A stretch of DNA of 64,000 nucleotides from Sphingosinicella sp. CPCC 101087 (GTDB lineage: Bacteria > Pseudomonadota > Alphaproteobacteria > Sphingomonadales > Sphingomonadaceae). Below, piece by piece: positions 1 through 64,000 of the stretch (positions within the stretch are counted from its first letter, which is position 1; every line of letters begins with the position of its first letter). The translations under genes were made by a program, and so were the position numbers. The stretch spans positions 248,001 to 312,000 of the forward strand of contig NZ_SBFF01000004.1 in NCBI RefSeq assembly GCF_004151485.1, given 5' to 3'. The notes under the pieces were generated by a model that searched no databases, was not told the origin of the DNA, and saw only the letters and a program-made list of their open reading frames with translations.

Positions 1-1887
1 GGCGAGCAGCGGCCGCTGGCAGCGGGGCCGGGCGCGCACAGCCAGCCGCGCTGGTCTCCGGACGGCGAGCGGCTCGCCTTTATTTCAACCGCCGAAGCCG
101 AGCGGCCGCAGCTGTTCGTGCGCTGGATGGAGAGCGGCGAGACGGCACGGATCACCGGCCTTCCCGAGGCGCCGAGCAGCATCGCCTGGTCTCCGGACGG
201 GAGCCAGATCGCTTTTTCCATGTTCGTTCCGGACCAGGGAATGAAGCTCGGGACTCCGCCGACGCGCCCGGAAGGCGCGCAATGGGCGGAACCGCTCGAG
301 ATCATCACGGCGGTCAGTTACCGGGCCGACGGCCAAGGCTATCTGCGGCCCGGCTACGAACAGATCTTCCTGGTTCCGGCCGAAGGGGGAACGCCACAGC
401 AGCTGAGCTTCGGTCCCTACAATCATGGCGGCCCGGTCTCCTGGATGCCGGACGGGCGCACGATCCTGTTCAGCAGCAACCGTTCGGAGGATTGGGAGCG
501 CGAAGCGGTGAACAGCGAGGTTTATTCGCTCGACCTCGCCACCAATACGATCCGCGCCCTCACCGAGCGGGAGGGTCCCGACGGCTCGCCTGCGGTGTCG
601 CCGGACGGGCGGCTGATCGCCTATACCGGCTTCGACGACCGCCGCCGGGGCTACGAAAACTCCATTCTCTACGTGATGAACGCGGACGGGACCAACCGCC
701 GTGCGCTCACCGAGTCGCTCGATCGCAGCGTCGATTCGCCGACCTGGGCGGCCAACGGCCGCGCGATTTACGTCTCCTATGACGATCAGGGCGAGACGCG
801 CGTCGCGCGCGTCGGGCTCGACGGGTCGATACGAACCGTTGCCGACGGGCTGAGCGGCGCCAGTCTCGACCGTCCCTATAGCGGGGGCAGCTTCAGCGTC
901 GCCCGAGACGGCACCGTCGCCTTCACCGGCGGCAGCGCAACCCGGCCGGCGGACGTGATGATCGCCCGCGGCGGCGAGCGGCGGCAGCTCACGCGGCTCA
1001 ACGCCGAACTGCTCGGCGGCAAGACGCTCGGCGAGGTGCGGCCGATCGAAACCGCATCCAGTTTCGATGGCCGGCCGGTGCAGGCGTGGCTGACGCTCCC
1101 CCCGGGCCATGCCGAGGGGCAGCGCCACCCCCTGATCCTCGAGATACATGGCGGTCCCTTCGCCGCCTACGGCCCGCACTTTTCGACCGACAACCAGCTC
1201 TATGCGGCGGCAGGCTACGCCGTGCTGTCGGTCAATCCCCGTGGCTCGACCTCCTATGGCGCCGAGTTTGCCAACCTCATTCATCACGCCTATCCGGGCA
1301 ACGACTATGACGATTTGATCAGCGCCGTCGACGCAGCGATCGCCCAGGGCGTCGTCGATCCGGAGCAGCTCTACGTTACCGGCGGATCGGGCGGGGGCGT
1401 GCTCACCGCCTGGATCATAGGCAAGACCAACCGGTTCCGTGCCGCGGCGGTCCAGAAGCCGGTGATCGACTGGTCGAGCTTCGCGCTCACCGCCGACAAT
1501 CCGGCCTATTTCTCGCGCTACTGGTTCGGAGCCTATCCGTGGGAGGATCCCGAGGCGTTCTGGCGGCGCTCACCGCTGTCGCTGGTCGGCAACGTCCAAA
1601 CACCGACCCTGGTCGTGGTGGGGAGCGAGGATTACCGAACGCCGGTCAGCGAATCCGAACAATATTATACGGCGCTGCAGCTGCGCGACGTGCCGACGGC
1701 TCTGGTGAAGGTGCCCGGTGCCAGCCATGGCGGCATCGCGGCGCGGCCGTCGCAGAGCGGCGCCAAGGCGGCGGCGATCCTGGCCTGGTTCGAACGGTAT
1801 CGGGACGGAACGCCGCGGGCGGCTCAAACGGCGGCGGGCTCTGCGCCTGCGCCGGGCGGACAGGCGTCGGGGTCGGCGACGGAATGA
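1..1887 (+). CDS. S9 family peptidase, 5'-truncated by the window edge
   Basis: Prolyl-oligopeptidase-family serine peptidase; these remove short N-terminal peptides or cleave oligopeptides. The reading frame is open from base 1 and already encodes propeller sequence (RWSPDGERLAFIS) there, so the start lies outside the window and the first internal ATG at 118 is not the start. The visible 628 residues hold a WD40/TolB-like beta-propeller with repeated SPDG motifs (also WSPDGSQIAFS and SPDGRLIAYTG), then an alpha/beta hydrolase domain. The catalytic triad is complete: Ser in GGSGGG (codon at 1387), Asp in GSEDYRTP (codon at 1630) and His in GASHGG (codon at 1726). The C-terminus is an Ala/Gly/Pro-rich tail. 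A Sel1 gene converges on it. Localisation cannot be judged because the N-terminus is missing. Confidence 0.93.
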   Translation, partial: GEQRPLAAGPGAHSQPRWSPDGERLAFISTAEAERPQLFVRWMESGETARITGLPEAPSSIAWSPDGSQIAFSMFVPDQGMKLGTPPTRPEGAQWAEPLEIITAVSYRADGQGYLRPGYEQIFLVPAEGGTPQQLSFGPYNHGGPVSWMPDGRTILFSSNRSEDWEREAVNSEVYSLDLATNTIRALTEREGPDGSPAVSPDGRLIAYTGFDDRRRGYENSILYVMNADGTNRRALTESLDRSVDSPTWAANGRAIYVSYDDQGETRVARVGLDGSIRTVADGLSGASLDRPYSGGSFSVARDGTVAFTGGSATRPADVMIARGGERRQLTRLNAELLGGKTLGEVRPIETASSFDGRPVQAWLTLPPGHAEGQRHPLILEIHGGPFAAYGPHFSTDNQLYAAAGYAVLSVNPRGSTSYGAEFANLIHHAYPGNDYDDLISAVDAAIAQGVVDPEQLYVTGGSGGGVLTAWIIGKTNRFRAAAVQKPVIDWSSFALTADNPAYFSRYWFGAYPWEDPEAFWRRSPLSLVGNVQTPTLVVVGSEDYRTPVSESEQYYTALQLRDVPTALVKVPGASHGGIAARPSQSGAKAAAILAWFERYRDGTPRAAQTAAGSAPAPGGQASGSATE

Positions 1888-1921
1888 TCCTCTCCCCCAG
1901 CGCGAGGGAGTGGAAGTTGGA

Positions 1922-2224
1922 TCAGGCGGCGCGCCTCTCCGGGCTGACATCGGCGAGCCAGGCCCGCGCCTGGCGCTGAGCTTCGGCGATCTCGCGCGCA
2001 CTCATCTCCTCGGCGATGTCGGCGCGCCACGACTGCGCCTCCAGGCTGCCGTTCAGGGCGGCGAGATTGAACCACTTATGGGCTTCGACGAGGTCGACCT
2101 CGACCCCGCCGCTGCCGGTCGAGTAAGCGACCCCGAGCTCGTAAAGCGCCTGGACGTTGCCGGCCACGGCGTCGGCGATCCGGCTCTGGACCAGGAATGC
2201 GGCTGATTCGAGACTGTGCGCCAT
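1922..2224 (-). CDS. Small Sel1-repeat protein
   Basis: Protein of 100 residues with one recognisable Sel1-like repeat (about residues 24-60: ALYELGVAYSTG, then a spacer, then EAHKWFNLAALNGS), followed by a charged helix. Sel1 repeats are TPR-like alpha-helical scaffolds for protein-protein contacts; a single repeat suggests an adaptor or a structural fragment. The ATG is preceded by GGGGGAA at a usable distance. No signal peptide is visible. It ends 34 bases from the convergent S9 peptidase gene. Its role is unknown. Confidence 0.75.
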   Translation of the reverse strand: MAHSLESAAFLVQSRIADAVAGNVQALYELGVAYSTGSGGVEVDLVEAHKWFNLAALNGSLEAQSWRADIAEEMSAREIAEAQRQARAWLADVSPERRAA

Positions 2225-2332
2225 CTGACATTCCCCCGTTCACGTATCGAGGATCGGTCATGGACGGCTCTTTCCCAAGAAATGGTTAACGCCGCGCTGA
2301 CCTTCTCGTCCGGAGGAATGCGGCTGTGCCGG

Positions 2333-3190
2333 TCATCCTGCGCCGGCCGGCGGCACGACCGGCACATTGTCGATGAGACGGGTCCGTCCCATGCGCGCGG
2401 CAGCAAGGAGGCGGGCCGGTCGGGCGAGCCGGTCGACAGGCGCCAGCGTCTCGGCATCGCGGAGCTCGACATAATCGATCGGATCGAAGCCGGCTGCGGC
2501 GAGATGGGCCGTGGCCGTTCCCAGCGCCCGGCCGACCGCGCCGCCGGCGGCGATCGCGGCCGCCGCCTCGGCCAGCGCGGCGGGAAGGGCGCGCGCGGCC
2601 TCGCGCTCTCCTGCGGAAAGATAGAGGTTGCGCGAGGACAGAGCGAGGCCGTCGGCCTCGCGAACCGTCGGGACGCCGATAATCTCGACCGCCAGGTCGA
2701 GGTCGGCAACCATGCGGCGGATGACGGCGAGCTGCTGGTAATCCTTCTCCCCGAACAAGGCGACGTCCGGCCGAACCTGGTTGAGCAGCTTGGCGACGAC
2801 GGTTGCGACACCGTTGAAATGGCCGGGTCGGGCGGCGCCGCACAGGCCCTCGCTCACGCCGGCAACGCTGACGGTAGTCGCGAAGCCGGCCGGATACATG
2901 GCCTCGCCACCCGGAGCCCAGAGCAGCGCGCAGCCGGCCTCCTCCAGCATCGCTGCATCCTCCGCCTCGCGGCGCGGATAGGTCGCGAGATCCTCGCCGG
3001 CGCCGAACTGCATGGGATTGACGAAGATCGAGGCGACGACCGACGGCGCATGCCGCAGAGCCTCGGCAACCAGTGCCATGTGGCCGGCGTGGAGGGCGCC
3101 CATCGTCGGAACCAACGCCACCGGTCCACCGGCATCGCGCAAGGCGGCGACGGCGCGGCGGAGGGCCGCGACTTCACGGATGATTTGCAC
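2333..3190 (-). CDS. panC: Pantoate--beta-alanine ligase
   Basis: Joins pantoate and beta-alanine with ATP to give pantothenate, the precursor of coenzyme A, in the cytoplasm. The 285-residue length is normal for the family. Visible motifs are the HIGH-like nucleotide-binding motif in VPTMGALHAGHMAL near the N-terminus, FGEKDYQQL, and the KMSKS-region motif SSRNLYLS. The start codon is GTG at 3190, reading MQIIREV; no strong Shine-Dalgarno sits close to it. It diverges from mipZ. No panB or panD is adjacent, so the pathway genes are dispersed. Confidence 0.96.
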   Translation of the reverse strand: MQIIREVAALRRAVAALRDAGGPVALVPTMGALHAGHMALVAEALRHAPSVVASIFVNPMQFGAGEDLATYPRREAEDAAMLEEAGCALLWAPGGEAMYPAGFATTVSVAGVSEGLCGAARPGHFNGVATVVAKLLNQVRPDVALFGEKDYQQLAVIRRMVADLDLAVEIIGVPTVREADGLALSSRNLYLSAGEREAARALPAALAEAAAAIAAGGAVGRALGTATAHLAAAGFDPIDYVELRDAETLAPVDRLARPARLLAAARMGRTRLIDNVPVVPPAGAG

Positions 3191-3278
3191 CGCTTATTTG
3201 GCTCCGATAGAGGAGGAACGGGGGTTCTTTGCGGGCCGCCGCTTTCTATTTCAAGTATCAGGAAAGACAGGCAGCAGC

Positions 3279-4085
3279 ATGACCGGCGCGACGCCGCATT
3301 TCCTCGTTTTCGCCAATGAGAAGGGCGGCACCGGCAAGTCGACGACGGCCGTGCATAGTGCCGTGGCGCTTGCCGCGCAGGGGCGCAGGGTCGCGGCGCT
3401 CGACCTCGACACGCGCCAGCGCACGCTCGGCCGTTATCTCGACAATCGCGCGGCGACGATAAAGCGCAAGGGGATCGACCTGCCGATGCCGGTCTATGAG
3501 ACCTACGATCCGGCCGGCGGCGAAAACCTCGAATCGCTGATCGCGCGGGTCGGCGAGGGCATGGACGTCCTGGTCATCGATACACCGGGCCGCGATGATC
3601 CGGACGCGCGGGCGGCGATGATCCGCGCCGACACATTGGTAACGCCGATCAACGACAGCTTCGTCGACCTGGACCTGATCGGCGAGGTCGACCCAGACAG
3701 TTATCGCGTGCGCCGGCCCAGCTTCTACGCCGAGCTGGTGTGGAACAGCCGCACCCAGCGTGCCAAGGCGCACGGGATGAGCGTCGATTGGGTGGTGCTT
3801 CGCAATCGCGTCCAGCACGTCGAGGCACGAAACATGCGCCGTGTCGGCGATGCACTCACCGAATTGTCGCGACGAGTCGGATTTCGAGTGATTCCAGGTC
3901 TGCACGAGCGGGTAATCTATCGCGAACTATTTCCGAAGGGCCTCACCCTGCTCGACCTGCAGCAACTCGGGCAGGTGGGAATCGCCCATGTCGCCGCCCG
4001 GCAGGAACTGCGCGAGATGATCGCCGGCTTCGCCCTGTCCGAGCCGGGCGCCGAAGCCGCCCCCCGCCAGGTGGCGGCAGGGTGA
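3279..4085 (+). CDS. mipZ: Division-plane positioning ATPase MipZ (ParA/MinD family)
   Basis: ParA-like ATPase of 268 residues. In Caulobacter, MipZ binds ParB at the chromosome poles, forms a concentration gradient and blocks FtsZ polymerisation away from midcell. The deviant Walker A KGGTGKST lies at residues 15-22. DLDTRQRTLGRYLDNR and the switch motif DTPGRDDPDAR follow, and the MipZ-specific region GEVDPDSYRVRRPSFYAE distinguishes it from true ParA partition ATPases. The ATG at 3279 was chosen because the family starts a few residues before FANEKGG; an upstream in-frame ATG at 3012 would add antisense-panC sequence. The stop overlaps the GTG of the J-domain gene (GTGA), so the two are translationally coupled. 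Confidence 0.93.
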   Translation: MTGATPHFLVFANEKGGTGKSTTAVHSAVALAAQGRRVAALDLDTRQRTLGRYLDNRAATIKRKGIDLPMPVYETYDPAGGENLESLIARVGEGMDVLVIDTPGRDDPDARAAMIRADTLVTPINDSFVDLDLIGEVDPDSYRVRRPSFYAELVWNSRTQRAKAHGMSVDWVVLRNRVQHVEARNMRRVGDALTELSRRVGFRVIPGLHERVIYRELFPKGLTLLDLQQLGQVGIAHVAARQELREMIAGFALSEPGAEAAPRQVAAG

Positions 4086-4363
4086 TCGCCAAGCTGCTGA
4101 TCCTCGTCGCCATCGCGGCGGGAATCTGGATCTGGTGGCGGCGCACAACTCGGCGCAGGCCCGCAATGTCGGTCGCCGAGGCGAGAGCCCTGCTCGGCGT
4201 CCAGGACGGGGCGACCTTGAAGGAAATACGCGACGCGCACCGGCGGCTGATCGCCCGCGTCCATCCCGATACCGGCGGATCGGCCGAGCTCGCCACGCGG
4301 GTCAATGCCGCTCGTGATGCCCTGGTGGCGGAGCTCAATCGCGCGCCGGCGCGCCGGCGCTGA
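4082..4363 (+). CDS. Membrane-anchored J-domain protein
   Basis: Protein of 93 residues with one N-terminal membrane helix (about residues 3-19), a short Arg-rich stretch, and a C-terminal J domain with the invariant HPD at residues 61-63. This layout resembles the mitochondrial Tim14/Pam18 and bacterial DjlA-like short co-chaperones, which stimulate a DnaK-type Hsp70 at a membrane. No zinc-finger or substrate-binding domain is present. The GTG start at 4082 overlaps the mipZ stop by four bases, which fixes the start. The link to MipZ is by position only; no function in division is established. Confidence 0.85.
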   Translation: MIAKLLILVAIAAGIWIWWRRTTRRRPAMSVAEARALLGVQDGATLKEIRDAHRRLIARVHPDTGGSAELATRVNAARDALVAELNRAPARRR

Positions 4364-4550
4364 TCGCGCCCGAGCGCCCCCCGCCGAGGCCGAAGCGTCG
4401 TGCGAGGCAAGGGAGCACGGCAAGGCGCGACGGACGGCGCATCTTTTCAGACGAGAATCCGTTCACACGGGCTGCCTTCATGCTCTAGGCGGGACCGGCA
4501 CGACCGGTTCCGGCTCGTTCCTCCTTGTCTCCAATCATGGAGTTGCCTGA

Positions 4551-5936
4551 ATGTCCCACAGCTTCCATCCCTCTTCGCTGCGCGAATATGACATTCGCGG
4601 AATCGTCGGGAAGACCCTGAGCGAGGACGACGCTTATGCGCTCGGCCGAAGCTTCGGCACGCTCGTTCGGCGGGGTGGAGGCGGCAAGGTAGCGGTCGGC
4701 CGGGACGGACGGGAAAGCTCGCCGGCGTTCGAGACCGCGCTGGTGCGCGGGCTGACCGGCAGCGGCGTCGACGTCGTCCGGGTAGGTGTCGGTCCGACGC
4801 CAATGCTCTATTATGCCGAGGCAGAGCTCGTCGGCGTGGGCGGCGGCATCCAGATCACCGGCAGCCACAATCCGCCCGAATATAATGGTTTCAAGATGGT
4901 GCTCGGACACAGCGCCTTCTTCGGCGAGGAAATCCAGAAGGTCGGGCGCATGGCTGCGGCCGGAGACTGGGAAGAAGGCAACGGGTCGGTCGAGGATGAC
5001 GAAGTGCTCGATCGATATGTCGACCGACTGCTCCAGGACTTCGACGGCGGGCCTTTCAGGATCGGCTGGGACGCCGGCAACGGGGCCGCCGGTCCGGCCG
5101 TCGAGAAGCTCACGGCAAAGCTGCCGGGCGAGCATCACCTCCTCTATACGGACATCGACGCCCGCTTCCCCAATCATCATCCCGACCCGACCGACGAGCG
5201 CAATCTCGAGGACCTGAAGGCGCTCGTGCGCGAGAAGCGCCTGGACTTCGGCGTCGCCTTCGATGGCGACGGCGACCGGATCGGCGCTGTCGATGGCGAA
5301 GGACGCGTGATCTGGGGCGATCAGCTGCTCGCCATCCTCGCCGAGCCGGTGCTCCAGGCGGAGCCTGGCTCCACGATCATCGCCGACGTCAAGGCGAGCC
5401 AGGCTCTGTTCGACCGCATCGCCGAACTCGGGGGCAAGCCCTGCATGTGGAAGACGGGGCACAGCCTGATAAAGTCGAAGATGAAGGAGACCGGGGCGCC
5501 TTTGGCTGGAGAGATGAGCGGCCATATCTTCTTCGCCCACCAGTTTTACGGCTTCGACGATGCACTCTATGCCGCCGTCCGGCTCATCCGCGCGGTGACG
5601 GGACTCGGCGAATCACTCACCGCCTTGAAGTCGGCCATGCCCAAGGTGATCAACACGCCCGAAATGCGCTTCCAGGTCGACGAAAGCCGCAAGTTCGCAG
5701 TAGTCGACGAAGTGCTCGACCGGCTCTCGGCGGATGGTGCCGACGTGAATCGGACCGACGGCGCGCGCGTCACCACGCCCGACGGATGGTGGCTGCTGCG
5801 CGCGTCCAACACGCAGGACGTGCTGGTCGCACGCGCCGAAGCGAAGGACGAAGCGGGCCTGGAGCGGCTGGTGGCGCAGATCGACGCGCAGCTCGGTTTG
5901 TCGGGCATCGAGCGCGGCCCGCAGGCCGGCCACTGA
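4551..5936 (+). CDS. Phosphomannomutase/phosphoglucomutase
   Basis: Alpha-D-phosphohexomutase of 461 residues, the usual length for AlgC-type enzymes that interconvert the 6- and 1-phosphates of mannose or glucose. The phosphoserine loop is [13 protein letters not shown] (Ser 105), the metal loop is DGDGDRIG, and the sugar-binding loop is GEMSGHIFF. It would feed mannose-1-phosphate to the ManC encoded at 26.4 kb and hence GDP-mannose for exopolysaccharide. The stop overlaps the start of the next gene (TGATG), indicating coupling. Substrate preference between mannose and glucose cannot be read from the sequence. Confidence 0.95.
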
Positions 5937-6184
5937 TGCCCCAGCTTCGTGCCGAGCCCGTCATTTTCGGCTTGGCCTGGGCCGCCCTCGCCGTGGCGGC
6001 GGCACTGACGGCGGGCTGGATCGCCGGAGCGGCCCTGTCGGTTGGATTGATGCTCGTCATCATGCCGGTAAGCAGCCTCGTACTGACGCGGGCGGAGAGC
6101 TTCCGGGCCGAACGCTTGGCGCGGTGGGGAATCTTGGCGGTGGCTGCGCTGGCATTCGCGCTTCTGGCGGGCGGGCGGGGATAA
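5936..6184 (+). CDS. Small three-helix membrane protein
   Basis: Protein of 82 residues with about three hydrophobic segments (roughly residues 8-25, 28-48 and 63-80) separated by an Arg-rich loop (RAESFRAERLARWG). The ATG overlaps the stop codon of the phosphohexomutase gene by one base, so it is very likely cotranslated. I do not recognise the family. It could be an inner-membrane accessory of envelope polysaccharide synthesis by association, but nothing in the sequence shows that. Confidence 0.6.
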   Translation: MPQLRAEPVIFGLAWAALAVAAALTAGWIAGAALSVGLMLVIMPVSSLVLTRAESFRAERLARWGILAVAALAFALLAGGRG

Positions 6185-6215
6185 GGTAGCCGGCTCTCTC
6201 CATGCGGAGCACGGT

Positions 6216-7214
6216 TCAGTCGTCCTCGTCCTCATATCCGACGAGATTGAGTTCGCGGGCCTTGATCTGGCGAGTCATGCACCAGTGCTTGAGCGCCTCC
6301 TCCCGCCCATGGGTGATCCAGACCTCGCGCGGGGCGAGCTCGGCGATCGTGCGGGTAAGCTCGTCCCAATCGGCATGGTCGGAGACGATGAGCGGGAGCT
6401 CGACCATCCGCTGGCGCGCCCGCTGTCGGATCCGCATCCAGCCCGACGCCATGGCGGTGATCGGATCGGGAAGACGGCGCGACCACCGGTCGTTTAGGCA
6501 GCCGGGAGGAGCGAGCACGATTCGGCCCCTCATCTCGTCCTTGGCGACGCCGGTCGCCGGACGCAGCTCTCCGAGCGGCACCCCGAATCCGATATAAAGG
6601 TCGCACAGCCGCTGTAGCGCGCCATGGATATGGATCGGCTCGTGATGACCGCGGCAGCGCAGCTCCGCGATCAAGCGCTGCGCCTTGCCGAGGGCATAGG
6701 CGCCGACGAGGATGCAGCGATCGGGATTGTCGTGCAGCCGGGCGAGCAGCCGATCGATTTCCTCCACTGTGGCCGGATGGCGGAAGACCGGTAGGCCGAA
6801 CGTCGCCTCCGTGACGAAGACATCGCAGGGGACCGGCTCGAACGGCGCGCACGTCGGATCGGGCCGGCGCTTGTAGTCGCCGGAAACGACGACTCGCTCG
6901 CCGGCATGTTCGAGCACGATCTGGGCCGAGCCGAGGACGTGGCCGGCAGGGACGAACCTCAGGTCGACTTCGCCCAGCCGGACCGCCTCGCCATAGGCCA
7001 AAGGTCGTCCCTCCTGGGGCCCGTAGCGTGTCTCCATGATCGCGAGAGTCTCGGGCGTCGCCCACACCGCGCCGTGGCCGCCACGGGCATGATCCCCATG
7101 GCCGTGAGTCACGATGGCGCGGGGCTTCGGCTGCGCCGGATCGACCCACGCGTCTGCAGGACGCACGTAGATGCCATCGGAAAATGGTTCAATCCAGGAA
7201 CCCAGGCGCGCCAT
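6216..7214 (-). CDS. Ligase-associated DNA damage response exonuclease (metallo-beta-lactamase fold)
   Basis: Protein of 332 residues of the MBL/beta-CASP type related to SNM1/Pso2 and to mRNA 3'-end processing factors. The metal-binding motif THGHGDH is at residues 36-42; GDYKRRPDPTC and the FVTEATFGLPVFR segment follow, typical of the family that occurs with an ATP-dependent DNA ligase and a DEXH helicase. The start at 7214 (MARLGSWIEP) fits the family; an upstream in-frame codon at 7265 would add 17 unlikely residues. The matching helicase is divergent at 7526, but the ligase normally found in this set is absent here. Confidence 0.88.
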   Translation of the reverse strand: MARLGSWIEPFSDGIYVRPADAWVDPAQPKPRAIVTHGHGDHARGGHGAVWATPETLAIMETRYGPQEGRPLAYGEAVRLGEVDLRFVPAGHVLGSAQIVLEHAGERVVVSGDYKRRPDPTCAPFEPVPCDVFVTEATFGLPVFRHPATVEEIDRLLARLHDNPDRCILVGAYALGKAQRLIAELRCRGHHEPIHIHGALQRLCDLYIGFGVPLGELRPATGVAKDEMRGRIVLAPPGCLNDRWSRRLPDPITAMASGWMRIRQRARQRMVELPLIVSDHADWDELTRTIAELAPREVWITHGREEALKHWCMTRQIKARELNLVGYEDEDD

Positions 7215-7277
7215 GTGAGCTATATGGAGTGAGAGTGGCGGACCACCAACCGCCGAGCAGGACAAGGAGCGAAAGCG

Positions 7278-7469
7278 ATGGATTTAGGCGGATTCAACTG
7301 GTCGCTGCTCACCATAGTCGGCGCCATCGTGCTCGCCATCGTCATCGCCTGGGCGGCGTTGCGCAATCGTAGCTCCCGCCGCGACGTGGAGCGGAGCGAA
7401 CGGGCGACGCATCGCCTGTACGAGGAAGAAGAGCGCGCGCATCGCGGCGAGAGCGATAACGTGCCCTGA
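7278..7469 (+). CDS. Small single-pass membrane protein
   Basis: Protein of 63 residues. A hydrophobic helix (about residues 8-28) is followed by a strongly charged, Arg/Glu-rich tail with an EEEERAHRGE stretch. AAGGAG lies eight bases before the ATG at 7278, which supports translation. It lies between the divergent exonuclease and the helicase, where the ATP-dependent ligase gene often sits in relatives. Family not recognised and no function assigned. Confidence 0.55.
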   Translation: MDLGGFNWSLLTIVGAIVLAIVIAWAALRNRSSRRDVERSERATHRLYEEEERAHRGESDNVP

Positions 7470-7525
7470 AGAACGAAACGTCGTGCAAAGCCAATAGTGC
7501 GGGGCAGCTTCCGCCGCGCTGATGC

Positions 7526-9967
7526 GTGAGGCATGACGCATTCGTGCTCGAGGACGTCGCCTTCCTTCCAGCGCCAATCGCCGGCTGGTTCGCCGCGAGA
7601 GGCTGGGCGGTGCGTCGGCACCAGCGCGAGATGCTGGAGGCGGCGCGGGCCGGGCGGAGCGCGTTGCTCGTCGCACCCACCGGCTCGGGCAAGACCATGG
7701 CGGGATTTCTGCCGAGCCTCGCCGAGCTGGCCGGCGACCCTGTCGACGGGTTGCACACCCTCTATATCTCGCCGCTGAAGGCGCTGGCGGTCGACGTGCA
7801 GCGAAATCTCCTCGATCCCATCGAAGAGATGGGCCTGCGGATCCGGGTCGAGACCCGAACGGGCGACACGCCGTCGGACCGCAAGGCCCGCCAACGATCG
7901 CGGCCGCCGCAGATGCTGCTGACCACCCCCGAATCGCTGAGCCTGCTGCTGAGCCACGAGGACAGCTACCGACTGTTCGCCGAGCTCGGGACCGTTGTGA
8001 TCGACGAGATCCATGCCTTCGCCACCGGCAAGCGCGGCGACTTGCTGTCGTTGGCGATGGCGCGCCTTCAGCGCCTCGCGCCGCGGCTTCGAAGGGTCGG
8101 CCTGTCGGCTACGATCGCGGATCCGGACGCTTATCGGCGCTGGCTCGCACCGGATGCGGACGGCGAATCGGTCCGGCTGGTGATGGGGGATCCGGGTGCC
8201 GATCCGAAGATCGCCATCATGCTGCCTCAGGACGAGCGCGTGCCCTGGTCCGGGCATAGCGGCAAATGGGGGGCGGCGCAGGTGATGCGCGAGATCGAGC
8301 GCCACCGCACGACGCTCGTCTTCTGCAACACGCGCGGACTCGCGGAGCTGACCTTCCAGGAATTGTGGAAGGTCAACGAGCAGTCCTTGCCGATCGGCAT
8401 ACATCATGGAAGCCTGGCGGTGGAGGCGAGGCGCAAGGTCGAGGCGGCGGTCGCGGCGGGACGGCTGCGTGCTCTGGTCTGCACCGCCAGCCTCGACCTC
8501 GGCGTCGACTGGGGCGACATCGACCTGGTCGTCCAGATGGGCGCGCCCAAGGGATCATCGCGCCTGGTGCAGCGGATCGGACGCGCCAACCACCGGCTCG
8601 ACGAACCGAGCGAGGGACTGCTCGTTCCGGGCAACCGATTCGAGTTCCTCGAGGCGCTGGCAGCGCTCGACGCGGTGGACGAAGGCGAGCTCGATCAGGA
8701 CCAGTTCCGCGAGGGCGCGCTGGACGTGCTGGCGCAGCATGTCATGGCGGCTGCCTGCGCGGCCCCGTTCGACGAAGCCGAAATGCTGGCCGAAGTGCGC
8801 AGCGCCGCGCCTTATGCGAAGCTCGACGCGGAGACCCTCCGCCGCATCCTCGGCTTCGTCGAGAGCGGCGGCTATGCGTTGCGCGCCTACGACCGATACA
8901 AGAGAATCAAGCGGGGCGAGGACGGTCTCTGGCGCGTGTCGCACCCACGATTCGTCCAGCAGCACCGGATGAATGCCGGGATCATCGTCGACGCACCGGT
9001 GCTCGACGTACGCTTCCGCAACGGACGGCGGCTCGGAACCGTGGAGGACGTCTTCGCCTCCTCCTTGTCCGTCGGAGACACCTTCTTCTTCGCCGGCCTG
9101 AGCCTCGAAATCGAGCGGATGACCGGAACCGAGATCATCGTCCGCGCGACACGGAAGTCGGCGCGCATCCCGACCTATGTCGGCACGCGCCTGGCGATGA
9201 CCACCCACCTGGCCAACCGAGTTCGCCGATTTCTCGCCGACCGCGGGGAATGGCGACGCTTTCCCGACGACGTGCGGGAATGGCTGGAGATGCAGGCCTA
9301 TCGATCGGTGCTGCCCCAGCCCGACCAACTCCTCGTCGAGACCTTTCCGCACGAGCAGCGCCATTATCTTGTCGCCTACAGCTTCGAGGGCTGGAACGCG
9401 CACCAGTCGCTCGGCATGCTGATCATGCGGCGGATGGAAGCGACCGGCCTGAAGCCGCTCGGATTCGTCGCGAACGATTATGCGCTCGCCTGCTACGGGC
9501 TGGAGCCGATTCTCGATCCGCAGGCTCTGTTCAGCCCCGACCTGCTCGAGGACGAATTCGTTCAATGGGTGCAAGGATCGAACCTGCTCAAGCGCGCATT
9601 TCGCGAAGTGGCGGTGATCGGCGGCCTAGTGGAACGGCAGCATCCGGGTCGGCGCAAGTCGGGCCGGCAGGTGAGCTTCTCGACCGACCTCATCTACGAC
9701 GTCCTGCGTCGCTACGAGCCCGACCACCTGCTGCTGCGCGCCGCGTGGGAGGATGCGAGGACGCGTCTCACGGATGTGCGCCGCCTCGGATCGCTGCTCG
9801 ACCGGGCAGCCGCGACGATGCTCCACGTCGACCTCGACCGGATTACGCCGATGGCGGTGCCGGTACTGATCATGATCGGCCGCGAGACGGCGCCGGCCGG
9901 AACCGCGGAAGACGAGCTGCTGATCGAGGCCGAGGCGCTGGCCGAGGAAGCGATGCGGGTGGGCTGA
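7526..9967 (+). CDS. Ligase-associated DNA damage response DEXH-box helicase (Lhr-like)
   Basis: Superfamily 2 helicase of 813 residues. Walker A is APTGSGKT (residues 50-57), the DEXH motif is VVIDEIHAF, motif III is GLSATIAD and motif VI is QRIGRANHRL. A large C-terminal winged-helix/Lhr extension follows with the segment RKSGRQVSFSTDLIYD. The family is defined by co-occurrence with an ATP-dependent DNA ligase and an MBL exonuclease in a proposed repair pathway. The start is GTG at 7526 (MRHDAFVLED); no ATG upstream extends the conserved part. Acts on DNA in the cytoplasm by family; the precise repair role is inferred. Confidence 0.9.
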   Translation: MRHDAFVLEDVAFLPAPIAGWFAARGWAVRRHQREMLEAARAGRSALLVAPTGSGKTMAGFLPSLAELAGDPVDGLHTLYISPLKALAVDVQRNLLDPIEEMGLRIRVETRTGDTPSDRKARQRSRPPQMLLTTPESLSLLLSHEDSYRLFAELGTVVIDEIHAFATGKRGDLLSLAMARLQRLAPRLRRVGLSATIADPDAYRRWLAPDADGESVRLVMGDPGADPKIAIMLPQDERVPWSGHSGKWGAAQVMREIERHRTTLVFCNTRGLAELTFQELWKVNEQSLPIGIHHGSLAVEARRKVEAAVAAGRLRALVCTASLDLGVDWGDIDLVVQMGAPKGSSRLVQRIGRANHRLDEPSEGLLVPGNRFEFLEALAALDAVDEGELDQDQFREGALDVLAQHVMAAACAAPFDEAEMLAEVRSAAPYAKLDAETLRRILGFVESGGYALRAYDRYKRIKRGEDGLWRVSHPRFVQQHRMNAGIIVDAPVLDVRFRNGRRLGTVEDVFASSLSVGDTFFFAGLSLEIERMTGTEIIVRATRKSARIPTYVGTRLAMTTHLANRVRRFLADRGEWRRFPDDVREWLEMQAYRSVLPQPDQLLVETFPHEQRHYLVAYSFEGWNAHQSLGMLIMRRMEATGLKPLGFVANDYALACYGLEPILDPQALFSPDLLEDEFVQWVQGSNLLKRAFREVAVIGGLVERQHPGRRKSGRQVSFSTDLIYDVLRRYEPDHLLLRAAWEDARTRLTDVRRLGSLLDRAAATMLHVDLDRITPMAVPVLIMIGRETAPAGTAEDELLIEAEALAEEAMRVG

Positions 9968-10008
9968 TATGTCTTGCGCCGCCGCGGGGGGGTGGCCATT
10001 TCGCGCAA

Positions 10009-10776
10009 ATGATCGACGAAAACCAGGTGCAGAACTTCGTCCGCGAAGGATATGTGAGGATCGAGGGCGCCTTTTCGCGGGCGACCGCCGACGCGGCGCG
10101 CGCTATATTGTGGCGCGACACCGGCTGCGATCCCGACGATCCCTCGACCTGGACCAGGCCGGTGATCCGGCTCGGCATGTATCACCAGCCCCCATTCGTG
10201 GAGGCGGCGAACACACCTGTGCTGCATGCGGCGTTCGACCGCCTGGTCGGCCGGGGTCGCTGGCTGCGAGTCGGCGCCATGGGGACCTTTCCGGTCCGCT
10301 TCCCGTCGGACGAGGATCCGGGTGACGCCGGCTGGCATCTCGACATGAGCTTCGGCGTCGAATCGCCCGATTTTCTGAGCTGGCGGGCGAACGTGACGTC
10401 CCGGGGCCGGGCCCTGCTGATGCTCTTCCTCTTCTCGGACGTGGGCGAGAAGGATGCGCCGACCCGGATCCGGATCGGATCGCATCTCGAAATTGCGCGC
10501 CGGCTCGCCCCCGCGGGCGAGGAAGGGCTGTCGCTCCGGGAACTGGCCGCGGACGAGTTCGCCGAGACGGCCGATTGTCCGGAGGCGGCGGCGACCGGTG
10601 AGGCCGGGACGGTCTTTCTCTGCCACCCCTTCCTCGTTCATGCGGCGCAGCCCCATCGCGGCACGCGTCCCCGCTTCCTGGCCCAGCCACCGCTCCTGCC
10701 GGCCGAGCCGCTCAGCCTCTCGGGACCGTCGCCGGTGGAGGCGGCGATCCGGATGGCGCTGGACAGGCAGGACTAG
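10009..10776 (+). CDS. Phytanoyl-CoA dioxygenase-family Fe(II)/2-oxoglutarate oxygenase
   Basis: Protein of 255 residues. The iron ligands of the facial triad are visible as His and Asp in GWHLDMSFG and the distal His in CHPFLVHAAQPHRG, and an Arg suitable for 2-oxoglutarate binding is in HRGTRPRF. The family hydroxylates diverse small molecules, so the substrate cannot be named. The ATG at 10009 (MIDENQVQNFV) is 41 bases after the helicase stop, so the two may be cotranscribed; a longer upstream frame there is antisense or shifted helicase sequence. Confidence 0.85.
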   Translation: MIDENQVQNFVREGYVRIEGAFSRATADAARAILWRDTGCDPDDPSTWTRPVIRLGMYHQPPFVEAANTPVLHAAFDRLVGRGRWLRVGAMGTFPVRFPSDEDPGDAGWHLDMSFGVESPDFLSWRANVTSRGRALLMLFLFSDVGEKDAPTRIRIGSHLEIARRLAPAGEEGLSLRELAADEFAETADCPEAAATGEAGTVFLCHPFLVHAAQPHRGTRPRFLAQPPLLPAEPLSLSGPSPVEAAIRMALDRQD

Positions 10777-10798
10777 AAAGGGCTCGAAACGCCGGCGA

Positions 10799-11167
10799 TC
10801 AGGTCCGGTTGCCGCCAAGGAAGTTTTGGGCGAGGCCGCCGAGATCGTTGAGCGGATTACCGTCGCCGTCGCGGTCGAGCATGCCGCCGACCTTGCCGAG
10901 CAGGCCTTCCTGGCCCTGCAACAGGGTCGCGAACTGTCCCAGCGAGCCCTCGCCGCCAATATGGCCGATAATCTCGTTGAGCGTGCCGGTCGGCAGGCCA
11001 GTAGCCGCCGCGGCGCCGCTCGCCGTATCGCCCGGGGCGACGTGAGAGCGAGCGAGCGCCGTGACCGCTGCCTCGACCTGCTCGGGAGAAAGCCCCACCT
11101 TCGCCGCGAGATTTCGGATATCGACGTTCTGAGCGACCTGTCCCAGAATGCTGTCCAACGCGCTCAT
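10799..11167 (-). CDS. DUF937/YidB-like small protein
   Basis: Protein of 122 residues. It resembles the DUF937/YidB group, with a helical N-terminal half (VGLSPEQVEAAVTALA) and a Gly/Asp-rich C-terminal segment LDRDGDGNPLNDLGG that looks like a calcium-loop DxDxDG motif. There is no signal peptide. It lies alone between convergent and co-directional neighbours. Function of the family is not established. Confidence 0.7.
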   Translation of the reverse strand: MSALDSILGQVAQNVDIRNLAAKVGLSPEQVEAAVTALARSHVAPGDTASGAAAATGLPTGTLNEIIGHIGGEGSLGQFATLLQGQEGLLGKVGGMLDRDGDGNPLNDLGGLAQNFLGGNRT

Positions 11168-11246
11168 CCTCTTCGCTCCCGGATCGATGTCCCTCCGGAA
11201 CGGTCATAGCCTCGCCATGCCGCCGACGGAAGCGGATTGAAGCGTA

Positions 11247-11645
11247 TCAGGCGGGGGCGCCCTCGGAGTATTGCGGCAGACCGTCGCCGGGCACGACCCA
11301 GGCCTGCTTGCTCGACACCCAGATATGCTCGGCCGGTGGGAAGGCGTCAGGATCGTCCAGGCCACCGTGGGTGAGGCCGATCACGCCCGCGCTTGCCCGT
11401 TCCGAGAAGAGGCTCGTCCCGCAGCGCGTGCAAAAGCCGCGGCGGATCCCCGGTGAGGAGGCGTGCCAGCCGACGGGGCCCTGTATCTCGACCGAATCGG
11501 TCGTAACCAGCACGCGCGCATAGAACGGGGCGCCGGTCGCCTTCTGACAGAGGCGGCAATGGCAGGCGCGGATATTGATCGGCTCGGCCGCAGCTCGGTA
11601 GCGGCAGGCGCCGCACAAACAGCCTCCGGTGATGTTCTGGGTCAC
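11247..11645 (-). CDS. GFA-family protein (Mss4-like zinc fold)
   Basis: Protein of 132 residues of the GFA (glutathione-dependent formaldehyde-activating) family. The zinc-binding cysteines are visible in GGCLCGACRY, CHCRLCQ and FCTRCGTSL. The GTG at 11645 is the likely start because GGGAGG lies five bases upstream; the in-frame ATG at 11699 has no such site and lies within the end of the histidine kinase gene. Most GFA proteins have no proven link to formaldehyde, so the family name should be read loosely. It follows the two-component genes on the same strand. Confidence 0.85.
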   Translation of the reverse strand: MTQNITGGCLCGACRYRAAAEPINIRACHCRLCQKATGAPFYARVLVTTDSVEIQGPVGWHASSPGIRRGFCTRCGTSLFSERASAGVIGLTHGGLDDPDAFPPAEHIWVSSKQAWVVPGDGLPQYSEGAPA

Positions 11646-11688
11646 GAACGCCTCCCGACAGGACGAGTGGGACAAGGGAAGGCCATGG

Positions 11689-13143
11689 TCAGGCCCCATC
11701 GGCGATCGGCAGCTTCAGTCGCGCGAGCAGGCCGCCGAGATCCTCGCTTTCTTCCAGCTCGACCGAGCCGCCGTAGATTGTCGCGACATCACGAACGATG
11801 GCGAGGCCGAGACCCGTGCCGGGCTTGCCGGTGTCCAGACGCGCGCCGCGGGCGAAGATGGACGCGCGCTCCGCCTCGGGTATTCCGGCGCCGTCGTCCT
11901 CGACCTCGACCTCGACACAGTCGGGCGTGGTCTTCACCGTGACGAACACCCGGCCGCCGCCATATTTCGCCGCATTCTCGATGAGGTTACCCAGCATCTC
12001 GTCGAGATCCTGGCGCTCGACCCGGACCGCGGCGGCCTTGCTGCCAGCCAGGTCGACGGTGACGTTCTCGTACAGACGGCTAACGGCGCGCTCGACCGCC
12101 TCCAGGGCCGGCCATACCGGCGAGCGGGCCTGAGCGCTGGAGCGGCGGCCGATGGCGCGGGCGCGGGCGAGATGATGGTCGACCTGGCGGCGCATCGTGG
12201 TGGCTTCGCGGATCACCGTGTCGGCAAGGTCAGGACTGCGCGCCGTGGCGGCATTGGTGATGACGGTGAGCGGAGTCTTGAGCGCATGAGCAAGGTTGCC
12301 GGCATGGCGGCGCGCCTCCTCGGCCTGCTTCTCATTATGCTCGAGCAGGGCGTTCAATTCCTCGGTAAGCGGCTCGATCTCTCGCGGCAGCCTTTCCTCG
12401 ACACGCGACTTGCGGCCCGATCGTATCGCGGCGATCGCGCGGCGGACACGCCGCAGCGGCCAGAGGCCGTAGACCGCCTGCAGCGCCGCGAGAATGACGA
12501 GGCCGAGACCGAGTATTCCGAACGAACGAACGAGGGTTCGTCGGAGCACTCCAATCTGCTCGTCGAGTATGTCCCGGCTCTGCGCAACCTGGAACCGCCA
12601 GCGCACCGGCGATCCAGGCAGCCGCACGTCGCGCTCGGCGACCCGCAGCTTCTCCATCGGGAACTCTTCGCTGTCGTAGAAATGAACCTCGTCGTCGGCA
12701 TGTGAAGGACCGACCGCGAGCCGCCGGTCCCAGAGTGAGCGGGAGGGAAAGGGGTCGAACCCCTCTCCGCTGATCTGGTAATAGAGGCCGGAATAGGGCT
12801 CGAGGAACCGCTGGTCGGCGGGTGGCCGGTTGAACAGCACTTCGCCGTCCGGGCCGATTTCCGACGAAGCGATCATCGCGGTCAGCACATAATCTAGCTG
12901 GCCGTCGAAATTGGCCGTGATTGCCGAGGTGAGGACGCGATCGAGGGTATAGCCGCCGAGGCCAAGCAGGATGCTGATCCAGATCGCCGCGATGACGATC
13001 ATGCGGCGGGTGAGGGAGCCGCTGCGCCGCCCGCCCGCAGCCCTCGTCCAGAATCGCGCCAATCTCATCCCGCGGCGGCCGCTCCCATGGGCGCGGGCCT
13101 CGCGCTCGGCCGGTTCAGGCGCGTTTCCCGCCGCGTCGATCAT
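11689..13143 (-). CDS. Sensor histidine kinase, PhoQ-like
   Basis: Membrane histidine kinase of up to 484 residues. A first membrane helix lies at MIVIAAIWISILLGLGGYTL, then a periplasmic domain of roughly 130 residues, a second helix and a HAMP-like linker. The phosphoacceptor His is in NLAHALKTPL; N, G1 and G2 boxes are NLIENAAKYGG, DDGAGIPE and GTGLGLAIV. The phosphoacceptor box (HALKTPL) and layout match PhoQ-type kinases paired with PepSY proteins. The start is uncertain: ATG at 13143 or an in-frame ATG at 13068, neither with a strong ribosome site. The cognate regulator lies 67 bases upstream. Confidence 0.9.
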   Translation of the reverse strand: MIDAAGNAPEPAEREARAHGSGRRGMRLARFWTRAAGGRRSGSLTRRMIVIAAIWISILLGLGGYTLDRVLTSAITANFDGQLDYVLTAMIASSEIGPDGEVLFNRPPADQRFLEPYSGLYYQISGEGFDPFPSRSLWDRRLAVGPSHADDEVHFYDSEEFPMEKLRVAERDVRLPGSPVRWRFQVAQSRDILDEQIGVLRRTLVRSFGILGLGLVILAALQAVYGLWPLRRVRRAIAAIRSGRKSRVEERLPREIEPLTEELNALLEHNEKQAEEARRHAGNLAHALKTPLTVITNAATARSPDLADTVIREATTMRRQVDHHLARARAIGRRSSAQARSPVWPALEAVERAVSRLYENVTVDLAGSKAAAVRVERQDLDEMLGNLIENAAKYGGGRVFVTVKTTPDCVEVEVEDDGAGIPEAERASIFARGARLDTGKPGTGLGLAIVRDVATIYGGSVELEESEDLGGLLARLKLPIADGA

Positions 13144-13210
13144 GGCCCGGCTGGCCTGAACGCAGGATTAGGGCGCGCCGAGGCGGCACGGACCGGCCGG
13201 CATTTCGAGA

Positions 13211-13876
13211 TCAGGCCCGGGGCTCCTCGAGCGAGTAGCCGAGACCTCGTATCGTGGTGATGACATCGGGTCCGAGCTTCTTGCGGATGCGGGTGACGAA
13301 CACCTCGATCGTGTTCGAGTCGCGGTCGAAATCCTGATCGTAGATATGCTCGATCAGCTCGGTCCGCGAAACGACCTTGCCTTTGTGGTGCATCAGATAG
13401 GACAGCAGCTTATATTCCTGCGCCGTGAGCTTCACCGGCTCGCCGTCGAGCGTCACCTTGCCCGAGCGGGTGTCGAGCCGGACCGGACCGGCGGTGAGTT
13501 CCGAGCTGGCATTTCCCGAGGCTCGGCGGATCAATGCACGCAGGCGGGCGATCAACTCCTCCGTCTGGAAGGGCTTGGCAAGATAGTCATCGGCGCCGGC
13601 ATCGAGCCCGGCGACCTTGTCGGACCAGCTGTCGCGGGCGGTCAGTACCAGCACCGGAACCTTGATCCCCTCCTTGCGCCAGCGGTCGAGCACGGTGAGG
13701 CCGTCAATTTCCGGCAAGCCGAGATCGAGGATGATTGCGTCATAGGTCTCGGTCGAGCCGAGATAGTGGCCGTCCTCGCCATTGGCCGCGTGATCGACGG
13801 CATAGCCGGCGCCTTCCAGCGTCGCACGAAGCTGGCGACTCAGATTCGGTTCGTCCTCGACGATCAGCACGCGCAT
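13211..13876 (-). CDS. OmpR-family response regulator, PhoP-like
   Basis: Response regulator of 221 residues: receiver domain with the acidic pocket in VLIVEDEPNL, phosphoacceptor Asp in IILDLGLPEIDG and the conserved Lys in YLAKPF, then a winged-helix DNA-binding domain (EVFVTRIRKKLG, TIRGLGYSLE). The start at 13876 is set by GAGGGGAGA about six bases before the ATG. It sits between a PepSY gene upstream and its kinase downstream on the same strand, so the three probably form one signalling unit. Targets are unknown. Confidence 0.94.
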   Translation of the reverse strand: MRVLIVEDEPNLSRQLRATLEGAGYAVDHAANGEDGHYLGSTETYDAIILDLGLPEIDGLTVLDRWRKEGIKVPVLVLTARDSWSDKVAGLDAGADDYLAKPFQTEELIARLRALIRRASGNASSELTAGPVRLDTRSGKVTLDGEPVKLTAQEYKLLSYLMHHKGKVVSRTELIEHIYDQDFDRDSNTIEVFVTRIRKKLGPDVITTIRGLGYSLEEPRA

Positions 13877-14029
13877 CGTCTCTCCCCTCGTTTCTTGCTC
13901 CGCTCCTGCGGTCGCAGAATAGCCTGCGGCCGGCCCAAAGCGGCTCAGGCGTCCGTCCAATCGGTACGGACGCCTAATGTTCCTGAACTGAAATGGGAAG
14001 AGCGCGGCCCGGATGCCAGTGGCGAGCGA

Positions 14030-14317
14030 CTATTGGCGGCCGAGGACTCGACCGGAGCGGGCGTCGACGTCGATCCAGATGACTTCGGCACCGCGCATAT
14101 ATTTGAGCCGATAGACCTGTCCGTCGAATTCGGCGCCGATGAACTGGGCGCCTGGGACCCGGATCCGCGATCGAATCGCCGGCAAGGGCAGGATGCGGCC
14201 CTGCTGGGCGGCGCGATAGGCGCGATCCTGTTCGCGCACGTTCTGCAGCCCGCGCGCCTCGGCAGGAATTGAGGGCACGGCCAAGGCGGCGATGGCGAGT
14301 AGCAGGCGGATACGCAT
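14030..14317 (-). CDS. Secreted PepSY-domain protein
   Basis: Protein of 95 residues with a signal peptide (MRIRLLLAIAALAVPSIPAEA) and a PepSY-like C-terminal half ending in WIDVDARSGRVLGRQ. PepSY domains are small periplasmic modules thought to inhibit peptidases or modulate sensors. The start at 14317 was chosen because the signal peptide begins there; an upstream ATG at 14413 adds unlikely sequence. It lies 153 bases upstream of the OmpR-type regulator on the same strand. A second PepSY gene accompanies the other two-component system at 32.5 kb. Confidence 0.78.
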   Translation of the reverse strand: MRIRLLLAIAALAVPSIPAEARGLQNVREQDRAYRAAQQGRILPLPAIRSRIRVPGAQFIGAEFDGQVYRLKYMRGAEVIWIDVDARSGRVLGRQ

Positions 14318-14473
14318 TGTGACGAGGCTCAGCTTTTTCCCGAGGAGATCGGGGACTGGATAGCAGAAGGCATTGAATAGGCCATGAATAGCGCCGTAGG
14401 GCCTGCTTAACATTCCGGCGGCGCACGGAAGCGGAGCGGCATGATTTCGCGCGGGCTTGGAGCGTGCGCCACA

Positions 14474-15073
14474 TCAGCGGCGGGCGGCGGCGACCAGGGC
14501 TTCGATCATCCAGGCGCGAACCTGCTCGGCCTCGTCGTCATCGAGACGCAGCACGTCCTTGAACGCTACTCGCGCCTCTGTGCCGATGACGAGAGCAAGC
14601 GACTTGACGAGGAGATTTCGGGCGGCAGGAGCAAAGGAATCGGCGGCCGGGGCGATCGCCGCTTCGATGAGCGGCGTCCGGCGGTTCTGGCGGACCGGCA
14701 GGGCGTCACCGGGCTCCAGCCCGCGTTCGACACTGTGAATCAGCATTCGCCGGAGCGCCGGTTCATTGGCGCGGATCATCGCATCTACGGCGCGATCCGC
14801 GCGGTGCAGCCGTTCGACGGGATCGCACGAGTCGTCGTCGGCAAACAAGGTCTCGCCGGAGGGCATCGCGAGATCGAGCGCGGCCTCGACGAGCAGGGCT
14901 TCAATGCCCGGGAAGTAGCGATAGGCGGTGGCGCGGGAGACCAGCGCCGCCTCGGCGACCTCCTCCAGCGTGGGGCTGCGCCCGTCCTTCATCAACCGCG
15001 CAGCGGCTCGAATCAGATCCTTGCGCGTCCGGCTCTTCTGGTTGGAGCGGCCGCCGGCTTCGGAATCCGCCAT
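14474..15073 (-). CDS. TetR-family transcriptional regulator
   Basis: Regulator of 199 residues with an N-terminal helix-turn-helix (TLEEVAEAALVSRATAYRYF) and a ligand-binding C-terminal helical domain. The ATG overlaps the stop of the SnoaL-like gene (ATGA), so both come from one mRNA. A promoter with a perfect inverted repeat in its spacer lies upstream of that operon at 15525-15553; this is the probable operator and implies self-repression released by an unknown ligand. Confidence 0.92.
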   Translation of the reverse strand: MADSEAGGRSNQKSRTRKDLIRAAARLMKDGRSPTLEEVAEAALVSRATAYRYFPGIEALLVEAALDLAMPSGETLFADDDSCDPVERLHRADRAVDAMIRANEPALRRMLIHSVERGLEPGDALPVRQNRRTPLIEAAIAPAADSFAPAARNLLVKSLALVIGTEARVAFKDVLRLDDDEAEQVRAWMIEALVAAARR

Positions 15074-15495
15074 CAGGCAGGTGCCAGCTGGCGCTGGATG
15101 GAGGCGAGATCGATCCAGACATTCTCTCGGGCGATCCGGCCGGAATCACTGAATTCGAGCACGTGGAGCAGGCGGAACTCGATCGGGCGGCCATGGCCGT
15201 CGATCCCGAACGGCCGGCCCGGCGCCGTGCCGCGCCAGACCGAATCGTCGACCATGAAGGTATCGCCGTAGAGCCGCCGCCGGGATTCGACCCGGCCGTT
15301 GGCGAGGTCGGCGAACAGGGCCTGGTAGAAGGACCGGACCGCGGCGTGGCCACGAACCGGACCGCCCGGCCAGCCGACAACGTCATGCTCCACCTCGTCG
15401 CTGAGCGTGGCGAGCACGCCTTCGACGTCGTCCGACGCCTCGAATCGGAAATGCTCGTCGAGCTTGGCATCCATCTCGGCAGGTGTGAGCGCCAT
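15073..15495 (-). CDS. SnoaL/NTF2-like protein
   Basis: Protein of 140 residues with the NTF2/SnoaL cone fold (EHFRFEASDDVEGVLATLSD near the N-terminus, LHVLEFSDSGRIAREN near the end). Members are ketosteroid-isomerase-like enzymes or ligand-binding proteins; the active residues cannot be assigned here. It is the first gene of a two-gene operon with a TetR regulator, with a strong promoter and operator directly upstream. A role in handling the TetR ligand is a reasonable inference. Confidence 0.8.
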   Translation of the reverse strand: MALTPAEMDAKLDEHFRFEASDDVEGVLATLSDEVEHDVVGWPGGPVRGHAAVRSFYQALFADLANGRVESRRRLYGDTFMVDDSVWRGTAPGRPFGIDGHGRPIEFRLLHVLEFSDSGRIARENVWIDLASIQRQLAPA

Positions 15496-15524
15496 GTGCC
15501 GTCTCCATCCATGTTGAAGGCGCT

Positions 15525-15553
15525 CAAATAATGAGACTAATGTCTCATGTCAA
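15525..15553 (-). promoter_or_regulatory. Promoter with TetR operator in its spacer
   Basis: Read on the minus strand: TTGACA (15553-15548), exactly 17 bases, then TATTTG (15530-15525). The spacer is almost filled by an inverted repeat with perfect 7-base arms, ATGAGAC and GTCTCAT, around TAAT (15531-15548). A bound dimer would cover both promoter elements. The -35 box overlaps the stop codon of the DUF4199 gene. It drives the SnoaL-like/TetR operon. Confidence 0.75.
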
Positions 15554-16101
15554 GATTTATGTCTTATCTCGTTTGCGGCGCGCGGCGGGAGGAAGCGCGG
15601 GTTTCGGAGCAGAGCCGCCGAAACCAGGGCGACCAGCAGGCCGACCGGAAAGATTTCGACGAAGGTGATCGGAATGCGGATGAAAGGATTGGCATAGCTG
15701 GCCCGCATCCATTCATAGCGATCCAGCTCCTGCGCGAGCGCGGCCTCCGACACGCCGGCGGCGCGGCGCTTCTCGGCGAGCGAGGCGATATATTCGTCCA
15801 TGAACCGATAGTCGGTCGCCGCGAGATAGGCCTCCCAGGCGGCGACGTAGAAGAGCGCCGCGACGACCGCGATGGCAAGCCCCATTCCAAGCGCCGGCAG
15901 GAACCGGATGACCCCTCCGCGCTCGACATCGCGATAGCGCTTCACGCCGACGAAGATCAGCGTCAGCGCAACGAGCATCACCAAGTAGCCGAGCCACTGG
16001 GAGGTGAAGAATCCGTCGCGCTCCGCGAAGGTCAGGCCCAGCACGATCACGGCGACGACCGCCAGTCCGGCGAGCGAACCGTAGGTGAAGGCGTACTTCA
16101 T
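15550..16101 (-). CDS. DUF4199 membrane protein
   Basis: Protein of 183 residues with four hydrophobic segments (about residues 5-25, 35-52, 66-88 and 145-163) and a long helical loop between the third and fourth (AEKRRAAGVSEAALAQELD). This matches the DUF4199 family of unknown function. The TGA stop lies inside the -35 region of the downstream SnoaL-like/TetR promoter, so transcription through this gene would run directly across that operator. Confidence 0.8.
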   Translation of the reverse strand: MKYAFTYGSLAGLAVVAVIVLGLTFAERDGFFTSQWLGYLVMLVALTLIFVGVKRYRDVERGGVIRFLPALGMGLAIAVVAALFYVAAWEAYLAATDYRFMDEYIASLAEKRRAAGVSEAALAQELDRYEWMRASYANPFIRIPITFVEIFPVGLLVALVSAALLRNPRFLPPRAANEIRHKS

Positions 16102-16129
16102 TCCCTTCGCTCCCTTGGGTCAAAGCAGA

Positions 16130-16504
16130 TCATTGGGCCGGAGGCTCCCAAAGCTCGATGGGATTACCCTCCGGGTCGTGAATGCGGGCGAAGCGACCCG
16201 TCTCGGGCGTGTCCCACTCCGCCTTGGTGACCGCGTCGATTCCCGACGCCTTCAGCCGGGCCAGAAGGCCGTCCAGGTCGCGCACCCGAAGGTTGATCAT
16301 CACCTGCTTCTCGAGCGGAAAATAGTCGCTCGCCTCCCGGAATGGCTCGAAAAGGAGCGGCCCGGGCTCAGGGTACCAGAACCATTCGCCCGAGGCGCCA
16401 GTACCGCAGCCGCCGCCGACCCCGAGATGCTCGCGATACCACGCCTTGATCGCCTCGGGATCCTTCGCCCGGAAGAAATAACCACCCATTCCGACCACCG
16501 ACAT
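16130..16504 (-). CDS. VOC (glyoxalase/bleomycin-resistance fold) protein
   Basis: Protein of 124 residues with the vicinal-oxygen-chelate layout: FFRAKDPEAIKAWYREHLG at the start and RIHDPEGNPIELWEPP at the end, where the terminal Glu is a typical metal ligand. The start at 16504 is supported by GGAG six bases upstream; longer alternatives at 16516 and 16597 lack a site. Possible roles are dioxygenase, isomerase or drug-binding protein. Substrate unknown. Confidence 0.85.
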   Translation of the reverse strand: MSVVGMGGYFFRAKDPEAIKAWYREHLGVGGGCGTGASGEWFWYPEPGPLLFEPFREASDYFPLEKQVMINLRVRDLDGLLARLKASGIDAVTKAEWDTPETGRFARIHDPEGNPIELWEPPAQ

Positions 16505-16640
16505 ACGCGTCTCCATGCATGTGAAAGGCATCAGGATAAGGCAGGACAGGGAGGGCGGATATCGCCCGAACGGGTGATTCCGGCGAGAATCATGCATTCG
16601 GGCGAATTGTGCGCGACACGTCAGCCCCGGGGCAGGAAGT

Positions 16641-17054
16641 TCACGGGATCAGCGCAAGCCACCGTGCTTTCTCGACGGCCTGGACGCGCCTTTGCACCTC
16701 CAGCTTCTCGTAGAGCCGGGCGACATGGGTCTTCACCGTGTTGGGCGAAATGCCGAGGCTTCGTGCCACTTCCTTGTTCGACTGCCCGGTCGCGAGCAGC
16801 TCCAATATCTCGCATTCGCGACGTGTGAGGCCGAGCGAGCGGATCGCAGCCTGGTTGCGTTCGAACGGGGCTGGGGCGGGCCGGGACGTCAGCCGCCGGC
16901 CTGCCCAGATTCCCAGTCCGAGGAAGCCGACGGCGAGCAGGACGATGTAGATCTCGGCCGAGAGCGCGCGCATCGATCGATGCCATTCGAGCCATTCCAG
17001 CGCGGCGGTCGCCAGCGCCAGCACCAGAGCGTAGAGAATGACGGTCCTCGCCAT
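16641..17054 (-). CDS. Membrane-tethered LuxR-type regulator
   Basis: Protein of 137 residues with two predicted membrane helices (about residues 3-22 and 35-52) followed by a LuxR/GerE helix-turn-helix (LTRRECEILELLATGQSN, then KEVARSLGISPNTVKTHVAR). There is no receiver or autoinducer domain, so any signal must come through the membrane part or from another protein. It diverges from the ABC-F gene; the 85-base gap could hold both promoters. Confidence 0.85.
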   Translation of the reverse strand: MARTVILYALVLALATAALEWLEWHRSMRALSAEIYIVLLAVGFLGLGIWAGRRLTSRPAPAPFERNQAAIRSLGLTRRECEILELLATGQSNKEVARSLGISPNTVKTHVARLYEKLEVQRRVQAVEKARWLALIP

Positions 17055-17139
17055 GCCCGCAGACTGTCAGAAAGGGCGGGATCCCACCAGCCGACCTAGC
17101 GAGGATGACGGCGGCGGGCAGAGCCCCTATCTGGCGCGC

Positions 17140-18924
17140 ATGGGAGCACCTGTCCTCGCTTACGAGAATCTCGGCCTGATCCAGGGTACCGGCTGGCTGT
17201 TTCGCAGGCTCGACCTGTTCGTCGGCGAGCGTGACCGGCTCGCCCTGATCGGCCGCAACGGGGCCGGCAAGACGACACTGCTCAAGTGCCTCGCCGGACT
17301 GATCGATCCTGACGAGGGTCGGCGGACGATCAAGCCGGGGCTGAAAGTGGTGTTGCTCGAACAGGATCCGCCGATAGCGCGATTCGAGACGCTGCGGGAT
17401 TTCGCCTTGTCGGGAACCGACGCGCCGGCCGCGCATGCCGTCGAGGCAATCGCCACCCAGATAGGCCTCGACCTCGACCGGCCGGCGACGACCGCCAGCG
17501 GGGGCGAGAGGCGGCGGGCGGCGATCGCCCGGGCGCTAGGCCAGGAGCCGCAGGTGCTGCTGCTGGACGAACCGACAAACCACCTCGACCTCGCCGGTAT
17601 CGAGTGGCTGGAGGATTGGCTTTCGCGGTTCGCCGGCGCGTTCATCGTGATCAGCCACGATCGTACGTTCCTGAAGCGGCTGACCCGATCGTCGCTTTGG
17701 CTCGACAGGGGAACGCTGCGACGGGCGGAGATCGGCTATGGCGGCTTCGACGCCTGGACCGAGAAGGTCTACGAGGAAGAAGCGCGCGCCGCGGAGAAGC
17801 TCGACGCCAAGCTGAAGCTCGAGCTGCACTGGCTGCAACGCGGCGTGACGGCAAGGCGGCGGCGCAACCAGGGGCGGCTCGCCAAGCTGCACGAGATGCG
17901 CGCCGCGAGGGCGGCGATGCTCGGACCGGCGGGTGCCGCGAAGCTCGCGCTCGAGAATGACCAGGTGAAGACCAAGATGGTCATCGAAGCCGAGAAGGTT
18001 TCCAAGAGCTTTGGCGATCGTACGATCATCAAGGACTTCTCGCTGCGCATCCAGCGAGGGGACCGGATCGGCCTGGTCGGTGCCAACGGCACCGGCAAGA
18101 GCACCCTCCTGAAGCTGCTCACCGGCGAGATCGAGCCCGACGAGGGCAAGGTGACCCGGGCAAGGACCCTGACCGGCGTGATGATCGACCAGCAGCGCAG
18201 GCTGCTCGATCCCGACAAGAAGGTACGCGACATACTCGCCGATGGCGGCGACTGGATCGAGGTGCGCGGGCAGAAGAAGCACGTCCAGGGATATCTGAAG
18301 GAGTTCCTGTTCGATCCGGGCGTGGTCGACACGAAGATCGGGGCGCTTTCCGGAGGCGAGCGCTCGCGGCTGCTGCTGGCTCGCGAATTCGCCAGGCGCT
18401 CCAACCTGCTGGTGCTCGACGAGCCCACAAACGACCTCGACCTCGAAACCCTCGACCTGCTGCAGGAAGTGATCGCGGATTATGACGGCACCGTGCTGAT
18501 CGTCAGCCACGACCGCGACTTTCTCGACCGGACGGTAACCATCACGCTCGGACTGGACGGGTCGGGACGGGTCGATATCGTTGCCGGCGGCTATGAAGAT
18601 TGGGAGCGCAAGCGCCGGCCGAACGAGACCAAGGCTTCCGCCAAGGGCACTGCGGCGGCGGACACCGCACCCCCGCCGCGTCCGCGCACCAAGTTGAGCT
18701 ACAAGGACCAGCGCGACTATGACCTGCTTCCCCAGCGCATCGAAGCGCTGGAGGCGGAAATTGCGCGCGACGAGAACATCCTGTCCGATCCCGACCTCTA
18801 TCGCCGCGACCCGGAGCGGTTCGCTCAGCTCACCGCGGCAATCGATAAGGCCCGTGCGGAGCGCGACGCCGCCGAGGAGAGGTGGCTGGAGCTTGCGGAA
18901 ATGGCTGAGTCCCTGGCGGGCTAG
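17140..18924 (+). CDS. ABC-F ATPase, Uup-like
   Basis: Protein of 594 residues with two ABC domains and no membrane segments. Domain 1 has GRNGAGKTT, SGGERRR and LLLDEPTNHLDL; domain 2 has GANGTGKST, LSGGERSR and LVLDEPTNDLDL. A linker lies between them, and the C-terminal coiled coil (KLSYKDQRDYDLLPQRIEAL onward) is typical of Uup. ABC-F proteins bind the ribosomal E site and relieve or modulate stalled translation; Uup has also been tied to DNA metabolism. The ATG at 17140 was chosen since the conserved part starts there; earlier in-frame codons reach into the regulator gene's promoter. Confidence 0.92.
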   Translation: MGAPVLAYENLGLIQGTGWLFRRLDLFVGERDRLALIGRNGAGKTTLLKCLAGLIDPDEGRRTIKPGLKVVLLEQDPPIARFETLRDFALSGTDAPAAHAVEAIATQIGLDLDRPATTASGGERRRAAIARALGQEPQVLLLDEPTNHLDLAGIEWLEDWLSRFAGAFIVISHDRTFLKRLTRSSLWLDRGTLRRAEIGYGGFDAWTEKVYEEEARAAEKLDAKLKLELHWLQRGVTARRRRNQGRLAKLHEMRAARAAMLGPAGAAKLALENDQVKTKMVIEAEKVSKSFGDRTIIKDFSLRIQRGDRIGLVGANGTGKSTLLKLLTGEIEPDEGKVTRARTLTGVMIDQQRRLLDPDKKVRDILADGGDWIEVRGQKKHVQGYLKEFLFDPGVVDTKIGALSGGERSRLLLAREFARRSNLLVLDEPTNDLDLETLDLLQEVIADYDGTVLIVSHDRDFLDRTVTITLGLDGSGRVDIVAGGYEDWERKRRPNETKASAKGTAAADTAPPPRPRTKLSYKDQRDYDLLPQRIEALEAEIARDENILSDPDLYRRDPERFAQLTAAIDKARAERDAAEERWLELAEMAESLAG

Positions 18925-18969
18925 CGTCGGTCTGTTTCCTGCCCCTTCGCGGGAGGCGGGAAAAAGGCG

Positions 18970-18990
18970 CCTTCGACCGGTTCAGGCGAA
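18970..18990. repeat. Degenerate REP-like element
   Basis: CCTTCGACCGGTTCAGGCGA resembles the short palindromic repeat family frequent between sphingomonad genes, whose minus-strand translation reads SPEPVEG. It lies in the convergent gap between the ABC-F gene and prsT. Only this single degenerate copy was noticed. Confidence 0.35.
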
Positions 18991-19012
18991 TGCGTCCCAG
19001 CCCCCGTGACGT

Positions 19013-20919
19013 TCACGGTCCCGCCGTGCCTGCTTGTTCCAGCTGCCGCCTGATCGCTTCCTCGCTGGGCGCCCCGCGCGTCGCGCGTGCGAGCAGGGCC
19101 AGGCCGCCGGCGGGGTCCTCGCCGCTCTTGAACAGGATCCATCCCAAGGTATCGGCGGTCGCCGGGTTGTTGCGGTCCAATGCCCAGGCCCGGCGTGCGA
19201 GGGGGACGGCCGAATCATAGTCGCCGGTTTCCGAATAGGCCCAGGCAAGATTGTTGAGGATGGTCGCATCATTGTTCCCGAGGCGGCTACGCAGACTCTC
19301 GTAGACCAGGATCGCTTCCCCATATTCCCGGCGCTGCATCATCCGCGACGCGAGCAATATCTGCCCGGGCACGCTTCGCGGATTCTGCTGGACGTAGAGC
19401 TCCAGGACCTGATCGGCCGCGGGCACCTGGCCCGAGCGCTGAAGCGCCTCGATGAGGCGGAGGGCGACCGGCTCGGTAAACGCGAGATTGGCGGCGCGGC
19501 GATATTGCTCCGCGGCGCCGGCGAAGTCGCCGCCGGTACCGAGGACGTCGCCGACGAGGACATGGGTTTCCGGAGCTCCAGGATTGGCCGTCTGGATTCG
19601 CTGCGCCCTCTCCAGCGCCTCGTCGCGCAGACCGCGCGCGAGAAGGGCGGAGACGAGACGGACCTGGATAGGACCGTCGCCGGGCCGAGCATCGGCCGCC
19701 GCCCGCAGGTCCGCAAACTCGCCGTCGGCCAGCGGGTCCAGACGCGTGAGGGCGCCGGGCTGCGGCAAGGCTGCGCGGGCGAGGTAATGTGCTGCCGCAG
19801 CGGCATCACCGCGCCGCGCGAGCAGTCGACCCATCAAGGTCAGCGCATAATCGTCGGCATCGGGTCCATCGACGATCGGGCGCAGCGTCTCCGCCGCCGC
19901 GATCAGGTCGCCCATCCGCCATTGGGCGACGGCGAGCAATCGGCGTGCCTTGCGGTTGGCCGGCTGGCGCGCAACCAGGGCGGCGAGCCGGTCGGCGGCT
20001 TGCGCCGCATTGCCGGTCTCCAGGTCGATCGTGCCCCCGAGCAGCATCCCGGCCGGAACGGAGTCGAACGCTCCGCGCGTGCGATTGTAAAGCGAACGGG
20101 CAAGCTCGAAATTGCGCGCCCGGGCGGCCAGCACGGCCTGAAGGTAGTAAGCGGTCGGATGCCCGCCGGTCAGCGCATGGACTGCTCGGACATCGGAGAG
20201 CATGTCGCCCATCCTGCCGAGATCTCCATAGGTGATGGCGCGCTCCAGCAGAGCGGGAACATGGCCCGGATCCACGTCCAGCGCGCGATCGAACCACGGC
20301 AGAGCGGCGGAGAGGCCATATTGTCCGCGGCTGAGCTCGCCTCGCAGCACCAGCGCCTCGGCGTCGCCCGGCCGGAGCGCCAGGGCGCGGTCGACCGCCT
20401 CCAGCGCGCCGGCAATATTGCCGGCCGCGCGGCGGTATCGGGCCAGGTCGATCCACACCGCACTGTCGCGCGGCGCCAGCGAGGCGGCATAGTCGAGCTG
20501 CGCCTGCGCCGCGGCCAGGTCATGCAGCGCGAGCAGCGCACGGCCGCGCATCCGGGCCGCATAGGCCTCGTGCGCCGCGGGCACGACCGCCGCTTCGGCG
20601 AGCGCGCCGCGCGGATCGTTCTGGAGCAAGCGGGCATGGGCAAGGAGATGGCGGGTTTCCTCCGCCGGAACTCCCGACTGACGCGCCCGCGCGATCTCGG
20701 ATTCCGCCGCGATGCCGTCCCCCAAAGCGAGCTGGACCCGCGCCTGCATCATCCGCGCGGCACGGTCGCCCGGATTGGCCTGGAGCGCATTCATCAGCTC
20801 GACCCGCGCGGTGCGGATGTCGCCGCGCCGAAAGGCGGCCGCCCCCCGCTCATAGGGGCTGCCGGCTGGCCCGCCACAGGCGGCGAGCGCGAGCGATGCC
20901 AGAAGGAGAAATCGGCGAA

Positions 20920-20923
<4 letters not shown>
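19013..20923 (-). CDS. prsT: XrtA/PEP-CTERM system TPR-repeat lipoprotein PrsT
   Basis: TPR protein of 636 residues with a lipoprotein signal peptide: lipobox LALAAC with Cys 16. More than ten TPR-like helical pairs fill the rest (for example AQLDYAASLAPRDSAVWIDL and LNNLAWAYSETGDYDSAV). In exosortase-A loci PrsT accompanies the PrsK/PrsR sensor pair. The GTG at 20923 overlaps the prsR stop (GTGA), which fixes the start and implies coupling; the frame continues open far upstream only as antisense-like sequence within prsR. It is last in the leftward operon. It is shorter than many PrsT proteins known to me, so loss of some repeats is possible. Confidence 0.85.
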
Positions 20924-22280
<1,357 letters not shown>

Positions 22281-22284
<4 letters not shown>

Positions 22285-24365
22285 GCTCGCATCCGTTCAT
22301 GCACGAGGGCGGGACGGACTGGCGTTCCCGGGAGGATAAGGGTGAACCGGCTGCCCTCGCCGAGCGCGCTTTCGACCTCGAGCCGGCCCCCCATTGCTGC
22401 GATCAAGGCCCGTGCCTCGTAAGCGCCGATGCCGAAGCCGGTTTCCTTGGTAGAAGCGAAAGGCTGGAACAGGCGGGAGCGGACAAAATCCTCGGACATT
22501 CCTCCGCCATGGTCGATCACCTCGAGGACGACGTCGCCTCCGCTTTCGAAACCACGGACCTCGACCGGATCGGCAGGGCCGCTGGCGTCGATGGCGTTCT
22601 GGAGGAGATGAGCCAGCGCCTGCTCGAGCGCCGCCGCATCGGCCTTCGCGATCAGCGCCTCGGCCACATCGGCCCGGATCGGATGGGCGCGCTGCTTCGC
22701 GGCGACGACCGATTCGATCACGCGGCGCACATCGACCGGGCGTGGCGGATCGGCCTCGCGCGCGCCGCCGGGCGTCAGCCGGGCGAGCAGGTCGTTCAGC
22801 TTCTTCACCGAGGCCTTCAAGGTTGCGATCATGTCGGCGCGGAATTCCGGATTGCCCGCGTGCCGCTCGGAATTCCGGGCAACCAGGGAGAGTTGGCTGA
22901 CCAGATTCTTGATGTCGTGCAGGATGAAGGCGAATCGCCGGTTGAACTCGTCGAAGCGGCGGGCGTCGGCGAGCGCCTGCTGGCCGCGCGCCTCCGCGAT
23001 ATAGCTCGCGGCCTGAATGCCGGCGGCGCGGAACAGGTCGAAATCCTCCCAGTCGAGCGGCCGCCGGAAAGCCGGCGGCTCGAGGATCACCAGCCCGACG
23101 AGCCGACCGGAATGAATCAGCGGCACCCCCGCCCAGGCGCGCTCCAGCCCGGCCAGCCATCCCGGCACCGGAAGGCGGATGCCGCCCTTGACCAGCCAAC
23201 CGTCTCGAATCGCGTCGAAGTCCACGACATAAGCCTGCTCCTCGACGAAGCGGGCCAGTGCCTCGGCACCGCTGCCGGTCGGCGGCAGCGGCAACGCCGA
23301 ATTCCAGCGCGCCGTCGCCACCAGGCGGTAATGAGCGTCGGTCATCAACAGCACGCCGGCCGTCGAGCCGCCAATGTCCGCAAGCGCTTTCACGACCCGC
23401 TCCTCGAGTGTGGCGCCGTCCTCGCCCTGACGGGCGACCGTGTCGGTGAAGCGCAGCCATTCCTGCCGATAGTCGTAGCGGTGCTCGAACACATGCTTGG
23501 CGACGAGGACCTGAAGCCAGGCCCGCGCCCTACGCGACGGCAGCAGAACCAGCGCGCCGCCGGTCATGATCGCGACGACGCCGAGCTGAGCCACCTCGCC
23601 CCAGCCGGCGCCGACGATCTCCAGCGCCCGCGATGCGGACATCATCACGATCAGGTAGGCGAGAATGGCGATAACCGAGAGCGACTGGAAGGTCGCGGCA
23701 CGCGAGATCTGGACCTTCCAGCTTGCCGGACCGCGAATTCCCAGGGCGAAGAGCGCGGCGAGCATCGCCATCACCACTCCGCGCATTGCGAAAAGGGCTT
23801 CGGCGCTGCCGCGCGAGAAATAGGCGACCGTGTAGAGGTGGAGATCGTAAGCCCACATCGCTGCCAGCGCGATCATCGGAAAGCGGAGGGCATTGCGCGA
23901 ACCAGGCGCGGCCTGCCCGTACAGGTTGTGAACCAGTATCAGCGCGCCGGCAGCCAAAGTGAGGCCAAGTATCTCAAGGGTGGTGACGAGCGACTCGAAC
24001 ACGATCCCGACTTCACGATATTCGGCCATGATGCCGCCGACCACGATCTGCAGGCCGGCCACAGCGGCCACGGCGGCATAGACCGACTTGACCGCACGCT
24101 GGGCGCTGCCGCCGCCGGCTTTTTGCATGATGCCGTACATGAAGGCGAGAAAGGCAAGGTTGCGCGCACTCTCGAAGAGCTGGGCGAGCATGTCGTAGCG
24201 TCCGAGCAGGGCCAGGAAGATCGCCCAAACGGAGACGGTGGCGAAGGCGGTGACCAGCGGCCGATTGAGCGGATCGCCGTTCCAGTGGCGGAGCTGGAAG
24301 ATCGCCAGCGCTCCATATAGGCCGGCAGCGAGGAGATGGCTCCACAGCGCGATCAGCCCGAGCAT
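22281..24365 (-). CDS. prsK: XrtA/PEP-CTERM system histidine kinase PrsK
   Basis: Kinase of 694 residues. The N-terminal third is a run of about eight to ten membrane helices, then a GAF-like domain (about residues 310-455), then the kinase core with the phosphoacceptor His in FILHDIKNLV, N box LLQNAIDAS, and G boxes DHGGGMSED and GFGIGAYEAR. PrsK phosphorylates PrsR to switch on exopolysaccharide and PEP-CTERM genes. The ATG overlaps the stop of the sugar transferase (TGATG) and its own stop overlaps the prsR start. Confidence 0.93.
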
Positions 24366-25753
24366 CAGCGCGCGCCCTCCGGCCAGAGGATCACCCGCGC
24401 CGTCTGGAGCAGGATCAATATGTCGAGAAATGGCGTGTAGTTCTTGGCGTAATAGAGATCGAATTCGAGCTTCTCACGCGCATCCTCGATCGATGCTCCG
24501 TATGGATAGTTGATCTGGGCCCAGCCGGTGATTCCCGGCTTCACCACGTGGCGCTCCGAATAATAAGGAAGCCGGGCTTCGAGATCCGCGACGAATTGCG
24601 GTCGCTCCGGCCGCGGACCGACAAAGCTCATCTCGCCGCGCAGCACGCTCCAGGCCTGCGGAAGCTCGTCGATCCTGAGCTTCCGGATCAGGCGGCCGAC
24701 CCGCGTGACACGCGGATCGTCGCGCTGCGCCCACACCGCCTTGCCCCCGACCTCGGCATCGACGCGCATCGAGCGGATCTTCACGACGTCGAAGGTTTGG
24801 CCGTACAGGCCGACACGGCGCTGCCGATAGAAAACCGGACCACGGCTTTCCAGCTTCACCGCGATCGCCGTGATCGCGATCAGCGGGACAGCAAGGAGCA
24901 GGATCGACAGGCTCACCGCCACGTCGAACAGCCGCTTGCCGAGGCTCGACAGCCGGCGGCCTGCGGAGAAGCCGTCGGAGAAGATCAGCCAGGAGGGATT
25001 GAGGCTGTCGAGGTCGACCCGGCCGGTCTCGCGCTCGATGAAGGTCGAGAAATCATGCACCTCGACCCCGGTCGTCTTGATTCGCAGTAGATCGTTGAGC
25101 GGCAAAGCGTTGCGGCGCTCCTCCAGCGCCAGCACCACCTCGCCGGCCCCGAGGTCGAGCAGATGGCGGGGAAGACTCGCTATGTCGTCGCGATTGACCG
25201 AGCCGACTACGGCGGCGGGCCCGTCGTTCATCCCGACGAAGCCGACGACGTGGAAACCGGATCCGGCCCGCTCCGCAAGCGCTTGGATCCGGGCGGCGCG
25301 CGGCCCGGCGCCCAGCACGAGGACGCGACGCCGGAAATGCCGCCCACCGATCAGGTCGCGGAGCAGGGCTCGGAGCCCGCCCAGGCCGAATAGGGCCAGC
25401 AAGGTGGCGTAGAGCAGGCTGGAGCGCCAGAAGCTGACCGGAGGGAAAGCGAAGAAGACCAGCGACAGGAGCAGGATTCCGAGCGCGACCGCCACGAGCA
25501 GGCGAGCGACGGCGAACCGCACCGACTGCAGCGCCTGCACGCCGTAGACGCCGACGGCCACCATGGCCGCCTGCATCGCGAGCGCGAACGCAAGCATGTT
25601 GGGAAGCCGCGCCGCCTCCGGGTCGAACTTGCCGTCGACCTGCCACACGCGCAGGGCCCAGCCGGCTTCTGCCGCGACCATGAGCAGCGCGAAATCGATT
25701 GCCGCCAGCAGCAACACGGAGACCGGCAGGTAATGTTTGAAGATTCGGATCAT
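24365..25753 (-). CDS. TIGR03013-family XrtA/PEP-CTERM undecaprenyl-phosphate sugar transferase
   Basis: Initiating glycosyltransferase of 462 residues. Four to five N-terminal membrane helices and a Rossmann-like segment (VLVLGAGPRAARIQALAERA) precede the C-terminal bacterial sugar transferase domain with KLRIDELPQAW, GEMSFVGPRPERP, KPGITGWAQINYPYG and FDLYYAKNY. It transfers a sugar-1-phosphate to undecaprenyl phosphate to start the exopolysaccharide repeat unit. It is the first gene of the operon with prsK, prsR and prsT. The exosortase gene xrtA itself is not in the window. Confidence 0.93.
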   Translation of the reverse strand: MIRIFKHYLPVSVLLLAAIDFALLMVAAEAGWALRVWQVDGKFDPEAARLPNMLAFALAMQAAMVAVGVYGVQALQSVRFAVARLLVAVALGILLLSLVFFAFPPVSFWRSSLLYATLLALFGLGGLRALLRDLIGGRHFRRRVLVLGAGPRAARIQALAERAGSGFHVVGFVGMNDGPAAVVGSVNRDDIASLPRHLLDLGAGEVVLALEERRNALPLNDLLRIKTTGVEVHDFSTFIERETGRVDLDSLNPSWLIFSDGFSAGRRLSSLGKRLFDVAVSLSILLLAVPLIAITAIAVKLESRGPVFYRQRRVGLYGQTFDVVKIRSMRVDAEVGGKAVWAQRDDPRVTRVGRLIRKLRIDELPQAWSVLRGEMSFVGPRPERPQFVADLEARLPYYSERHVVKPGITGWAQINYPYGASIEDAREKLEFDLYYAKNYTPFLDILILLQTARVILWPEGAR

Positions 25754-25829
25754 GATGGACGGGCCTCGCGAAGCGCGGGCCGGACGGCCGCGCGCCAGAT
25801 CGGCGCCGCGCCTTCGTCACCGAGGCGAA

Positions 25830-25874
25830 GTGTAAGCTGGACCGACACGGGCGGGAGTGTCGGCGAAATTGACA
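25830..25874 (-). promoter_or_regulatory. Interleaved dyads upstream of the prs operon
   Basis: Three overlapping inverted repeats on the GTGT/ACAC theme: GTGT-N11-ACAC (25830-25848), CCGACAC-N8-GTGTCGG with perfect 7-base arms (25842-25863), and TGTC-N9-GACA (25858-25874). They lie 77-121 bases before the first start codon. They are candidates for a PrsR enhancer site or an mRNA hairpin. I could not see a clear GG-N10-GC sigma-54 element nearby. Confidence 0.45.
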
Positions 25875-25902
25875 AATAAAGGGTGAAAGGGGCTGGCCCC
25901 GA

Positions 25903-26307
25903 CTAGTGCCGGGTCCAGGCTTGTGAGCGACAGACGATCGCGACGCAGCCGGTCACCCGCAACGTACCGTCGGGATTCAGGCGCAGCCGGGCGCGATACG
26001 ATCTGCCGGTCTTCGGATCATAGGCGCGGCCTTCGCCGCCGCCGCCCGGCGCAAAGCCGCTGAGGACGGCGACACCGACCAGCGGGCGGCGGCGAAGCGC
26101 TTCGTCCGGGTTGTTCGCGTCTTGGACAGGGGCGCCGCGGGCGAGCACGCGCACGACACGTCCGCAGGCGGTCTCTCCGCATCGTCCGATCCGGACGACG
26201 GCCGAGCGATCCGCGGTCACCCAGTCGCCGGCGAATCCCCGCGGGTGTCGAGAGGATAAGGGCGAGCGATGCGGCGAGCATGCCCCCGCATAGCCGGCCA
26301 GACGCAC
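25903..26307 (-). CDS. DUF2147-domain protein, probably frameshifted at its N-terminus
   Basis: The frame 25903-26245 encodes a typical DUF2147 domain (GDWVTADRSAVVRIG, CGRVVRVL, NPDEALRRRPLVG, ending CVAIVCRSQAW). DUF2147 proteins are exported, yet this frame runs upstream into a non-signal sequence to an ATG at 26307. In the neighbouring frame an ATG at 26281 starts a convincing signal peptide, MLAASLALILSTPAG. The two join if one base is removed from the run of four at 26237-26240, giving STPAGFAGDWVTAD. So the gene is either a sequencing error or a recent frameshift. Function of the family is unknown. GGGGC-TG-GCCCC lies just downstream at 25889-25900. Confidence 0.7.
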   Translation of the reverse strand: MRLAGYAGACSPHRSPLSSRHPRGFAGDWVTADRSAVVRIGRCGETACGRVVRVLARGAPVQDANNPDEALRRRPLVGVAVLSGFAPGGGGEGRAYDPKTGRSYRARLRLNPDGTLRVTGCVAIVCRSQAWTRH

Positions 26308-26369
26308 CGATGGCCACCCTTAGAGAGAGGGGACTATCGCGGCAGGGCCCGGCCCGGCTAGGCTGAAGC

Positions 26370-27491
26370 ATGGGCCAAGCCGCAACCGCACGCATCATAC
26401 CGGTCATCCTTTGCGGAGGCGCCGGGACGCGGCTGTGGCCCTTGTCGCGGCTCGACCGCCCCAAGCCTTTCGTTTCGATAGATGGCGGGGCGACTCTGTT
26501 CCAGGAGACCGCGCGCCGGGTTGGGGATCCTGCCCTGTTCGCGCCGCCGATCGTCGTCGTGGCCGAGGAGTTCGGTGGCACCGCCGCGGCCCAGCTCGAG
26601 GAAGCCGGCGTCGGCGGCGCCCGGCTGATCCTCGAGCCGGCGGCGCGGGGCACGGCGCCTGCGATCGGGACGGCGGCCCTGATGAGCGATCCGAACGACC
26701 TGCTGCTGGTGCTGCCGAGCGATCATGTCGTCAGGAACGTGACTGCCTTCTCCACCGCCGTCGGCGAGGCCGTGACGGCGGCGCGTTCGGGATGGCTGGT
26801 CACTTTCGGCGTGCAGCCGGAACGGCCGGAAACCGGCTACGGCTACATCCTGCGCGGCGAATCGGCAGCGCCGGGCGCATCCCGGGTCGAAAGCTTCGTC
26901 GAGAAGCCCGATGCGGCAACCGCCGCACTTTATCTCGCAGACGGACGCTATTTGTGGAACAGCGGCATCTTCCTGTTCGGCGCCGGGACGCTCATCGCGG
27001 CGCTGCGAGAGCATGCATCTTACATCTTGCCCGCGGCCGAGGCGGCGCTCGCGGCGGGGCGGTGGGAGGACGGGTCGATCCATCCAGAGCGCGGCCATTT
27101 CGCACGCTCGCCGTCGCAGTCGATCGACCATGCGGTCATGGAGAAGAGCGACAGGGTCGCGGTCGTACCGGTCGACATGGGCTGGTCCGACGTCGGCAGC
27201 TGGGAAGCGCTGCATGCCGCTGCCGAGCACGACGCACAGGGCAATGCACTGGCAGGCGACGTCGTGATGATCGACAGCCAGGGTTCGCTGGTCCGCTCGG
27301 AAGGACCGCTGGTGGTCGGCGTCGGAGTGCGGGATATGGTCATCGTCGCGACCGAGAGATCGGTGCTGATCGTGCCGCGCGGCGAGAGCCAACGCGTTAA
27401 GGAAGCGGTCGAGATCCTTGCCCGCAGAGGAATGGAGCCGCCGCAGGAGCTAGGGGGCGGTCGACGGACCGGCGACGGGCCGAAACCCTAG
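26370..27491 (+). CDS. manC: Mannose-1-phosphate guanylyltransferase
   Basis: Makes GDP-mannose from mannose-1-phosphate and GTP. The 373-residue protein carries the nucleotide-binding signature CGGAGTRLWPLSR, then RPKPF, VLPSDHVV, ETGYGYI and FVEKPD, ending with the VDMGWSDVGSW motif. It lacks the C-terminal isomerase domain of bifunctional AlgA-type enzymes. It supplies exopolysaccharide synthesis together with the phosphohexomutase at 4.6 kb. Its TAG stop is shared through a CTAG palindrome with the convergent exoribonuclease gene. Confidence 0.95.
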   Translation: MGQAATARIIPVILCGGAGTRLWPLSRLDRPKPFVSIDGGATLFQETARRVGDPALFAPPIVVVAEEFGGTAAAQLEEAGVGGARLILEPAARGTAPAIGTAALMSDPNDLLLVLPSDHVVRNVTAFSTAVGEAVTAARSGWLVTFGVQPERPETGYGYILRGESAAPGASRVESFVEKPDAATAALYLADGRYLWNSGIFLFGAGTLIAALREHASYILPAAEAALAAGRWEDGSIHPERGHFARSPSQSIDHAVMEKSDRVAVVPVDMGWSDVGSWEALHAAAEHDAQGNALAGDVVMIDSQGSLVRSEGPLVVGVGVRDMVIVATERSVLIVPRGESQRVKEAVEILARRGMEPPQELGGGRRTGDGPKP

Positions 27492-27943
27492 ACCGCTTCC
27501 AATTCCAGGACGAAGGTGCGCAGCGCGCGGGCATCGTGCAGGGCGTTGTGGGGAACAGCGCTGTTGGCGGCGGTGCAGAAGCCAGGCGTGCTCAACAGCT
27601 CGAAGCGCAGGGCGCCAACGGGCGCCATTTCACCCGGCCCGGTGGTGATCAGCGCGCAGAAATGGCTGATATCGTCCGGCCAGTCGGCGACGATCACCGG
27701 ATCGGGGTCTCCGGCCAGATAGTCGGCCAGGCGCTCGGCGGCCACCGCGCGCGAAAGGGGCTGATCGGCTCCCAGCGGCACGGTTCCAAGATAGGGAACG
27801 ACATGCCGCTCGACCCAGGGATGCAGCGGATCGGGAAGCGGCAGGGTCGCGTAATATTCCTGGTCGCCGTGCTCGGGCGCCAGCGCGAGGCTGATCAGCG
27901 CGCCGCCAAATCCGTTGAACTCCGTGTCGAGAAAATAGCGCAT
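27488..27943 (-). CDS. 3'-5' exoribonuclease, RNase T/Rv2179c-like
   Basis: DEDDh-type exonuclease of 151 residues: DTEFNGFGG near the N-terminus holds the first two acids, ADWPDD the third and HNALHDARALR the catalytic His and last Asp. It is close in length to the Rv2179c-type ribonucleases. The start at 27943 (MRYFLDTEFNG) is the family start; an upstream in-frame ATG at 27991 adds basic residues of no known domain. Its stop codon overlaps that of manC. Confidence 0.88.
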   Translation of the reverse strand: MRYFLDTEFNGFGGALISLALAPEHGDQEYYATLPLPDPLHPWVERHVVPYLGTVPLGADQPLSRAVAAERLADYLAGDPDPVIVADWPDDISHFCALITTGPGEMAPVGALRFELLSTPGFCTAANSAVPHNALHDARALRTFVLELEAV

Positions 27944-28042
27944 TCGTCCGTGCTTCGTCCGTTTCCGTCTGCGGTCCGCTGAACCTGGCAAGTCGCTGGC
28001 CGCCCACGGGGCGGGCCGGGCACGGCTCTAGCAGTCAAATAG

Positions 28043-28076
28043 AAAAGGGGCGCCCGAAAAATGCTTCGGGCGCCCC
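28043..28076 (-). terminator. Rho-independent terminator of the cold-shock gene
   Basis: Perfect 12-base arms GGGGCGCCCGAA and TTCGGGCGCCCC (28047-28058 and 28065-28076) around a 6-base loop, followed on the minus strand by TTTTCT. It begins 15 bases after the cold-shock stop codon. Confidence 0.92.
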
Positions 28077-28090
28077 CAATCTGTTCCAAC

Positions 28091-28294
28091 TCAGGCGTTG
28101 GTGAGGTTGCAGGCGCTGGTCTTGCCGCGATCCTGCTGCAGATCGTAGCTGACGCGCTGGTCCTTCTGGAGCGTGCCCATGCCGGCCGCTTCCACGGCGG
28201 AGATGTGCACGAAGGCGTCCTTGCCGCCATCATCCGGCTGGATGAAGCCGTAGCCCTTGTCAGCGTTGAAGAATTTCACGGTTCCGATGGCCAT
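28091..28294 (-). CDS. Cold-shock protein (CspA family)
   Basis: Single-stranded nucleic-acid-binding protein of 67 residues, the standard CSD length. RNP1 is KGYGFIQ and RNP2 is DAFVHIS; the chain starts MAIGTVKFFN. Such proteins melt RNA structure during cold or growth transitions. The ATG at 28294 is preceded by GGAAGGA eight bases upstream; a longer frame to 28387 is leader sequence. The leader carries two palindromes (28319-28337, 28418-28432), and a strong terminator follows. Confidence 0.96.
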   Translation of the reverse strand: MAIGTVKFFNADKGYGFIQPDDGGKDAFVHISAVEAAGMGTLQKDQRVSYDLQQDRGKTSACNLTNA

Positions 28295-28318
28295 GTTGCC
28301 ATTCCTTCCTTTGGTTCG

Positions 28319-28337
28319 CGTACCGACCGTCGGTACG
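28319..28337 (-). promoter_or_regulatory. Leader hairpin or operator of the cold-shock gene
   Basis: CGTACCGA-CCG-TCGGTACG, perfect 8-base arms, 25 bases upstream of the start codon and next to the ribosome site. In RNA it could form a stem-loop; in DNA it resembles TetR-type operators. Confidence 0.55.
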
Positions 28338-28417
28338 TCCGTGCTCGAGTAGCGAGAGAGAAGGAAAGAGGGGCCGCAAGGCGCCAAAGACCGTCAACTT
28401 GCGACTGTAGCCCCCCT

Positions 28418-28432
28418 GATATGGGCCATATC
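28418..28432. promoter_or_regulatory. 15-base palindrome upstream of the cold-shock gene
   Basis: GATATGGGCCATATC is a perfect inverted repeat with 7-base arms around a central G, about 124 bases before the start codon and 89 bases beyond the purH stop. AT-rich against its surroundings. Candidate regulator-binding site. Confidence 0.5.
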
Positions 28433-28475
28433 TGCCCCAAGCACAAGGCGGGGAGGCTGTCAGGCGGCGATGCGA

Positions 28476-28501
28476 GGCGGCTCCGCGGCGGACGAGCCGC
28501 C
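28476..28501 (-). terminator. Stem-loop downstream of purH
   Basis: Perfect 8-base arms GGCGGCTC and GAGCCGCC around a 10-base loop, starting 20 bases past the purH stop codon. There is no U-tract, so it may stabilise the mRNA end rather than terminate alone. Confidence 0.35.
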
Positions 28502-28520
28502 CCAAGCGCGCCCGAATGGC

Positions 28521-30110
28521 TTAGTGGCGAAAGTGACGCATGCCGGTGAAGATCATGGCCAAACCCGCTTCATCCGCTGCGGAAATGACTTCTTCGTCGC
28601 GAATCGAGCCGCCGGGCTGAATCACGGCGGTGGCGCCGGCCTCGGCGGCGGCGAGCAGACCGTCGGCAAAGGGGAAAAAGGCGTCCGAGGCGACGGCCGA
28701 GCCGATCGTCCGCGGCTCGGGCCACCCCGCTTTCTGGGCAGCGTCCTTCGCCTTCCAGGCAGCGATTCGGGCGGATTCGAGCCGGTTCATCTGACCGGCG
28801 CCAATGCCGGCAGTCGCGCCGCCTTTCGCATAGACGATCGCGTTCGACTTGACGTGCTTGGCGACGGTCCAGGCGAACAGGCAATCGGAAAGCTCCTGGT
28901 CGGTCGGTCGGCGCCGCGTCACGACCTTGAGATCGTCGCGCCCGACCCGGCCCGAATCGCGCGACTGGACCAGCCAACCGCCGGCAATGGTCTTCATGGT
29001 AAGGCCCGGCCGGGCCGGATCGGGCAATTCGCCAGTGAGGAGCAAGCGGAGATTCTTCTTCTCCGCGAAGACCGCACGCGCTTCCTCGTCGGCGTCCGGA
29101 GCGATGATCACTTCGGTGAAGATGCGAGTCATCGCTTCCGCGGACGCGCGATCGAGCGCACGATTGACCGCGATGATGCCGCCGAACGCCGAAACGCTAT
29201 CGCAGGCGAATGCGGCCTCATAGGCGTCCGCCAGCGTGGCGGCGACGGCGACGCCGCAGGGATTGGCATGCTTGACGATGACACAGGCCGGATCGCCGTC
29301 GCGGAACTCGGAGACGAGCTCGATGGCCGCGTCGGCATCGTTGTAATTGTTGTAGCTCAAAGCCTTGCCCTGGACCTGCTCCGACTGAGCGATCCCGCGG
29401 CCATGCGGCCCCTGAGGCAGGTAAAGGGCGGCCTGCTGGTGCGGATTCTCGCCATAGCGCAGGTCAGCGCCGCGGCTCATCGCCAAGGTGAGGCTATCGG
29501 GAAAGGCGCTGCCCTGGTCGGCGAACGCGAACCATTGGGAAATAGCCGAATCATAAGCGGCGGTGGCGGCGAAGGCCTTGGCGGCGAGACGCCGGCGGAG
29601 ATCGAGTGACGTCATGCCGCCGCTGGAATCGAGTTCGCCGATCAATGCCTCATAGTCGGCAGGGTCGGTGACGATGGCGACGTAAGCATGATTCTTCGCC
29701 GCCGAGCGAACCATCGAAGGGCCGCCGATATCGATATTCTCGATGATCTCTTCGCGACCGGCGCCGCGCCCCACGGTGGCCGCGAACGGGTAGAGATTGA
29801 CGACGACCAGGTCGATGGCGCCAATGCCGTGGGCGATCATCGCCGCCTCATGTTCGGGGTCATCGCGGACCGCGAGCAGGCCCCCGTGGACTTTCGGATG
29901 AAGCGTCTTGACCCGCCCGTCCATCATCTCCGGAAATCCGGTGAGCTCGGAGACGTCGACAACGGCGAGACCGGCGTTGCGCAGCGTCCTCGCGGTGCCG
30001 CCCGTCGAGACAAGCTCGACGCCGTGACGGGCGAGTGCGACGCCGAGCTCGACAAGGCCGCTCTTGTCGGAGACGGAGAGCAAGGCGCGGGCGATCTTCA
30101 CGTCGGTCAT
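28521..30110 (-). CDS. purH: Bifunctional AICAR formyltransferase/IMP cyclohydrolase
   Basis: Carries out the last two steps of purine synthesis in the cytoplasm. The 529-residue length is normal. The N-terminal IMP cyclohydrolase domain starts [16 protein letters not shown] with [10 protein letters not shown] and [20 protein letters not shown]; the C-terminal formyltransferase domain contains [19 protein letters not shown] and AFGGI. The end [19 protein letters not shown] and FTGMRHFRH is canonical. AAGGAAG immediately precedes the ATG. The histidine kinase gene lies 80 bases upstream on the same strand. Confidence 0.98.
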
Positions 30111-30190
30111 TTTCTTCCTTTCGAGCGGTGCCCCGCCTCAGCCTGACCCGCGGCATTTTTCAAGGGCTGAGTTGGCCGCCCGCAGGCGGC

Positions 30191-31564
30191 TCAGTCGGTC
30201 CGTTCCTCCGGCCGATCGTCCCGCGGCAGCCGCCATTCGACGCGAAGCCCCGGATCCGCGGACTCGAAGCGGAGGTGCGATCGGTGGTAGGCGGCGATCG
30301 CCTGGACGACGGACAGGCCCAGGCCGAGCCCCGGGACGCCTTCCACGGAAGGCGCTCGGAAGAAGCGCTCGGCCACCTTCTCGCGATGCTCCGGCGCGAT
30401 GCCCGGTCCCGTATCGGAGATGGCGACGAGAATTTCGCCGGCGACGAGACCGACGCTAACCGCGACGAGGCCGCCGGCCGGCGTGTACTTGATCGCATTG
30501 TCGAGCAGATTGCTCACCGCCTGGAACAGGAGGTCGCGATCGCCTCGGGTCTCGAGACCGGGCGCGACGCTCGCCGTCAGCCGCTGACCTTTTGCCTCGG
30601 CCGCCGGCTGATAATAGTCGACGGCGTCCAGCATGAGCTCGGAAAGATCAACGCGCTCGAAGGCCGCGGCATGACGGGACGCCTCGATCCGGGAGATTCG
30701 CAGCAACGAATCGAAGATGGACTGGAGCCGGTCGGCTTCCTCGATCGCGCGGCGGAGCGGCTCGGCCCCGGCCTCCGGCTCGGCCTCGAGCTCGATGAGG
30801 CTCGCTTTCAGTCGGCTCAGCGGCGTGCGCAGCTCGTGGGCGACACTGTCCGACACGCGCCGCACCGCCTCGAGCGACGCCTCGATCCGGTCGAGCATCA
30901 GGTTGAGGGTCTCGGCGAGACGGTCGAAATCATCCCCGGCTCTGCCCCGTGGTATCCGTCCCGAAAGGTCGCCGGCGATCACGCGGCGCGCAGTGGCGGT
31001 CATGGCGTCGATGCGGCGCCCGATCGCCCGGCTCATCAGGGCGCCGCCCGCCAGAGTCAGCAAGGCCAGCGCCGGCAGCAGCCAGACCAGGGTTTCGCGT
31101 ACGCCTTCCTCGAGCTCGTCCAGATCCTCTATGTCGCGACCGATCAGCAGCCGCGCCTCGCCCTCGAGCGGCAGGTCGAGCGCGAGGGCCTCATATTCGT
31201 CCTCGTCACCCTCGCGCGCGACGTCGGCTTCGATCCGCAACCAGCGCGTCGTGAAGGACCTCGGCCAACTCGGCAGGTTGCTCGTGACGACGCTCCCGTC
31301 CGGGCGAAGCAGGGCATGATAGGCCAGGCGCGGCGACGGATCGCCGGCGCGGCGCTCGAGCAGGGGCGCGAGCGCGTCCGCGCCGCCTCGACGGTAGACG
31401 GCCGACAGCGCCTCGCCTTCCTGCGCTAGCTGCTCGCGCACCTGGCCGAGCGGACGAGCGATCGCTGCCCAGAAATAGAGACCGCCGAGCAGGGAAACCG
31501 ATACAGTGAACAGGCCCGCATAGATCAATGCGAGCCGGAAGGAGAGGCTGCCGAACAATTTCAT
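30191..31564 (-). CDS. Sensor histidine kinase of a PepSY-linked two-component system
   Basis: Membrane kinase of 457 residues. Membrane helices lie at about residues 10-34 and 160-182 around a periplasmic domain, followed by a HAMP linker (IGRRIDAMTATARRVIAGDL). The phosphoacceptor His is in SVAHELRTPLSRL, N box NLLDNAIKY, G1 DTGPGIAP and G2 GLGLGLSVV. The start overlaps the stop of its response regulator by four bases (ATGA). A PepSY gene diverges from the regulator, which suggests the secreted PepSY protein is part of this circuit. Confidence 0.95.
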   Translation of the reverse strand: MKLFGSLSFRLALIYAGLFTVSVSLLGGLYFWAAIARPLGQVREQLAQEGEALSAVYRRGGADALAPLLERRAGDPSPRLAYHALLRPDGSVVTSNLPSWPRSFTTRWLRIEADVAREGDEDEYEALALDLPLEGEARLLIGRDIEDLDELEEGVRETLVWLLPALALLTLAGGALMSRAIGRRIDAMTATARRVIAGDLSGRIPRGRAGDDFDRLAETLNLMLDRIEASLEAVRRVSDSVAHELRTPLSRLKASLIELEAEPEAGAEPLRRAIEEADRLQSIFDSLLRISRIEASRHAAAFERVDLSELMLDAVDYYQPAAEAKGQRLTASVAPGLETRGDRDLLFQAVSNLLDNAIKYTPAGGLVAVSVGLVAGEILVAISDTGPGIAPEHREKVAERFFRAPSVEGVPGLGLGLSVVQAIAAYHRSHLRFESADPGLRVEWRLPRDDRPEERTD

Positions 31565-32238
31565 CCGGACCGCCGAATCGTGTAGCCCGCGCCGCGGACC
31601 GTCTCGACCAGCGAAGTTTCGAAGCCGCGGTCAAGCTTCTGGCGCAGGCGGCTGACATGCTGGTCGATGATGTTGGTCTGCGGGTCGAAGTGATAGTCCC
31701 AGACATGTTCGAGCAGCATCGAACGGGTCACGATCCGGCCGGCGTTACGGGCGAGAAATTCGAGGATCCGGAATTCCCGGTTCGTCAGTTCGATCCTCCT
31801 GCCGGCGCGCGAGACGGTCCGCCCCACCACGTCAAGATCGAGACCCGCGATGCTGATCCGCGCGGGTTCGTCGGGCGCGGGGCGGCGGCGGCCGAGCACC
31901 TCGGCCCGCGCGAGCAGCTCCGACAAAGCGAACGGCTTTGGAAGATAGTCGTCACCGCCGGCGCGGAGCCCCTTGACCCTTTCATCGAGGTCGCCGAGCG
32001 CGCTCAGGATGAGGACGGGGGTCAGGTCGCCAGTAGCGCGTATCGTCTGAAGGATTTTCAATCCGTCGACGCTCGGAAGCATGCGATCAAGGATGATCAG
32101 GTCGTAGCTTTCCAGCGAGGCCTGCAGCAGCCCGTCTTTCCCGTCCGAGCGGTGGTCGACGAGATGCCCCTCCTCGCGCAACGCCTTCGTAATGAAGGCG
32201 GCGAGACGCGCATCGTCTTCGATCAGCAGGACGTGCAT
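31561..32238 (-). CDS. OmpR-family response regulator
   Basis: Response regulator of 225 residues. The receiver has LIEDDARL, the phosphoacceptor Asp in IILDRMLPSVDG, and Lys in YLPKPF; the winged-helix domain has LTNREFRILEFL and ETVRGAGYTIRR. The ATG at 32238 is the family start. The stop overlaps the kinase ATG. It diverges from a PepSY gene with a 284-base intergenic region, likely holding both promoters. Confidence 0.95.
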   Translation of the reverse strand: MHVLLIEDDARLAAFITKALREEGHLVDHRSDGKDGLLQASLESYDLIILDRMLPSVDGLKILQTIRATGDLTPVLILSALGDLDERVKGLRAGGDDYLPKPFALSELLARAEVLGRRRPAPDEPARISIAGLDLDVVGRTVSRAGRRIELTNREFRILEFLARNAGRIVTRSMLLEHVWDYHFDPQTNIIDQHVSRLRQKLDRGFETSLVETVRGAGYTIRRSG

Positions 32239-32522
32239 GGACCGCTTCTGGCAGTCGGCTCGACGGAGTTGAAGGCCGGCCGGCGAAACATGGTCGTTTT
32301 CAAATGTTGCCGCAATCGGAGGCAAAGGTCCCGCGGATATTGCGGCGGCATGTGGCGGAAGCGCACGAAAGCCGAATCGACCGGTGCCGAGAGCGACGCC
32401 TGCGCCTGCTTTGCAGCAACGATATCCCTGCTCTTGTGGGCAACCCGAAACGCGCGGGGCGAGTCGCGGCGCCGCCTGACGGCGCTTCGCCCGTCGGACC
32501 GCATCGCACGAGGAGGATGCGC

Positions 32523-32792
32523 ATGAGAATGGTCGCAACGGCCGCCTTCATTTGGGTCGGACTGGTCGCCGCGGCACCGGCCCAGGGCGACCGGCCGCCG
32601 GATGCACGCGAACGCGTCGCCATCGAGCGCGTGCTGCGCGCCCAGGGATTTGTAAGCTGGGAGGAGATCGAGCTGGACGACGACGGGCCGCGCTGGGAGG
32701 TGGATGATGCCCGCGACTCCTCCGGACGACGTCATGACGTCAAACTGGATCCGAGGACGTTGCGCATCGTCCGCCGCGAACGAGACCATTGA
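32523..32792 (+). CDS. Secreted PepSY-domain protein
   Basis: Protein of 89 residues: signal peptide MRMVATAAFIWVGLVAAAPA, then a PepSY-like core (ERVLRAQGFVSWEEIELDDD, HDVKLDPRTLRIV). Three in-frame ATGs lie at 32517, 32523 and 32529. AGGAGG at 32511-32516 directly abuts the first and is six bases from the second, so 32523 is preferred. It diverges from the OmpR-type regulator and probably belongs to its regulon. Confidence 0.82.
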   Translation: MRMVATAAFIWVGLVAAAPAQGDRPPDARERVAIERVLRAQGFVSWEEIELDDDGPRWEVDDARDSSGRRHDVKLDPRTLRIVRRERDH

Positions 32793-32814
32793 TGCTTCGG
32801 CGCGGGAGGAGGGC

Positions 32815-33003
32815 GTGCAACTGATCTGCGGCCTATTCGGCCATCATCCCGCCCCTGGGATCATCCGCAGGGCCGGCACGCAACTTCGAAGCTGCGTGCT
32901 TTGCCACAAGCTCCTGGTTCGGACCGTCGACGGAAGCTGGAAACCCGCGGAGGAGGAAGGCGCGGCAGGTGAGTGCTGCCCCGAGCCACCGTCGAATGGT
33001 TGA
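32815..33003 (+). CDS. Small Cys-rich protein, possible zinc ribbon
   Basis: Protein of 62 residues starting at GTG 32815 with GGGAGG five bases upstream. It contains LICGLFGHHPAP, a CVLC pair and a CC pair near the C-terminus, plus VRTVDGSWKP. The spacing CxLFGH...CxxC...DGxW is that of small zinc-ribbon-like proteins seen in alphaproteobacteria and phages. It follows the PepSY gene by 22 bases, so both may be cotranscribed. Function unknown. Confidence 0.55.
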   Translation: MQLICGLFGHHPAPGIIRRAGTQLRSCVLCHKLLVRTVDGSWKPAEEEGAAGECCPEPPSNG

Positions 33004-33026
33004 GCCCGGCCCAGCGAGCCCGGCGA

Positions 33027-34772
33027 TCATCGTGCCCGCTTGAGCTCCCAGGAGATGGTCATCCCTTCGGGCGGCGTCTGGCCGCCGATCACCAGCTGCA
33101 AAGTCGCGCGCGGCCGCGCATGGCCGTCGACCCACAGGCTGTCCTCCGTCGACAGCAGGCCGCCGCGGCAGCGGAACTGCCAAACGCCTCCGCCGCGAAT
33201 GCGGAGCAGCGCGCCTTGACCGTCGGCAGTCGTGGTCGCCTCCACCGACGGGGCCAGATGGAAGCGCACGGCGAACGGAATATTCTGACTCCGCCTGCGC
33301 CGGCGCGCTGCGCCGTACAGACGATCCTCGCCGGTGAGTTGGAGGCCGTCCGACGAGAGGAGCAGTCGCCGCTCATGGATTAGACCGAAGCGCCGCATAT
33401 AGCCGTCGTGGCTGGCCTCGACGCGAAGAATGCCTCCCGTTTCATCGCGCGACATCTCCACCTCGGCGACTCCCTTGCCGAGCGAGCCGTCCTCATGGAT
33501 CGCGGTCGAGTTACGGTCGCCCAAGGTCAAGGTGGAATGGGCGGCTGTGGTCCTGAGCGCGTGGACCAGCGAGTCGGGAAGGGCTCCCTTGGCTTCTCCC
33601 ACTCCGCCGCAATTGACGATAAGCCGGTTGGCGCCGTCGCTGAACTCGAAGGCGAGCGTCGAGGCGCAACCGCCGATCAGCGCACGCGGCGGAGGCGGCG
33701 GAGCGGCATCGAACACCAGTATGCTCGCCTTGGCCTGCAGGCGCTGATAGCCCCAGCCGCGCGGCCGCCGAAGCGGCGGGACGTCCGCGCCGGAAGCGTC
33801 CACCGCGGCCAGAACGCGGCGCCGGCTTGCCATATGCCCGCCCTGCCAGCTGGATAACGCTTCGTCGCCGAGCGTCGCGGCGAGCAGGGCCGCCGCGGCG
33901 GAGACCAGCGTTTCGGACAGCCATTCCGGCACGTCGCGCCGACCGGCGATGTAGACCGCCCGAAGCTGGGCCAGGGTCTCGACCAAGGCGAGCTGCTCGG
34001 TCGGAGATCGGCTCGCCAATCCACCATCGTCATGGACCGAAGTCGACAATGCGCGCATCAGCCCCGCTTCGCCCGTGCGGAGGCGGGCCGGGCCTCCCTG
34101 CACGACCAGAGCCGCTGTAATCACCCCGCTCCAGGCCATGATCCGCGGCAGTCCAGGCAGCACCTTGTCGGCGGTGCGGTCGAGATGGCGGGCACCGCGG
34201 GCGAGGGCATGGAGGAGCCGAGAGCGATAAACGAGATCGCGGCTCGACAGGATGTAGGGTGCATAAGCGGTCCAGAAGAGGATCCGCCGCCCCCATAGGT
34301 CCGCCCGCCAAGCCGGCTCGCATACCTCCTCGTCGAAGGCTGCGAGCCATTTGCGGACGAGTCCTTCGGCGACCTTGGCGCCGCGCTCGCGCGAGGCGGC
34401 CGCTGCGAGGTCGCGCAACCAGGCGAAGCTCTGGAGATAGAGGCTGAAGTCCTGGGGAAGGCCGAGCGTGGAGAAGTCCAGCCGCTCGATCGAAATTTCA
34501 GTCCCATTGTGAAGGAAGCGCCCGTCCAGCAGGGCCTCGCCGGCGGCTCGGTCGCCAGCGACCGGGTCCTTCGGCACCGCCAGCAGCCTCAGCGGCACTC
34601 GTCCCCGCAACCGCAATTTGTGCAGCGGCGTCCGCCACGCGAGACGATGGAGACGGTAGTTGAGCCGCTCGAACAGGGATAGCCCGCGATCGTCGCCGAC
34701 TCGGATCAACCGCTTGCCCGGCGCGATCTCCTGCTCCTCGGCTTCGGCTTCCACCTGCTCGAACAGGCTCAC
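33027..34772 (-). CDS. Heparinase II/III-family protein
   Basis: Protein of 581 residues with an alpha/alpha-toroid N-terminal half ([32 protein letters not shown]) and a beta-sandwich C-terminal half ([46 protein letters not shown]). These are features of polysaccharide lyases that cleave uronate-containing polymers. No signal peptide is visible, so it may act in the cytoplasm or on unlipidated intermediates. Its ATG overlaps the rpe stop (ATGA), coupling it to rpe. Close homologues sit near rsmB and purH in sphingomonads; the physiological substrate is unknown. Confidence 0.88.
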
Positions 34773-35428
34773 CCCCTCAGCGCCCGAATATTGTCTGCAT
34801 AAGCGGACGGGCCGCCGCGAAACGTGGCGGTGCCGGCGACGAGCGCGTCGGCCCCGGCATCGATGATCCTTCGGCAGTTGGATCGGTCGACGCCGCCGTC
34901 CACTTCAAGGTCGATCGACTTTCCAAGCTGGTCGATCCGCTTGCGTATCGCCTCGACCTTGCGAAGCTGGCTTTCGATGAAGCTCTGGCCGCCGAACCCG
35001 GGATTGACGCTCATCACCAGGACGAGATCGACCTCCTCGAGGATATAGTCGAGCGTCTTGGCCGGCGTCGCGGGATTGAGCGAGACGCCGGCCTTGCGGC
35101 CGAGCCCCTTGATCGCCTGAACGGTGCGGTGAAGGTGCGGGCCGGCCTCCGGATGAACCGTGATGATGTCGGCGCCCGCCTCGGCGAAGGCTTCCAAATA
35201 GAGATCCACGGGCGAGATCATCAGATGGACGTCGAAAGGCTTGGCCGTGTGGGGACGAAGCGCCTTCACGACCGCAGGGCCGATGGTGATGTTCGGCACG
35301 AAATGACCATCCATCACATCGATGTGGATCCAGTCGGCGCCGGCCTCGTCGATCGCCCTGACCTCCTCGCCGAGGCGAGCGAAATCGGCGGAAAGGATCG
35401 AAGGAGATATACGGACGGGCTGCTGCAC
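34769..35428 (-). CDS. rpe: Ribulose-phosphate 3-epimerase
   Basis: Interconverts ribulose-5-phosphate and xylulose-5-phosphate in the pentose phosphate pathway. The 219-residue TIM barrel has the family motifs [44 protein letters not shown] and LEVDGGVD. Transcribed ahead of and overlapping the heparinase-family gene. rsmB lies 60 bases upstream on the same strand. Confidence 0.97.
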
Positions 35429-35488
35429 GCGCGAATCCTATCATCGCCCCGACTCGGGGGGCAAGGAAGCCGCGCTACTTATCCCCCG

Positions 35489-36700
35489 CTATTTGCGAAC
35501 GAAGCGGGTAATGTAGAAGCTGTCGGCGCCGCCCTGGTCGAGCCAGGCGCCGGGGAGGATGCGCCGGACTTCCTCGCGGTGGAAGCCCGCTTCGCTCGCA
35601 AGGAAGGAATCGGCGACCATCTCGCCTTCCTCCGGCTCGAGCGAGCAGACCGAATAAACGAGCGTCCCGCCCGGCTTCAGCCAGCTCGCGGCGCGGGCGA
35701 GCATCGCCTTCTGCGCCTCGGCCAGGCCGCCGATGGCGCTCGGCCGGACTCGATGGAGGACGTCGGGATGGCGGCGGAAGATTCCCGTCGCGGAGCAGGG
35801 CGCGTCGAGGAGGATTGCGTCAACGGGTTCGGACGGTTGCCACGACATGACGTCGGCCGCGACGATCTCGGCTTCGAGCCTGGTGCGGGCGAGGTTCTCG
35901 CAAAGTCGCGCGAGGCGACTTTCGGAAATGTCGACCGCCGTCACTCGCCATCCCGCTGAGGCGAGCTGCATCGTCTTGCCGCCCGGCGCGGCGCACAGGT
36001 CCAGCGCCGTCCGTCCGTCACCTGGCCCGAGCAACCCGGCCGGTATAGACGCGGAGATGTCCTGGACCCACCAGCGGCCCTCGCCATAGCCGGCCAGGCC
36101 GGCGACGGCGCTTCCTCGAGGCAGGCGCAAATGCCCGGGCACGAGACTGACTCCGTCCAGGCCGGCGGGCGCAGGATCGTCGGCGAAAATGAGGTCGAGG
36201 GGCGGCGGGACCGCGATCAGCCGGGCGGCGGCGTCGACAACCTCCGGGCCCCAAGCCTTGCGCCAGCGCTCCGCTACGGGTGCCGGAAGCGCTGGGACGT
36301 CGGGCAGCGACCAGCCCTTGCGCAACACCGTGCCGAACACGCCGTGCAGGAGACGGCGCGGGCCACCCTCGACGAGGGGCAAGGCGGTCGCGATGGCCGC
36401 ATGGGGCGGCGTTCCGAGCACCAGCGCCTGGACCAGCGCAATTCGCAGCGCGGAGCGGGCCTTGGCATCCCCGGGTAGGCGGCGGCTGGTGGCCCGATCG
36501 ATCAGGGCGTCAAGATCCGGAAGGCGGCGCAACGCCTCCGCCGCGATGGCGTGGGCAAGCGCGCGGTCCTCGGCCTTGGCGAGCTGACGTCCCGCCGATT
36601 CGAGCACCGATTCGAGGGGCAGGCCCTTGCGCAGTACGCCGTCGAGCAGGTGCAGCGCGAGGCGGCGGGCTGCGAGGCCAGGAGGATCGTCGACGGGCAA
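35489..36700 (-). CDS. rsmB: 16S rRNA m5C967 methyltransferase RsmB-type
   Basis: SAM-dependent RNA methyltransferase of 403 residues. An N-terminal NusB-like domain (about residues 10-130) is followed by the methyltransferase domain with LDLCAAPGGKTMQLA (SAM-binding), and the catalytic LDAPCSATGIFRRHPDV with the nucleophilic Cys. The closing segment KPGGTLVYSVCSLEPEE is also typical. RsmB methylates C967 of 16S rRNA. Same strand as rpe and the heparinase gene. Confidence 0.92.
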   Translation of the reverse strand: MPVDDPPGLAARRLALHLLDGVLRKGLPLESVLESAGRQLAKAEDRALAHAIAAEALRRLPDLDALIDRATSRRLPGDAKARSALRIALVQALVLGTPPHAAIATALPLVEGGPRRLLHGVFGTVLRKGWSLPDVPALPAPVAERWRKAWGPEVVDAAARLIAVPPPLDLIFADDPAPAGLDGVSLVPGHLRLPRGSAVAGLAGYGEGRWWVQDISASIPAGLLGPGDGRTALDLCAAPGGKTMQLASAGWRVTAVDISESRLARLCENLARTRLEAEIVAADVMSWQPSEPVDAILLDAPCSATGIFRRHPDVLHRVRPSAIGGLAEAQKAMLARAASWLKPGGTLVYSVCSLEPEEGEMVADSFLASEAGFHREEVRRILPGAWLDQGGADSFYITRFVRK

Positions 36701-36739
36701 GTTCCGGGTCAGGCCGCGGCCCGGCGCGCGATCATCGGC

Positions 36740-37675
36740 TCAGTTCCGGCGCAGCGGATCGAGGGCGCTGGAGCCGCGGCGGCTGCGCGGCACCGCCGTG
36801 GCCGCGCCGACAGGCCTTTCGACCAGCGGGGGCGGCGAATGAAGGCCGGACTCGCCGGCCATCGCCTCGAGCGCGGCGATCCGGTTCTCGGTCGCAGGAT
36901 GCGTCGAGAATAAGCTGTCGCCGCGGCTGAGGCCGGGGACGATGTAGAGGGAGGCGGCCGCGGGATTGCGAGCCGCCACCGGATTAGGGACGCGGGCGGC
37001 GCCGGCGGCCAGCTTGGCGAGCGCCGAGGCGAGATGGCGCGGATTGCCGTGGATTTCGGCGCCCGCGCGATCGGCGCCATATTCGCGAGTACGACTGATA
37101 GCCAGCTGGACGATCATGGCCGCAAACGGCGCGACGATGACCGCGAGCAACATGGCGAGCATGTTTCCGCGATTGTCGCCGCCGCGGAAGAACAGGCCGA
37201 AATTGGCGAGCATCGAGATCGCGCCGGCAATGGTCGCCGTCATGGTCATAATCAAGGTGTCGCGATTCTTCACGTGCGCCAGCTCGTGCGCCATCACCGC
37301 CGCGACCTCCTCGCGGGTCAGGATAGCGAGCAGGCCGGTGGTCGCGGCCACCGCGGCATTTTCCGGATTGCGGCCGGTGGCGAAGGCGTTGGGGTGGGGC
37401 GAATCCACCAGGTAGACGCGCGGCATCGGCAGGCCGGCACGGGTCGCCAGTCCTTTGACGATGCCGTAGAGCTGGGGCGCCGAGGCCGCATCGACCTCTT
37501 TCGCATCGTGCATGCGCAGGACGATCTTGTCGGCATTCCAGTAGGTGAAGAAATTCATGCCCGCAGCAACCAGCAAGGCGATCATTGCGCCGCCGGTGCC
37601 GCCGAGGGTGTAGCCCAGCGCCATGAACAAGGCGGTTAGTGCCGCCAGCAGCATCATCGTCTTGAAGCGGTTCAT
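36740..37675 (-). CDS. htpX: Zinc metalloprotease HtpX
   Basis: Membrane-bound M48 protease of 311 residues that degrades misfolded membrane proteins. Two N-terminal helices start at [20 protein letters not shown]. The zinc site HELAH is in [11 protein letters not shown] and the third ligand Glu in [11 protein letters not shown]; two more helices lie between ([24 protein letters not shown]). A candidate heat-shock promoter lies just upstream at 37701-37731. Confidence 0.95.
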
Positions 37676-37700
37676 CTTGCCTCGTCAGCCTCCACGACCG

Positions 37701-37731
37701 AAATGTGGGTTCTGACCCGCCCTTATTCAAA
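37701..37731 (-). promoter_or_regulatory. Candidate RpoH (heat-shock) promoter of htpX
   Basis: On the minus strand TTTGAA (37731-37726), 16 bases, then CCCACATTT (37709-37701), similar to the sigma-32 pattern CTTGAA-N-CCCAT-T. It ends 25 bases before the htpX start codon and overlaps the first ATG of the divergent DUF1674 gene. Confidence 0.4.
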
Positions 37732-37913
37732 TGGAATCGATCATGTCCGGAACCCGCCCGCCCCACGTCAAGCCGCCCTCTCATTTGTCGAAGAGTCCGC
37801 CGGTGCCGGAACCCGAGCCGGCGATACCGGCGGAGGAGCAGGGCGGGCCGAAAGGCAAGGAGCCCACCCGCTATGGCGACTGGGAGAATAAGGGGATCTG
37901 CTGGGACTTCTGA
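37731..37913 (+). CDS. DUF1674 protein (SdhAF4-like)
   Basis: Protein of 60 residues (56 if it starts at the second ATG, 37743). A Pro-rich N-terminus is followed by the conserved C-terminal block KEPTRYGDWENKGICWDF. DUF1674 is the bacterial counterpart of the succinate dehydrogenase assembly factor SdhAF4, which binds flavinylated SdhA. The usual last motif is (S/F)DF; here it is WDF. No sdh genes are near. Confidence 0.85.
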   Translation: MESIMSGTRPPHVKPPSHLSKSPPVPEPEPAIPAEEQGGPKGKEPTRYGDWENKGICWDF

Positions 37914-37918
37914 GCCCC

Positions 37919-38899
37919 TTACACGCCCTCCGGCCTGAGCGGACGGGAGAGAAGTCCCTCGACCACCTCGTCGACCGAGGCGAGGCCGGCGAGAAGGGCG
38001 CAGACCGCGGCGACTATCGGCATGTCGACCCCGAGCGAGTCGGCGACCCGCATGAGCACCGGCGCGGTGAAGGCGCCTTCGGCGACGGTCCGCCGGTCCG
38101 CGAGCAGATCGGCGGGACGCCCACCCTCGCCGATCCCCTTGCCGAGACTGAAATTGCGCGAACTGACCGACGAGCAGGTGAGGACGAGATCGCCCAGGCC
38201 TGCGAGTCCGGCCAGCGTCTCGGCACGAGCGCCCTTGGCGAGGCCGAACCGGGTCATCTCGGCAAATCCGCGCGAGATCATTGCGGCGCGGGCGTTGAGG
38301 CCGAGCCTCTTCCCTTCGACCACGCCGCAGGCAATGGCGAGCACGTTCTTGACCGCGCCGCCGACCTCGGCACCGGCGACGTCGTCGGAACAATAAGGCC
38401 GAAAATGAGGGCGGGCGATTCTCGCCGCCAATGTCTCGCCCAGCGCAGGATCGTCGGCCGCCAGCGTGACCGCGGTCGGAAGGCCCGCCGCGACTTCGTG
38501 CGCGAAGGTCGGCCCTGAGAGGATGGCAAGCGGCGAGCCGGGCTGCACGGCTCTGGCGACCTCGTGCATGAGCAGGCCCGTGCCCTCTTCGATTCCCTTG
38601 GCGCAGAGGACGAGCGGCCGGCCGGCAGCGGGCAGCCCAGCGACTGTGGCGCGAAGATGCTGGGCCGGCGTGACGATCAGGAACGCGTCGCGGTCGGCGA
38701 GGTCGGCGAGGTCGGCGGTGGCGCGGATCGTCGGCGCCAGTGTCACTCCGTTCAGGAAGAGCCTGTTCTCACGGTCCCGATTGATCGTTTCGACAACCTC
38801 CGGCTCGCGCGCCCAGATCGTCACCGACTGACCGCCCGACGCAGCGACCTGGGCGAGCGCCGTGCCCCAGGCGCCGGCGCCGACGATGCCGATCCTCAT
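37919..38899 (-). CDS. gpsA: NAD(P)H-dependent glycerol-3-phosphate dehydrogenase
   Basis: Reduces dihydroxyacetone phosphate to sn-glycerol-3-phosphate for phospholipid synthesis. The 326-residue protein starts [17 protein letters not shown] (Rossmann fold), with [33 protein letters not shown] and [14 protein letters not shown]. The ATG at 38899 overlaps the tsaD stop (ATGA), so the two are coupled; an open frame further upstream is antisense-like. Confidence 0.97.
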
Positions 38900-39939
38900 G
38901 CCTTCACACCGGCGCCGCGAGCGGCCTCGGCGCCTGGGTCGAGCGGCCAGCGGGCGCGGGCCGGGGCATCGAGGGGGTCGGTCATCCCGGCCTCGTAGCG
39001 AAGCGCGCCGGCCCAGGCGATCATCGCCGCATTGTCGGTGCACAGCCACAGTGGCGGGGCGGCGAAGGGAAGCCCCCGTTCGTCGGCGAGGCCGGTCAAG
39101 GCCGTGCGGATCGCCCGATTGGCGGCGACTCCCCCCGCTACCACCAGGGCGGTCGGTCGATCCACGCCTGATGCGGTATCGATAGCGCGAGCGGTGCGGT
39201 CGATGAGGCAGTCGACCACCGCCTGCTGGAACGAAGCGGCGATGTCGGCAGCGCGATAGCGTCCCGATTCGCGGGCCCGCAGGACGGCGCTCTTCAGGCC
39301 GGCGAAAGAGAAATGGGGCTCTTCCGACCCGACCAGCGGCCGCGGCAGCGGCACGGCCGCCTTGTCGCCGGCCTCGGCCGCCGCCTCCACGGCGGGACCG
39401 CCTGGATAGCCGAGCCCGAGCAGCTTGGCGGTCTTGTCGAATGCCTCTCCGGCCGCATCGTCGATCGTGGTGGCGAGGCGCCGGTAGCGCCCGACGCCGC
39501 GAACCAGCAGGAGCTGGCAATGGCCGCCGGAAGCGAGCAGCAGCAGATAGGGAAAAGCGAGATCGGGATCGGTCAGCATCGGCGACAAAGCGTGAGCCTC
39601 GAGATGATTGATCGCGATCAGCGGCCTACCGCTGGCCAGTGCAAGCCCCTTGGCCGTGACCAGGCCGACCATGACGCCGCCGATCAAGCCCGGACCGGCG
39701 GTTGCAGCGACGGCATCGACCGAGTGGAGCGGAACGCCGGACTCCTCCAGCACCTCCTGGACGAGCCGCGGCAAGATTTCGACATGGGCTCGGGCGGCGA
39801 TCTCGGGCACGACGCCACCGAAGGGTCGATGCGCCGCCTCCTGGCCGGCGAGCCGATGGGCGAGAATGCGCCTGTCGCCGGCGACCAGGGCCGCCGCCGT
39901 CTCGTCACAGCTCGATTCGATGCCGAGTATCAGGGTCAT
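38896..39939 (-). CDS. tsaD: tRNA N6-threonylcarbamoyladenosine transferase subunit TsaD
   Basis: Transfers threonylcarbamoyl to A37 of ANN-decoding tRNAs, with TsaB, TsaC and TsaE. The 347-residue ASKHA protein starts [19 protein letters not shown]; the metal-binding HLEAH is in [11 protein letters not shown], and [11 protein letters not shown] and [10 protein letters not shown] are conserved. It is upstream of gpsA with overlapping codons and diverges from hemC across 97 bases. Confidence 0.97.
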
Positions 39940-40036
39940 GCCGCTCTCCTGCCATTCCGTTCGGCGATGGGCCAGCCCCCGGCATTTCGGAGCACGAGGC
40001 TTCCGCAGCGATCGATCAGGCACTAGCAAGCGCCGG

Positions 40037-40927
40037 ATGGATCGCCCCCTTCGCATCGGCACCCGCGGCTCGCCGCTCGCGCTCGCCCAAGCCCATATGG
40101 TGGCGAACGCGCTGCGTGCCCACCATGGCTGGCCGGAAGAAGCGGTGGAGATCGTCCCGATCACCACCAGCGGCGACCGGATCCAGGACCGACCGCTTGC
40201 CGAGGTGGGCGGCAAAGCGTTGTGGACGAAGGAACTGGACCGCTGCCTGCTCGACGGCCGCACCGACCTGTCGGTTCATTCGATGAAGGACGTCGAGACG
40301 GTGCGGCCCGAGATGCTGACGATCCCCGCAATGCTCCCGCGCGCCGATCCGCGCGACCGCCTGGTCGGCGCGGATAGCGTCGCGGCCCTGCCGCACGGAG
40401 CGCGGGTGGGAACGTCTTCGCCGCGGCGGAGCGCTCAATTGCTGGCGCGCCGGCCGGACCTCAGGATCGTGACGATGCGCGGCAACGTGCAGACACGGCT
40501 GGCCAAGCTGGAGCGGGGCGAGGCCGACGCCACCTTGCTCGCCGCGGCCGGTCTGGAGCGGGTCGGCCTGAGCGAAGTCGGCACGGTGCTCGACGACATG
40601 ATTCCGGCGCCGTCGCAAGGTGCGATCGGAATCGAAGTGCTCGCGCAGGCTGAAGGCATATCCAAGCTGGTCCGACCGATCGACCATGCGCAAACCCACC
40701 GTTGCATCGACGCCGAGCGGGCCTTCCTCGCGGCGGTCGGCGGCGACTGCCGATCGGCCGTGGCGGCCCATGCGCGCTGCATCGGCGGCGGAATCCGGCT
40801 TCGCGCCGAAATCCTCCTCCCCGATGGATCGGAGGTACGTGGCGGCGAGGGCGAAGACCCGGCGGCCCTGGCGCGCAAGCTGCTCTCCGACGCCAGTCCC
40901 GGCCTGAGGGCGCTGTTCGCCGGGTGA
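40037..40927 (+). CDS. hemC: Porphobilinogen deaminase (hydroxymethylbilane synthase)
   Basis: Joins four porphobilinogens into hydroxymethylbilane for heme synthesis. The 296-residue protein has [34 protein letters not shown] and the dipyrromethane-cofactor Cys in [13 protein letters not shown]. Start ATG at 40037 is the family start. The stop overlaps the GTG of hemD (GTGA). Confidence 0.96.
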
Positions 40928-41610
40928 GCCGCGAGCTCCTCATCATCCGACCGCAGCCGGGCGCGTCGCAAACCGCGGAGCGGGCACGGACGCTGGGGCT
41001 CGTCCCCATCGTGGCGCCTTTGTTCGCGTTCCGGCCGATCGCCTGGCAACCGCCGGACCCCGCCTCTTTCGACGCGATGATGCTGACCAGCGCCAATGCA
41101 GTCCGCCACGGCGGCGACGCCTTGGCGGCATATGTCGACTTGCCTTGCTACGCCGTGGGCGAAGCAACCGCCAAAGCGGCGCGGGCGGCGGGCTTCGAAA
41201 ATGTCCACACCGGGCCGGCCGACGCCGCTGCTTTACTCGATCTCATGGCGGCAAACGGGGTGACCACGGCCCTCCACCTCGCCGGGCTCGATCGGCTCGA
41301 GCTCGCCCATCCCGCCCTGCGCGTCCATGCGGTCGCGATCTATTCCGCCGACGCGCTGGACGGACTGTCCGCCGCTGCAGAGGCGGCGTTGGCGCGCGGC
41401 GCCCTCGTCCTCATCCACTCGCCGCGCGCGGCTGCCCTCCTTTCGACACTGGTCGGCCGGCTGCGCGCACGGACGAGGATCGCCGCGATCAGCGCCGATG
41501 CGGCCGAAGCGGCGGGGCCGGGGTGGGCTGCGGTCTCGATCGCCCACCGGCCCCGCGACGAAGCGTTGCTGGAGCTTGCCGCAAAGCTGTGCCAGAACGG
41601 CGGCGAATGA
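40924..41610 (+). CDS. hemD: Uroporphyrinogen-III synthase
   Basis: Closes and inverts ring D of hydroxymethylbilane. The 228-residue protein shows the poorly conserved HemD pattern: LLIIRPQPGASQTA, MLTSANAVRHGG, CYAVGEATAKAARAAGF and LIHSPRAAALL. The GTG at 40924 overlaps the hemC stop by four bases, fixing the start, and its own stop overlaps the next ATG. Confidence 0.92.
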   Translation: MSRELLIIRPQPGASQTAERARTLGLVPIVAPLFAFRPIAWQPPDPASFDAMMLTSANAVRHGGDALAAYVDLPCYAVGEATAKAARAAGFENVHTGPADAAALLDLMAANGVTTALHLAGLDRLELAHPALRVHAVAIYSADALDGLSAAAEAALARGALVLIHSPRAAALLSTLVGRLRARTRIAAISADAAEAAGPGWAAVSIAHRPRDEALLELAAKLCQNGGE

Positions 41611-42578
41611 TCCGCAACGACGAACCTTCGGACATCCAAACCACGCCTCCGCGGCGGCGGACCCTGATTATCTACGTGCTGCTCGCGGCAGGCTTCTTCC
41701 TGCTCGGACTTGCCGCCATGGGCTGGACCCTGTCGCGTTGGGATAGTGGTGCGCGGATGCTCGGCATCGTGCCGGAGCCGGCGCAGGCGCCGCCGACGAC
41801 AATCGAACCGGCGCCGACCGATCCCGCCGCCGAACCGGCGGGGGACAGCCCGGAGGGAGATTCGGCCCTGCCGGAGCGCATCGTCATCGACCCCGAAATC
41901 ACCCGCCGTGTCGCGGCGCTCGAACGGCGCATCGCCCTCGTGGACACCCAGTCGCGCGCCGCCGTCGGCAATGCCGATCGTGCGGAAGGGCTGCTCGTCG
42001 CCTTCGCCGCCCGGCGTGCGCTCGATCGGGGCGTCGCTCTCGGCTTCCTCGAGGCCCTGCTTCGCCAGCGGTTCGGCGACACGCAGCCGCAGGCCGTCGG
42101 CACGATCATCACCGCGGCGCGCGAGCCGGTGACCCTTCAGGAGCTGCAGGACGAATTGCAGCAAGTCTCGCCGCAACTCGTCGGGGCGGGGCCGGAGCAG
42201 AGCTGGTGGGATGCACTGCGCGCCGAGCTCGGGAGCCTGATCACTGTCCGGCGTGAGGATTCGCCGTCCACGGAGCCGTCCGAGCGGTTACGCCGCGCCA
42301 CCCGCCGGCTGGAAGCTGGGCAGGTCGATGTCGCCCTGGCGGAAGTGCTTCGCCTTCCCGGTCGCGAGCATGCCGGGGACTGGATCGCCAAGGCGCGTCG
42401 CTACGTCGCCGCCCGGCGCGCGCTCGATACGGTCGAAACCGCAGCCCTGCTCGAGCCGCGCGCGGCACGGCAGGCCGTTCCGACCCCAGCGCCGGCGCCG
42501 ACGCCGGTCGGTCCCGCACCTGGCGCGGCGGAAGATGAGCCAGACAGCGCGGCGCCCGCGACGGAGTCGATGCCCTAG
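41607..42578 (+). CDS. Mitofilin/HemX-like single-pass membrane protein
   Basis: Protein of 323 residues with one membrane helix (about residues 19-44), a long Pro/Ala/Glu-rich linker, then a helical domain (VAALERRIALVDTQSRAAVG onward) ending in a Pro-rich tail. Position after hemD and domain order match the HemX/mitofilin-like proteins of alphaproteobacteria, related to Mic60 of mitochondria. It likely sits in the inner membrane facing the periplasm. The ATG overlaps the hemD stop. Its TAG stop shares a CTAG with the convergent phosphoesterase. Confidence 0.8.
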   Translation: MIRNDEPSDIQTTPPRRRTLIIYVLLAAGFFLLGLAAMGWTLSRWDSGARMLGIVPEPAQAPPTTIEPAPTDPAAEPAGDSPEGDSALPERIVIDPEITRRVAALERRIALVDTQSRAAVGNADRAEGLLVAFAARRALDRGVALGFLEALLRQRFGDTQPQAVGTIITAAREPVTLQELQDELQQVSPQLVGAGPEQSWWDALRAELGSLITVRREDSPSTEPSERLRRATRRLEAGQVDVALAEVLRLPGREHAGDWIAKARRYVAARRALDTVETAALLEPRAARQAVPTPAPAPTPVGPAPGAAEDEPDSAAPATESMP

Positions 42579-43321
42579 ATCTCGATAAGGGCGTAGGGCC
42601 GCGAGAATTCGGCTTCGGCGACCATTTTCGCGCAGTTGTAGACGGGAATGCCACGCGCGGTGCGGCCGCGGTAGCTGCCGCGATGGGCGTGACCGTGAAC
42701 GACCGCGGAGACATGATCGAAGCGGTCGATCGCGTCGGCGAGGCGCGAGCAGCCCAGGAAGGGAAAGATTTCGAGCGGCTCTCCCTCGACCGTATCGACA
42801 ACCGGCGCATAGTGCAGCACCGCAACGCTGCGATCTGTCTTGAGAGAGCGCAATGCATTTTCGAGCTTGCGCGCCTCGTCGAGCGCGGCATCGACGAAAG
42901 TCTTGATCGCCGGCTCGCCGAACGCGCCGAGCTCGCCGCGTCCGAAACCCCCAAGGAAGCCTTTGACCCCGGCGAAGCCGACGCCTTCTATGATCACCGC
43001 CTGTTCGCCGAGCAGCGTCATGCCGGCGCCATGGAGGATCTTGGCCACCTCGTCGGGCTGGCCACATTCGTAATCGTGGTTTCCGAGCACCCCGACGATC
43101 GGGATGGTGCATCCGCGCATGTCTTCGGCGAGGATCTCCGCCTCGCGGATCTTGCCGAAGTTGGTGAGGTCGCCGCACAGGGCCAAGACGTCCGCCACCT
43201 CCGAAATCTCGACGAACATGTCCCGGTAGCGATGCTCGGTCGCCTCCGTGACGTGCAGATCGCCGATCGCGGCCAGCGTGATCGGCTTCGCGGCGGGGAC
43301 GGCTTCACTCGTGTCGTTCAT
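42575..43321 (-). CDS. Calcineurin-like metallophosphoesterase
   Basis: Protein of 248 residues with the full set of metal motifs: GDLHV, CGDLTNFG, GNHDYECG, LHYAPV and VHGHAHRG. Such enzymes cleave phosphomonoesters or phosphodiesters of nucleotides, proteins or lipids. The ATG at 43321 lies inside the 3' end of the nucleotidyltransferase gene (17-base overlap), so the pair is coupled. The partner suggests an enzyme that reverses or trims a nucleotidyl modification, but this is inference. Confidence 0.9.
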   Translation of the reverse strand: MNDTSEAVPAAKPITLAAIGDLHVTEATEHRYRDMFVEISEVADVLALCGDLTNFGKIREAEILAEDMRGCTIPIVGVLGNHDYECGQPDEVAKILHGAGMTLLGEQAVIIEGVGFAGVKGFLGGFGRGELGAFGEPAIKTFVDAALDEARKLENALRSLKTDRSVAVLHYAPVVDTVEGEPLEIFPFLGCSRLADAIDRFDHVSAVVHGHAHRGSYRGRTARGIPVYNCAKMVAEAEFSRPYALIEI

Positions 43322-44093
43322 GCTTCTCTTCGATTCCCTTGCCGACCACGTCGGCAAAGCCCCATTCGGCAATGTCGACAACATAGTCGCGCGGCGACAG
43401 TAGTCGGCCGCGGCAGATCTTCATCTGCGCCGGCGGCATCTGCGCCTGGGCGCTGAGCCGCTCCATCAGCTCGTCGAACAGCCAGCGCGGAATGCACTCG
43501 CGCTGGGTGGGATAGATAAAGCGGAAGTTCAGCACGTGGATGAGCAGCACCTCCCAATAGAGCTCCATCGCGTTCAGGAGCCGATGCCAATCTATCTCCT
43601 CATGCTTCTTGAGGATGACGTGCGCGACGTCGGCGCCGTCATAGCGGTAGCGATCCTGGAGGAAGAGCTTGGACAGAATGAACTCGGTCGGGGGCGTAAT
43701 GCGGACGGTCGTGCCGTAGACCTCGACCTCATACACTTCACGGAACCATTCGTCCGTGATCGGGATGCTCGCGGTCGAGATGTTGTAGATGACGTCGAAG
43801 AAGTGGTTCTCCTTCCACACCTTGCCGATCCAGCGCTCGTCCTCGATCTCGATCCGGTGGCCCAGATTCTTGAAGAAACTCAGGATTTTGGGCGCATCAC
43901 TCGGCTTGCAGAAGATGTCGAGGTCCTTGGTCGGGCGCGTGATGCCGGTGTAGCAGGACAAGGCGTAGGTGCCAGACAGCAGAAAGGGGAAATCGGTTTG
44001 CCCGAGCAAGCGCAGACACTCAACGTAGAAGTCGACCGCCTCCGGCGGAGGCTCGAACACGGAGGCATCGAGGGTCTCGAGTTGCACGCTCAT
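43305..44093 (-). CDS. Pol-beta-fold nucleotidyltransferase
   Basis: Protein of 262 residues. LLSGTYALSCYTG and TRPTKDLDIF (residues 38-61) give the pol-beta signature, with Gly-Thr in place of Gly-Ser and catalytic Asp 57 and Asp 59; Asp 100 in HFFDVIYN can be the third acid. The rest is helical with many aromatic and Lys residues, unlike its neighbours. It resembles AbiEii/MNT-type transferases that nucleotidylate tRNA or protein partners. The gene overlaps the downstream phosphoesterase by 17 bases. Substrate unknown. Confidence 0.82.
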   Translation of the reverse strand: MSVQLETLDASVFEPPPEAVDFYVECLRLLGQTDFPFLLSGTYALSCYTGITRPTKDLDIFCKPSDAPKILSFFKNLGHRIEIEDERWIGKVWKENHFFDVIYNISTASIPITDEWFREVYEVEVYGTTVRITPPTEFILSKLFLQDRYRYDGADVAHVILKKHEEIDWHRLLNAMELYWEVLLIHVLNFRFIYPTQRECIPRWLFDELMERLSAQAQMPPAQMKICRGRLLSPRDYVVDIAEWGFADVVGKGIEEKHERHE

Positions 44094-44353
44094 GGAGCGG
44101 TGAGAACGGCGAGGGCATGCGAAGCGTTCCGCCTGCGTGACAAGATGCCGGGGATTGGCCGCCGCAGCCCTTCCTGGCCCCAGGTAAGCCGCGGCCTGGA
44201 GACGGCTGACGCCGACTGGCGCCGCTGGCCAAGGGCTTGCGCCGGCGGTCGCGGCAGCATTCCTGGATTATGCCGACTCTCGCGCTGGCAATTCGCAGGC
44301 GAGCCGCATCGCCCGGTCATTCGGCACGCTCGCGAGCCGGGGCCCGCAACCGA

Positions 44354-45622
44354 TCAGGCCGCGCGCTTCGCCTTCTGGCCCTGGATGATGGTCAGCGCGA
44401 AGCGGTCCCAGTCGGCGAGGCCCCAGCGCCCCGGCTCCTCGCGCGCCACGATCCGATCGGGTTCGGGCTCCTGCGCGAGGTCCAATTCCTCCACGGGCAA
44501 GTGGCTGCGCTGGGCAACGGAATAGAAGACGCGGACGAGCGGACGGGTGAGCCGATCGCGACGCTGGGCGACGACGCAGCCAAGCCGTCGAGATTCCAGA
44601 CGCACCAGGCTGCCGACCGGATAGATGCCGATGCTCTTGATGAATGTGGTGAGCAGGCCCTCGTCGAACTGGCCCTTGACCCGGTACATTTCGGCGACGG
44701 CTTCGGCCGGACCAAATGCGGGTCGGTGCGGACGCTCCGAGGCGAGCGCATCGTAGGTATCGCAGATCGCGGCCATGCGCGCGAAGAGGCTGATATCATC
44801 GCCCTTCAGCCCGTGAGGATAGCCGCTGCCGTCATAACGTTCATGATGGTGGAGGCAGACATCGGCCACGATGCTCGACAGCTCTCCAGCGGACTTGACG
44901 GCTTCGGCGCCGAGCTGCGGATGGCGCTGCATCTGCGCCCGCTCCTCGGGCGAGTAGAGTCCCGGCTTGCCGAGCAGCGCGGGCGGAAGAAGGCCCTTCC
45001 CGACATCCATGAACAAACCGGCGGTGCCCGCCTGCGCCACATATTCGGCGGGCAAGTGGAGCTGGCGCGCGAGATTGATCATCAGCGCGCTGACCGCAAC
45101 CGAATGCATGTACGTATATTCGTCGAGCGTCCGTACGCGGCTGAGGGTGATGAGCGCGTCGGGGTTGCGCTCCACCGATTCGGCAATGCCGCTGATCAGC
45201 GGCGCCGCATCCTCGACGGCCGAGGCGTTGCCGCGGCGGATTTGCGCGAACAGCTCGCCCACGGCGGCCTTGCAGTCTTCGACGACCGCCTGGGCGGCAC
45301 GATATTCATCGACACGCGGCACGCGGCGCCGCCGCGGCTCGGCAGCCGCGGGTGCGGAGAGCTGCGGGTCCCCCGGCGCAAGCTCCTCGAAAAGGCTCGA
45401 CCGGCGCGCGGGCTCCTGGGGCGCGAGATGGGCGACGGCCGGTGCGAGGCTCTTCGCTTCGTCGACCAGGATTGTGTCGATTCCGCTGCCTTGAAGCGCG
45501 CGAAGATCCTCCTCCTCGGTGAGCAGGAATTTCGTGCGCCAGAATGGATGATCGAACCAGGAGCCTTCCAGCGACTGGATGTACATGCCCAGCCGCAGAT
45601 CCTCCTTCCTGACCCGCAACAT
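44354..45622 (-). CDS. DUF3391/HD-GYP protein with degenerate HD motif
   Basis: Protein of 422 residues. An N-terminal DUF3391 domain (RKEDLRLGMYIQSLEGSWFD) precedes an HD-GYP domain, the class that hydrolyses cyclic di-GMP. HHERYDGSGYPHGLKG is intact, but the hallmark HDxGK reads MDVGK (Met 205 replaces the metal-binding His). Reduced or altered metal binding is likely, so it may act as a sensor rather than a hydrolase. ATG 45622 is preferred over a GTG at 45694, which lies in the promoter region. Confidence 0.88.
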   Translation of the reverse strand: MLRVRKEDLRLGMYIQSLEGSWFDHPFWRTKFLLTEEEDLRALQGSGIDTILVDEAKSLAPAVAHLAPQEPARRSSLFEELAPGDPQLSAPAAAEPRRRRVPRVDEYRAAQAVVEDCKAAVGELFAQIRRGNASAVEDAAPLISGIAESVERNPDALITLSRVRTLDEYTYMHSVAVSALMINLARQLHLPAEYVAQAGTAGLFMDVGKGLLPPALLGKPGLYSPEERAQMQRHPQLGAEAVKSAGELSSIVADVCLHHHERYDGSGYPHGLKGDDISLFARMAAICDTYDALASERPHRPAFGPAEAVAEMYRVKGQFDEGLLTTFIKSIGIYPVGSLVRLESRRLGCVVAQRRDRLTRPLVRVFYSVAQRSHLPVEELDLAQEPEPDRIVAREEPGRWGLADWDRFALTIIQGQKAKRAA

Positions 45623-46005
45623 GCCCCCATTCTCTCCCCTATTGCCCCCGGCGTGAGTGACGCAGGAAGGTTGGGAAACCCTTAAGGCCATCACCGTGAT
45701 GCGCCCTGAGCGCGAGAGGACCGCGCGAGGTCTCGGCGCCTTTCACACCTGGGCTCGGGCAGGATCACCAGCCGTATCAATCATTTGATGTCAAAGTTGG
45801 AATGCCCGATCGGCTGTATCGGCACGCGCGCGCGACCACTCAGATGCGTGACATGACATGTGCGTTTTGACGGATTATGGGCTCCCCAAGAGCCCGGTTC
45901 CTGCTAGGGGAAGTCGAGCGGCGCGGCGCAGTAAATCGGTCTCGGTTGAGCGCCAATGCCGGCAGGCCTGGCAGGTAATAAGGGTGATGAAAGGCTCCGA
46001 ATTAC
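45623..46005. other. Intergenic region with MarR-type dyads
   Basis: No gene is visible in these 383 bases. It is more AT-rich than its surroundings around 45775-45800, where several overlapping dyads occur (see the separate entry), and ACATGACATGT is a perfect inverted repeat at 45851-45861. It must contain the promoter of the MarR gene and that of the leftward HD-GYP gene. No clear -10 box was found. Confidence 0.6.
45776..45795. promoter_or_regulatory. Candidate MarR operator
   Basis: ATCAA-TCAT-TTGAT (45776-45789) overlaps ATCA-TT-TGAT (45780-45789) and TTTGA-TG-TCAAA (45784-45795). It is 210-230 bases upstream of the marR-like gene. The ATCA-NN-TGAT core recurs at 61530-61539 between the divergent DUF885 and TonB-receptor genes. 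Confidence 0.45.
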
Positions 46006-46479
46006 ATGAACGACAGAAGCGCCTACGATCCTAGCAATCCTGACTTCCGGCTCGAGAACTCGCCCTTCTACCTGATGGCGCATGCGGACTTCAAATACCA
46101 CGAAGATATGGACAAGGTGCTTCACAAGCACGGTGTCTCGAAACCCATCTATCGAATCTTGACGGTCCTGCGCGAGCGCCAGCCCGCCAGCATTGGCGCC
46201 CTTGCCGAAGCGGCATTGACCAAGCGGACGACTGTCAGCCGGATAATCGACAGGATGATCGAACAAGGTCTCGTAACGACGGCCCCCAACCCGGAAGATA
46301 ATCGCATTACGGAGGTGATGCTGACTTCCGCCGGGCAGCAGAAGCTACGCAAGCTCACGCCTATCGTCGGCCGCCAGTTCGTGCGGGCGATGGAAGGGGT
46401 GAGTGACCGCGACATCGCGCATCTCCTGCGCACCTTGCACAAGATCAGCCAGAATCTCAGCAAGCTGCCGATCGAATAG
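46006..46479 (+). CDS. MarR-family regulator
   Basis: Winged-helix regulator of 157 residues. The recognition region is SIGALAEAALTKRTTVSRII and the wing PEDNRITEVMLTSAGQQ, with flanking dimerisation helices. MarR proteins usually repress catabolic or efflux genes and are released by aromatic or other small ligands. It converges with the amidohydrolase gene nine bases away and lies at the edge of the peptidase/TonB-receptor region, which is the likely regulon. Palindromes in its upstream region suggest autoregulation. Confidence 0.93.
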   Translation: MNDRSAYDPSNPDFRLENSPFYLMAHADFKYHEDMDKVLHKHGVSKPIYRILTVLRERQPASIGALAEAALTKRTTVSRIIDRMIEQGLVTTAPNPEDNRITEVMLTSAGQQKLRKLTPIVGRQFVRAMEGVSDRDIAHLLRTLHKISQNLSKLPIE

Positions 46480-46487
46480 GCCGCGGA

Positions 46488-47876
46488 TCAGGGCCGGTCG
46501 CGTTCGACGACGATTTCGCCGTCGGCGATGACGTAGCGAACGTTCTTCAAGTTGGCCAAGTCGTCGAGCGGATTGCCGGCCGTCACCAGAATGTCCGCGA
46601 TCTTGCCCGGTTCGACCGTCCCGAGCTTGTCTCCCATCCGCATGATCTGCGCGCCGACGCGGGTCGCGGAGGCGAGCACGTCCGCATTCGAAAGGCCGGC
46701 TTCGCGCAGATATTCCAGCTCGCGGAAATAGGCGTCCGGATAGCGTTTCTCGTTCTCGAACGGGATATCGGTTCCGACTCCGATCGGAACGCCGGCACGA
46801 TGCGCTTCGCCGACCCGCTGAAGATGCTTCTCCTGATCGATCGCGAACCGCCGGGAATGGGTGTAATAGAATCCCCCCGCCGGGATCCCGGCGGGGGGAT
46901 AGCCGGTCGTCAGCAGGTTGTGGAAAGCGCCGATCGTGGGCACGAAGGCGGTGCCGTGCTCGCGCATCAGCGGCACCGCGCGATCGCTCATGTGGAGCGG
47001 ATGCTCCAGCGTGTCGACGCCCGCACGAATGGCGATGTCCGTGTAGGTGCCATAGCTGTCGATCGCCACGGGAACGCCCAGCGAATGCGCCTCGTCGATC
47101 GCGGCCCGGATCTCCTCCTCGCTCGCCGGGGCACTGATCTTGATCCAGTCGGCAAGGCTCCTGACCTGCTCGCGAACCGCCTCGCGCCACTCCCATGGAC
47201 CATTCGCAACCCGGCGGCCACCGGTCGTCGCGCCCGAGCGCTGCCGACCGGTCGCGGTGGACGTGACCTCGTCGCCATGACCGCCGGTGCTGGCGATCAG
47301 GCCGCCGCTCCAGAAGACGCGCGGTCCACGGATGATCCGGCGGTCGACCCCCTCCTTGATGCGAAGCGCCACGTCCTGCACCGTTCCGACATCGCGCGCC
47401 GCAGTGATCCCGGCTTCGATGAGCTGCTCGGCCAAGGCGACGCCGCGTATCGCGGCCGCCGCCGGGCTGTCGGCGTAGTGCCCCATCTCGTCGCCGCGTT
47501 GCTGGGTGAAGTGAATGTGCAGATCGATCAGCCCGGGGAGGATGTGGAGGCCAGAGGCGTCGATCACTCGGGCTGCGCCCGGAGGAATCGGCGTCGACGT
47601 AGCCGGTCCGGCGGAAAGAATGCGGTCGCCCTGGAGAACCACCACCGCATTGGGGACGGGCGCGCCGCCGCGACCATCGATCAACGTTCCGCCAGCAAGG
47701 GCGATGATCGGCTCATGGCTGCGGTCGACGGGTGGGATCGGAAGCCGCCGGACATCGTCCGTCGTGTCATAGGCGCCGCGCTGCGCCGAGGCGGCCGAAG
47801 GCAGCAGCGAGAGCGCGGCAGCGATCAGGAGAAGGCGCACATTCCCGAGCACCGATCCTCTGTGACGGCTCGCCAT
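46488..47876 (-). CDS. Exported amidohydrolase-family metal enzyme
   Basis: Protein of 462 residues with a signal peptide (LLLIAAALSLLPSAASAQ) and an amidohydrolase TIM barrel: GGTLIDGRGG, LPGLIDLHIHF with the metal HxH pair, AGITAARDVG and TVEPGKIADILV at the end. The family covers imidazolonepropionase-like and prolidase-like enzymes that cleave peptides or cyclic amides. The start at 47876 has GGGAGG six bases upstream; a longer frame to 48005 lies in the divergent gene region. A promoter is proposed at 47913-47941. Confidence 0.9.
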   Translation of the reverse strand: MASRHRGSVLGNVRLLLIAAALSLLPSAASAQRGAYDTTDDVRRLPIPPVDRSHEPIIALAGGTLIDGRGGAPVPNAVVVLQGDRILSAGPATSTPIPPGAARVIDASGLHILPGLIDLHIHFTQQRGDEMGHYADSPAAAAIRGVALAEQLIEAGITAARDVGTVQDVALRIKEGVDRRIIRGPRVFWSGGLIASTGGHGDEVTSTATGRQRSGATTGGRRVANGPWEWREAVREQVRSLADWIKISAPASEEEIRAAIDEAHSLGVPVAIDSYGTYTDIAIRAGVDTLEHPLHMSDRAVPLMREHGTAFVPTIGAFHNLLTTGYPPAGIPAGGFYYTHSRRFAIDQEKHLQRVGEAHRAGVPIGVGTDIPFENEKRYPDAYFRELEYLREAGLSNADVLASATRVGAQIMRMGDKLGTVEPGKIADILVTAGNPLDDLANLKNVRYVIADGEIVVERDRP

Positions 47877-47904
47877 GTCGCGCCTCCCGCTGTTGTAACC
47901 GTTT

Positions 47905-47941
47905 ACACATGATTTAAAGCGTGATTGTGTGGCCGAGACAA
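47905..47941 (-). promoter_or_regulatory. Candidate promoter and dyad upstream of the amidohydrolase gene
   Basis: On the minus strand TTGTCT (47941-47936), 17 bases, TTTAAA (47918-47913). The dyad ACACA...TGTGT (arms at 47905-47909 and 47926-47930) spans it, and CACATGATT at 47906-47914 matches 9 of 9 bases of the site at 61532-61540. Confidence 0.4.
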
Positions 47942-48003
47942 GCGGTTTCTGCCGCCGCGCATCTTGCGGCCGTGGCGGGCGATCGGGACCTTTGGGAGAC
48001 CCC

Positions 48004-49809
48004 ATGAGGCAGGAGTCTATGCGGCAGATGCTCGGCGAGGCGATGCGGCTGGGGCAAGCCGGGCGCAGCGAGGCTGCCGAGAAGCTGCTGCAGCGCGTGC
48101 TGCATGCCTCGCCCGATCAGCCCGACGCCCTACAGCTGCTCGGCATGCTGGCGCGGGCGCGCGGCGCCAACCTGGAGGCGATCGCGCTGTTCGAACGATC
48201 GCTGAAGGCCAACCCGCGCCAGGCGCACGTCCTCAACAATCTCGGCAATGCGTTGCTCGAGCTCGGCCGCCATTCCGAGGCCGTGGACTCCTATCGGGCC
48301 GCCCTGCAGCTGGACCCCGGGCGCCGCGACGCGCGGACCAATCTCGGCCTCGCCTTGATCGCGTCCGGAGAGACCCGCGAAGCCTGCTCTCTCCTCCAGG
48401 CGACCGTGCGCGATTCGCCGCAGGATGCCAAGGCATGGGCGGCGCTGGGTCGCGCCTTGCGGGCGCAGTCGCGGCTCGACGAGGCGATTGCCGCCCTCGA
48501 GATCGCGCTTTCGCTCAGGCCCGCCCACGTGGCGACGATGCACAATCTCGCCGTTGCGCTGCGCCTTGCCGGACGGCCGCAAGATGCGCTTGGGCTTCTG
48601 AGGGCATGTGCGGCGGCCGATCGTAACGCACCGGAGATCAAATACAATCTCGGTCATTGCCTTCACGATCTCGGCGATCTCGCCGGGGCGATCGAGGCTT
48701 ATCGCACGGCGATCGCCCTCCGGCCGGGCGACCGGGACGCGCACGCTTCGCTCAACCGCCTCTACTGGCAGCTCGGCAACGAGGACAATCATCTGCGCAC
48801 TTATCGCGAGGCCCTGCGCAGCCGCCCGGCCGATGCGGGCCTGCTCGCTGACTTCGCTCATCAACTGAATCTCACCCATCGGCAGGCAGAGGCGGCGGCG
48901 TTGCTGTCCGAGGCCCTGGCGCGCGGAGTCGATGGCGCCGAGCTGCGCCATCGCCTCGCCCAGGCGCTGTGGTCGCAAGGCCGGCCGGATGAAGCCCTCA
49001 CCCAGTTGGCGGCCGGACTGGTATTGGATCCGGGCAATTCGATGCTCATCCGGGAGAAGGCCCGCTCGCTCATCTTTCTCGAACGCTATGACGAGGCTCT
49101 TGCGGTGCTGGGCGACGACGAAGGCGACCAGCAGGCCCTCGCCTATCGGGGCCTTTGCTGGCACTTTCTAGGCGATCCCCGCGCGGCTCGTCTGAACGAC
49201 CATGACCTTTTCGTCAGTAGCCGCGTGCTGAGCCCGCCGGCCGGGATGGGCGGCGTCCAGGCGTTCAATGCGCGCCTCGCCGCCATCCTGGGCGAGCTTC
49301 ATACCATGGCCCGCCATCCGCTCGAGCAGACGCTTCGCGGCGGTACGCAGACCATCGGCGACCTGCTCGATCGGCAGATCCCCGAAATCCAGGCGGTGCG
49401 CGCGATGATCGAGGCCGACCTCGCGCGCTACATCGCCTCGCTGCCCGACGATGCCGGCCATCCCTTCCTGCGGCGCAAGTCGAACGGCTTTGCCTTTTCG
49501 GGCTCATGGTCCGTCCGGCTCGGGCGCGGCGGCTATCATATGAACCATGTCCATCCGGAGGGATGGATCAGCTCATGCTATTATGTGGCACTGCCGCCGT
49601 CGGTGGAGGACGGCGGAAGGCATTCGGGATGGCTGAAGTTCGGCGAGAGCGCGCTCGGGCTCGGCGCGCGCGAGCCTCTCGCCAGGCTGGTGCGTCCCGA
49701 GGTCGGAATGCTTGTCCTGTTCCCTTCCTATTTCTACCACGGCACGATCCCGTTCGAGGATGAGGTCGCGCGCACGACCATCGCCTTCGACGTCGTACCC
49801 CGACCCTGA
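48004..49809 (+). CDS. TPR protein fused to a 2-oxoglutarate/Fe(II) oxygenase domain
   Basis: Protein of 601 residues. About residues 1-370 are TPR repeats (ALQLLGMLARARGANLEAIA, VLNNLGNALLELGRHSEAV, TNLGLALIASGETREACS). The C-terminal quarter is a TIGR02466-like putative 2OG-Fe(II) oxygenase: HMNHVHPEGWISSCYYVALP, GMLVLFPSYFYHGTIPF. The HxH and distal His are suitable for iron. Possible role: hydroxylation of a protein or peptide bound by the TPR part. The ATG at 48004 follows GGGAGA. It diverges from the amidohydrolase gene. No signal peptide. Confidence 0.85.
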   Translation: MRQESMRQMLGEAMRLGQAGRSEAAEKLLQRVLHASPDQPDALQLLGMLARARGANLEAIALFERSLKANPRQAHVLNNLGNALLELGRHSEAVDSYRAALQLDPGRRDARTNLGLALIASGETREACSLLQATVRDSPQDAKAWAALGRALRAQSRLDEAIAALEIALSLRPAHVATMHNLAVALRLAGRPQDALGLLRACAAADRNAPEIKYNLGHCLHDLGDLAGAIEAYRTAIALRPGDRDAHASLNRLYWQLGNEDNHLRTYREALRSRPADAGLLADFAHQLNLTHRQAEAAALLSEALARGVDGAELRHRLAQALWSQGRPDEALTQLAAGLVLDPGNSMLIREKARSLIFLERYDEALAVLGDDEGDQQALAYRGLCWHFLGDPRAARLNDHDLFVSSRVLSPPAGMGGVQAFNARLAAILGELHTMARHPLEQTLRGGTQTIGDLLDRQIPEIQAVRAMIEADLARYIASLPDDAGHPFLRRKSNGFAFSGSWSVRLGRGGYHMNHVHPEGWISSCYYVALPPSVEDGGRHSGWLKFGESALGLGAREPLARLVRPEVGMLVLFPSYFYHGTIPFEDEVARTTIAFDVVPRP

Positions 49810-49829
49810 CCGTGATGCCGGGCGCGTGC

Positions 49830-51578
49830 CTAGTCGGCTGCGCCTTGGCGGTCCGCGATCCAGCGGTCGACGAGCCGTTCCAGGACACTCATGGGCACCT
49901 GGCCCTGGGCAAGGATCAGATCGTGAAAAGCGCGCACGTCGAACCGGTCGCCCAGCATGCTCTCGGCGCGGGCGCGAAGCGCCACGATCCTGAGCTCGCC
50001 CACCTTGTAGGCGACCGCACCGGCAGGCGCGCCGATATAGCGGGCGAGCTCCGTGTCGATGTTGATGTCGGCGAGCGCCGTATTCTCGACGAAGCAGTCG
50101 CGGGCCTGCTCGTAGCTCCAGCCCATCACATGGATCCCCGTATCGACGACCATCCGGCACGCTCGCCACATCTCGTTGGACAGGCTGCCAAAGGCTTCAT
50201 AGGCGTCGCGGTAGACGCCCATCTCGTGGCCCAGCCTCTCGGCATAGAGAGCCCATCCCTCGCGATAGGCAAGCATGTCGCGCTGGCGCCGGAAGGCCGG
50301 CAGATCGTCATATTCGCTGGTCAGTGCGAAGTGGGTGTGGTGGCCGGGGGCCGCCTCGTGAAGCGCCAGCGAAGGTAGCTCGTACAGCGGCCGCTGGTCC
50401 AGGTGCGAGGTGTTGACGAGAAAGCGCCCCGGGAAACCACGGGCGAAATCTCCACCGCCATAACGCGCCGTCGTATAACCCTCCTCCACGTCGCGAGGGA
50501 CGGGCTCGATCGTGAACGGCTGACGCGGCAGCATGCCGAAATAGCGTGGAAGCACGCCGTCGATCCGCTTCGCAACCGCGCTCGCGCGCTCGATCAGCTG
50601 CTCGCGGCTGGTCGCATAGAAGCGGGAATCGGTACGCAAAAACTCCAGCCATTGGGCGAAGCTGCCCTGGAATCCGGCCGAGGCGATGACCCTGTCCATC
50701 TCGCCGCGAATGCGTTGCACTTCTGCCAGGCCCATCTCGTGGATCTGCTCGGCGCTGAGGTCCGTCGTCGTATAGTAGCGCAAGAGGAAGTCGTAATAGG
50801 CCCGGCCCTGCGGGATCGAGGCGATACCGATCGCCGGCCGCGCGCGAGCGCGATAGGCGCCATCGATATAAGCCAGCATCTCGCGCTGCGCCGGCCGGAC
50901 TTGGTTCGCGACAATGGCCGTCGCCTCGGCGATCCATGCCTCGCTTTCAGGCAGTTCCCTCAGAGGATCGAGGAGCGGATCGTCCTCGGGCCGCCGCCCG
51001 AAATGATTCCGAAGAACGCTGACCGCCACGTCCACCACGCGCTCGGGCTGTGTCCAGCCGGTGGCGACACCGCGCTCCAGATTGGCGCGCTGCTCGGCAA
51101 AATAAGCGGGAATGGCCGAAAGTCGGTCGATCCAGGCGCGTGCATCGGCCTCGTTCCGGACGATCGTCGAGCGTGCTGCGGAATAAGGCGTATTGTAGAA
51201 GCCCTCATGTGCGACGAAGGCGAAGCGGCGCTCGTCGAAGTCGATGCCTTCGATACGCCAGTCGACGAGCTGGCGTAGATAGTCGCGATTGATCGCCTCC
51301 TCGTCAGACAGCGATTGCCCCTCCGTCGCGGCGAGCGCGTCGCGCAGGGCCACGAGACCGCTCCGACGCTCGGCCATCGCGCCGGGCGTCTCGCTCGGCC
51401 ACCCTTCGGGCGCGCGGGAAGGATCGGAGCGGCCCGCCTCCATTGGATATCGTTCGGTAAACCGTTCGTAGCTGGCGATGATCTCCGAAAGCTCGGTTCG
51501 AGGCGCGGCCGCAACGAGCGCGAGGGCAGCGGCCCCGAGCCCGATCGACCTGGTCAGGCGGACAATCAATCCGGCCAC
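49830..51578 (-). CDS. DUF885 metallopeptidase-like protein, exported
   Basis: Protein of 582 residues with a signal peptide (LTRSIGLGAAALALVAAA). The zinc-binding HEAAPGHH is at residues 407-414 (HExxPGH pattern) and EGWALYAERLG follows, both intact. DUF885 proteins are predicted periplasmic metallopeptidases of the gluzincin type. It is the last gene of the leftward seven-gene operon, 14 bases after the FAD oxidoreductase. Substrate unknown. Confidence 0.9.
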   Translation of the reverse strand: MAGLIVRLTRSIGLGAAALALVAAAPRTELSEIIASYERFTERYPMEAGRSDPSRAPEGWPSETPGAMAERRSGLVALRDALAATEGQSLSDEEAINRDYLRQLVDWRIEGIDFDERRFAFVAHEGFYNTPYSAARSTIVRNEADARAWIDRLSAIPAYFAEQRANLERGVATGWTQPERVVDVAVSVLRNHFGRRPEDDPLLDPLRELPESEAWIAEATAIVANQVRPAQREMLAYIDGAYRARARPAIGIASIPQGRAYYDFLLRYYTTTDLSAEQIHEMGLAEVQRIRGEMDRVIASAGFQGSFAQWLEFLRTDSRFYATSREQLIERASAVAKRIDGVLPRYFGMLPRQPFTIEPVPRDVEEGYTTARYGGGDFARGFPGRFLVNTSHLDQRPLYELPSLALHEAAPGHHTHFALTSEYDDLPAFRRQRDMLAYREGWALYAERLGHEMGVYRDAYEAFGSLSNEMWRACRMVVDTGIHVMGWSYEQARDCFVENTALADINIDTELARYIGAPAGAVAYKVGELRIVALRARAESMLGDRFDVRAFHDLILAQGQVPMSVLERLVDRWIADRQGAAD

Positions 51579-51592
51579 GCGAAGCTCCCTCC

Positions 51593-52891
51593 TCAGTCCG
51601 ACAGATAGGCCATGGTCATCATCGCCTTCGGCAGCAGCTTCGCACCCCGGTAGAAGCGGATGGGGCTGGGCTGACGCGGGCGCACCGACAGGGCCTCCAG
51701 GTCGCCGGTCACGAGCGCCGTCGCCAGCTCGATGCCGATGGCCGTATTGATCGATATTCCGCGGCCGTTGCAGGCCTGAATCGCATAAGCTTGCTGACCG
51801 AGGTCATAGACTTCCGGCAGAAACGAGGCGTTGATCCACGCCACCCCCTCCCAGAGCACCTCGATGCCCACCGTCTCCAGCCCTTTGAAGCACTTCCCCA
51901 ATCGCCGCTTCGCCTCGGCGCGAAAGGCCTCTTGTCCGGAAACGAAGTAGGATTTGGGGAAAGCCGAAATCAGACGTCCGGCGCCGTCGTAGCGCGCCGT
52001 GAAGATATAGGGAGCCTTGTCGGTGAACGCCCCGCCTTGGGGAAGGATGAGGGTACGGAGATCGCTGGACAGCGGCTCCGTGGCGAATTCGACAACCTCG
52101 AGCGGCAGAACCGAGCGGTCCATCGCCGGGTGCAACCCGGGATTGCCGCCGTTGGCCGCCAGTACGACCCGCCTCGCGCTCACCACTCCCTTGGACGTCC
52201 GCGCCTGCCAGCGATCGCCGACATAGCCGAGTGCCTCGACAGGGGTGCGGATGTGCAGCTGCGCCCCGGCCGAAGCGGCAGCCCGCGCCAGGCCGCGGAC
52301 ATAAGCGATGGGATTGAGCGAGCCGCCCTGCCCGAAGCGCGACGAACCGCAATAGGCCGAGGTCCCGATCATGCGCTCCGTCTCGCGCGCGTCGAGAGTG
52401 GCCACGTCGAAGCCCCGCGCGCGCCACTGTTCGGCCGCGATACGTTGCGCAGAAGCGCGGCTGGGCGTGCAGACCGGCGAATAGAATCCGTCTTGGCGGG
52501 AGTCGCAGTCGATGCCGTGCCGCGCGATGAGCTCGAAGCAGCGCTGCGCCGAGCCGCCGACGAAGCGTGTCAGCCGCTCACCGGCCGCTCGGCCCAACGC
52601 CTGGCCTACCGCATCCGGATTGTGGCGCACGAAATCGGGAGCCACCAGGCCTCCGCTCTGACCCGTGGCGCCGCTGCCCAGCTCGCCGGCCTCGACCAGG
52701 AGAACGTCGCTTCCCGCCTCCGCGAGGTGCAGCGCGGTCGAGACTCCGGCAATCCCGCCGCCGACGATCAGCACGTCCGTTTCCGCATGGCCGGCGAGCG
52801 GCTCAAGCGCCGGACCGGCCGGCGCCGTACCTTGCCACAAGGACGGAGAAGAGGCGCACGGCTCGGCCGGTGCGCTTGAGGTCCGGCTCAT
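51593..52891 (-). CDS. FAD-dependent amine/amino-acid oxidoreductase (DAO family)
   Basis: Protein of 432 residues with the FAD dinucleotide motif DVLIVGGGIAGVSTALHL and TGQSGGLVAP, then a substrate domain with CNGRGISINTAIG near the C-terminus. It resembles PuuB/glycine oxidase-type enzymes that oxidise amines or N-substituted amino acids. The ATG at 52891 has GAGGG just upstream; a longer frame to 53026 runs back toward the BASS gene. It is likely cytosolic because no signal peptide is visible. Sits between a BASS transporter and a DUF885 gene. Confidence 0.87.
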   Translation of the reverse strand: MSRTSSAPAEPCASSPSLWQGTAPAGPALEPLAGHAETDVLIVGGGIAGVSTALHLAEAGSDVLLVEAGELGSGATGQSGGLVAPDFVRHNPDAVGQALGRAAGERLTRFVGGSAQRCFELIARHGIDCDSRQDGFYSPVCTPSRASAQRIAAEQWRARGFDVATLDARETERMIGTSAYCGSSRFGQGGSLNPIAYVRGLARAAASAGAQLHIRTPVEALGYVGDRWQARTSKGVVSARRVVLAANGGNPGLHPAMDRSVLPLEVVEFATEPLSSDLRTLILPQGGAFTDKAPYIFTARYDGAGRLISAFPKSYFVSGQEAFRAEAKRRLGKCFKGLETVGIEVLWEGVAWINASFLPEVYDLGQQAYAIQACNGRGISINTAIGIELATALVTGDLEALSVRPRQPSPIRFYRGAKLLPKAMMTMAYLSD

Positions 52892-53034
52892 CCTGCCCTC
52901 GGTCCCGGGGGAGCAATGAGAAGCGTGGAGGCGGTGCCGGAAGGAAAGAACGCCCTTCCGAGGGCAAGTATCGGCTGCGATGTCATCGGACTCGATTTTC
53001 CCTGGCGCCGCGGGGATGGCGCGCATGTCGTGAC

Positions 53035-53925
53035 TTAGGCGGCGGCCACGGCCGCGCCGGCTCTTCGGCGCGCGATGGCCACGAAGATCAGCACGACGAC
53101 GAGCGCCACCGGGGTGTTCAGGATCATTGGCAACGACATCTCGTTATTGCCCACGATCGAAACGGCGATGAAGATGGCCGTGCCCTCCTGCCGCATCAGA
53201 TGCTCGATCCCGATCGCGACATTCTCGCGCCTGGTGAGGCCGGCGAAGCGCACCAGGAGCATCACCAGCGTGATCATCGCCACGTTGAGCCCGACCGTGA
53301 TCCAGAACAGGGCGCCGAGATTCTCGCGCAGCACCGGAATCTGATCGGCGAGGATGAAACCGAACGAGGTGAACAGGACGACCGTCGCCACGCGCTTGAC
53401 GTGACCCTTGATCCAGATCGCGAAGTCCGGGCGGATCGCGCGGATCAGGAACCCCATACCGGCGGGGAGCACCGTGATGGAGAAGATGTCCCAGAAGAAG
53501 GAAGCCAGCGGCACTTCGACATTCGCTTCCACGCCCAGGAAGTGGAGGATCGCCAGGTGAGCGTAGAACGGGACGATGAAGACATAGACCATGCTGAGCA
53601 GGAGCGTCATCGACATCGACAAAGCGAGATCGCCCTTGGCCATGTCGGTGAACAAGTTGGACAGCATGCCGCTCGGCGTAGTCGCGAGGAGAATGAAGCC
53701 GACCGCCAGCGCCGGCGTGGGCGCAAGCGTCAGCGCGATGGCGAGCCCGATCAGCGGCGGCACGATCAGCATCGAGCAGAGTCCGATGATCAGAGCGCGC
53801 CTGTTGCGGAAAACCTGCCGGAAGTCGTCGGCGACCAGGGACAGCCCCATGGAAACCATGATTCCCACAAGCGCCCCCGGCAGCAGCCAGTCGCCCATGA
53901 ACGCCATCAGGTCGGAATAGGACAT
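53035..53925 (-). CDS. BASS-family (bile acid:sodium symporter) transporter
   Basis: Inner-membrane transporter of 296 residues with about nine helices, including ALVGIMVSMGLSL, GFILLATTPSGMLSNLFTDM, LSMVYVFIVPFY and AIFIAVSIVGNNEMSLPM. The SNxxT and PxG-type signatures and the long helix pairs fit BASS carriers, which move organic acids, pantothenate or bile acids with sodium. It is the only inner-membrane importer in the operon and so is the candidate for uptake of a breakdown product. Confidence 0.88.
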   Translation of the reverse strand: MSYSDLMAFMGDWLLPGALVGIMVSMGLSLVADDFRQVFRNRRALIIGLCSMLIVPPLIGLAIALTLAPTPALAVGFILLATTPSGMLSNLFTDMAKGDLALSMSMTLLLSMVYVFIVPFYAHLAILHFLGVEANVEVPLASFFWDIFSITVLPAGMGFLIRAIRPDFAIWIKGHVKRVATVVLFTSFGFILADQIPVLRENLGALFWITVGLNVAMITLVMLLVRFAGLTRRENVAIGIEHLMRQEGTAIFIAVSIVGNNEMSLPMILNTPVALVVVLIFVAIARRRAGAAVAAA

Positions 53926-53941
53926 GTGCCGGCCCCTGCGC

Positions 53942-54421
53942 TCAGGCTGCTTCGAAGGTGATCTGGCAGACCCCGTTCCGCCGGATCATCCGCAGGTCCG
54001 CCTGCGCTTTGGCAAGGTCCTCATCGACGATGCGCGCGCAGACGTTCGCCTGGATCCACCCGAAGGGCATCAGCAAGCGACCGCCGGAACCGTAGAATAT
54101 CCCGACGTCGTAGAAGTCCCCCGGAGGCAGTCCCTGAGTGCTGCCCGCCGGGAGGTAAGCGAGAACGACATCTCCCGAGGACGGAAAGGAAGTGGCGTTC
54201 TCGGCCCTGATCTCGGGGCGCGGCATGTCGGTGGGGAGCAGGTCCGAAGGCATCGGCACGGAGAGCTCCGGACCGGTCCAAACCGCGTGCATCGCCTCGA
54301 AGGTGGCGCGCCGCGACGCCAGCTCCAGGAGGAAGGCGCAGGAAGCCGGTGCCTCCTTCTCGAGAAGGGTGCAGCGAGCGTCGAGGCCCGAAACCACCTC
54401 GGAGATTCTGATGAGGGTCAT
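53942..54421 (-). CDS. DUF3830 cyclophilin-like protein
   Basis: Protein of 159 residues. It shows the DUF3830 pattern LLEKEAPASCAFLLEL, FEAMHAVWTGPELSV, SGDVVLAYLPAG, DVGIFYGSGGR and NVCARIVDEDLAKA. The fold is related to cyclophilins; the family sits in amino-acid and amide catabolic operons and is of uncertain activity. Its stop is 16 bases before the BASS gene and its ATG overlaps the DUF885 stop (ATGA). Confidence 0.82.
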   Translation of the reverse strand: MTLIRISEVVSGLDARCTLLEKEAPASCAFLLELASRRATFEAMHAVWTGPELSVPMPSDLLPTDMPRPEIRAENATSFPSSGDVVLAYLPAGSTQGLPPGDFYDVGIFYGSGGRLLMPFGWIQANVCARIVDEDLAKAQADLRMIRRNGVCQITFEAA

Positions 54422-56094
54422 CGTTCAATCGCCCGCGTCATGGTCAGATACTCTTCCTTCTGCAGCGCGATCGGGACGTTGCCGTTCTGCCACAGAAAAT
54501 CGTGGAAATGTCGCAGGCTGAACCGATCACCAAGACGGGTGCGTGCCTCGGCCAGGAAATCGAGCGTCTGCAGCTTGCCGATCTGATAGCTTATCGCCTG
54601 CCCGGGCGAAGCGGCGAAGAAGACGGCTTCTTCCTCGGCGGTGGCGCGGTCCATGGGAACGGCCGCCTCCAGATAGTCGGCAGCCTGGTCGATGGTGAAG
54701 TCGCCGAGCGCCAGCTTCACGTCGACCTCGACGCGCAGGGCCCGCAGGCGCGCAAAGCCGTAGATGATCTCCCGCGTGCGCGGCGAATCGTCGAACAGAC
54801 CCGCCTGAAGCATCATCTCCTCGGCGTAGAAGCCCGTCCCTTCGTTCGCCGCGCTGTCGTAATAGTAGCGGCGTAGCGGATTGGGATGCCGCCAGCTCAT
54901 CGTCAGCTGGAGGAAATGGCCCGGCACACCCTCGTGGACGATGATCGGCCGCGGATCGCGGGTGATCGAAAGGTTGAAGTAGCCGAGCGACGGCGACGGT
55001 TCCGGAAGGTAGACGGTCGCATCCTGCCCGACCCGCGCCACGCTCGTGAGGTCGAACGTCCGGCCCAGCCACCCGATCGGCGCGAGATAGGCAGGAAAGG
55101 CCATCGCTTTGTAATGTCCCGCCCAATCCGGAACGGTGAGCAGGCCCTGCGCGTCGAGGAAGGCGCGGACCCGCAGCTCCTCGGCATTCAAACGGGCGAG
55201 GACATGGTCGATCGAAGGACCGATTGGCAGCTCGGGCACGTCTCGGTTGCGGTTCCGCTCGAGCGCCTCGAACTGCACCGTGCGGGCCCATTCCTGCCTG
55301 CCCATCACCAGCAGCTCTTCCGGGCTGTAGGGATAGAGTGCGACCTGCTCGAGAAAGAAGAGGTAGGCGTCGCGACCGACGGCAGTTTCCGACGGAAGGC
55401 CGGCACGGCTCGCAACGAGGTGGTCGCGAAACCGGTCGAATGCGGCAGCGGCGCGGTCGATCGCAGCGAGCATCCGGCGCTTCTGGCCCGGGTCGGCATA
55501 GGGCTCCAGGCCGGCCGCCATGCCTTGGAGGCTCTCCGGAACGAGACCCAGCCGGGCCAGCGTCACGTCGACGAACGGGCCGCGCATGTCGTCGAGATTG
55601 GCCTTGCCCGCGGCGAGCGTCGCCGGAACTCGCTCCAGTAGCCGAATCACGCCTTCGACGCGTTCCGCGGCGACGGGCGGCGGCGGCAGGAGCAGCTCGA
55701 AGATCGGGATCAGTGCCTGATCGACATAGAATTGAGGCTGGCGGCGCCAGGCCGCGACATGGTCGAGCTCCCAGCGCACGCGCGCAAGCGCGGAGCCGAC
55801 CAGCCGGTAGTCGACCCGCTCGCTGACATTGCCGGGGCTTTGCGCCAGCGCGCGCCAGCGGCCCTCATAAGCGGCCAGCTGCGCCTGCCGTGCCTGCACT
55901 GCCTCGGGAGACCAGTCCGGCACCCAGCTGTCGGGCCGGACGATGCGAGGAATGTCGTCGCTGGTGGCGGGCTGGGTACGCGCCCGCCACGCCCAGAATT
56001 CCTGCGCGAGCGCCTGCACGGGCTGCGCCGATGCCGAGCAGGCTGCGGCAAGGAGGCTGCCGGTCATGACCATGCGCAGGAGTCGCCCCAACAT
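54418..56094 (-). CDS. DUF885 metallopeptidase-like protein, exported
   Basis: Protein of 558 residues with a signal peptide (MLGRLLRMVMTGSLLAAACSAS, ending AQPVQA). The zinc site HEGVPGHF is at residues 387-394 and GTGFYAEEMM follows. Overlaps DUF3830 by four bases and begins immediately after the S9 peptidase stop (TAGATG). A Cys near the signal end (AAACSA) could be a lipobox. Confidence 0.9.
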   Translation of the reverse strand: MLGRLLRMVMTGSLLAAACSASAQPVQALAQEFWAWRARTQPATSDDIPRIVRPDSWVPDWSPEAVQARQAQLAAYEGRWRALAQSPGNVSERVDYRLVGSALARVRWELDHVAAWRRQPQFYVDQALIPIFELLLPPPPVAAERVEGVIRLLERVPATLAAGKANLDDMRGPFVDVTLARLGLVPESLQGMAAGLEPYADPGQKRRMLAAIDRAAAAFDRFRDHLVASRAGLPSETAVGRDAYLFFLEQVALYPYSPEELLVMGRQEWARTVQFEALERNRNRDVPELPIGPSIDHVLARLNAEELRVRAFLDAQGLLTVPDWAGHYKAMAFPAYLAPIGWLGRTFDLTSVARVGQDATVYLPEPSPSLGYFNLSITRDPRPIIVHEGVPGHFLQLTMSWRHPNPLRRYYYDSAANEGTGFYAEEMMLQAGLFDDSPRTREIIYGFARLRALRVEVDVKLALGDFTIDQAADYLEAAVPMDRATAEEEAVFFAASPGQAISYQIGKLQTLDFLAEARTRLGDRFSLRHFHDFLWQNGNVPIALQKEEYLTMTRAIER

Positions 56095-58329
56095 CTACGG
56101 GTTCGGAGTCAAATGCCGGTTGAAGAACTCGACCATCTTCTTGAACGCGAAGCGGGTCTGGGCGAGATTGTCGCTGGCCCAGGCGTGGTTGGCACCGGGC
56201 AGCGTCACCAGCTCGAACATCTGCTCGTTGGCGATCATCCGCTCGGCCAGGGCGATCGTATCCGAGTAGAGCACGACCGGGTCGCGCGTGCCGTGAATGA
56301 TCATCAGTGGATCGCGGACGCCCTGCACCTGGAACAGCGGCGACTGCGCTTCGTATCGGGCGGGCATGTCCGGGCCGTCCGGCGGGCCCATGATCCACAT
56401 CTGGGAGGGGTAAGCGTGCCAGACGTTCGTGGCAGGCGCGCCCGCAATGCCCGCCGCATAGACTCCCGGCTTCTTGGCCAGCGACATGATCGTCATGAGA
56501 CCCCCATAGCTGGAGCCCCAGATGCCGACCCGCTGCGGGTCGACAAAGCCTTGCTCGACGAGATAGCGGACGCCGCTCTCCAGGTCGTTGATGTCCGTCT
56601 CGCCGTAGCTGTGGAGCTGGCCGTGCGTGTGGCTCCGTCCTTGGCCCCAGCTTCCCCGGATGTTGACGTTGAGAACGATGTAGCCCTGGGCGACGAAATA
56701 CTGGTCGATGCCCCAGGTCGGGTGAGCGCGGCGACCGCCCCACTGGTTGCGGACGGCATCGGAATAGACCGAGCCCACGATCAGGGGATAATGCCTGGAA
56801 GGGTCATAGTTGGCGGGAAGGCTCAGCCGGCCGATCAACGGAGTCCCGTCGACATGGCTGGCAAATTCGACATAGCTGATGTCCGCCCAGGTCTGGCGGG
56901 AGAATTCCGGCTGGGGTGAACGGGTCACCTGCGCCGGCTGATCCGGCCGATCGGGATCGAGGACGAACAGTTCGGGCGGCGTCATATCGTTGGTGAAGAA
57001 GCTCGCTATGCGGCGGAAGTCGGGAGAATAAACGGGCGCGTGGGTGCCGGGCGTGCTCGGGCTCACCCGCTCGATAGCCCCGCCGGCGAGGCCGACGCGG
57101 TAGAGCTGTCGTTCCGCCAGGTGGGATTCGTTGGCAACGAAGTATACCCGCTCGCTTCGACCATCGACCGCGAAGGACTCGATTTCCCATTCACCATGGG
57201 TGATCTGCCGCGGCGCGCTTTGGGCGGTCTCCTTGTGGTAGAGATGGAGATAGCCGTCCCGGTCGGTGAGGATGATCAGCCCACGATCGCCGGGAGCCCA
57301 GGCCACCCGCCAATCCGGACGGATATGGCGTGGGTCGCGCTCCTGGTAGAAAATCTCGCGCCTCCCGCTCGCAACCTCGTAGACGTAGACCACATGCTCC
57401 TTCACCTCGAGGTCGGAGCTGTTGATGAACAGGCGACGGCCATCCTCGGAAAGGCCGAAGCCCCAGACGTGATGCTTCGGATCAGGCCGCTCGAACAGGC
57501 GTGTCTCGAGCGTCGAAAGGTTGACCGTTCCGATCTGGGTGCGCGTCGTCTCGTCGCCGGGAAAGGCGCGGATCACGCGATTGTTCTGAAGCTCGCCCTT
57601 GGCATAATGATAGATGTCGCGTTCAGGCATGGCCCGATCGTCCGACAGCTCGAAGGCGATGGTTCGGCTGTCGGAGGACCAATGATAGGACGAAACATAG
57701 ACCTTCGGATCGTCTTCGCCCGCAACACGGCGCGCGCTGTCTGGGCGTGAGGCGGCCGCATCGCGGGTCCAGAGGATGCCACCGCGCGTGACCCGGTTGC
57801 GCGGATCGAAGGGGGCGCCGGAAAGAAAGGAAAGGTGGCGCCCGTCGGGGGACAAAGCGAGCTGGCGCACGGCCTGCTTGTCCTGCTCGACCGGGATAAT
57901 CGCGCCGTCCGGCTCGCGGATATGAAGCTTGCCGTCCAGCGCGAAGGCGATCCGATCTCCCTGCAGGAAGACGGCCTCCGCAATCCCGCGCTTCTCGGTC
58001 TCTGGCGGCACGTCCTTCCCGAGAAAAGTGAGCCGGGTCCGTTCGCCGCTCTCCGGGACGTAGGCCCACAAGTCGCGGAAGCTGTAACCTTCGTCGTTCC
58101 AGAGAAAGAGCACCCTCTTGCCGTCGGCCGACCAGCTATAGCCTTCCGGCGTCGTGCCGATCAGGCTCCGATGCTGGTAGAGCTCGTCGATCGAGAGGCT
58201 GGTCCCCGGCACGGCCGCCGTTCCCGCCGCCCGCGCATGCGATTGGGCCTGCGCGGAGCTCGCGGGAACGATCGTGACGAGCAGCAGCAGCGCGGCCGCC
58301 GCCATGGAGAGCATGCGGTGTCTGTTCAT
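56095..58329 (-). CDS. S9 peptidase, DPP IV/acylaminoacyl-like, exported
   Basis: Protein of 744 residues. Signal peptide LSMAAAALLLLVTIVPAS, a beta-propeller (GYSWSADGKRVLFLW, QLALSPDGRHLSFLSG) and an alpha/beta hydrolase domain. The triad is Ser 607 in GSSYGG, Asp 683 in GTRDPVV and His 715 in GANHAW. It probably cuts dipeptides or blocked residues from peptides in the periplasm. Stop directly abuts the DUF885 start. The TonB-receptor stop is 49 bases upstream on the same strand. Confidence 0.94.
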   Translation of the reverse strand: MNRHRMLSMAAAALLLLVTIVPASSAQAQSHARAAGTAAVPGTSLSIDELYQHRSLIGTTPEGYSWSADGKRVLFLWNDEGYSFRDLWAYVPESGERTRLTFLGKDVPPETEKRGIAEAVFLQGDRIAFALDGKLHIREPDGAIIPVEQDKQAVRQLALSPDGRHLSFLSGAPFDPRNRVTRGGILWTRDAAASRPDSARRVAGEDDPKVYVSSYHWSSDSRTIAFELSDDRAMPERDIYHYAKGELQNNRVIRAFPGDETTRTQIGTVNLSTLETRLFERPDPKHHVWGFGLSEDGRRLFINSSDLEVKEHVVYVYEVASGRREIFYQERDPRHIRPDWRVAWAPGDRGLIILTDRDGYLHLYHKETAQSAPRQITHGEWEIESFAVDGRSERVYFVANESHLAERQLYRVGLAGGAIERVSPSTPGTHAPVYSPDFRRIASFFTNDMTPPELFVLDPDRPDQPAQVTRSPQPEFSRQTWADISYVEFASHVDGTPLIGRLSLPANYDPSRHYPLIVGSVYSDAVRNQWGGRRAHPTWGIDQYFVAQGYIVLNVNIRGSWGQGRSHTHGQLHSYGETDINDLESGVRYLVEQGFVDPQRVGIWGSSYGGLMTIMSLAKKPGVYAAGIAGAPATNVWHAYPSQMWIMGPPDGPDMPARYEAQSPLFQVQGVRDPLMIIHGTRDPVVLYSDTIALAERMIANEQMFELVTLPGANHAWASDNLAQTRFAFKKMVEFFNRHLTPNP

Positions 58330-58378
58330 GACGGGCTACCTGAACGATCTGCCGCTCGGAAGTCGAGTGCGTCGCATC

Positions 58379-61246
58379 CTAGAAGTTTGCCGTAATGCCG
58401 ACGGTGAAGCGGCGGCCGATCGCATCGTAGGTCTGGCGCTCGTAGAGCTGGAAGGGCGGATCGCGGTCGAACAAATTGTCGACCGTGCCATAGAATCTGA
58501 ACCGCTCGTTGATGCGGACGCTGGCGGAAAGGTCGAAATAATGGACGTCCGGGGTCTTCGGCACCGCCAGCAGCGGCGGCGCCGATCCGGTCGAGATCGC
58601 GGCGGCGAAGCGCCCGTCGGTGGCGGACCCTATGAAGCGGTGGCGCAGGGACACCTGGTAGATGTCCTGCTCCCATGTCAGGCGTTGGGTGAAGCGCCAA
58701 TGCGGGTTGGCGCTGCCGCAGCTTCCTCCGCCGATATAGCCGGCGCAGTCGATCGGATTGAGAACCGGGCTGCTGGTCGTCTCATTCTCGAAGAGGTAGG
58801 CGCCGGCGAGAAAGTAGGAAAGTTCTCCATAGCGTCCGATGCCGTGCCGGTAGTCCAGGCGGAAATCGATGCCCGATGCCGTGATCTCGGCGATGTTCTG
58901 GTTGAGCAGCGGAACGTCCTGGAGCTGGCCGTCCGGCGTGCGGGTCGCAAGGGGGACGCAGAACGGGTTGGCAAGGGACAGCTCGGTCCTGCAGGCGTTG
59001 ATGGTCGGCTGGAGGCCGCCGCCGAACACGGCGATCGCGTCGCTGATCTTGATGTTGTAATAGTCGACCGTGACTTGCAGGTTCGGCACGAATTCGGGGC
59101 GAATGACCGCGCCCACAGACCAGGTGTCGGAGGTTTCCTCGTGCAAGTCGGGGTTACCGCCGGTGATGGCGCGGATCTGCACATTCTCCTGCTGAAATAC
59201 GTCGATCAGGCTCGCCGGAACGCCGAGTTCCATGCAGAAGGTGCGTTCGGCGGCCGTTCGGGTCGGCGTCGCATTACAGAAGTCGGTCGCGAGCGGAGCC
59301 GTGTTCGTCGCACCGGAATAAAGCTCGGTGATGTTCGGCGCGCGGACCGCTCGCTGGTACAGTCCGCGGAACTTGATGCCCCGGATCGGAGAATATTCGC
59401 CGCCCGCCTTGTAGGAGACGACCGAGCCAGCGGTCGAATAATCGGAGTAGCGGACGCCGCCTTCGAAGGCGAGCAGTTCGAAACCGGGGCGATCGGCGAG
59501 GATCGGAACGTAGATTTCGCCGAACACCTCGCTGACGTCATAGCTGCCGCCCGTCGGCTGCAGACCGGCCGAGCGGGAAATCGCCTCTCCCAGCACGTAG
59601 AGCTGGTCGGGCCTGAAGCTGGCGGATTCGCGACGATATTCCGCGCCCAGTGCTATACCCACGTCGCCGGCAGGCAGAGTGAAGAGCGACCCGGAGAGCG
59701 TTCCGCCGACCTGGGTCTGGCGGACCCGGGTCATGTTCGTCAGGTCGACGTCGTAATAGTCCACCATTTCGGGCGTGAGGGAGCCGAGGCCGAACGGATT
59801 GATGACGACGCATTTCGGATCGCCGTTGGCACAGGCATAGGGATCGTCCGGGTCGGTGAGGAACATCGCCGCAAAGCGGTCGATATAGACCCCGCCGCCC
59901 TGCTGGTCGGTGAGGTCGTTCTCGCCATGGTTGAAGAAGACCTCCCAGTTCAGGCGATCGGTGAGGCCGCCCCTCAGGCCGATCACGCCGCGCCAGAAGT
60001 CGCGCTGCTGGTCGCTGGTGCGCGGACCGGATTCGAGCACTCGGCGGTTGATGTTGAGCGGGACCAGCCCGTCGCCGTCCCCGTCCAGGCTGGCGCTCAG
60101 GAAATCGCGCAGGGAAGGATCGAGATAGGGGTTGCGCAGGTCGAGCTGGAAACCCGGGATGAAGCCGGAACTGCTCATCGGCAGCGGGCCGAGGGCCGAC
60201 TTCACCCGGTTGCGCGCATAGGTGCCTTCCCAGAAAAAGGTGACGCCATCGGTGACGTCATAGTGGCCAAGCACCGCGCCCTGGATTCGTTCGAGCGGGA
60301 GCTGGAGATTGTTGAACGGACGGTCGTTGAAGCCGTCACTGGTCCGGTAGGCGCGCCACCCTTCCTCGGCAAAGAAGATGCCTTGAGGGCCGATCACATT
60401 GCCGAACTGATCGGTACGGCCGACCAGGGCAGGCGAGAAGATGGTGCCTTGCGGGGTTACCGCATTTCCGCCGGGGACGAGCACGCCGACGCCGTTCTGG
60501 ACCGAGTCGACCAGGAATTCGGTCGCATGGTCGCGCGCCGAAGCGAAGGTCTGCTCACGCTTGAAGTAGTTGGCATAGAAGACGATGTTGCCGCGACCTT
60601 CGGCGAAGTTCCCGCCGACGGTCAGGTCGACATTGTAGCGGGCCGAGTCGCCGCGCTCGGAGATCCCGGCCTGGGCGCCGATCTCCACGCCCTCGAAATC
60701 GTCCTTCATCACGAAGTTGACGACGCCCGCCATGGCGTCAGAGCCGTAGACGGCAGAGGCGCCGCCGGTGACGACGTCGATGCGCTCGATCAGCGCCGGC
60801 GGAATCAGGTTGATGTCGACCACCCCGTCCTCGCCCGAGCCGACTATCCGACGGCCGTTCATCAGGACGAGCGTACGCACCGTACCGAGGTTGCGAAGGT
60901 TGACCGTCGCGGTTCCGTTGCCGGGATTGTTCGACTGAGAGCCGAAGCCTGCCGTGAACTGCGGCATCGAGTTCAGGATCTGCTCGGTTTCGTTGGCCGC
61001 GGTCAGCTGGATTTCCTCCGCGCTGATCACGTTGACCGGGCTGTTGGAGACAATGTCCGGCCGCGGAATGCGCGAGCCGGTGATGACGATCGAATCCTCT
61101 GCCCCGGGCTGGCTCGCGGCCGATTCGGCAGCGATCGCGTCGTCGGCCGTCTGGGCGACCGCCGCTTCGGCGGCGAATGCCGCGAGGATGATCGCCGTGC
61201 CGTCCCTGAGAGACCTGCGCCTCGCCATAACCCCCTTCGATCCCAT
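58379..61246 (-). CDS. TonB-dependent outer-membrane receptor
   Basis: Protein of 955 residues. A signal peptide (DGTAIILAAFAAEAAVAQ) is followed by a TonB box (SIVITGSRIPR), a plug domain (NLGTVRTLVLMNGRRIVG, RIDVVTGGASAVYGSDAMAG) and a 22-strand barrel ending in a terminal Phe (GITANF). ATG 61246 has GGAGGAG seven bases upstream. First gene of the seven-gene operon. In this family, receptors in peptidase operons usually bring in peptides or glycans; the ligand is unknown. Confidence 0.95.
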   Translation of the reverse strand: MGSKGVMARRRSLRDGTAIILAAFAAEAAVAQTADDAIAAESAASQPGAEDSIVITGSRIPRPDIVSNSPVNVISAEEIQLTAANETEQILNSMPQFTAGFGSQSNNPGNGTATVNLRNLGTVRTLVLMNGRRIVGSGEDGVVDINLIPPALIERIDVVTGGASAVYGSDAMAGVVNFVMKDDFEGVEIGAQAGISERGDSARYNVDLTVGGNFAEGRGNIVFYANYFKREQTFASARDHATEFLVDSVQNGVGVLVPGGNAVTPQGTIFSPALVGRTDQFGNVIGPQGIFFAEEGWRAYRTSDGFNDRPFNNLQLPLERIQGAVLGHYDVTDGVTFFWEGTYARNRVKSALGPLPMSSSGFIPGFQLDLRNPYLDPSLRDFLSASLDGDGDGLVPLNINRRVLESGPRTSDQQRDFWRGVIGLRGGLTDRLNWEVFFNHGENDLTDQQGGGVYIDRFAAMFLTDPDDPYACANGDPKCVVINPFGLGSLTPEMVDYYDVDLTNMTRVRQTQVGGTLSGSLFTLPAGDVGIALGAEYRRESASFRPDQLYVLGEAISRSAGLQPTGGSYDVSEVFGEIYVPILADRPGFELLAFEGGVRYSDYSTAGSVVSYKAGGEYSPIRGIKFRGLYQRAVRAPNITELYSGATNTAPLATDFCNATPTRTAAERTFCMELGVPASLIDVFQQENVQIRAITGGNPDLHEETSDTWSVGAVIRPEFVPNLQVTVDYYNIKISDAIAVFGGGLQPTINACRTELSLANPFCVPLATRTPDGQLQDVPLLNQNIAEITASGIDFRLDYRHGIGRYGELSYFLAGAYLFENETTSSPVLNPIDCAGYIGGGSCGSANPHWRFTQRLTWEQDIYQVSLRHRFIGSATDGRFAAAISTGSAPPLLAVPKTPDVHYFDLSASVRINERFRFYGTVDNLFDRDPPFQLYERQTYDAIGRRFTVGITANF

Positions 61247-61603
61247 GGTCTTGCTCCTCCCGCCGCAGCGACAAACCGTTTTTGAGTGAAGATATGCGTG
61301 ATTTTGAGCATAACTGGAGCAGGCAATCAAGCGGGTTCGACACAAAAGTGAAAAATTGACGACATTCTGGCGTTGCGGGGGCACCATGCGGCCGAGCAAA
61401 GATCGCTCGAATCGGTGAGGCGACAGTATCGCTACGCGGCAAATTCCTGGACCTCTCCGAACCTTCAAAGCGGCCAGTTGGCGCCTGGCGAGAGGTTGAC
61501 GACCGCGCAAAACTGAAACAATGTCCAAAATCACATGATTCAGTCGCGTATGTCGACATCGCATGCAGACTGCGCCGCCGCCCGGCGCGGCAGAGGAGGA
61601 CAG
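61247..61603. other. Divergent promoter region of the TonB-receptor operon and DUF885 lipoprotein
   Basis: No gene in 357 bases; long open frames there are in low-complexity, non-protein-like sequence. It contains ATCA-CA-TGAT within AATCACATGATT (61529-61540) and TATGC-N10-GCATA (61293-61312), both plausible regulator sites. The AT-rich stretches at 61261-61320 and 61340-61365 probably hold promoters, but no confident -35/-10 pair was found. Confidence 0.6.
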
Positions 61604-63307
61604 ATGCTAAAGGGAACGGGTCTATTCGCCGCCTTGCTGTTGGCGGGGTGCGCGGCGCTCGCGCCGTCGGCCGCCGTCGCGACGGAAGCGAATGCGCAGA
61701 CCGCACCCGACCCGGCCGGCCCGCCCCGAGGGCCCGGCAGCTACGAAGACTTCGTCGCCTTCTTTACCGAATTCCACGAATGGCGGTCGTCACGTCCGGC
61801 CGACGGGGTGGTCGACTATAGCCCTGCGGCCGTCGATCGGCGCCGCGAGCAGCTTCGGGCTTTTCAGGCGCGACTGCCCGCTTTTTCGGTCGCGACCTGG
61901 GACCGTCACAAGCAGGTCGACTATCTCGCCGTCCGTGCGCAGCTCGACCTGGAGGATTTCACGCTCAACGTCACCAAGCCGTGGGCGCGTGATCCCGGCA
62001 TGTATATCGACGAGATTCAGCGTCTCGCCTACACCGAACTGCCGCTCCAGGGGGACGAGCTGGCGACGTTCCGGACCCGACTGAGCCGCATTCCCGCTTA
62101 TCTGGCCCAGGCCAGGGTCAATCTCGATTCCGTGGCGGGCGATTATGCCGATCTCGCTCTGCACAATCTCTCCAACGGCGATGGCGTGGGCCACGGCATG
62201 CCCTACCGGGCGGTGGAGCCGGAAGGCCTGATCGGCTGGTTCGCGGATTTGCGCGAGCGGGCCGAACGGCAGCAGCCGGAGCTGGTCGCCGATATCCGGG
62301 CTGCCGAGGAGGCAATCGAGCAATATCGCCAGTGGTTGGTGGCCAACCGGCCCCGCATGACCGGACAGGCCGGCGTGGGACGGGCGGCCTATGACTGGTT
62401 TGTGACCAACGTCCGCCTGATGCCTTATACGTCGGACGAGATCGTCGTGCTCGCCCAGCGCGAGCTGGAGCGTCACTGGGCCTTCTATACCGCCGAGCGG
62501 CATCGCAACCGCAATCTTCCCGAGCTCGAGCTGGCCCGTTCCGAGGAGGAATATGAAGCGCAGCTTGCCGGGACCGACGCGATGATCCGACGTTGGCTGG
62601 TCGAGGAGGAGATCCTTAGCGTCCCCGACTATATGCCCAAGACTTACCAGGAGATGGGCTACAACGCGCCGTGGATCGTTCGCCCAGATGGGCCGATGTT
62701 CTGGGAGCAGGTCCAGTTCCGCGACGCGTCACCCGACCACCTGCACGCCACGTTCCCCGGCCACCGGTTCGACGGGCATGCGGCTCGGCGGATCCAGCAC
62801 CCGATCCGTGCCCATGTCCAGGACAGCGGACGCACGGAAGGTTGGGGATTCTATCTCGAGGAAATGGCGCTCCAGCTCGGCTTGTTCGACGAGCGGCCCC
62901 GCACGCGCGAGCTCATCTACATCTTCGGGCTGTTCCGCGCCGCCCGGACGATCGGCGACGTGAAGATGCAGCGCAACGAGATGAACGTCGAGCAGGTAAT
63001 GAATTTCTGGAAGGAATGGACACCCTATCTCGACGACAATGTCGCCCGGGTGGATGCGGCCATCTACCTGCGCCGCCCGCCGGGGTACGGGATGACCTAC
63101 ACGATCGGAATGATGCAGCTCCAGCGGCTCCTCGTCGATCGACGCCGGCAGCTCGGCGATGATTTCTCGCTGCGCGATTTCCACGATTATCTGATGAGCG
63201 CCGGCCGCCTTCCCGTATCGTTGCTGCGATACGACCTCACCGGCCACGATGACGAGGTCGCGCGGCTCTGGGATCATAGACCGCTGACACAGCTCGAACT
63301 CGATTGA
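61604..63307 (+). CDS. DUF885 lipoprotein lacking the catalytic Glu
   Basis: Protein of 567 residues with a lipobox (LLLAGC, Cys 16) and a DUF885 domain. EGWGFYLEEM is intact but the zinc motif HExxPGH reads HATFPGH (His 381, Ala 382, His 387), so the general-base Glu is missing. It may bind a substrate or metal without hydrolysing it. AGGAGG four bases before ATG 61604 fixes the start. It diverges from the TonB-receptor operon and precedes the aminotransferase by 55 bases. Confidence 0.88.
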   Translation: MLKGTGLFAALLLAGCAALAPSAAVATEANAQTAPDPAGPPRGPGSYEDFVAFFTEFHEWRSSRPADGVVDYSPAAVDRRREQLRAFQARLPAFSVATWDRHKQVDYLAVRAQLDLEDFTLNVTKPWARDPGMYIDEIQRLAYTELPLQGDELATFRTRLSRIPAYLAQARVNLDSVAGDYADLALHNLSNGDGVGHGMPYRAVEPEGLIGWFADLRERAERQQPELVADIRAAEEAIEQYRQWLVANRPRMTGQAGVGRAAYDWFVTNVRLMPYTSDEIVVLAQRELERHWAFYTAERHRNRNLPELELARSEEEYEAQLAGTDAMIRRWLVEEEILSVPDYMPKTYQEMGYNAPWIVRPDGPMFWEQVQFRDASPDHLHATFPGHRFDGHAARRIQHPIRAHVQDSGRTEGWGFYLEEMALQLGLFDERPRTRELIYIFGLFRAARTIGDVKMQRNEMNVEQVMNFWKEWTPYLDDNVARVDAAIYLRRPPGYGMTYTIGMMQLQRLLVDRRRQLGDDFSLRDFHDYLMSAGRLPVSLLRYDLTGHDDEVARLWDHRPLTQLELD

Positions 63308-63362
63308 GCCCGACCCTTCGTCGACCACCCCGAGCAGCAGTCCAACCCCGGAGCCCCAATCG

Positions 63363-64000
63363 ATGAAATGGCCGTCAAGGCGCCTGATTCAAAGCTCGAG
63401 GAAGAGCTTTGGCATGTACGAGCAGGCTGCGCAGCTCGAGTCCGCGGGCCTGGACCTCATCCACCTCGAATTCGGCCGCCCGCACGCCGACACCCCCGTA
63501 CACATCAAGGATGCGGTCAAGGACGCGCTCGATGCCGGCATCGTCCACTATGGCGACTTTCGGGGCACGCTTGGCTTGCGCGAGGCTCTGGCGGCCAAGC
63601 TGCGCGACTTCAACGGGCTCGACTATGGGCTCGACGAGATACTCGTCACCAACGGCCTCACCCACGGGTCCTTCGCCGCCTTCATGGCCGCGATCGATCC
63701 GGGCGACGAGGTCATCCTGCTCGAGCCCTATTATCCGCAGCATATCGGCAAGACCGAACTGGCGGGTGGGCGCGTCGTCACCGCACCGCTCGATGCCGCC
63801 AACGATTTCGCGATATCGAAGGAAGCCATCGCGGCCAGGATCACGCCCCGCACCCGGATGATCGTGCTCGTCAATCCGGCGAATCCGACCGGCCGGGTCT
63901 ATTCTCGCGAAGAACTTCAGCATGTCGCCGACCTTGCGATCGCGAACGATCTGCTGGTCCTGTCGGACGAGGTCTACGAATATATCACCTACGACAAGGC
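63363..64000 (+). CDS. Class I/II PLP-dependent aminotransferase, 3'-truncated by the window edge
   Basis: The visible 212 residues show the N-terminal part of a fold-type I aminotransferase: HLEFGRPHADTP, HYGDFRGTLGLREALA, TNGLTHGSFAAFMAAIDPGD, LLEPYYPQHIG, LVNPANPTGRVYS and LSDEVYEYITYD. The last holds the PLP-pyridine Asp and Tyr; the Schiff-base Lys lies beyond the edge. It follows the DUF885 lipoprotein by 55 bases on the same strand and would act on amino acids released from peptides. The start is ATG 63363, with GGAG nine bases upstream. Confidence 0.92.
   Translation, partial: MKWPSRRLIQSSRKSFGMYEQAAQLESAGLDLIHLEFGRPHADTPVHIKDAVKDALDAGIVHYGDFRGTLGLREALAAKLRDFNGLDYGLDEILVTNGLTHGSFAAFMAAIDPGDEVILLEPYYPQHIGKTELAGGRVVTAPLDAANDFAISKEAIAARITPRTRMIVLVNPANPTGRVYSREELQHVADLAIANDLLVLSDEVYEYITYDK

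What the first reader, a model, noticed from the sequence alone, without database searches (positions are those of the whole stretch)
46006..64000. Predicted uptake-and-breakdown locus: TonB receptor, three DUF885 proteins, S9 peptidase, DUF3830, BASS carrier, FAD oxidase, aminotransferase
Seven genes (58379-61246 down to 49830-51578) run leftward with overlapping or very short junctions, and a DUF885 lipoprotein with an aminotransferase diverges from the same 357-base region. Exported parts (receptor, S9, two DUF885), a lone inner-membrane carrier and cytosolic oxidase/aminotransferase form a plausible path: outer-membrane import, periplasmic cleavage, import, oxidation and deamination. Amidohydrolase and MarR genes flank it. 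I know of no described pathway with this composition; the substrate might be a modified or cyclic peptide, an opine-like or N-substituted amino acid.
Basis: partly seen in the sequence, partly recalled or inferred. Interest (0 to 1): 0.7.

Follow-up and report, generated by a model that had tools for sequence, protein, structure and literature searches.

The report
Tryptophan-derivative breakdown locus via isatin
A conserved bacterial gene cluster probably takes up and dismantles peptide-borne, tryptophan-derived compounds by way of isatin, using two protein families (DUF3830 and DUF885) whose functions are unknown.

Summary
Eleven of 298 family genomes carry the full cluster and five a reduced core. 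A DAO-type FAD oxidase lies within the fetched stretch in 76 of 80 named DUF3830 loci, against 3 of 29 control stretches by the same criterion.

The window cuts the locus off. Past its end lie the rest of the aminotransferase, a further DUF885, and MarR, isatin hydrolase, IorA and IorB. The hydrolase matches isatin hydrolase A at E=1.8e-114 and carries its signatures. It occurs in 14 of 16 cluster genomes against 19 of 282 others; all 33 genomes with it also encode a salicylyl-CoA/2-aminobenzoyl-CoA-type monooxygenase. One Caballeronia plasmid carries all these activities within about 23 kb.

Best explanation: exported peptidases release a tryptophan-derived secondary-amine amino acid, which is imported, oxidised and cleaved to isatin, then converted through isatinate to 2-aminobenzoyl-CoA. 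The substrate (perhaps 3a-hydroxypyrroloindoline) is inference. Most Rhizobiales and marine DUF3830 loci show no isatin module nearby.

The parts
46006..46479 (+). MarR-family regulator (MarR1)
   Evidence: PF01047 E=7.8e-13; 82-94% identical orthologues seen in 8 of the 10 other full-cluster genomes
46488..48005 (-). exported amidohydrolase, nearest to Xaa-Pro dipeptidase / amide hydrolases
   Evidence: PF01979 E=1e-37; NCBIfam Xaa-Pro dipeptidase 210.9 bits, below cut-off 500; PDB amidohydrolases 9kov and 8ihq, Xaa-Pro dipeptidase 2qs8, prolidase 3feq, ochratoxinase 4c5y further down; signal-peptide-like N-terminus by eye
47929..49809 (+). TPR protein with C-terminal 2OG-Fe(II) oxygenase domain, role unknown
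   Evidence: PF13759 E=2.8e-21; present in 16 of 23 core loci
49830..51578 (-). DUF885 (classical branch), HExxPGH motif intact
   Evidence: PF05960 488 bits; of 19 orthologues 17 have HEAAPGH and 1 HETAPGH, in the last the pattern hit another place
51593..53026 (-). DAO-type FAD-dependent amine/amino-acid oxidase (likely start 52891)
   Evidence: PF01266 E=6.6e-46; L-pipecolate oxidase 219.5 bits, cut-off 600; with DUF3830 in 76 of 80 loci
53035..53925 (-). BASS-type (SBF) inner-membrane carrier
   Evidence: PF01758 E=2.2e-26; TIGR00841 92.8 bits, below cut-off 326.3
53942..54421 (-). DUF3830, cyclophilin-like fold
   Evidence: PF12903 E=5.3e-36; AF2 pLDDT 89.6; Foldseek 3kop, then Pictet-Spenglerases KslB/McbB
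54418..56094 (-). divergent DUF885 (D885a), HEGVPGH intact, lipobox-like N-terminus by eye
   Evidence: PF05960 186 bits; HEGVPGH in 22 of 23 orthologue hits, 1 without the pattern
56095..58329 (-). exported S9 peptidase of dipeptidyl-peptidase-IV type
   Evidence: PF00326 and PF00930; best PDB 2ecf DPP IV E=2.4e-57; GSSYGG (27) or GLSYGG (2) in 29 of 29 orthologues
58379..61246 (-). TonB-dependent receptor
   Evidence: PF00593, PF07715
61604..63307 (+). divergent DUF885 lipoprotein (D885b), Glu of HExxPGH replaced (HATFPGH)
   Evidence: PF05960 147 bits; HATxPGH in 19 and HAVIPGH in 1 of 21 orthologues, 1 without the pattern; orthologues of 73% identity or more in 11 genomes, all with the cluster
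63363..64000 (+). start of class I/II PLP enzyme (aminotransferase-like; whole gene L010:2363-3532)
   Evidence: PF00155 E=8.3e-59; NCBIfam best GntC 310 bits, cut-off 415

Best explanation
A dedicated catabolic locus for a peptide-borne, tryptophan-derived amino acid with a secondary (ring or N-substituted) amine. The TonB receptor brings the peptide or conjugate into the periplasm. The exported DPP-IV-like S9 peptidase, DUF885 proteins and Xaa-Pro-type amidohydrolase free the modified amino acid, and the BASS carrier takes it into the cytosol. DAO with its partner DUF3830 oxidises and opens the secondary amine. The PLP enzyme then splits off the three-carbon side chain to give isatin (plus alanine or pyruvate). 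Isatin hydrolase gives isatinate, IorAB turns this 2-oxo acid into 2-aminobenzoyl-CoA, and an AbmA-type monooxygenase/reductase begins ring breakdown. Shown by homology and motif: isatin hydrolase, IorAB family membership, the monooxygenase/reductase (encoded on another contig of this genome), and the linkage of the parts. Inferred: the route from peptide to isatin, the roles of DUF3830 and of each DUF885, IorAB acting on isatinate, and 2-aminobenzoyl-CoA rather than salicylyl-CoA as the monooxygenase substrate.
For: Synteny: the full set in 11 of 298 family genomes, a reduced core in 5. DUF3830 with DAO (tblastn, 29% identity or more) in 76 of 80 loci against 3 of 29 control stretches by the same criterion, one of them long (its 30th stretch, L188, is itself a cluster locus and is left out). 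Downstream isatin hydrolase: 5nnb E=1.8e-114 against kynurenine formamidase 1e-7, with metal, GLQC and WYW motifs as in PMC6117287. IorA+IorB+Cyc in the fetched stretch of 16 of 80 named loci and Cyc within 20 kb of DUF3830 in 8 of 14 cluster genomes that have it. Co-occurrence: hydrolase in 14 of 16 cluster genomes against 19 of 282; monooxygenase in 14 of 16 against 41 of 282; in 33 of 33 hydrolase genomes against 22 of 265; the two cluster genomes without one lack both. Hydrolase and monooxygenase lie within 20 kb of each other in 15 of 33 genomes, 8 of which have no cluster. The window genome's monooxygenase passes NCBIfam's cut-off (1287.7 against 1078). Independent lineages: Komagataeibacter, a Caballeronia plasmid, and three Deinococcus plasmids, where two M24 Xaa-Pro-type peptidase genes precede the PLP, FAD oxidase and DUF3830 genes, a third M24 gene being divergent; one of them adds a cyclase 51% identical to the hydrolase. 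Paraburkholderia L123 has anthranilate dioxygenase AndAc/AndAd over curated cut-offs. DUF3830's nearest folds after 3kop are L-Trp-binding Pictet-Spenglerases.
Against: No biochemical or expression data. Of 37 mostly Rhizobiales DUF3830 loci only 2 have any isatin-module gene within 10 kb (a 46-47% cyclase without the GLQC/GLAS motif and without DAO), and 3 of 20 in the middle group do, all Komagataeibacter, so DUF3830-DAO is not tied to isatin everywhere. In the window's genome the MarR-hydrolase-IorAB unit is separately transcribed and convergent with the right-hand operon. In 6 of 14 genomes the hydrolase is not within 20 kb of DUF3830 (2 far away on the same contig, 4 on other contigs of drafts). 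Isatin hydrolase also sits in indole-type and IAA-like operons. The monooxygenase's curated NCBIfam name is salicylyl-CoA 5-hydroxylase, and some relatives carry gentisate-dioxygenase-like genes beside it, so the aromatic intermediate is not fixed. G297 has a benzoate/anthranilate-dioxygenase-like Rieske gene about 26 kb from DUF3830, so absence of oxygenases cannot be claimed for every cluster genome. The PLP enzyme differs between lineages (class I here, class V in Caballeronia and Deinococcus). Fisher values ignore shared ancestry and genome size. The KslB/McbB match may only reflect the cyclophilin-like fold; no sequence match was found.
Confidence: 0.5

Rival explanations
1. The isatin hydrolase-IorAB module is only a neighbour (indole or indole-3-acetic acid breakdown), and the DUF3830-DAO-DUF885 locus degrades a different, non-indolic N-substituted amino acid or peptide.
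For: Separate MarR and transcription unit; not within 20 kb in 6 of 14 genomes; most Rhizobiales and marine DUF3830-DAO loci have no isatin module nearby; the hydrolase and monooxygenase also occur together in 19 family genomes without the cluster; Sphingomonas and Sphingopyxis are reported to hold fragmentary iad-like clusters (PMC11630574, passages).
Against: 14 of 16 against 19 of 282 co-occurrence, all-or-none with the monooxygenase among cluster genomes; the module sits inside the cluster in several lineages, including Komagataeibacter and a Caballeronia plasmid.
Confidence: 0.27
2. The substrate is a tetrahydro-beta-carboline-3-carboxylate (Trp plus aldehyde). DUF3830 runs a retro-Pictet-Spengler step, giving Trp, which the aminotransferase and IorAB turn into indoleacetyl-CoA.
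For: DUF3830 fold resembles KslB/McbB, which bind L-Trp; DAO resembles L-pipecolate oxidase; tetrahydro-beta-carbolines form readily from Trp (PMC8228365, passages).
Against: Does not by itself reach isatin, and no indole oxygenase was seen among the Komagataeibacter genes scanned or labelled; DUF3830 is a single 159-aa domain, while the matched KslB/McbB chains have 273-314 residues.
Confidence: 0.12
3. The locus hydrolyses auxin-amino-acid or other N-acyl conjugates: exported amidohydrolase, M20/M24 and DUF885 free the acid, and DAO and the aminotransferase handle the released amino acid.
For: Many exported amide hydrolases; amidohydrolase related to prolidases and, more distantly, ochratoxinase; iad-like neighbour (PMC9613470 and PMC12633357, passages).
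Against: No IadDE-like Rieske gene among the locus genes scanned, and the window genome's five AndAc-profile Rieske hits lie on other contigs; does not explain the DUF3830-DAO pair.
Confidence: 0.06

Closest known systems
iad-type indole-3-acetate degradation loci (Variovorax, Achromobacter, Bradyrhizobium; PMC9613470, PMC12633357, passages read)
   Same: IorAB-like IadA/IadB, a kynurenine-formamidase-annotated gene (IadI), MarR control, route through isatin and isatinic acid to anthranilate
   Different: No Rieske IadCDE among the genes scanned here; instead TonB receptor, exported peptidases, DUF885s, DUF3830, DAO and a PLP enzyme upstream; lower part is of CoA type
Isatin hydrolase of an indole-oxidation-like operon (Azospirillum)
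   Same: Same hydrolase family, 78.5% identical to the window genome's protein
   Different: There it sits with a gene annotated as styrene/indole monooxygenase; no such gene was noticed in the DUF3830 loci read
2-Aminobenzoyl-CoA monooxygenase/reductase pathway (Azoarcus-type; recalled, and named in PMC6221969, passages)
   Same: Two-domain FAD/FMN enzyme with SDR, acyl-CoA dehydrogenases, thioesterase and RidA near the cluster in relatives
   Different: No CoA ligase noticed among the genes read beside it; IorAB is proposed to supply the thioester. NCBIfam names the enzyme salicylyl-CoA 5-hydroxylase/oxidoreductase
Pictet-Spenglerases KslB/McbB
   Same: Cyclophilin-like fold by Foldseek, E 1.4e-5 to 1.8e-3, TMq 0.51-0.67
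   Different: No sequence similarity, about half the length, catabolic gene context
Microcystin-degrading mlr system of Sphingosinicella (recalled; genome paper seen only in the listing)
   Same: Related sphingomonads, peptide substrate
   Different: No shared gene family is claimed here; mlr genes were not searched for

Membership tests
Isatin hydrolase (PF04199, IHA type) | Metal/catalytic motif HxGTHxDxPxH | tested here: met
   HTGTHFDAPIH at 89-99. Of 22 loci with a Cyc hit (two genomes counted twice), 18 have an HTGTHFDAPxH form, 2 (L111, L130) HSGTHFDAPHH, and 2 (L035, L062, one genome) could not be read by the script
Isatin hydrolase (PF04199, IHA type) | GLQC or GLAS signature given in PMC6117287 | tested here: met
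   GLQC in the window genome; of the same 22 loci 17 GLQC, 1 GLAS (L089), 2 neither (L111, L130), 2 unread; Caballeronia GLQC, Deinococcus GLTS
Isatin hydrolase (PF04199, IHA type) | Aromatic pocket WxW | tested here: met
   WYW at 79-81
Isatin hydrolase (PF04199, IHA type) | Mn-dependent isatin hydrolysis | not testable with these tools
   needs enzyme assay
iad IAA-degradation locus | IadA/IadB (IotA/IorB) markers | tested here: inconclusive
   IorB NF006179 677 bits, over cut-off 348; IorA TIGR03336 279 bits, below cut-off 650.9. Orthology to IadA/IadB themselves was not tested
iad IAA-degradation locus | Rieske IadCDE acting on IAA | tested here: inconclusive
   none among the locus genes scanned; the window genome's five AndAc-profile hits are on contigs C1, C2, C3, C7 and C14, not C34; the contig ends after IorB; G297 has a BenA/AntA-like gene about 26 kb away
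Salicylyl-CoA 5-hydroxylase / 2-aminobenzoyl-CoA monooxygenase-reductase | NCBIfam PRK08255 over cut-off 1078 | tested here: met
   window genome copy 1287.7, L135 copy 1268.6, L133 copy 1161.8; Komagataeibacter copy 1053, just below. Which CoA ester it takes is not testable here
L-pipecolate oxidase AmaA | NCBIfam NF050086 over cut-off 600 | tested here: not met
   219.5 bits; 267.8 for the Caballeronia DAO
Pictet-Spenglerase (McbB/KslB) | Fold | tested here: met
   Foldseek E 1.4e-5 and weaker, prob 1.00
Pictet-Spenglerase (McbB/KslB) | Sequence homology | tested here: not met
   no KslB/McbB chain among 15 hits at E up to 10
Kynurenine formamidase KynB | NCBIfam TIGR03035 over cut-off 223 | tested here: not met
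   36.6 bits
DUF885 metallopeptidase-like | HExxPGH with its Glu | tested here: inconclusive
   kept in D885a and the classical copy; Glu absent in D885b (20 of 21 orthologues, 1 without the pattern) and D885c (AHNLPGH). That this Glu is catalytic is inference

The most novel reading that the evidence does not exclude
A bacterial pathway dedicated to oxidised tryptophan residues, which I have not seen described. Proline-type peptidases release 3a-hydroxypyrroloindoline-2-carboxylate, a proline-like product of tryptophan photo-oxidation. DAO and DUF3830 open and oxidise it to dioxindolylalanine, and the PLP enzyme cleaves that to isatin plus alanine (C11H12N2O4 = C8H5NO2 + C3H7NO2). DUF3830 would be a catabolic enzyme with the fold of tryptophan Pictet-Spenglerases, and DUF885 proteins would be the exported peptidases and binding proteins of the system.
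Probability: 0.2. Interest if true: 0.85.

Novelty: new variant of a known kind. Interest (0 to 1): 0.62.

Why it matters
It would give a testable function to DUF3830 (no paper in the library holds the name) and to a branch of DUF885 (13 papers hold the term; none of the 12 listed titles and abstract openings is about its function). It would add a third upstream entry, beside indole oxidation and auxin degradation, into the isatin route. It also proposes IorAB, markers of iad loci, as the step making 2-aminobenzoyl-CoA from isatinate. If the substrate is oxidised tryptophan, it would suggest that sunlight-damaged or aged protein has its own recycling pathway in environmental bacteria.

Tried and rejected
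Opine/betaine reading: no opine-oxidase model appeared among the 25 NCBIfam families shown for the DAO (63 matched). Kynurenine pathway: the cyclase is not KynB (36.6 bits against cut-off 223); a kynureninase over cut-off exists in 13 of 16 cluster genomes, but not at the cluster coordinates. Anthranilate dioxygenase AndAc as a general lower pathway: over cut-off in only 1 of 16 cluster genomes, G021, though present next to DUF3830 in Paraburkholderia L123. Promoters/terminators: 1 promoter-like site against 1.5 expected, 5 terminator-like against 7.6 expected, uninformative. DAO against PDB: the single sequence gave no hit at 1e-10; the profile gave 8 hits, among them glycine oxidases, dimethylglycine dehydrogenases, a sarcosine oxidase and an L-amino acid deaminase. 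DUF885 fold search: only other DUF885 structures at E under 0.001; oligoendopeptidase F and BsuCP at E 0.04-0.16 are too weak to use. Paper searches on pyrroloindole with tryptophan or degradation (130 papers, 12 listed), dioxindolylalanine (10), isatin hydrolase (15, 14 listed) and isatinate/isatin with aminobenzoyl-CoA (0; 5) gave no listed title or abstract opening describing such a pathway.

Errors of mine: alignment A2 held a meaningless four-base row and was not used; A5 held one wrong-strand row (L030) and was replaced by A6. In one search one of the 30 control stretches (L188) is itself a cluster locus and is left out, giving 29; several control stretches adjoin clusters and L140 and L194 overlap, so they are not fully independent. 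In one search two loci (L035, L062, the same genome) could not be read because the reading frame was over-extended.
Full report
OBSERVATION. The leftward genes are separated by 49, 0, -4, 16, 143 and 14 bases. The window (C34:248001-312000 of a 4.70-Mb, 44-contig genome) cuts the locus: the contig continues to 319395. Beyond the window come the rest of the aminotransferase (L010:2363-3532), another divergent DUF885 (3575-5287), a convergent MarR, then cyclase, IorA and IorB, with the contig ending 85 bases after IorB.

CONSERVATION. DUF3830 (PF12903) was found in 21 of 298 genomes of the family, at 22 places. Besides the window's own, 20 places were fetched as 12-20 kb stretches, and for the last, G217, the 3.4-kb search locus was used. 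Ten of these 21 loci have TonB, S9, DUF885a, DUF3830, BASS, DAO, DUF885cl and divergent DUF885b in the same order (three with a MarR gene inserted before DUF885cl), and five a reduced core (L042, L046, L048, L051, L031; L031 covers only 3.4 kb). Six are other DUF3830 genes without the cluster. With the window genome, 11 genomes have the full cluster and 16 have some form. DUF885b orthologues of at least 73% identity occur in 11 genomes, all with the cluster; six further genomes carry 47-54% relatives without DUF3830.

A scan of a collection of one genome for each of 84,980 species with a DUF3830 profile gave 171 relatives, of which the best 80 were kept: sphingomonads, Brevundimonas, Komagataeibacter, Gammaproteobacteria MAGs, Rhizobiales, Rhodobacterales, Caballeronia/Paraburkholderia. 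DAO (tblastn, 29% identity or more) lies within the fetched stretch in 76 of 80. As a control, 29 stretches without DUF3830 gave any DAO hit in 4 and one of 29% or more in 3, only one of them long, and that one is a paralogue next to a cluster (L134, with L188 left out because it is itself a cluster locus).

THE LOWER PATHWAY. The cyclase past the window matches isatin hydrolase A (5nnb) at E=1.8e-114 and kynurenine formamidase only at 1e-7. It has the metal motif, the GLQC signature and the WxW pocket described in PMC6117287 (passages read). IorB passes NCBIfam's subfamily cut-off (677 against 348); IorA resembles the indolepyruvate:ferredoxin oxidoreductase alpha subunit below its cut-off (279 against 650.9). 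IorA+IorB+Cyc lie in 16 of 80 named loci. In the family sample, isatin-hydrolase-type genes (61% identity or more) occur in 14 of 16 cluster genomes and 19 of 282 others (Fisher 2e-13), and within 20 kb of DUF3830 in 8 of those 14.

A monooxygenase/reductase of salicylyl-CoA 5-hydroxylase / AbmA type (E up to 1e-150) occurs in 55 of 298 genomes, in 14 of 16 cluster genomes, and in all 33 genomes with the hydrolase (22 of the other 265 have it); the two cluster genomes without one lack both. It lies within 20 kb of the hydrolase in 15 of 33 genomes, 8 of them without the cluster, and within 30 kb of DUF3830 in 5 of 14 (G095, G157, G083, G248, G057). These values ignore shared ancestry. In G095 and G248 it is followed by SDR and acyl-CoA dehydrogenase genes; in G057 it neighbours a gentisate-dioxygenase-like gene. 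In the window's genome the monooxygenase-SDR-acyl-CoA-dehydrogenase genes are on another contig, and the monooxygenase passes the NCBIfam cut-off (1287.7 against 1078). The curated name is salicylyl-CoA 5-hydroxylase/oxidoreductase; that it takes 2-aminobenzoyl-CoA here is inference.

INDEPENDENT LINEAGES. Komagataeibacter has DUF3830-DAO-aminotransferase-MarR divergent from IorA-IorB-isatin hydrolase in 3 of 3 loci, followed in L087 by monooxygenase, SDR, RidA and BASS (the monooxygenase is in all three). Caballeronia SBC1 plasmid pSBC1_4 carries a branched-chain-type ABC transporter, class V PLP enzyme, GntR, DUF3830, DAO, IorA, IorB, thioesterase, salicylyl-CoA 5-hydroxylase/oxidoreductase, cupin, FAH, carbon-nitrogen hydrolase, racemase-family gene, MarR and a cyclase 65% identical to the window genome's isatin hydrolase, in about 23 kb. 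In three Deinococcus plasmids two M24 Xaa-Pro-type peptidase genes, a class V PLP enzyme, a FAD oxidoreductase and DUF3830 run in one direction, with a divergent third M24 gene and an ABC transporter. One of the three also has a ThDP enzyme and a cyclase 51% identical to the hydrolase, with GLTS in place of GLQC. Paraburkholderia L123 has AndAc and AndAd over curated cut-offs beside DUF3830-DAO.

By contrast, isatin hydrolase in Azospirillum sits with a gene annotated as styrene/indole monooxygenase, and in Roseibium with a Rieske oxygenase and an AMP-binding protein. The hydrolase looks like a plug-in module. Among the Komagataeibacter genes scanned or labelled, and in the annotated Caballeronia stretch (whose gene table is incomplete by the tool's own note), no indole oxygenase was seen, so the upstream module may deliver an already oxygenated indole. 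In G297, however, a benzoate/anthranilate-dioxygenase-like gene lies about 26 kb from DUF3830 (454.8 bits, cut-off 781), and flanks of other genomes were not fully annotated.

UPSTREAM STEPS (inference). The exported enzymes are of proline-type families: S9 nearest to DPP IV, the amidohydrolase related to Xaa-Pro dipeptidases (below cut-off), and M24 genes in 5 of the 11 genomes displayed (PF00557) and in Deinococcus. DAO is nearest to L-pipecolate oxidase, again below cut-off. DUF3830 (AF2 pLDDT 89.6) matches another protein of the same type, 3kop, then the Trp-binding Pictet-Spenglerases KslB/McbB, then cyclophilins; no sequence relation to KslB/McbB was found. The PLP enzyme is an aminotransferase-like protein whose best NCBIfam model is GntC (310 bits, cut-off 415), which by its name acts on a gamma-hydroxy amino acid; its nearest PDB entries are aspartate and aromatic aminotransferases.

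A secondary-amine, tryptophan-derived residue that yields isatin without an oxygenase suggests 3a-hydroxypyrroloindoline or dioxindolylalanine. Tryptophan degradation gives dioxindolylalanine and a pyrroloindole carboxylic acid (PMC8228365, passages), and singlet oxygen gives hydroperoxypyrroloindole and dioxindolylalanine (PMC8838016, passages). Dioxindolylalanine splits exactly into isatin and alanine. This substrate is a hypothesis.

DUF885. D885a and the classical copy keep HExxPGH. D885b has HATFPGH, HATIPGH or HAVIPGH in 20 of 21 orthologues, and D885c AHNLPGH. The D885b model matches only DUF885 structures with confidence. I read D885a and cl as likely metallopeptidases and b and c as altered enzymes or binding proteins; this is inference.

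AGAINST. Of 37 mostly Rhizobiales loci, 34 have a branched-chain-type transporter permease and only 2 any isatin-module gene, a cyclase without DAO; in the middle group 3 of 20 have it. Either DUF3830-DAO serves several substrates or the isatin link is secondary. The hydrolase is not within 20 kb of DUF3830 in 6 of 14 genomes, and hydrolase plus monooxygenase exist in 19 family genomes without the cluster. The PLP enzyme changes class between lineages. Nothing was measured.

LITERATURE. No paper in the library holds 'DUF3830'. DUF885 is in 13, with none of the 12 listed titles and abstract openings about its function. iad loci are described with IorAB markers and an isatin route to anthranilate (PMC9613470, passages; PMC12633357, passages), and fragmentary iad-like clusters are reported in Sphingomonas and Sphingopyxis (PMC11630574, passages). 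PMC6221969 (passages) lists the 2-aminobenzoyl-CoA route for anthranilate. In the searches made (listings, and passages of the papers named) I saw no description of isatinate conversion by IorAB or of a catabolic pathway for pyrroloindolines.

Noticed in passing
47929-49809: TPR protein with 2OG-Fe(II) oxygenase domain co-conserved with the cluster (16 of 23 core loci); role unknown.
   Followed up: partly
whole genome: Twenty DUF885 matches (19 genes) in one genome; family expansion of unknown meaning.
   Followed up: no
genomes G276, G286, G214, G167, G072, G260: DUF885b relatives (47-54% identical), in three of the genomes with a second, more distant match about 8.5 kb away, without DUF3830: possibly a sister locus for another substrate.
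   Followed up: no
L100, L102 and other Rhizobiales loci: DUF3830-DAO with branched-chain-type ABC transporter, GntR and aldo/keto reductase: same core pair, different importer, unknown substrate.
   Followed up: partly
L063: A contig labelled Anaerolineaceae MAG carries a sphingomonad-type cluster (54-74% identical proteins); probably a mis-binned contig or mislabelled genome.
   Followed up: no
L134:3003-4124: A second DAO (43% identical) with an amidohydrolase close to the cluster in genome G057: a possible paralogous pathway.
   Followed up: no
L144:12024-16855: Two Rieske-type genes (one BenA/AntA-like) about 22-27 kb from DUF3830 in genome G297; such genes were not systematically sought next to other clusters.
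   Followed up: partly
L185:18859-19998: An ORF that looks (by eye) like a D-threonine-aldolase-type PLP enzyme lies near the monooxygenase operon in the window's own genome.
   Followed up: no
A3 alignment: An invariant CNGRG motif near the C-terminus of the DUF3830-linked DAO proteins; its role in flavin or substrate binding is unknown.
   Followed up: no
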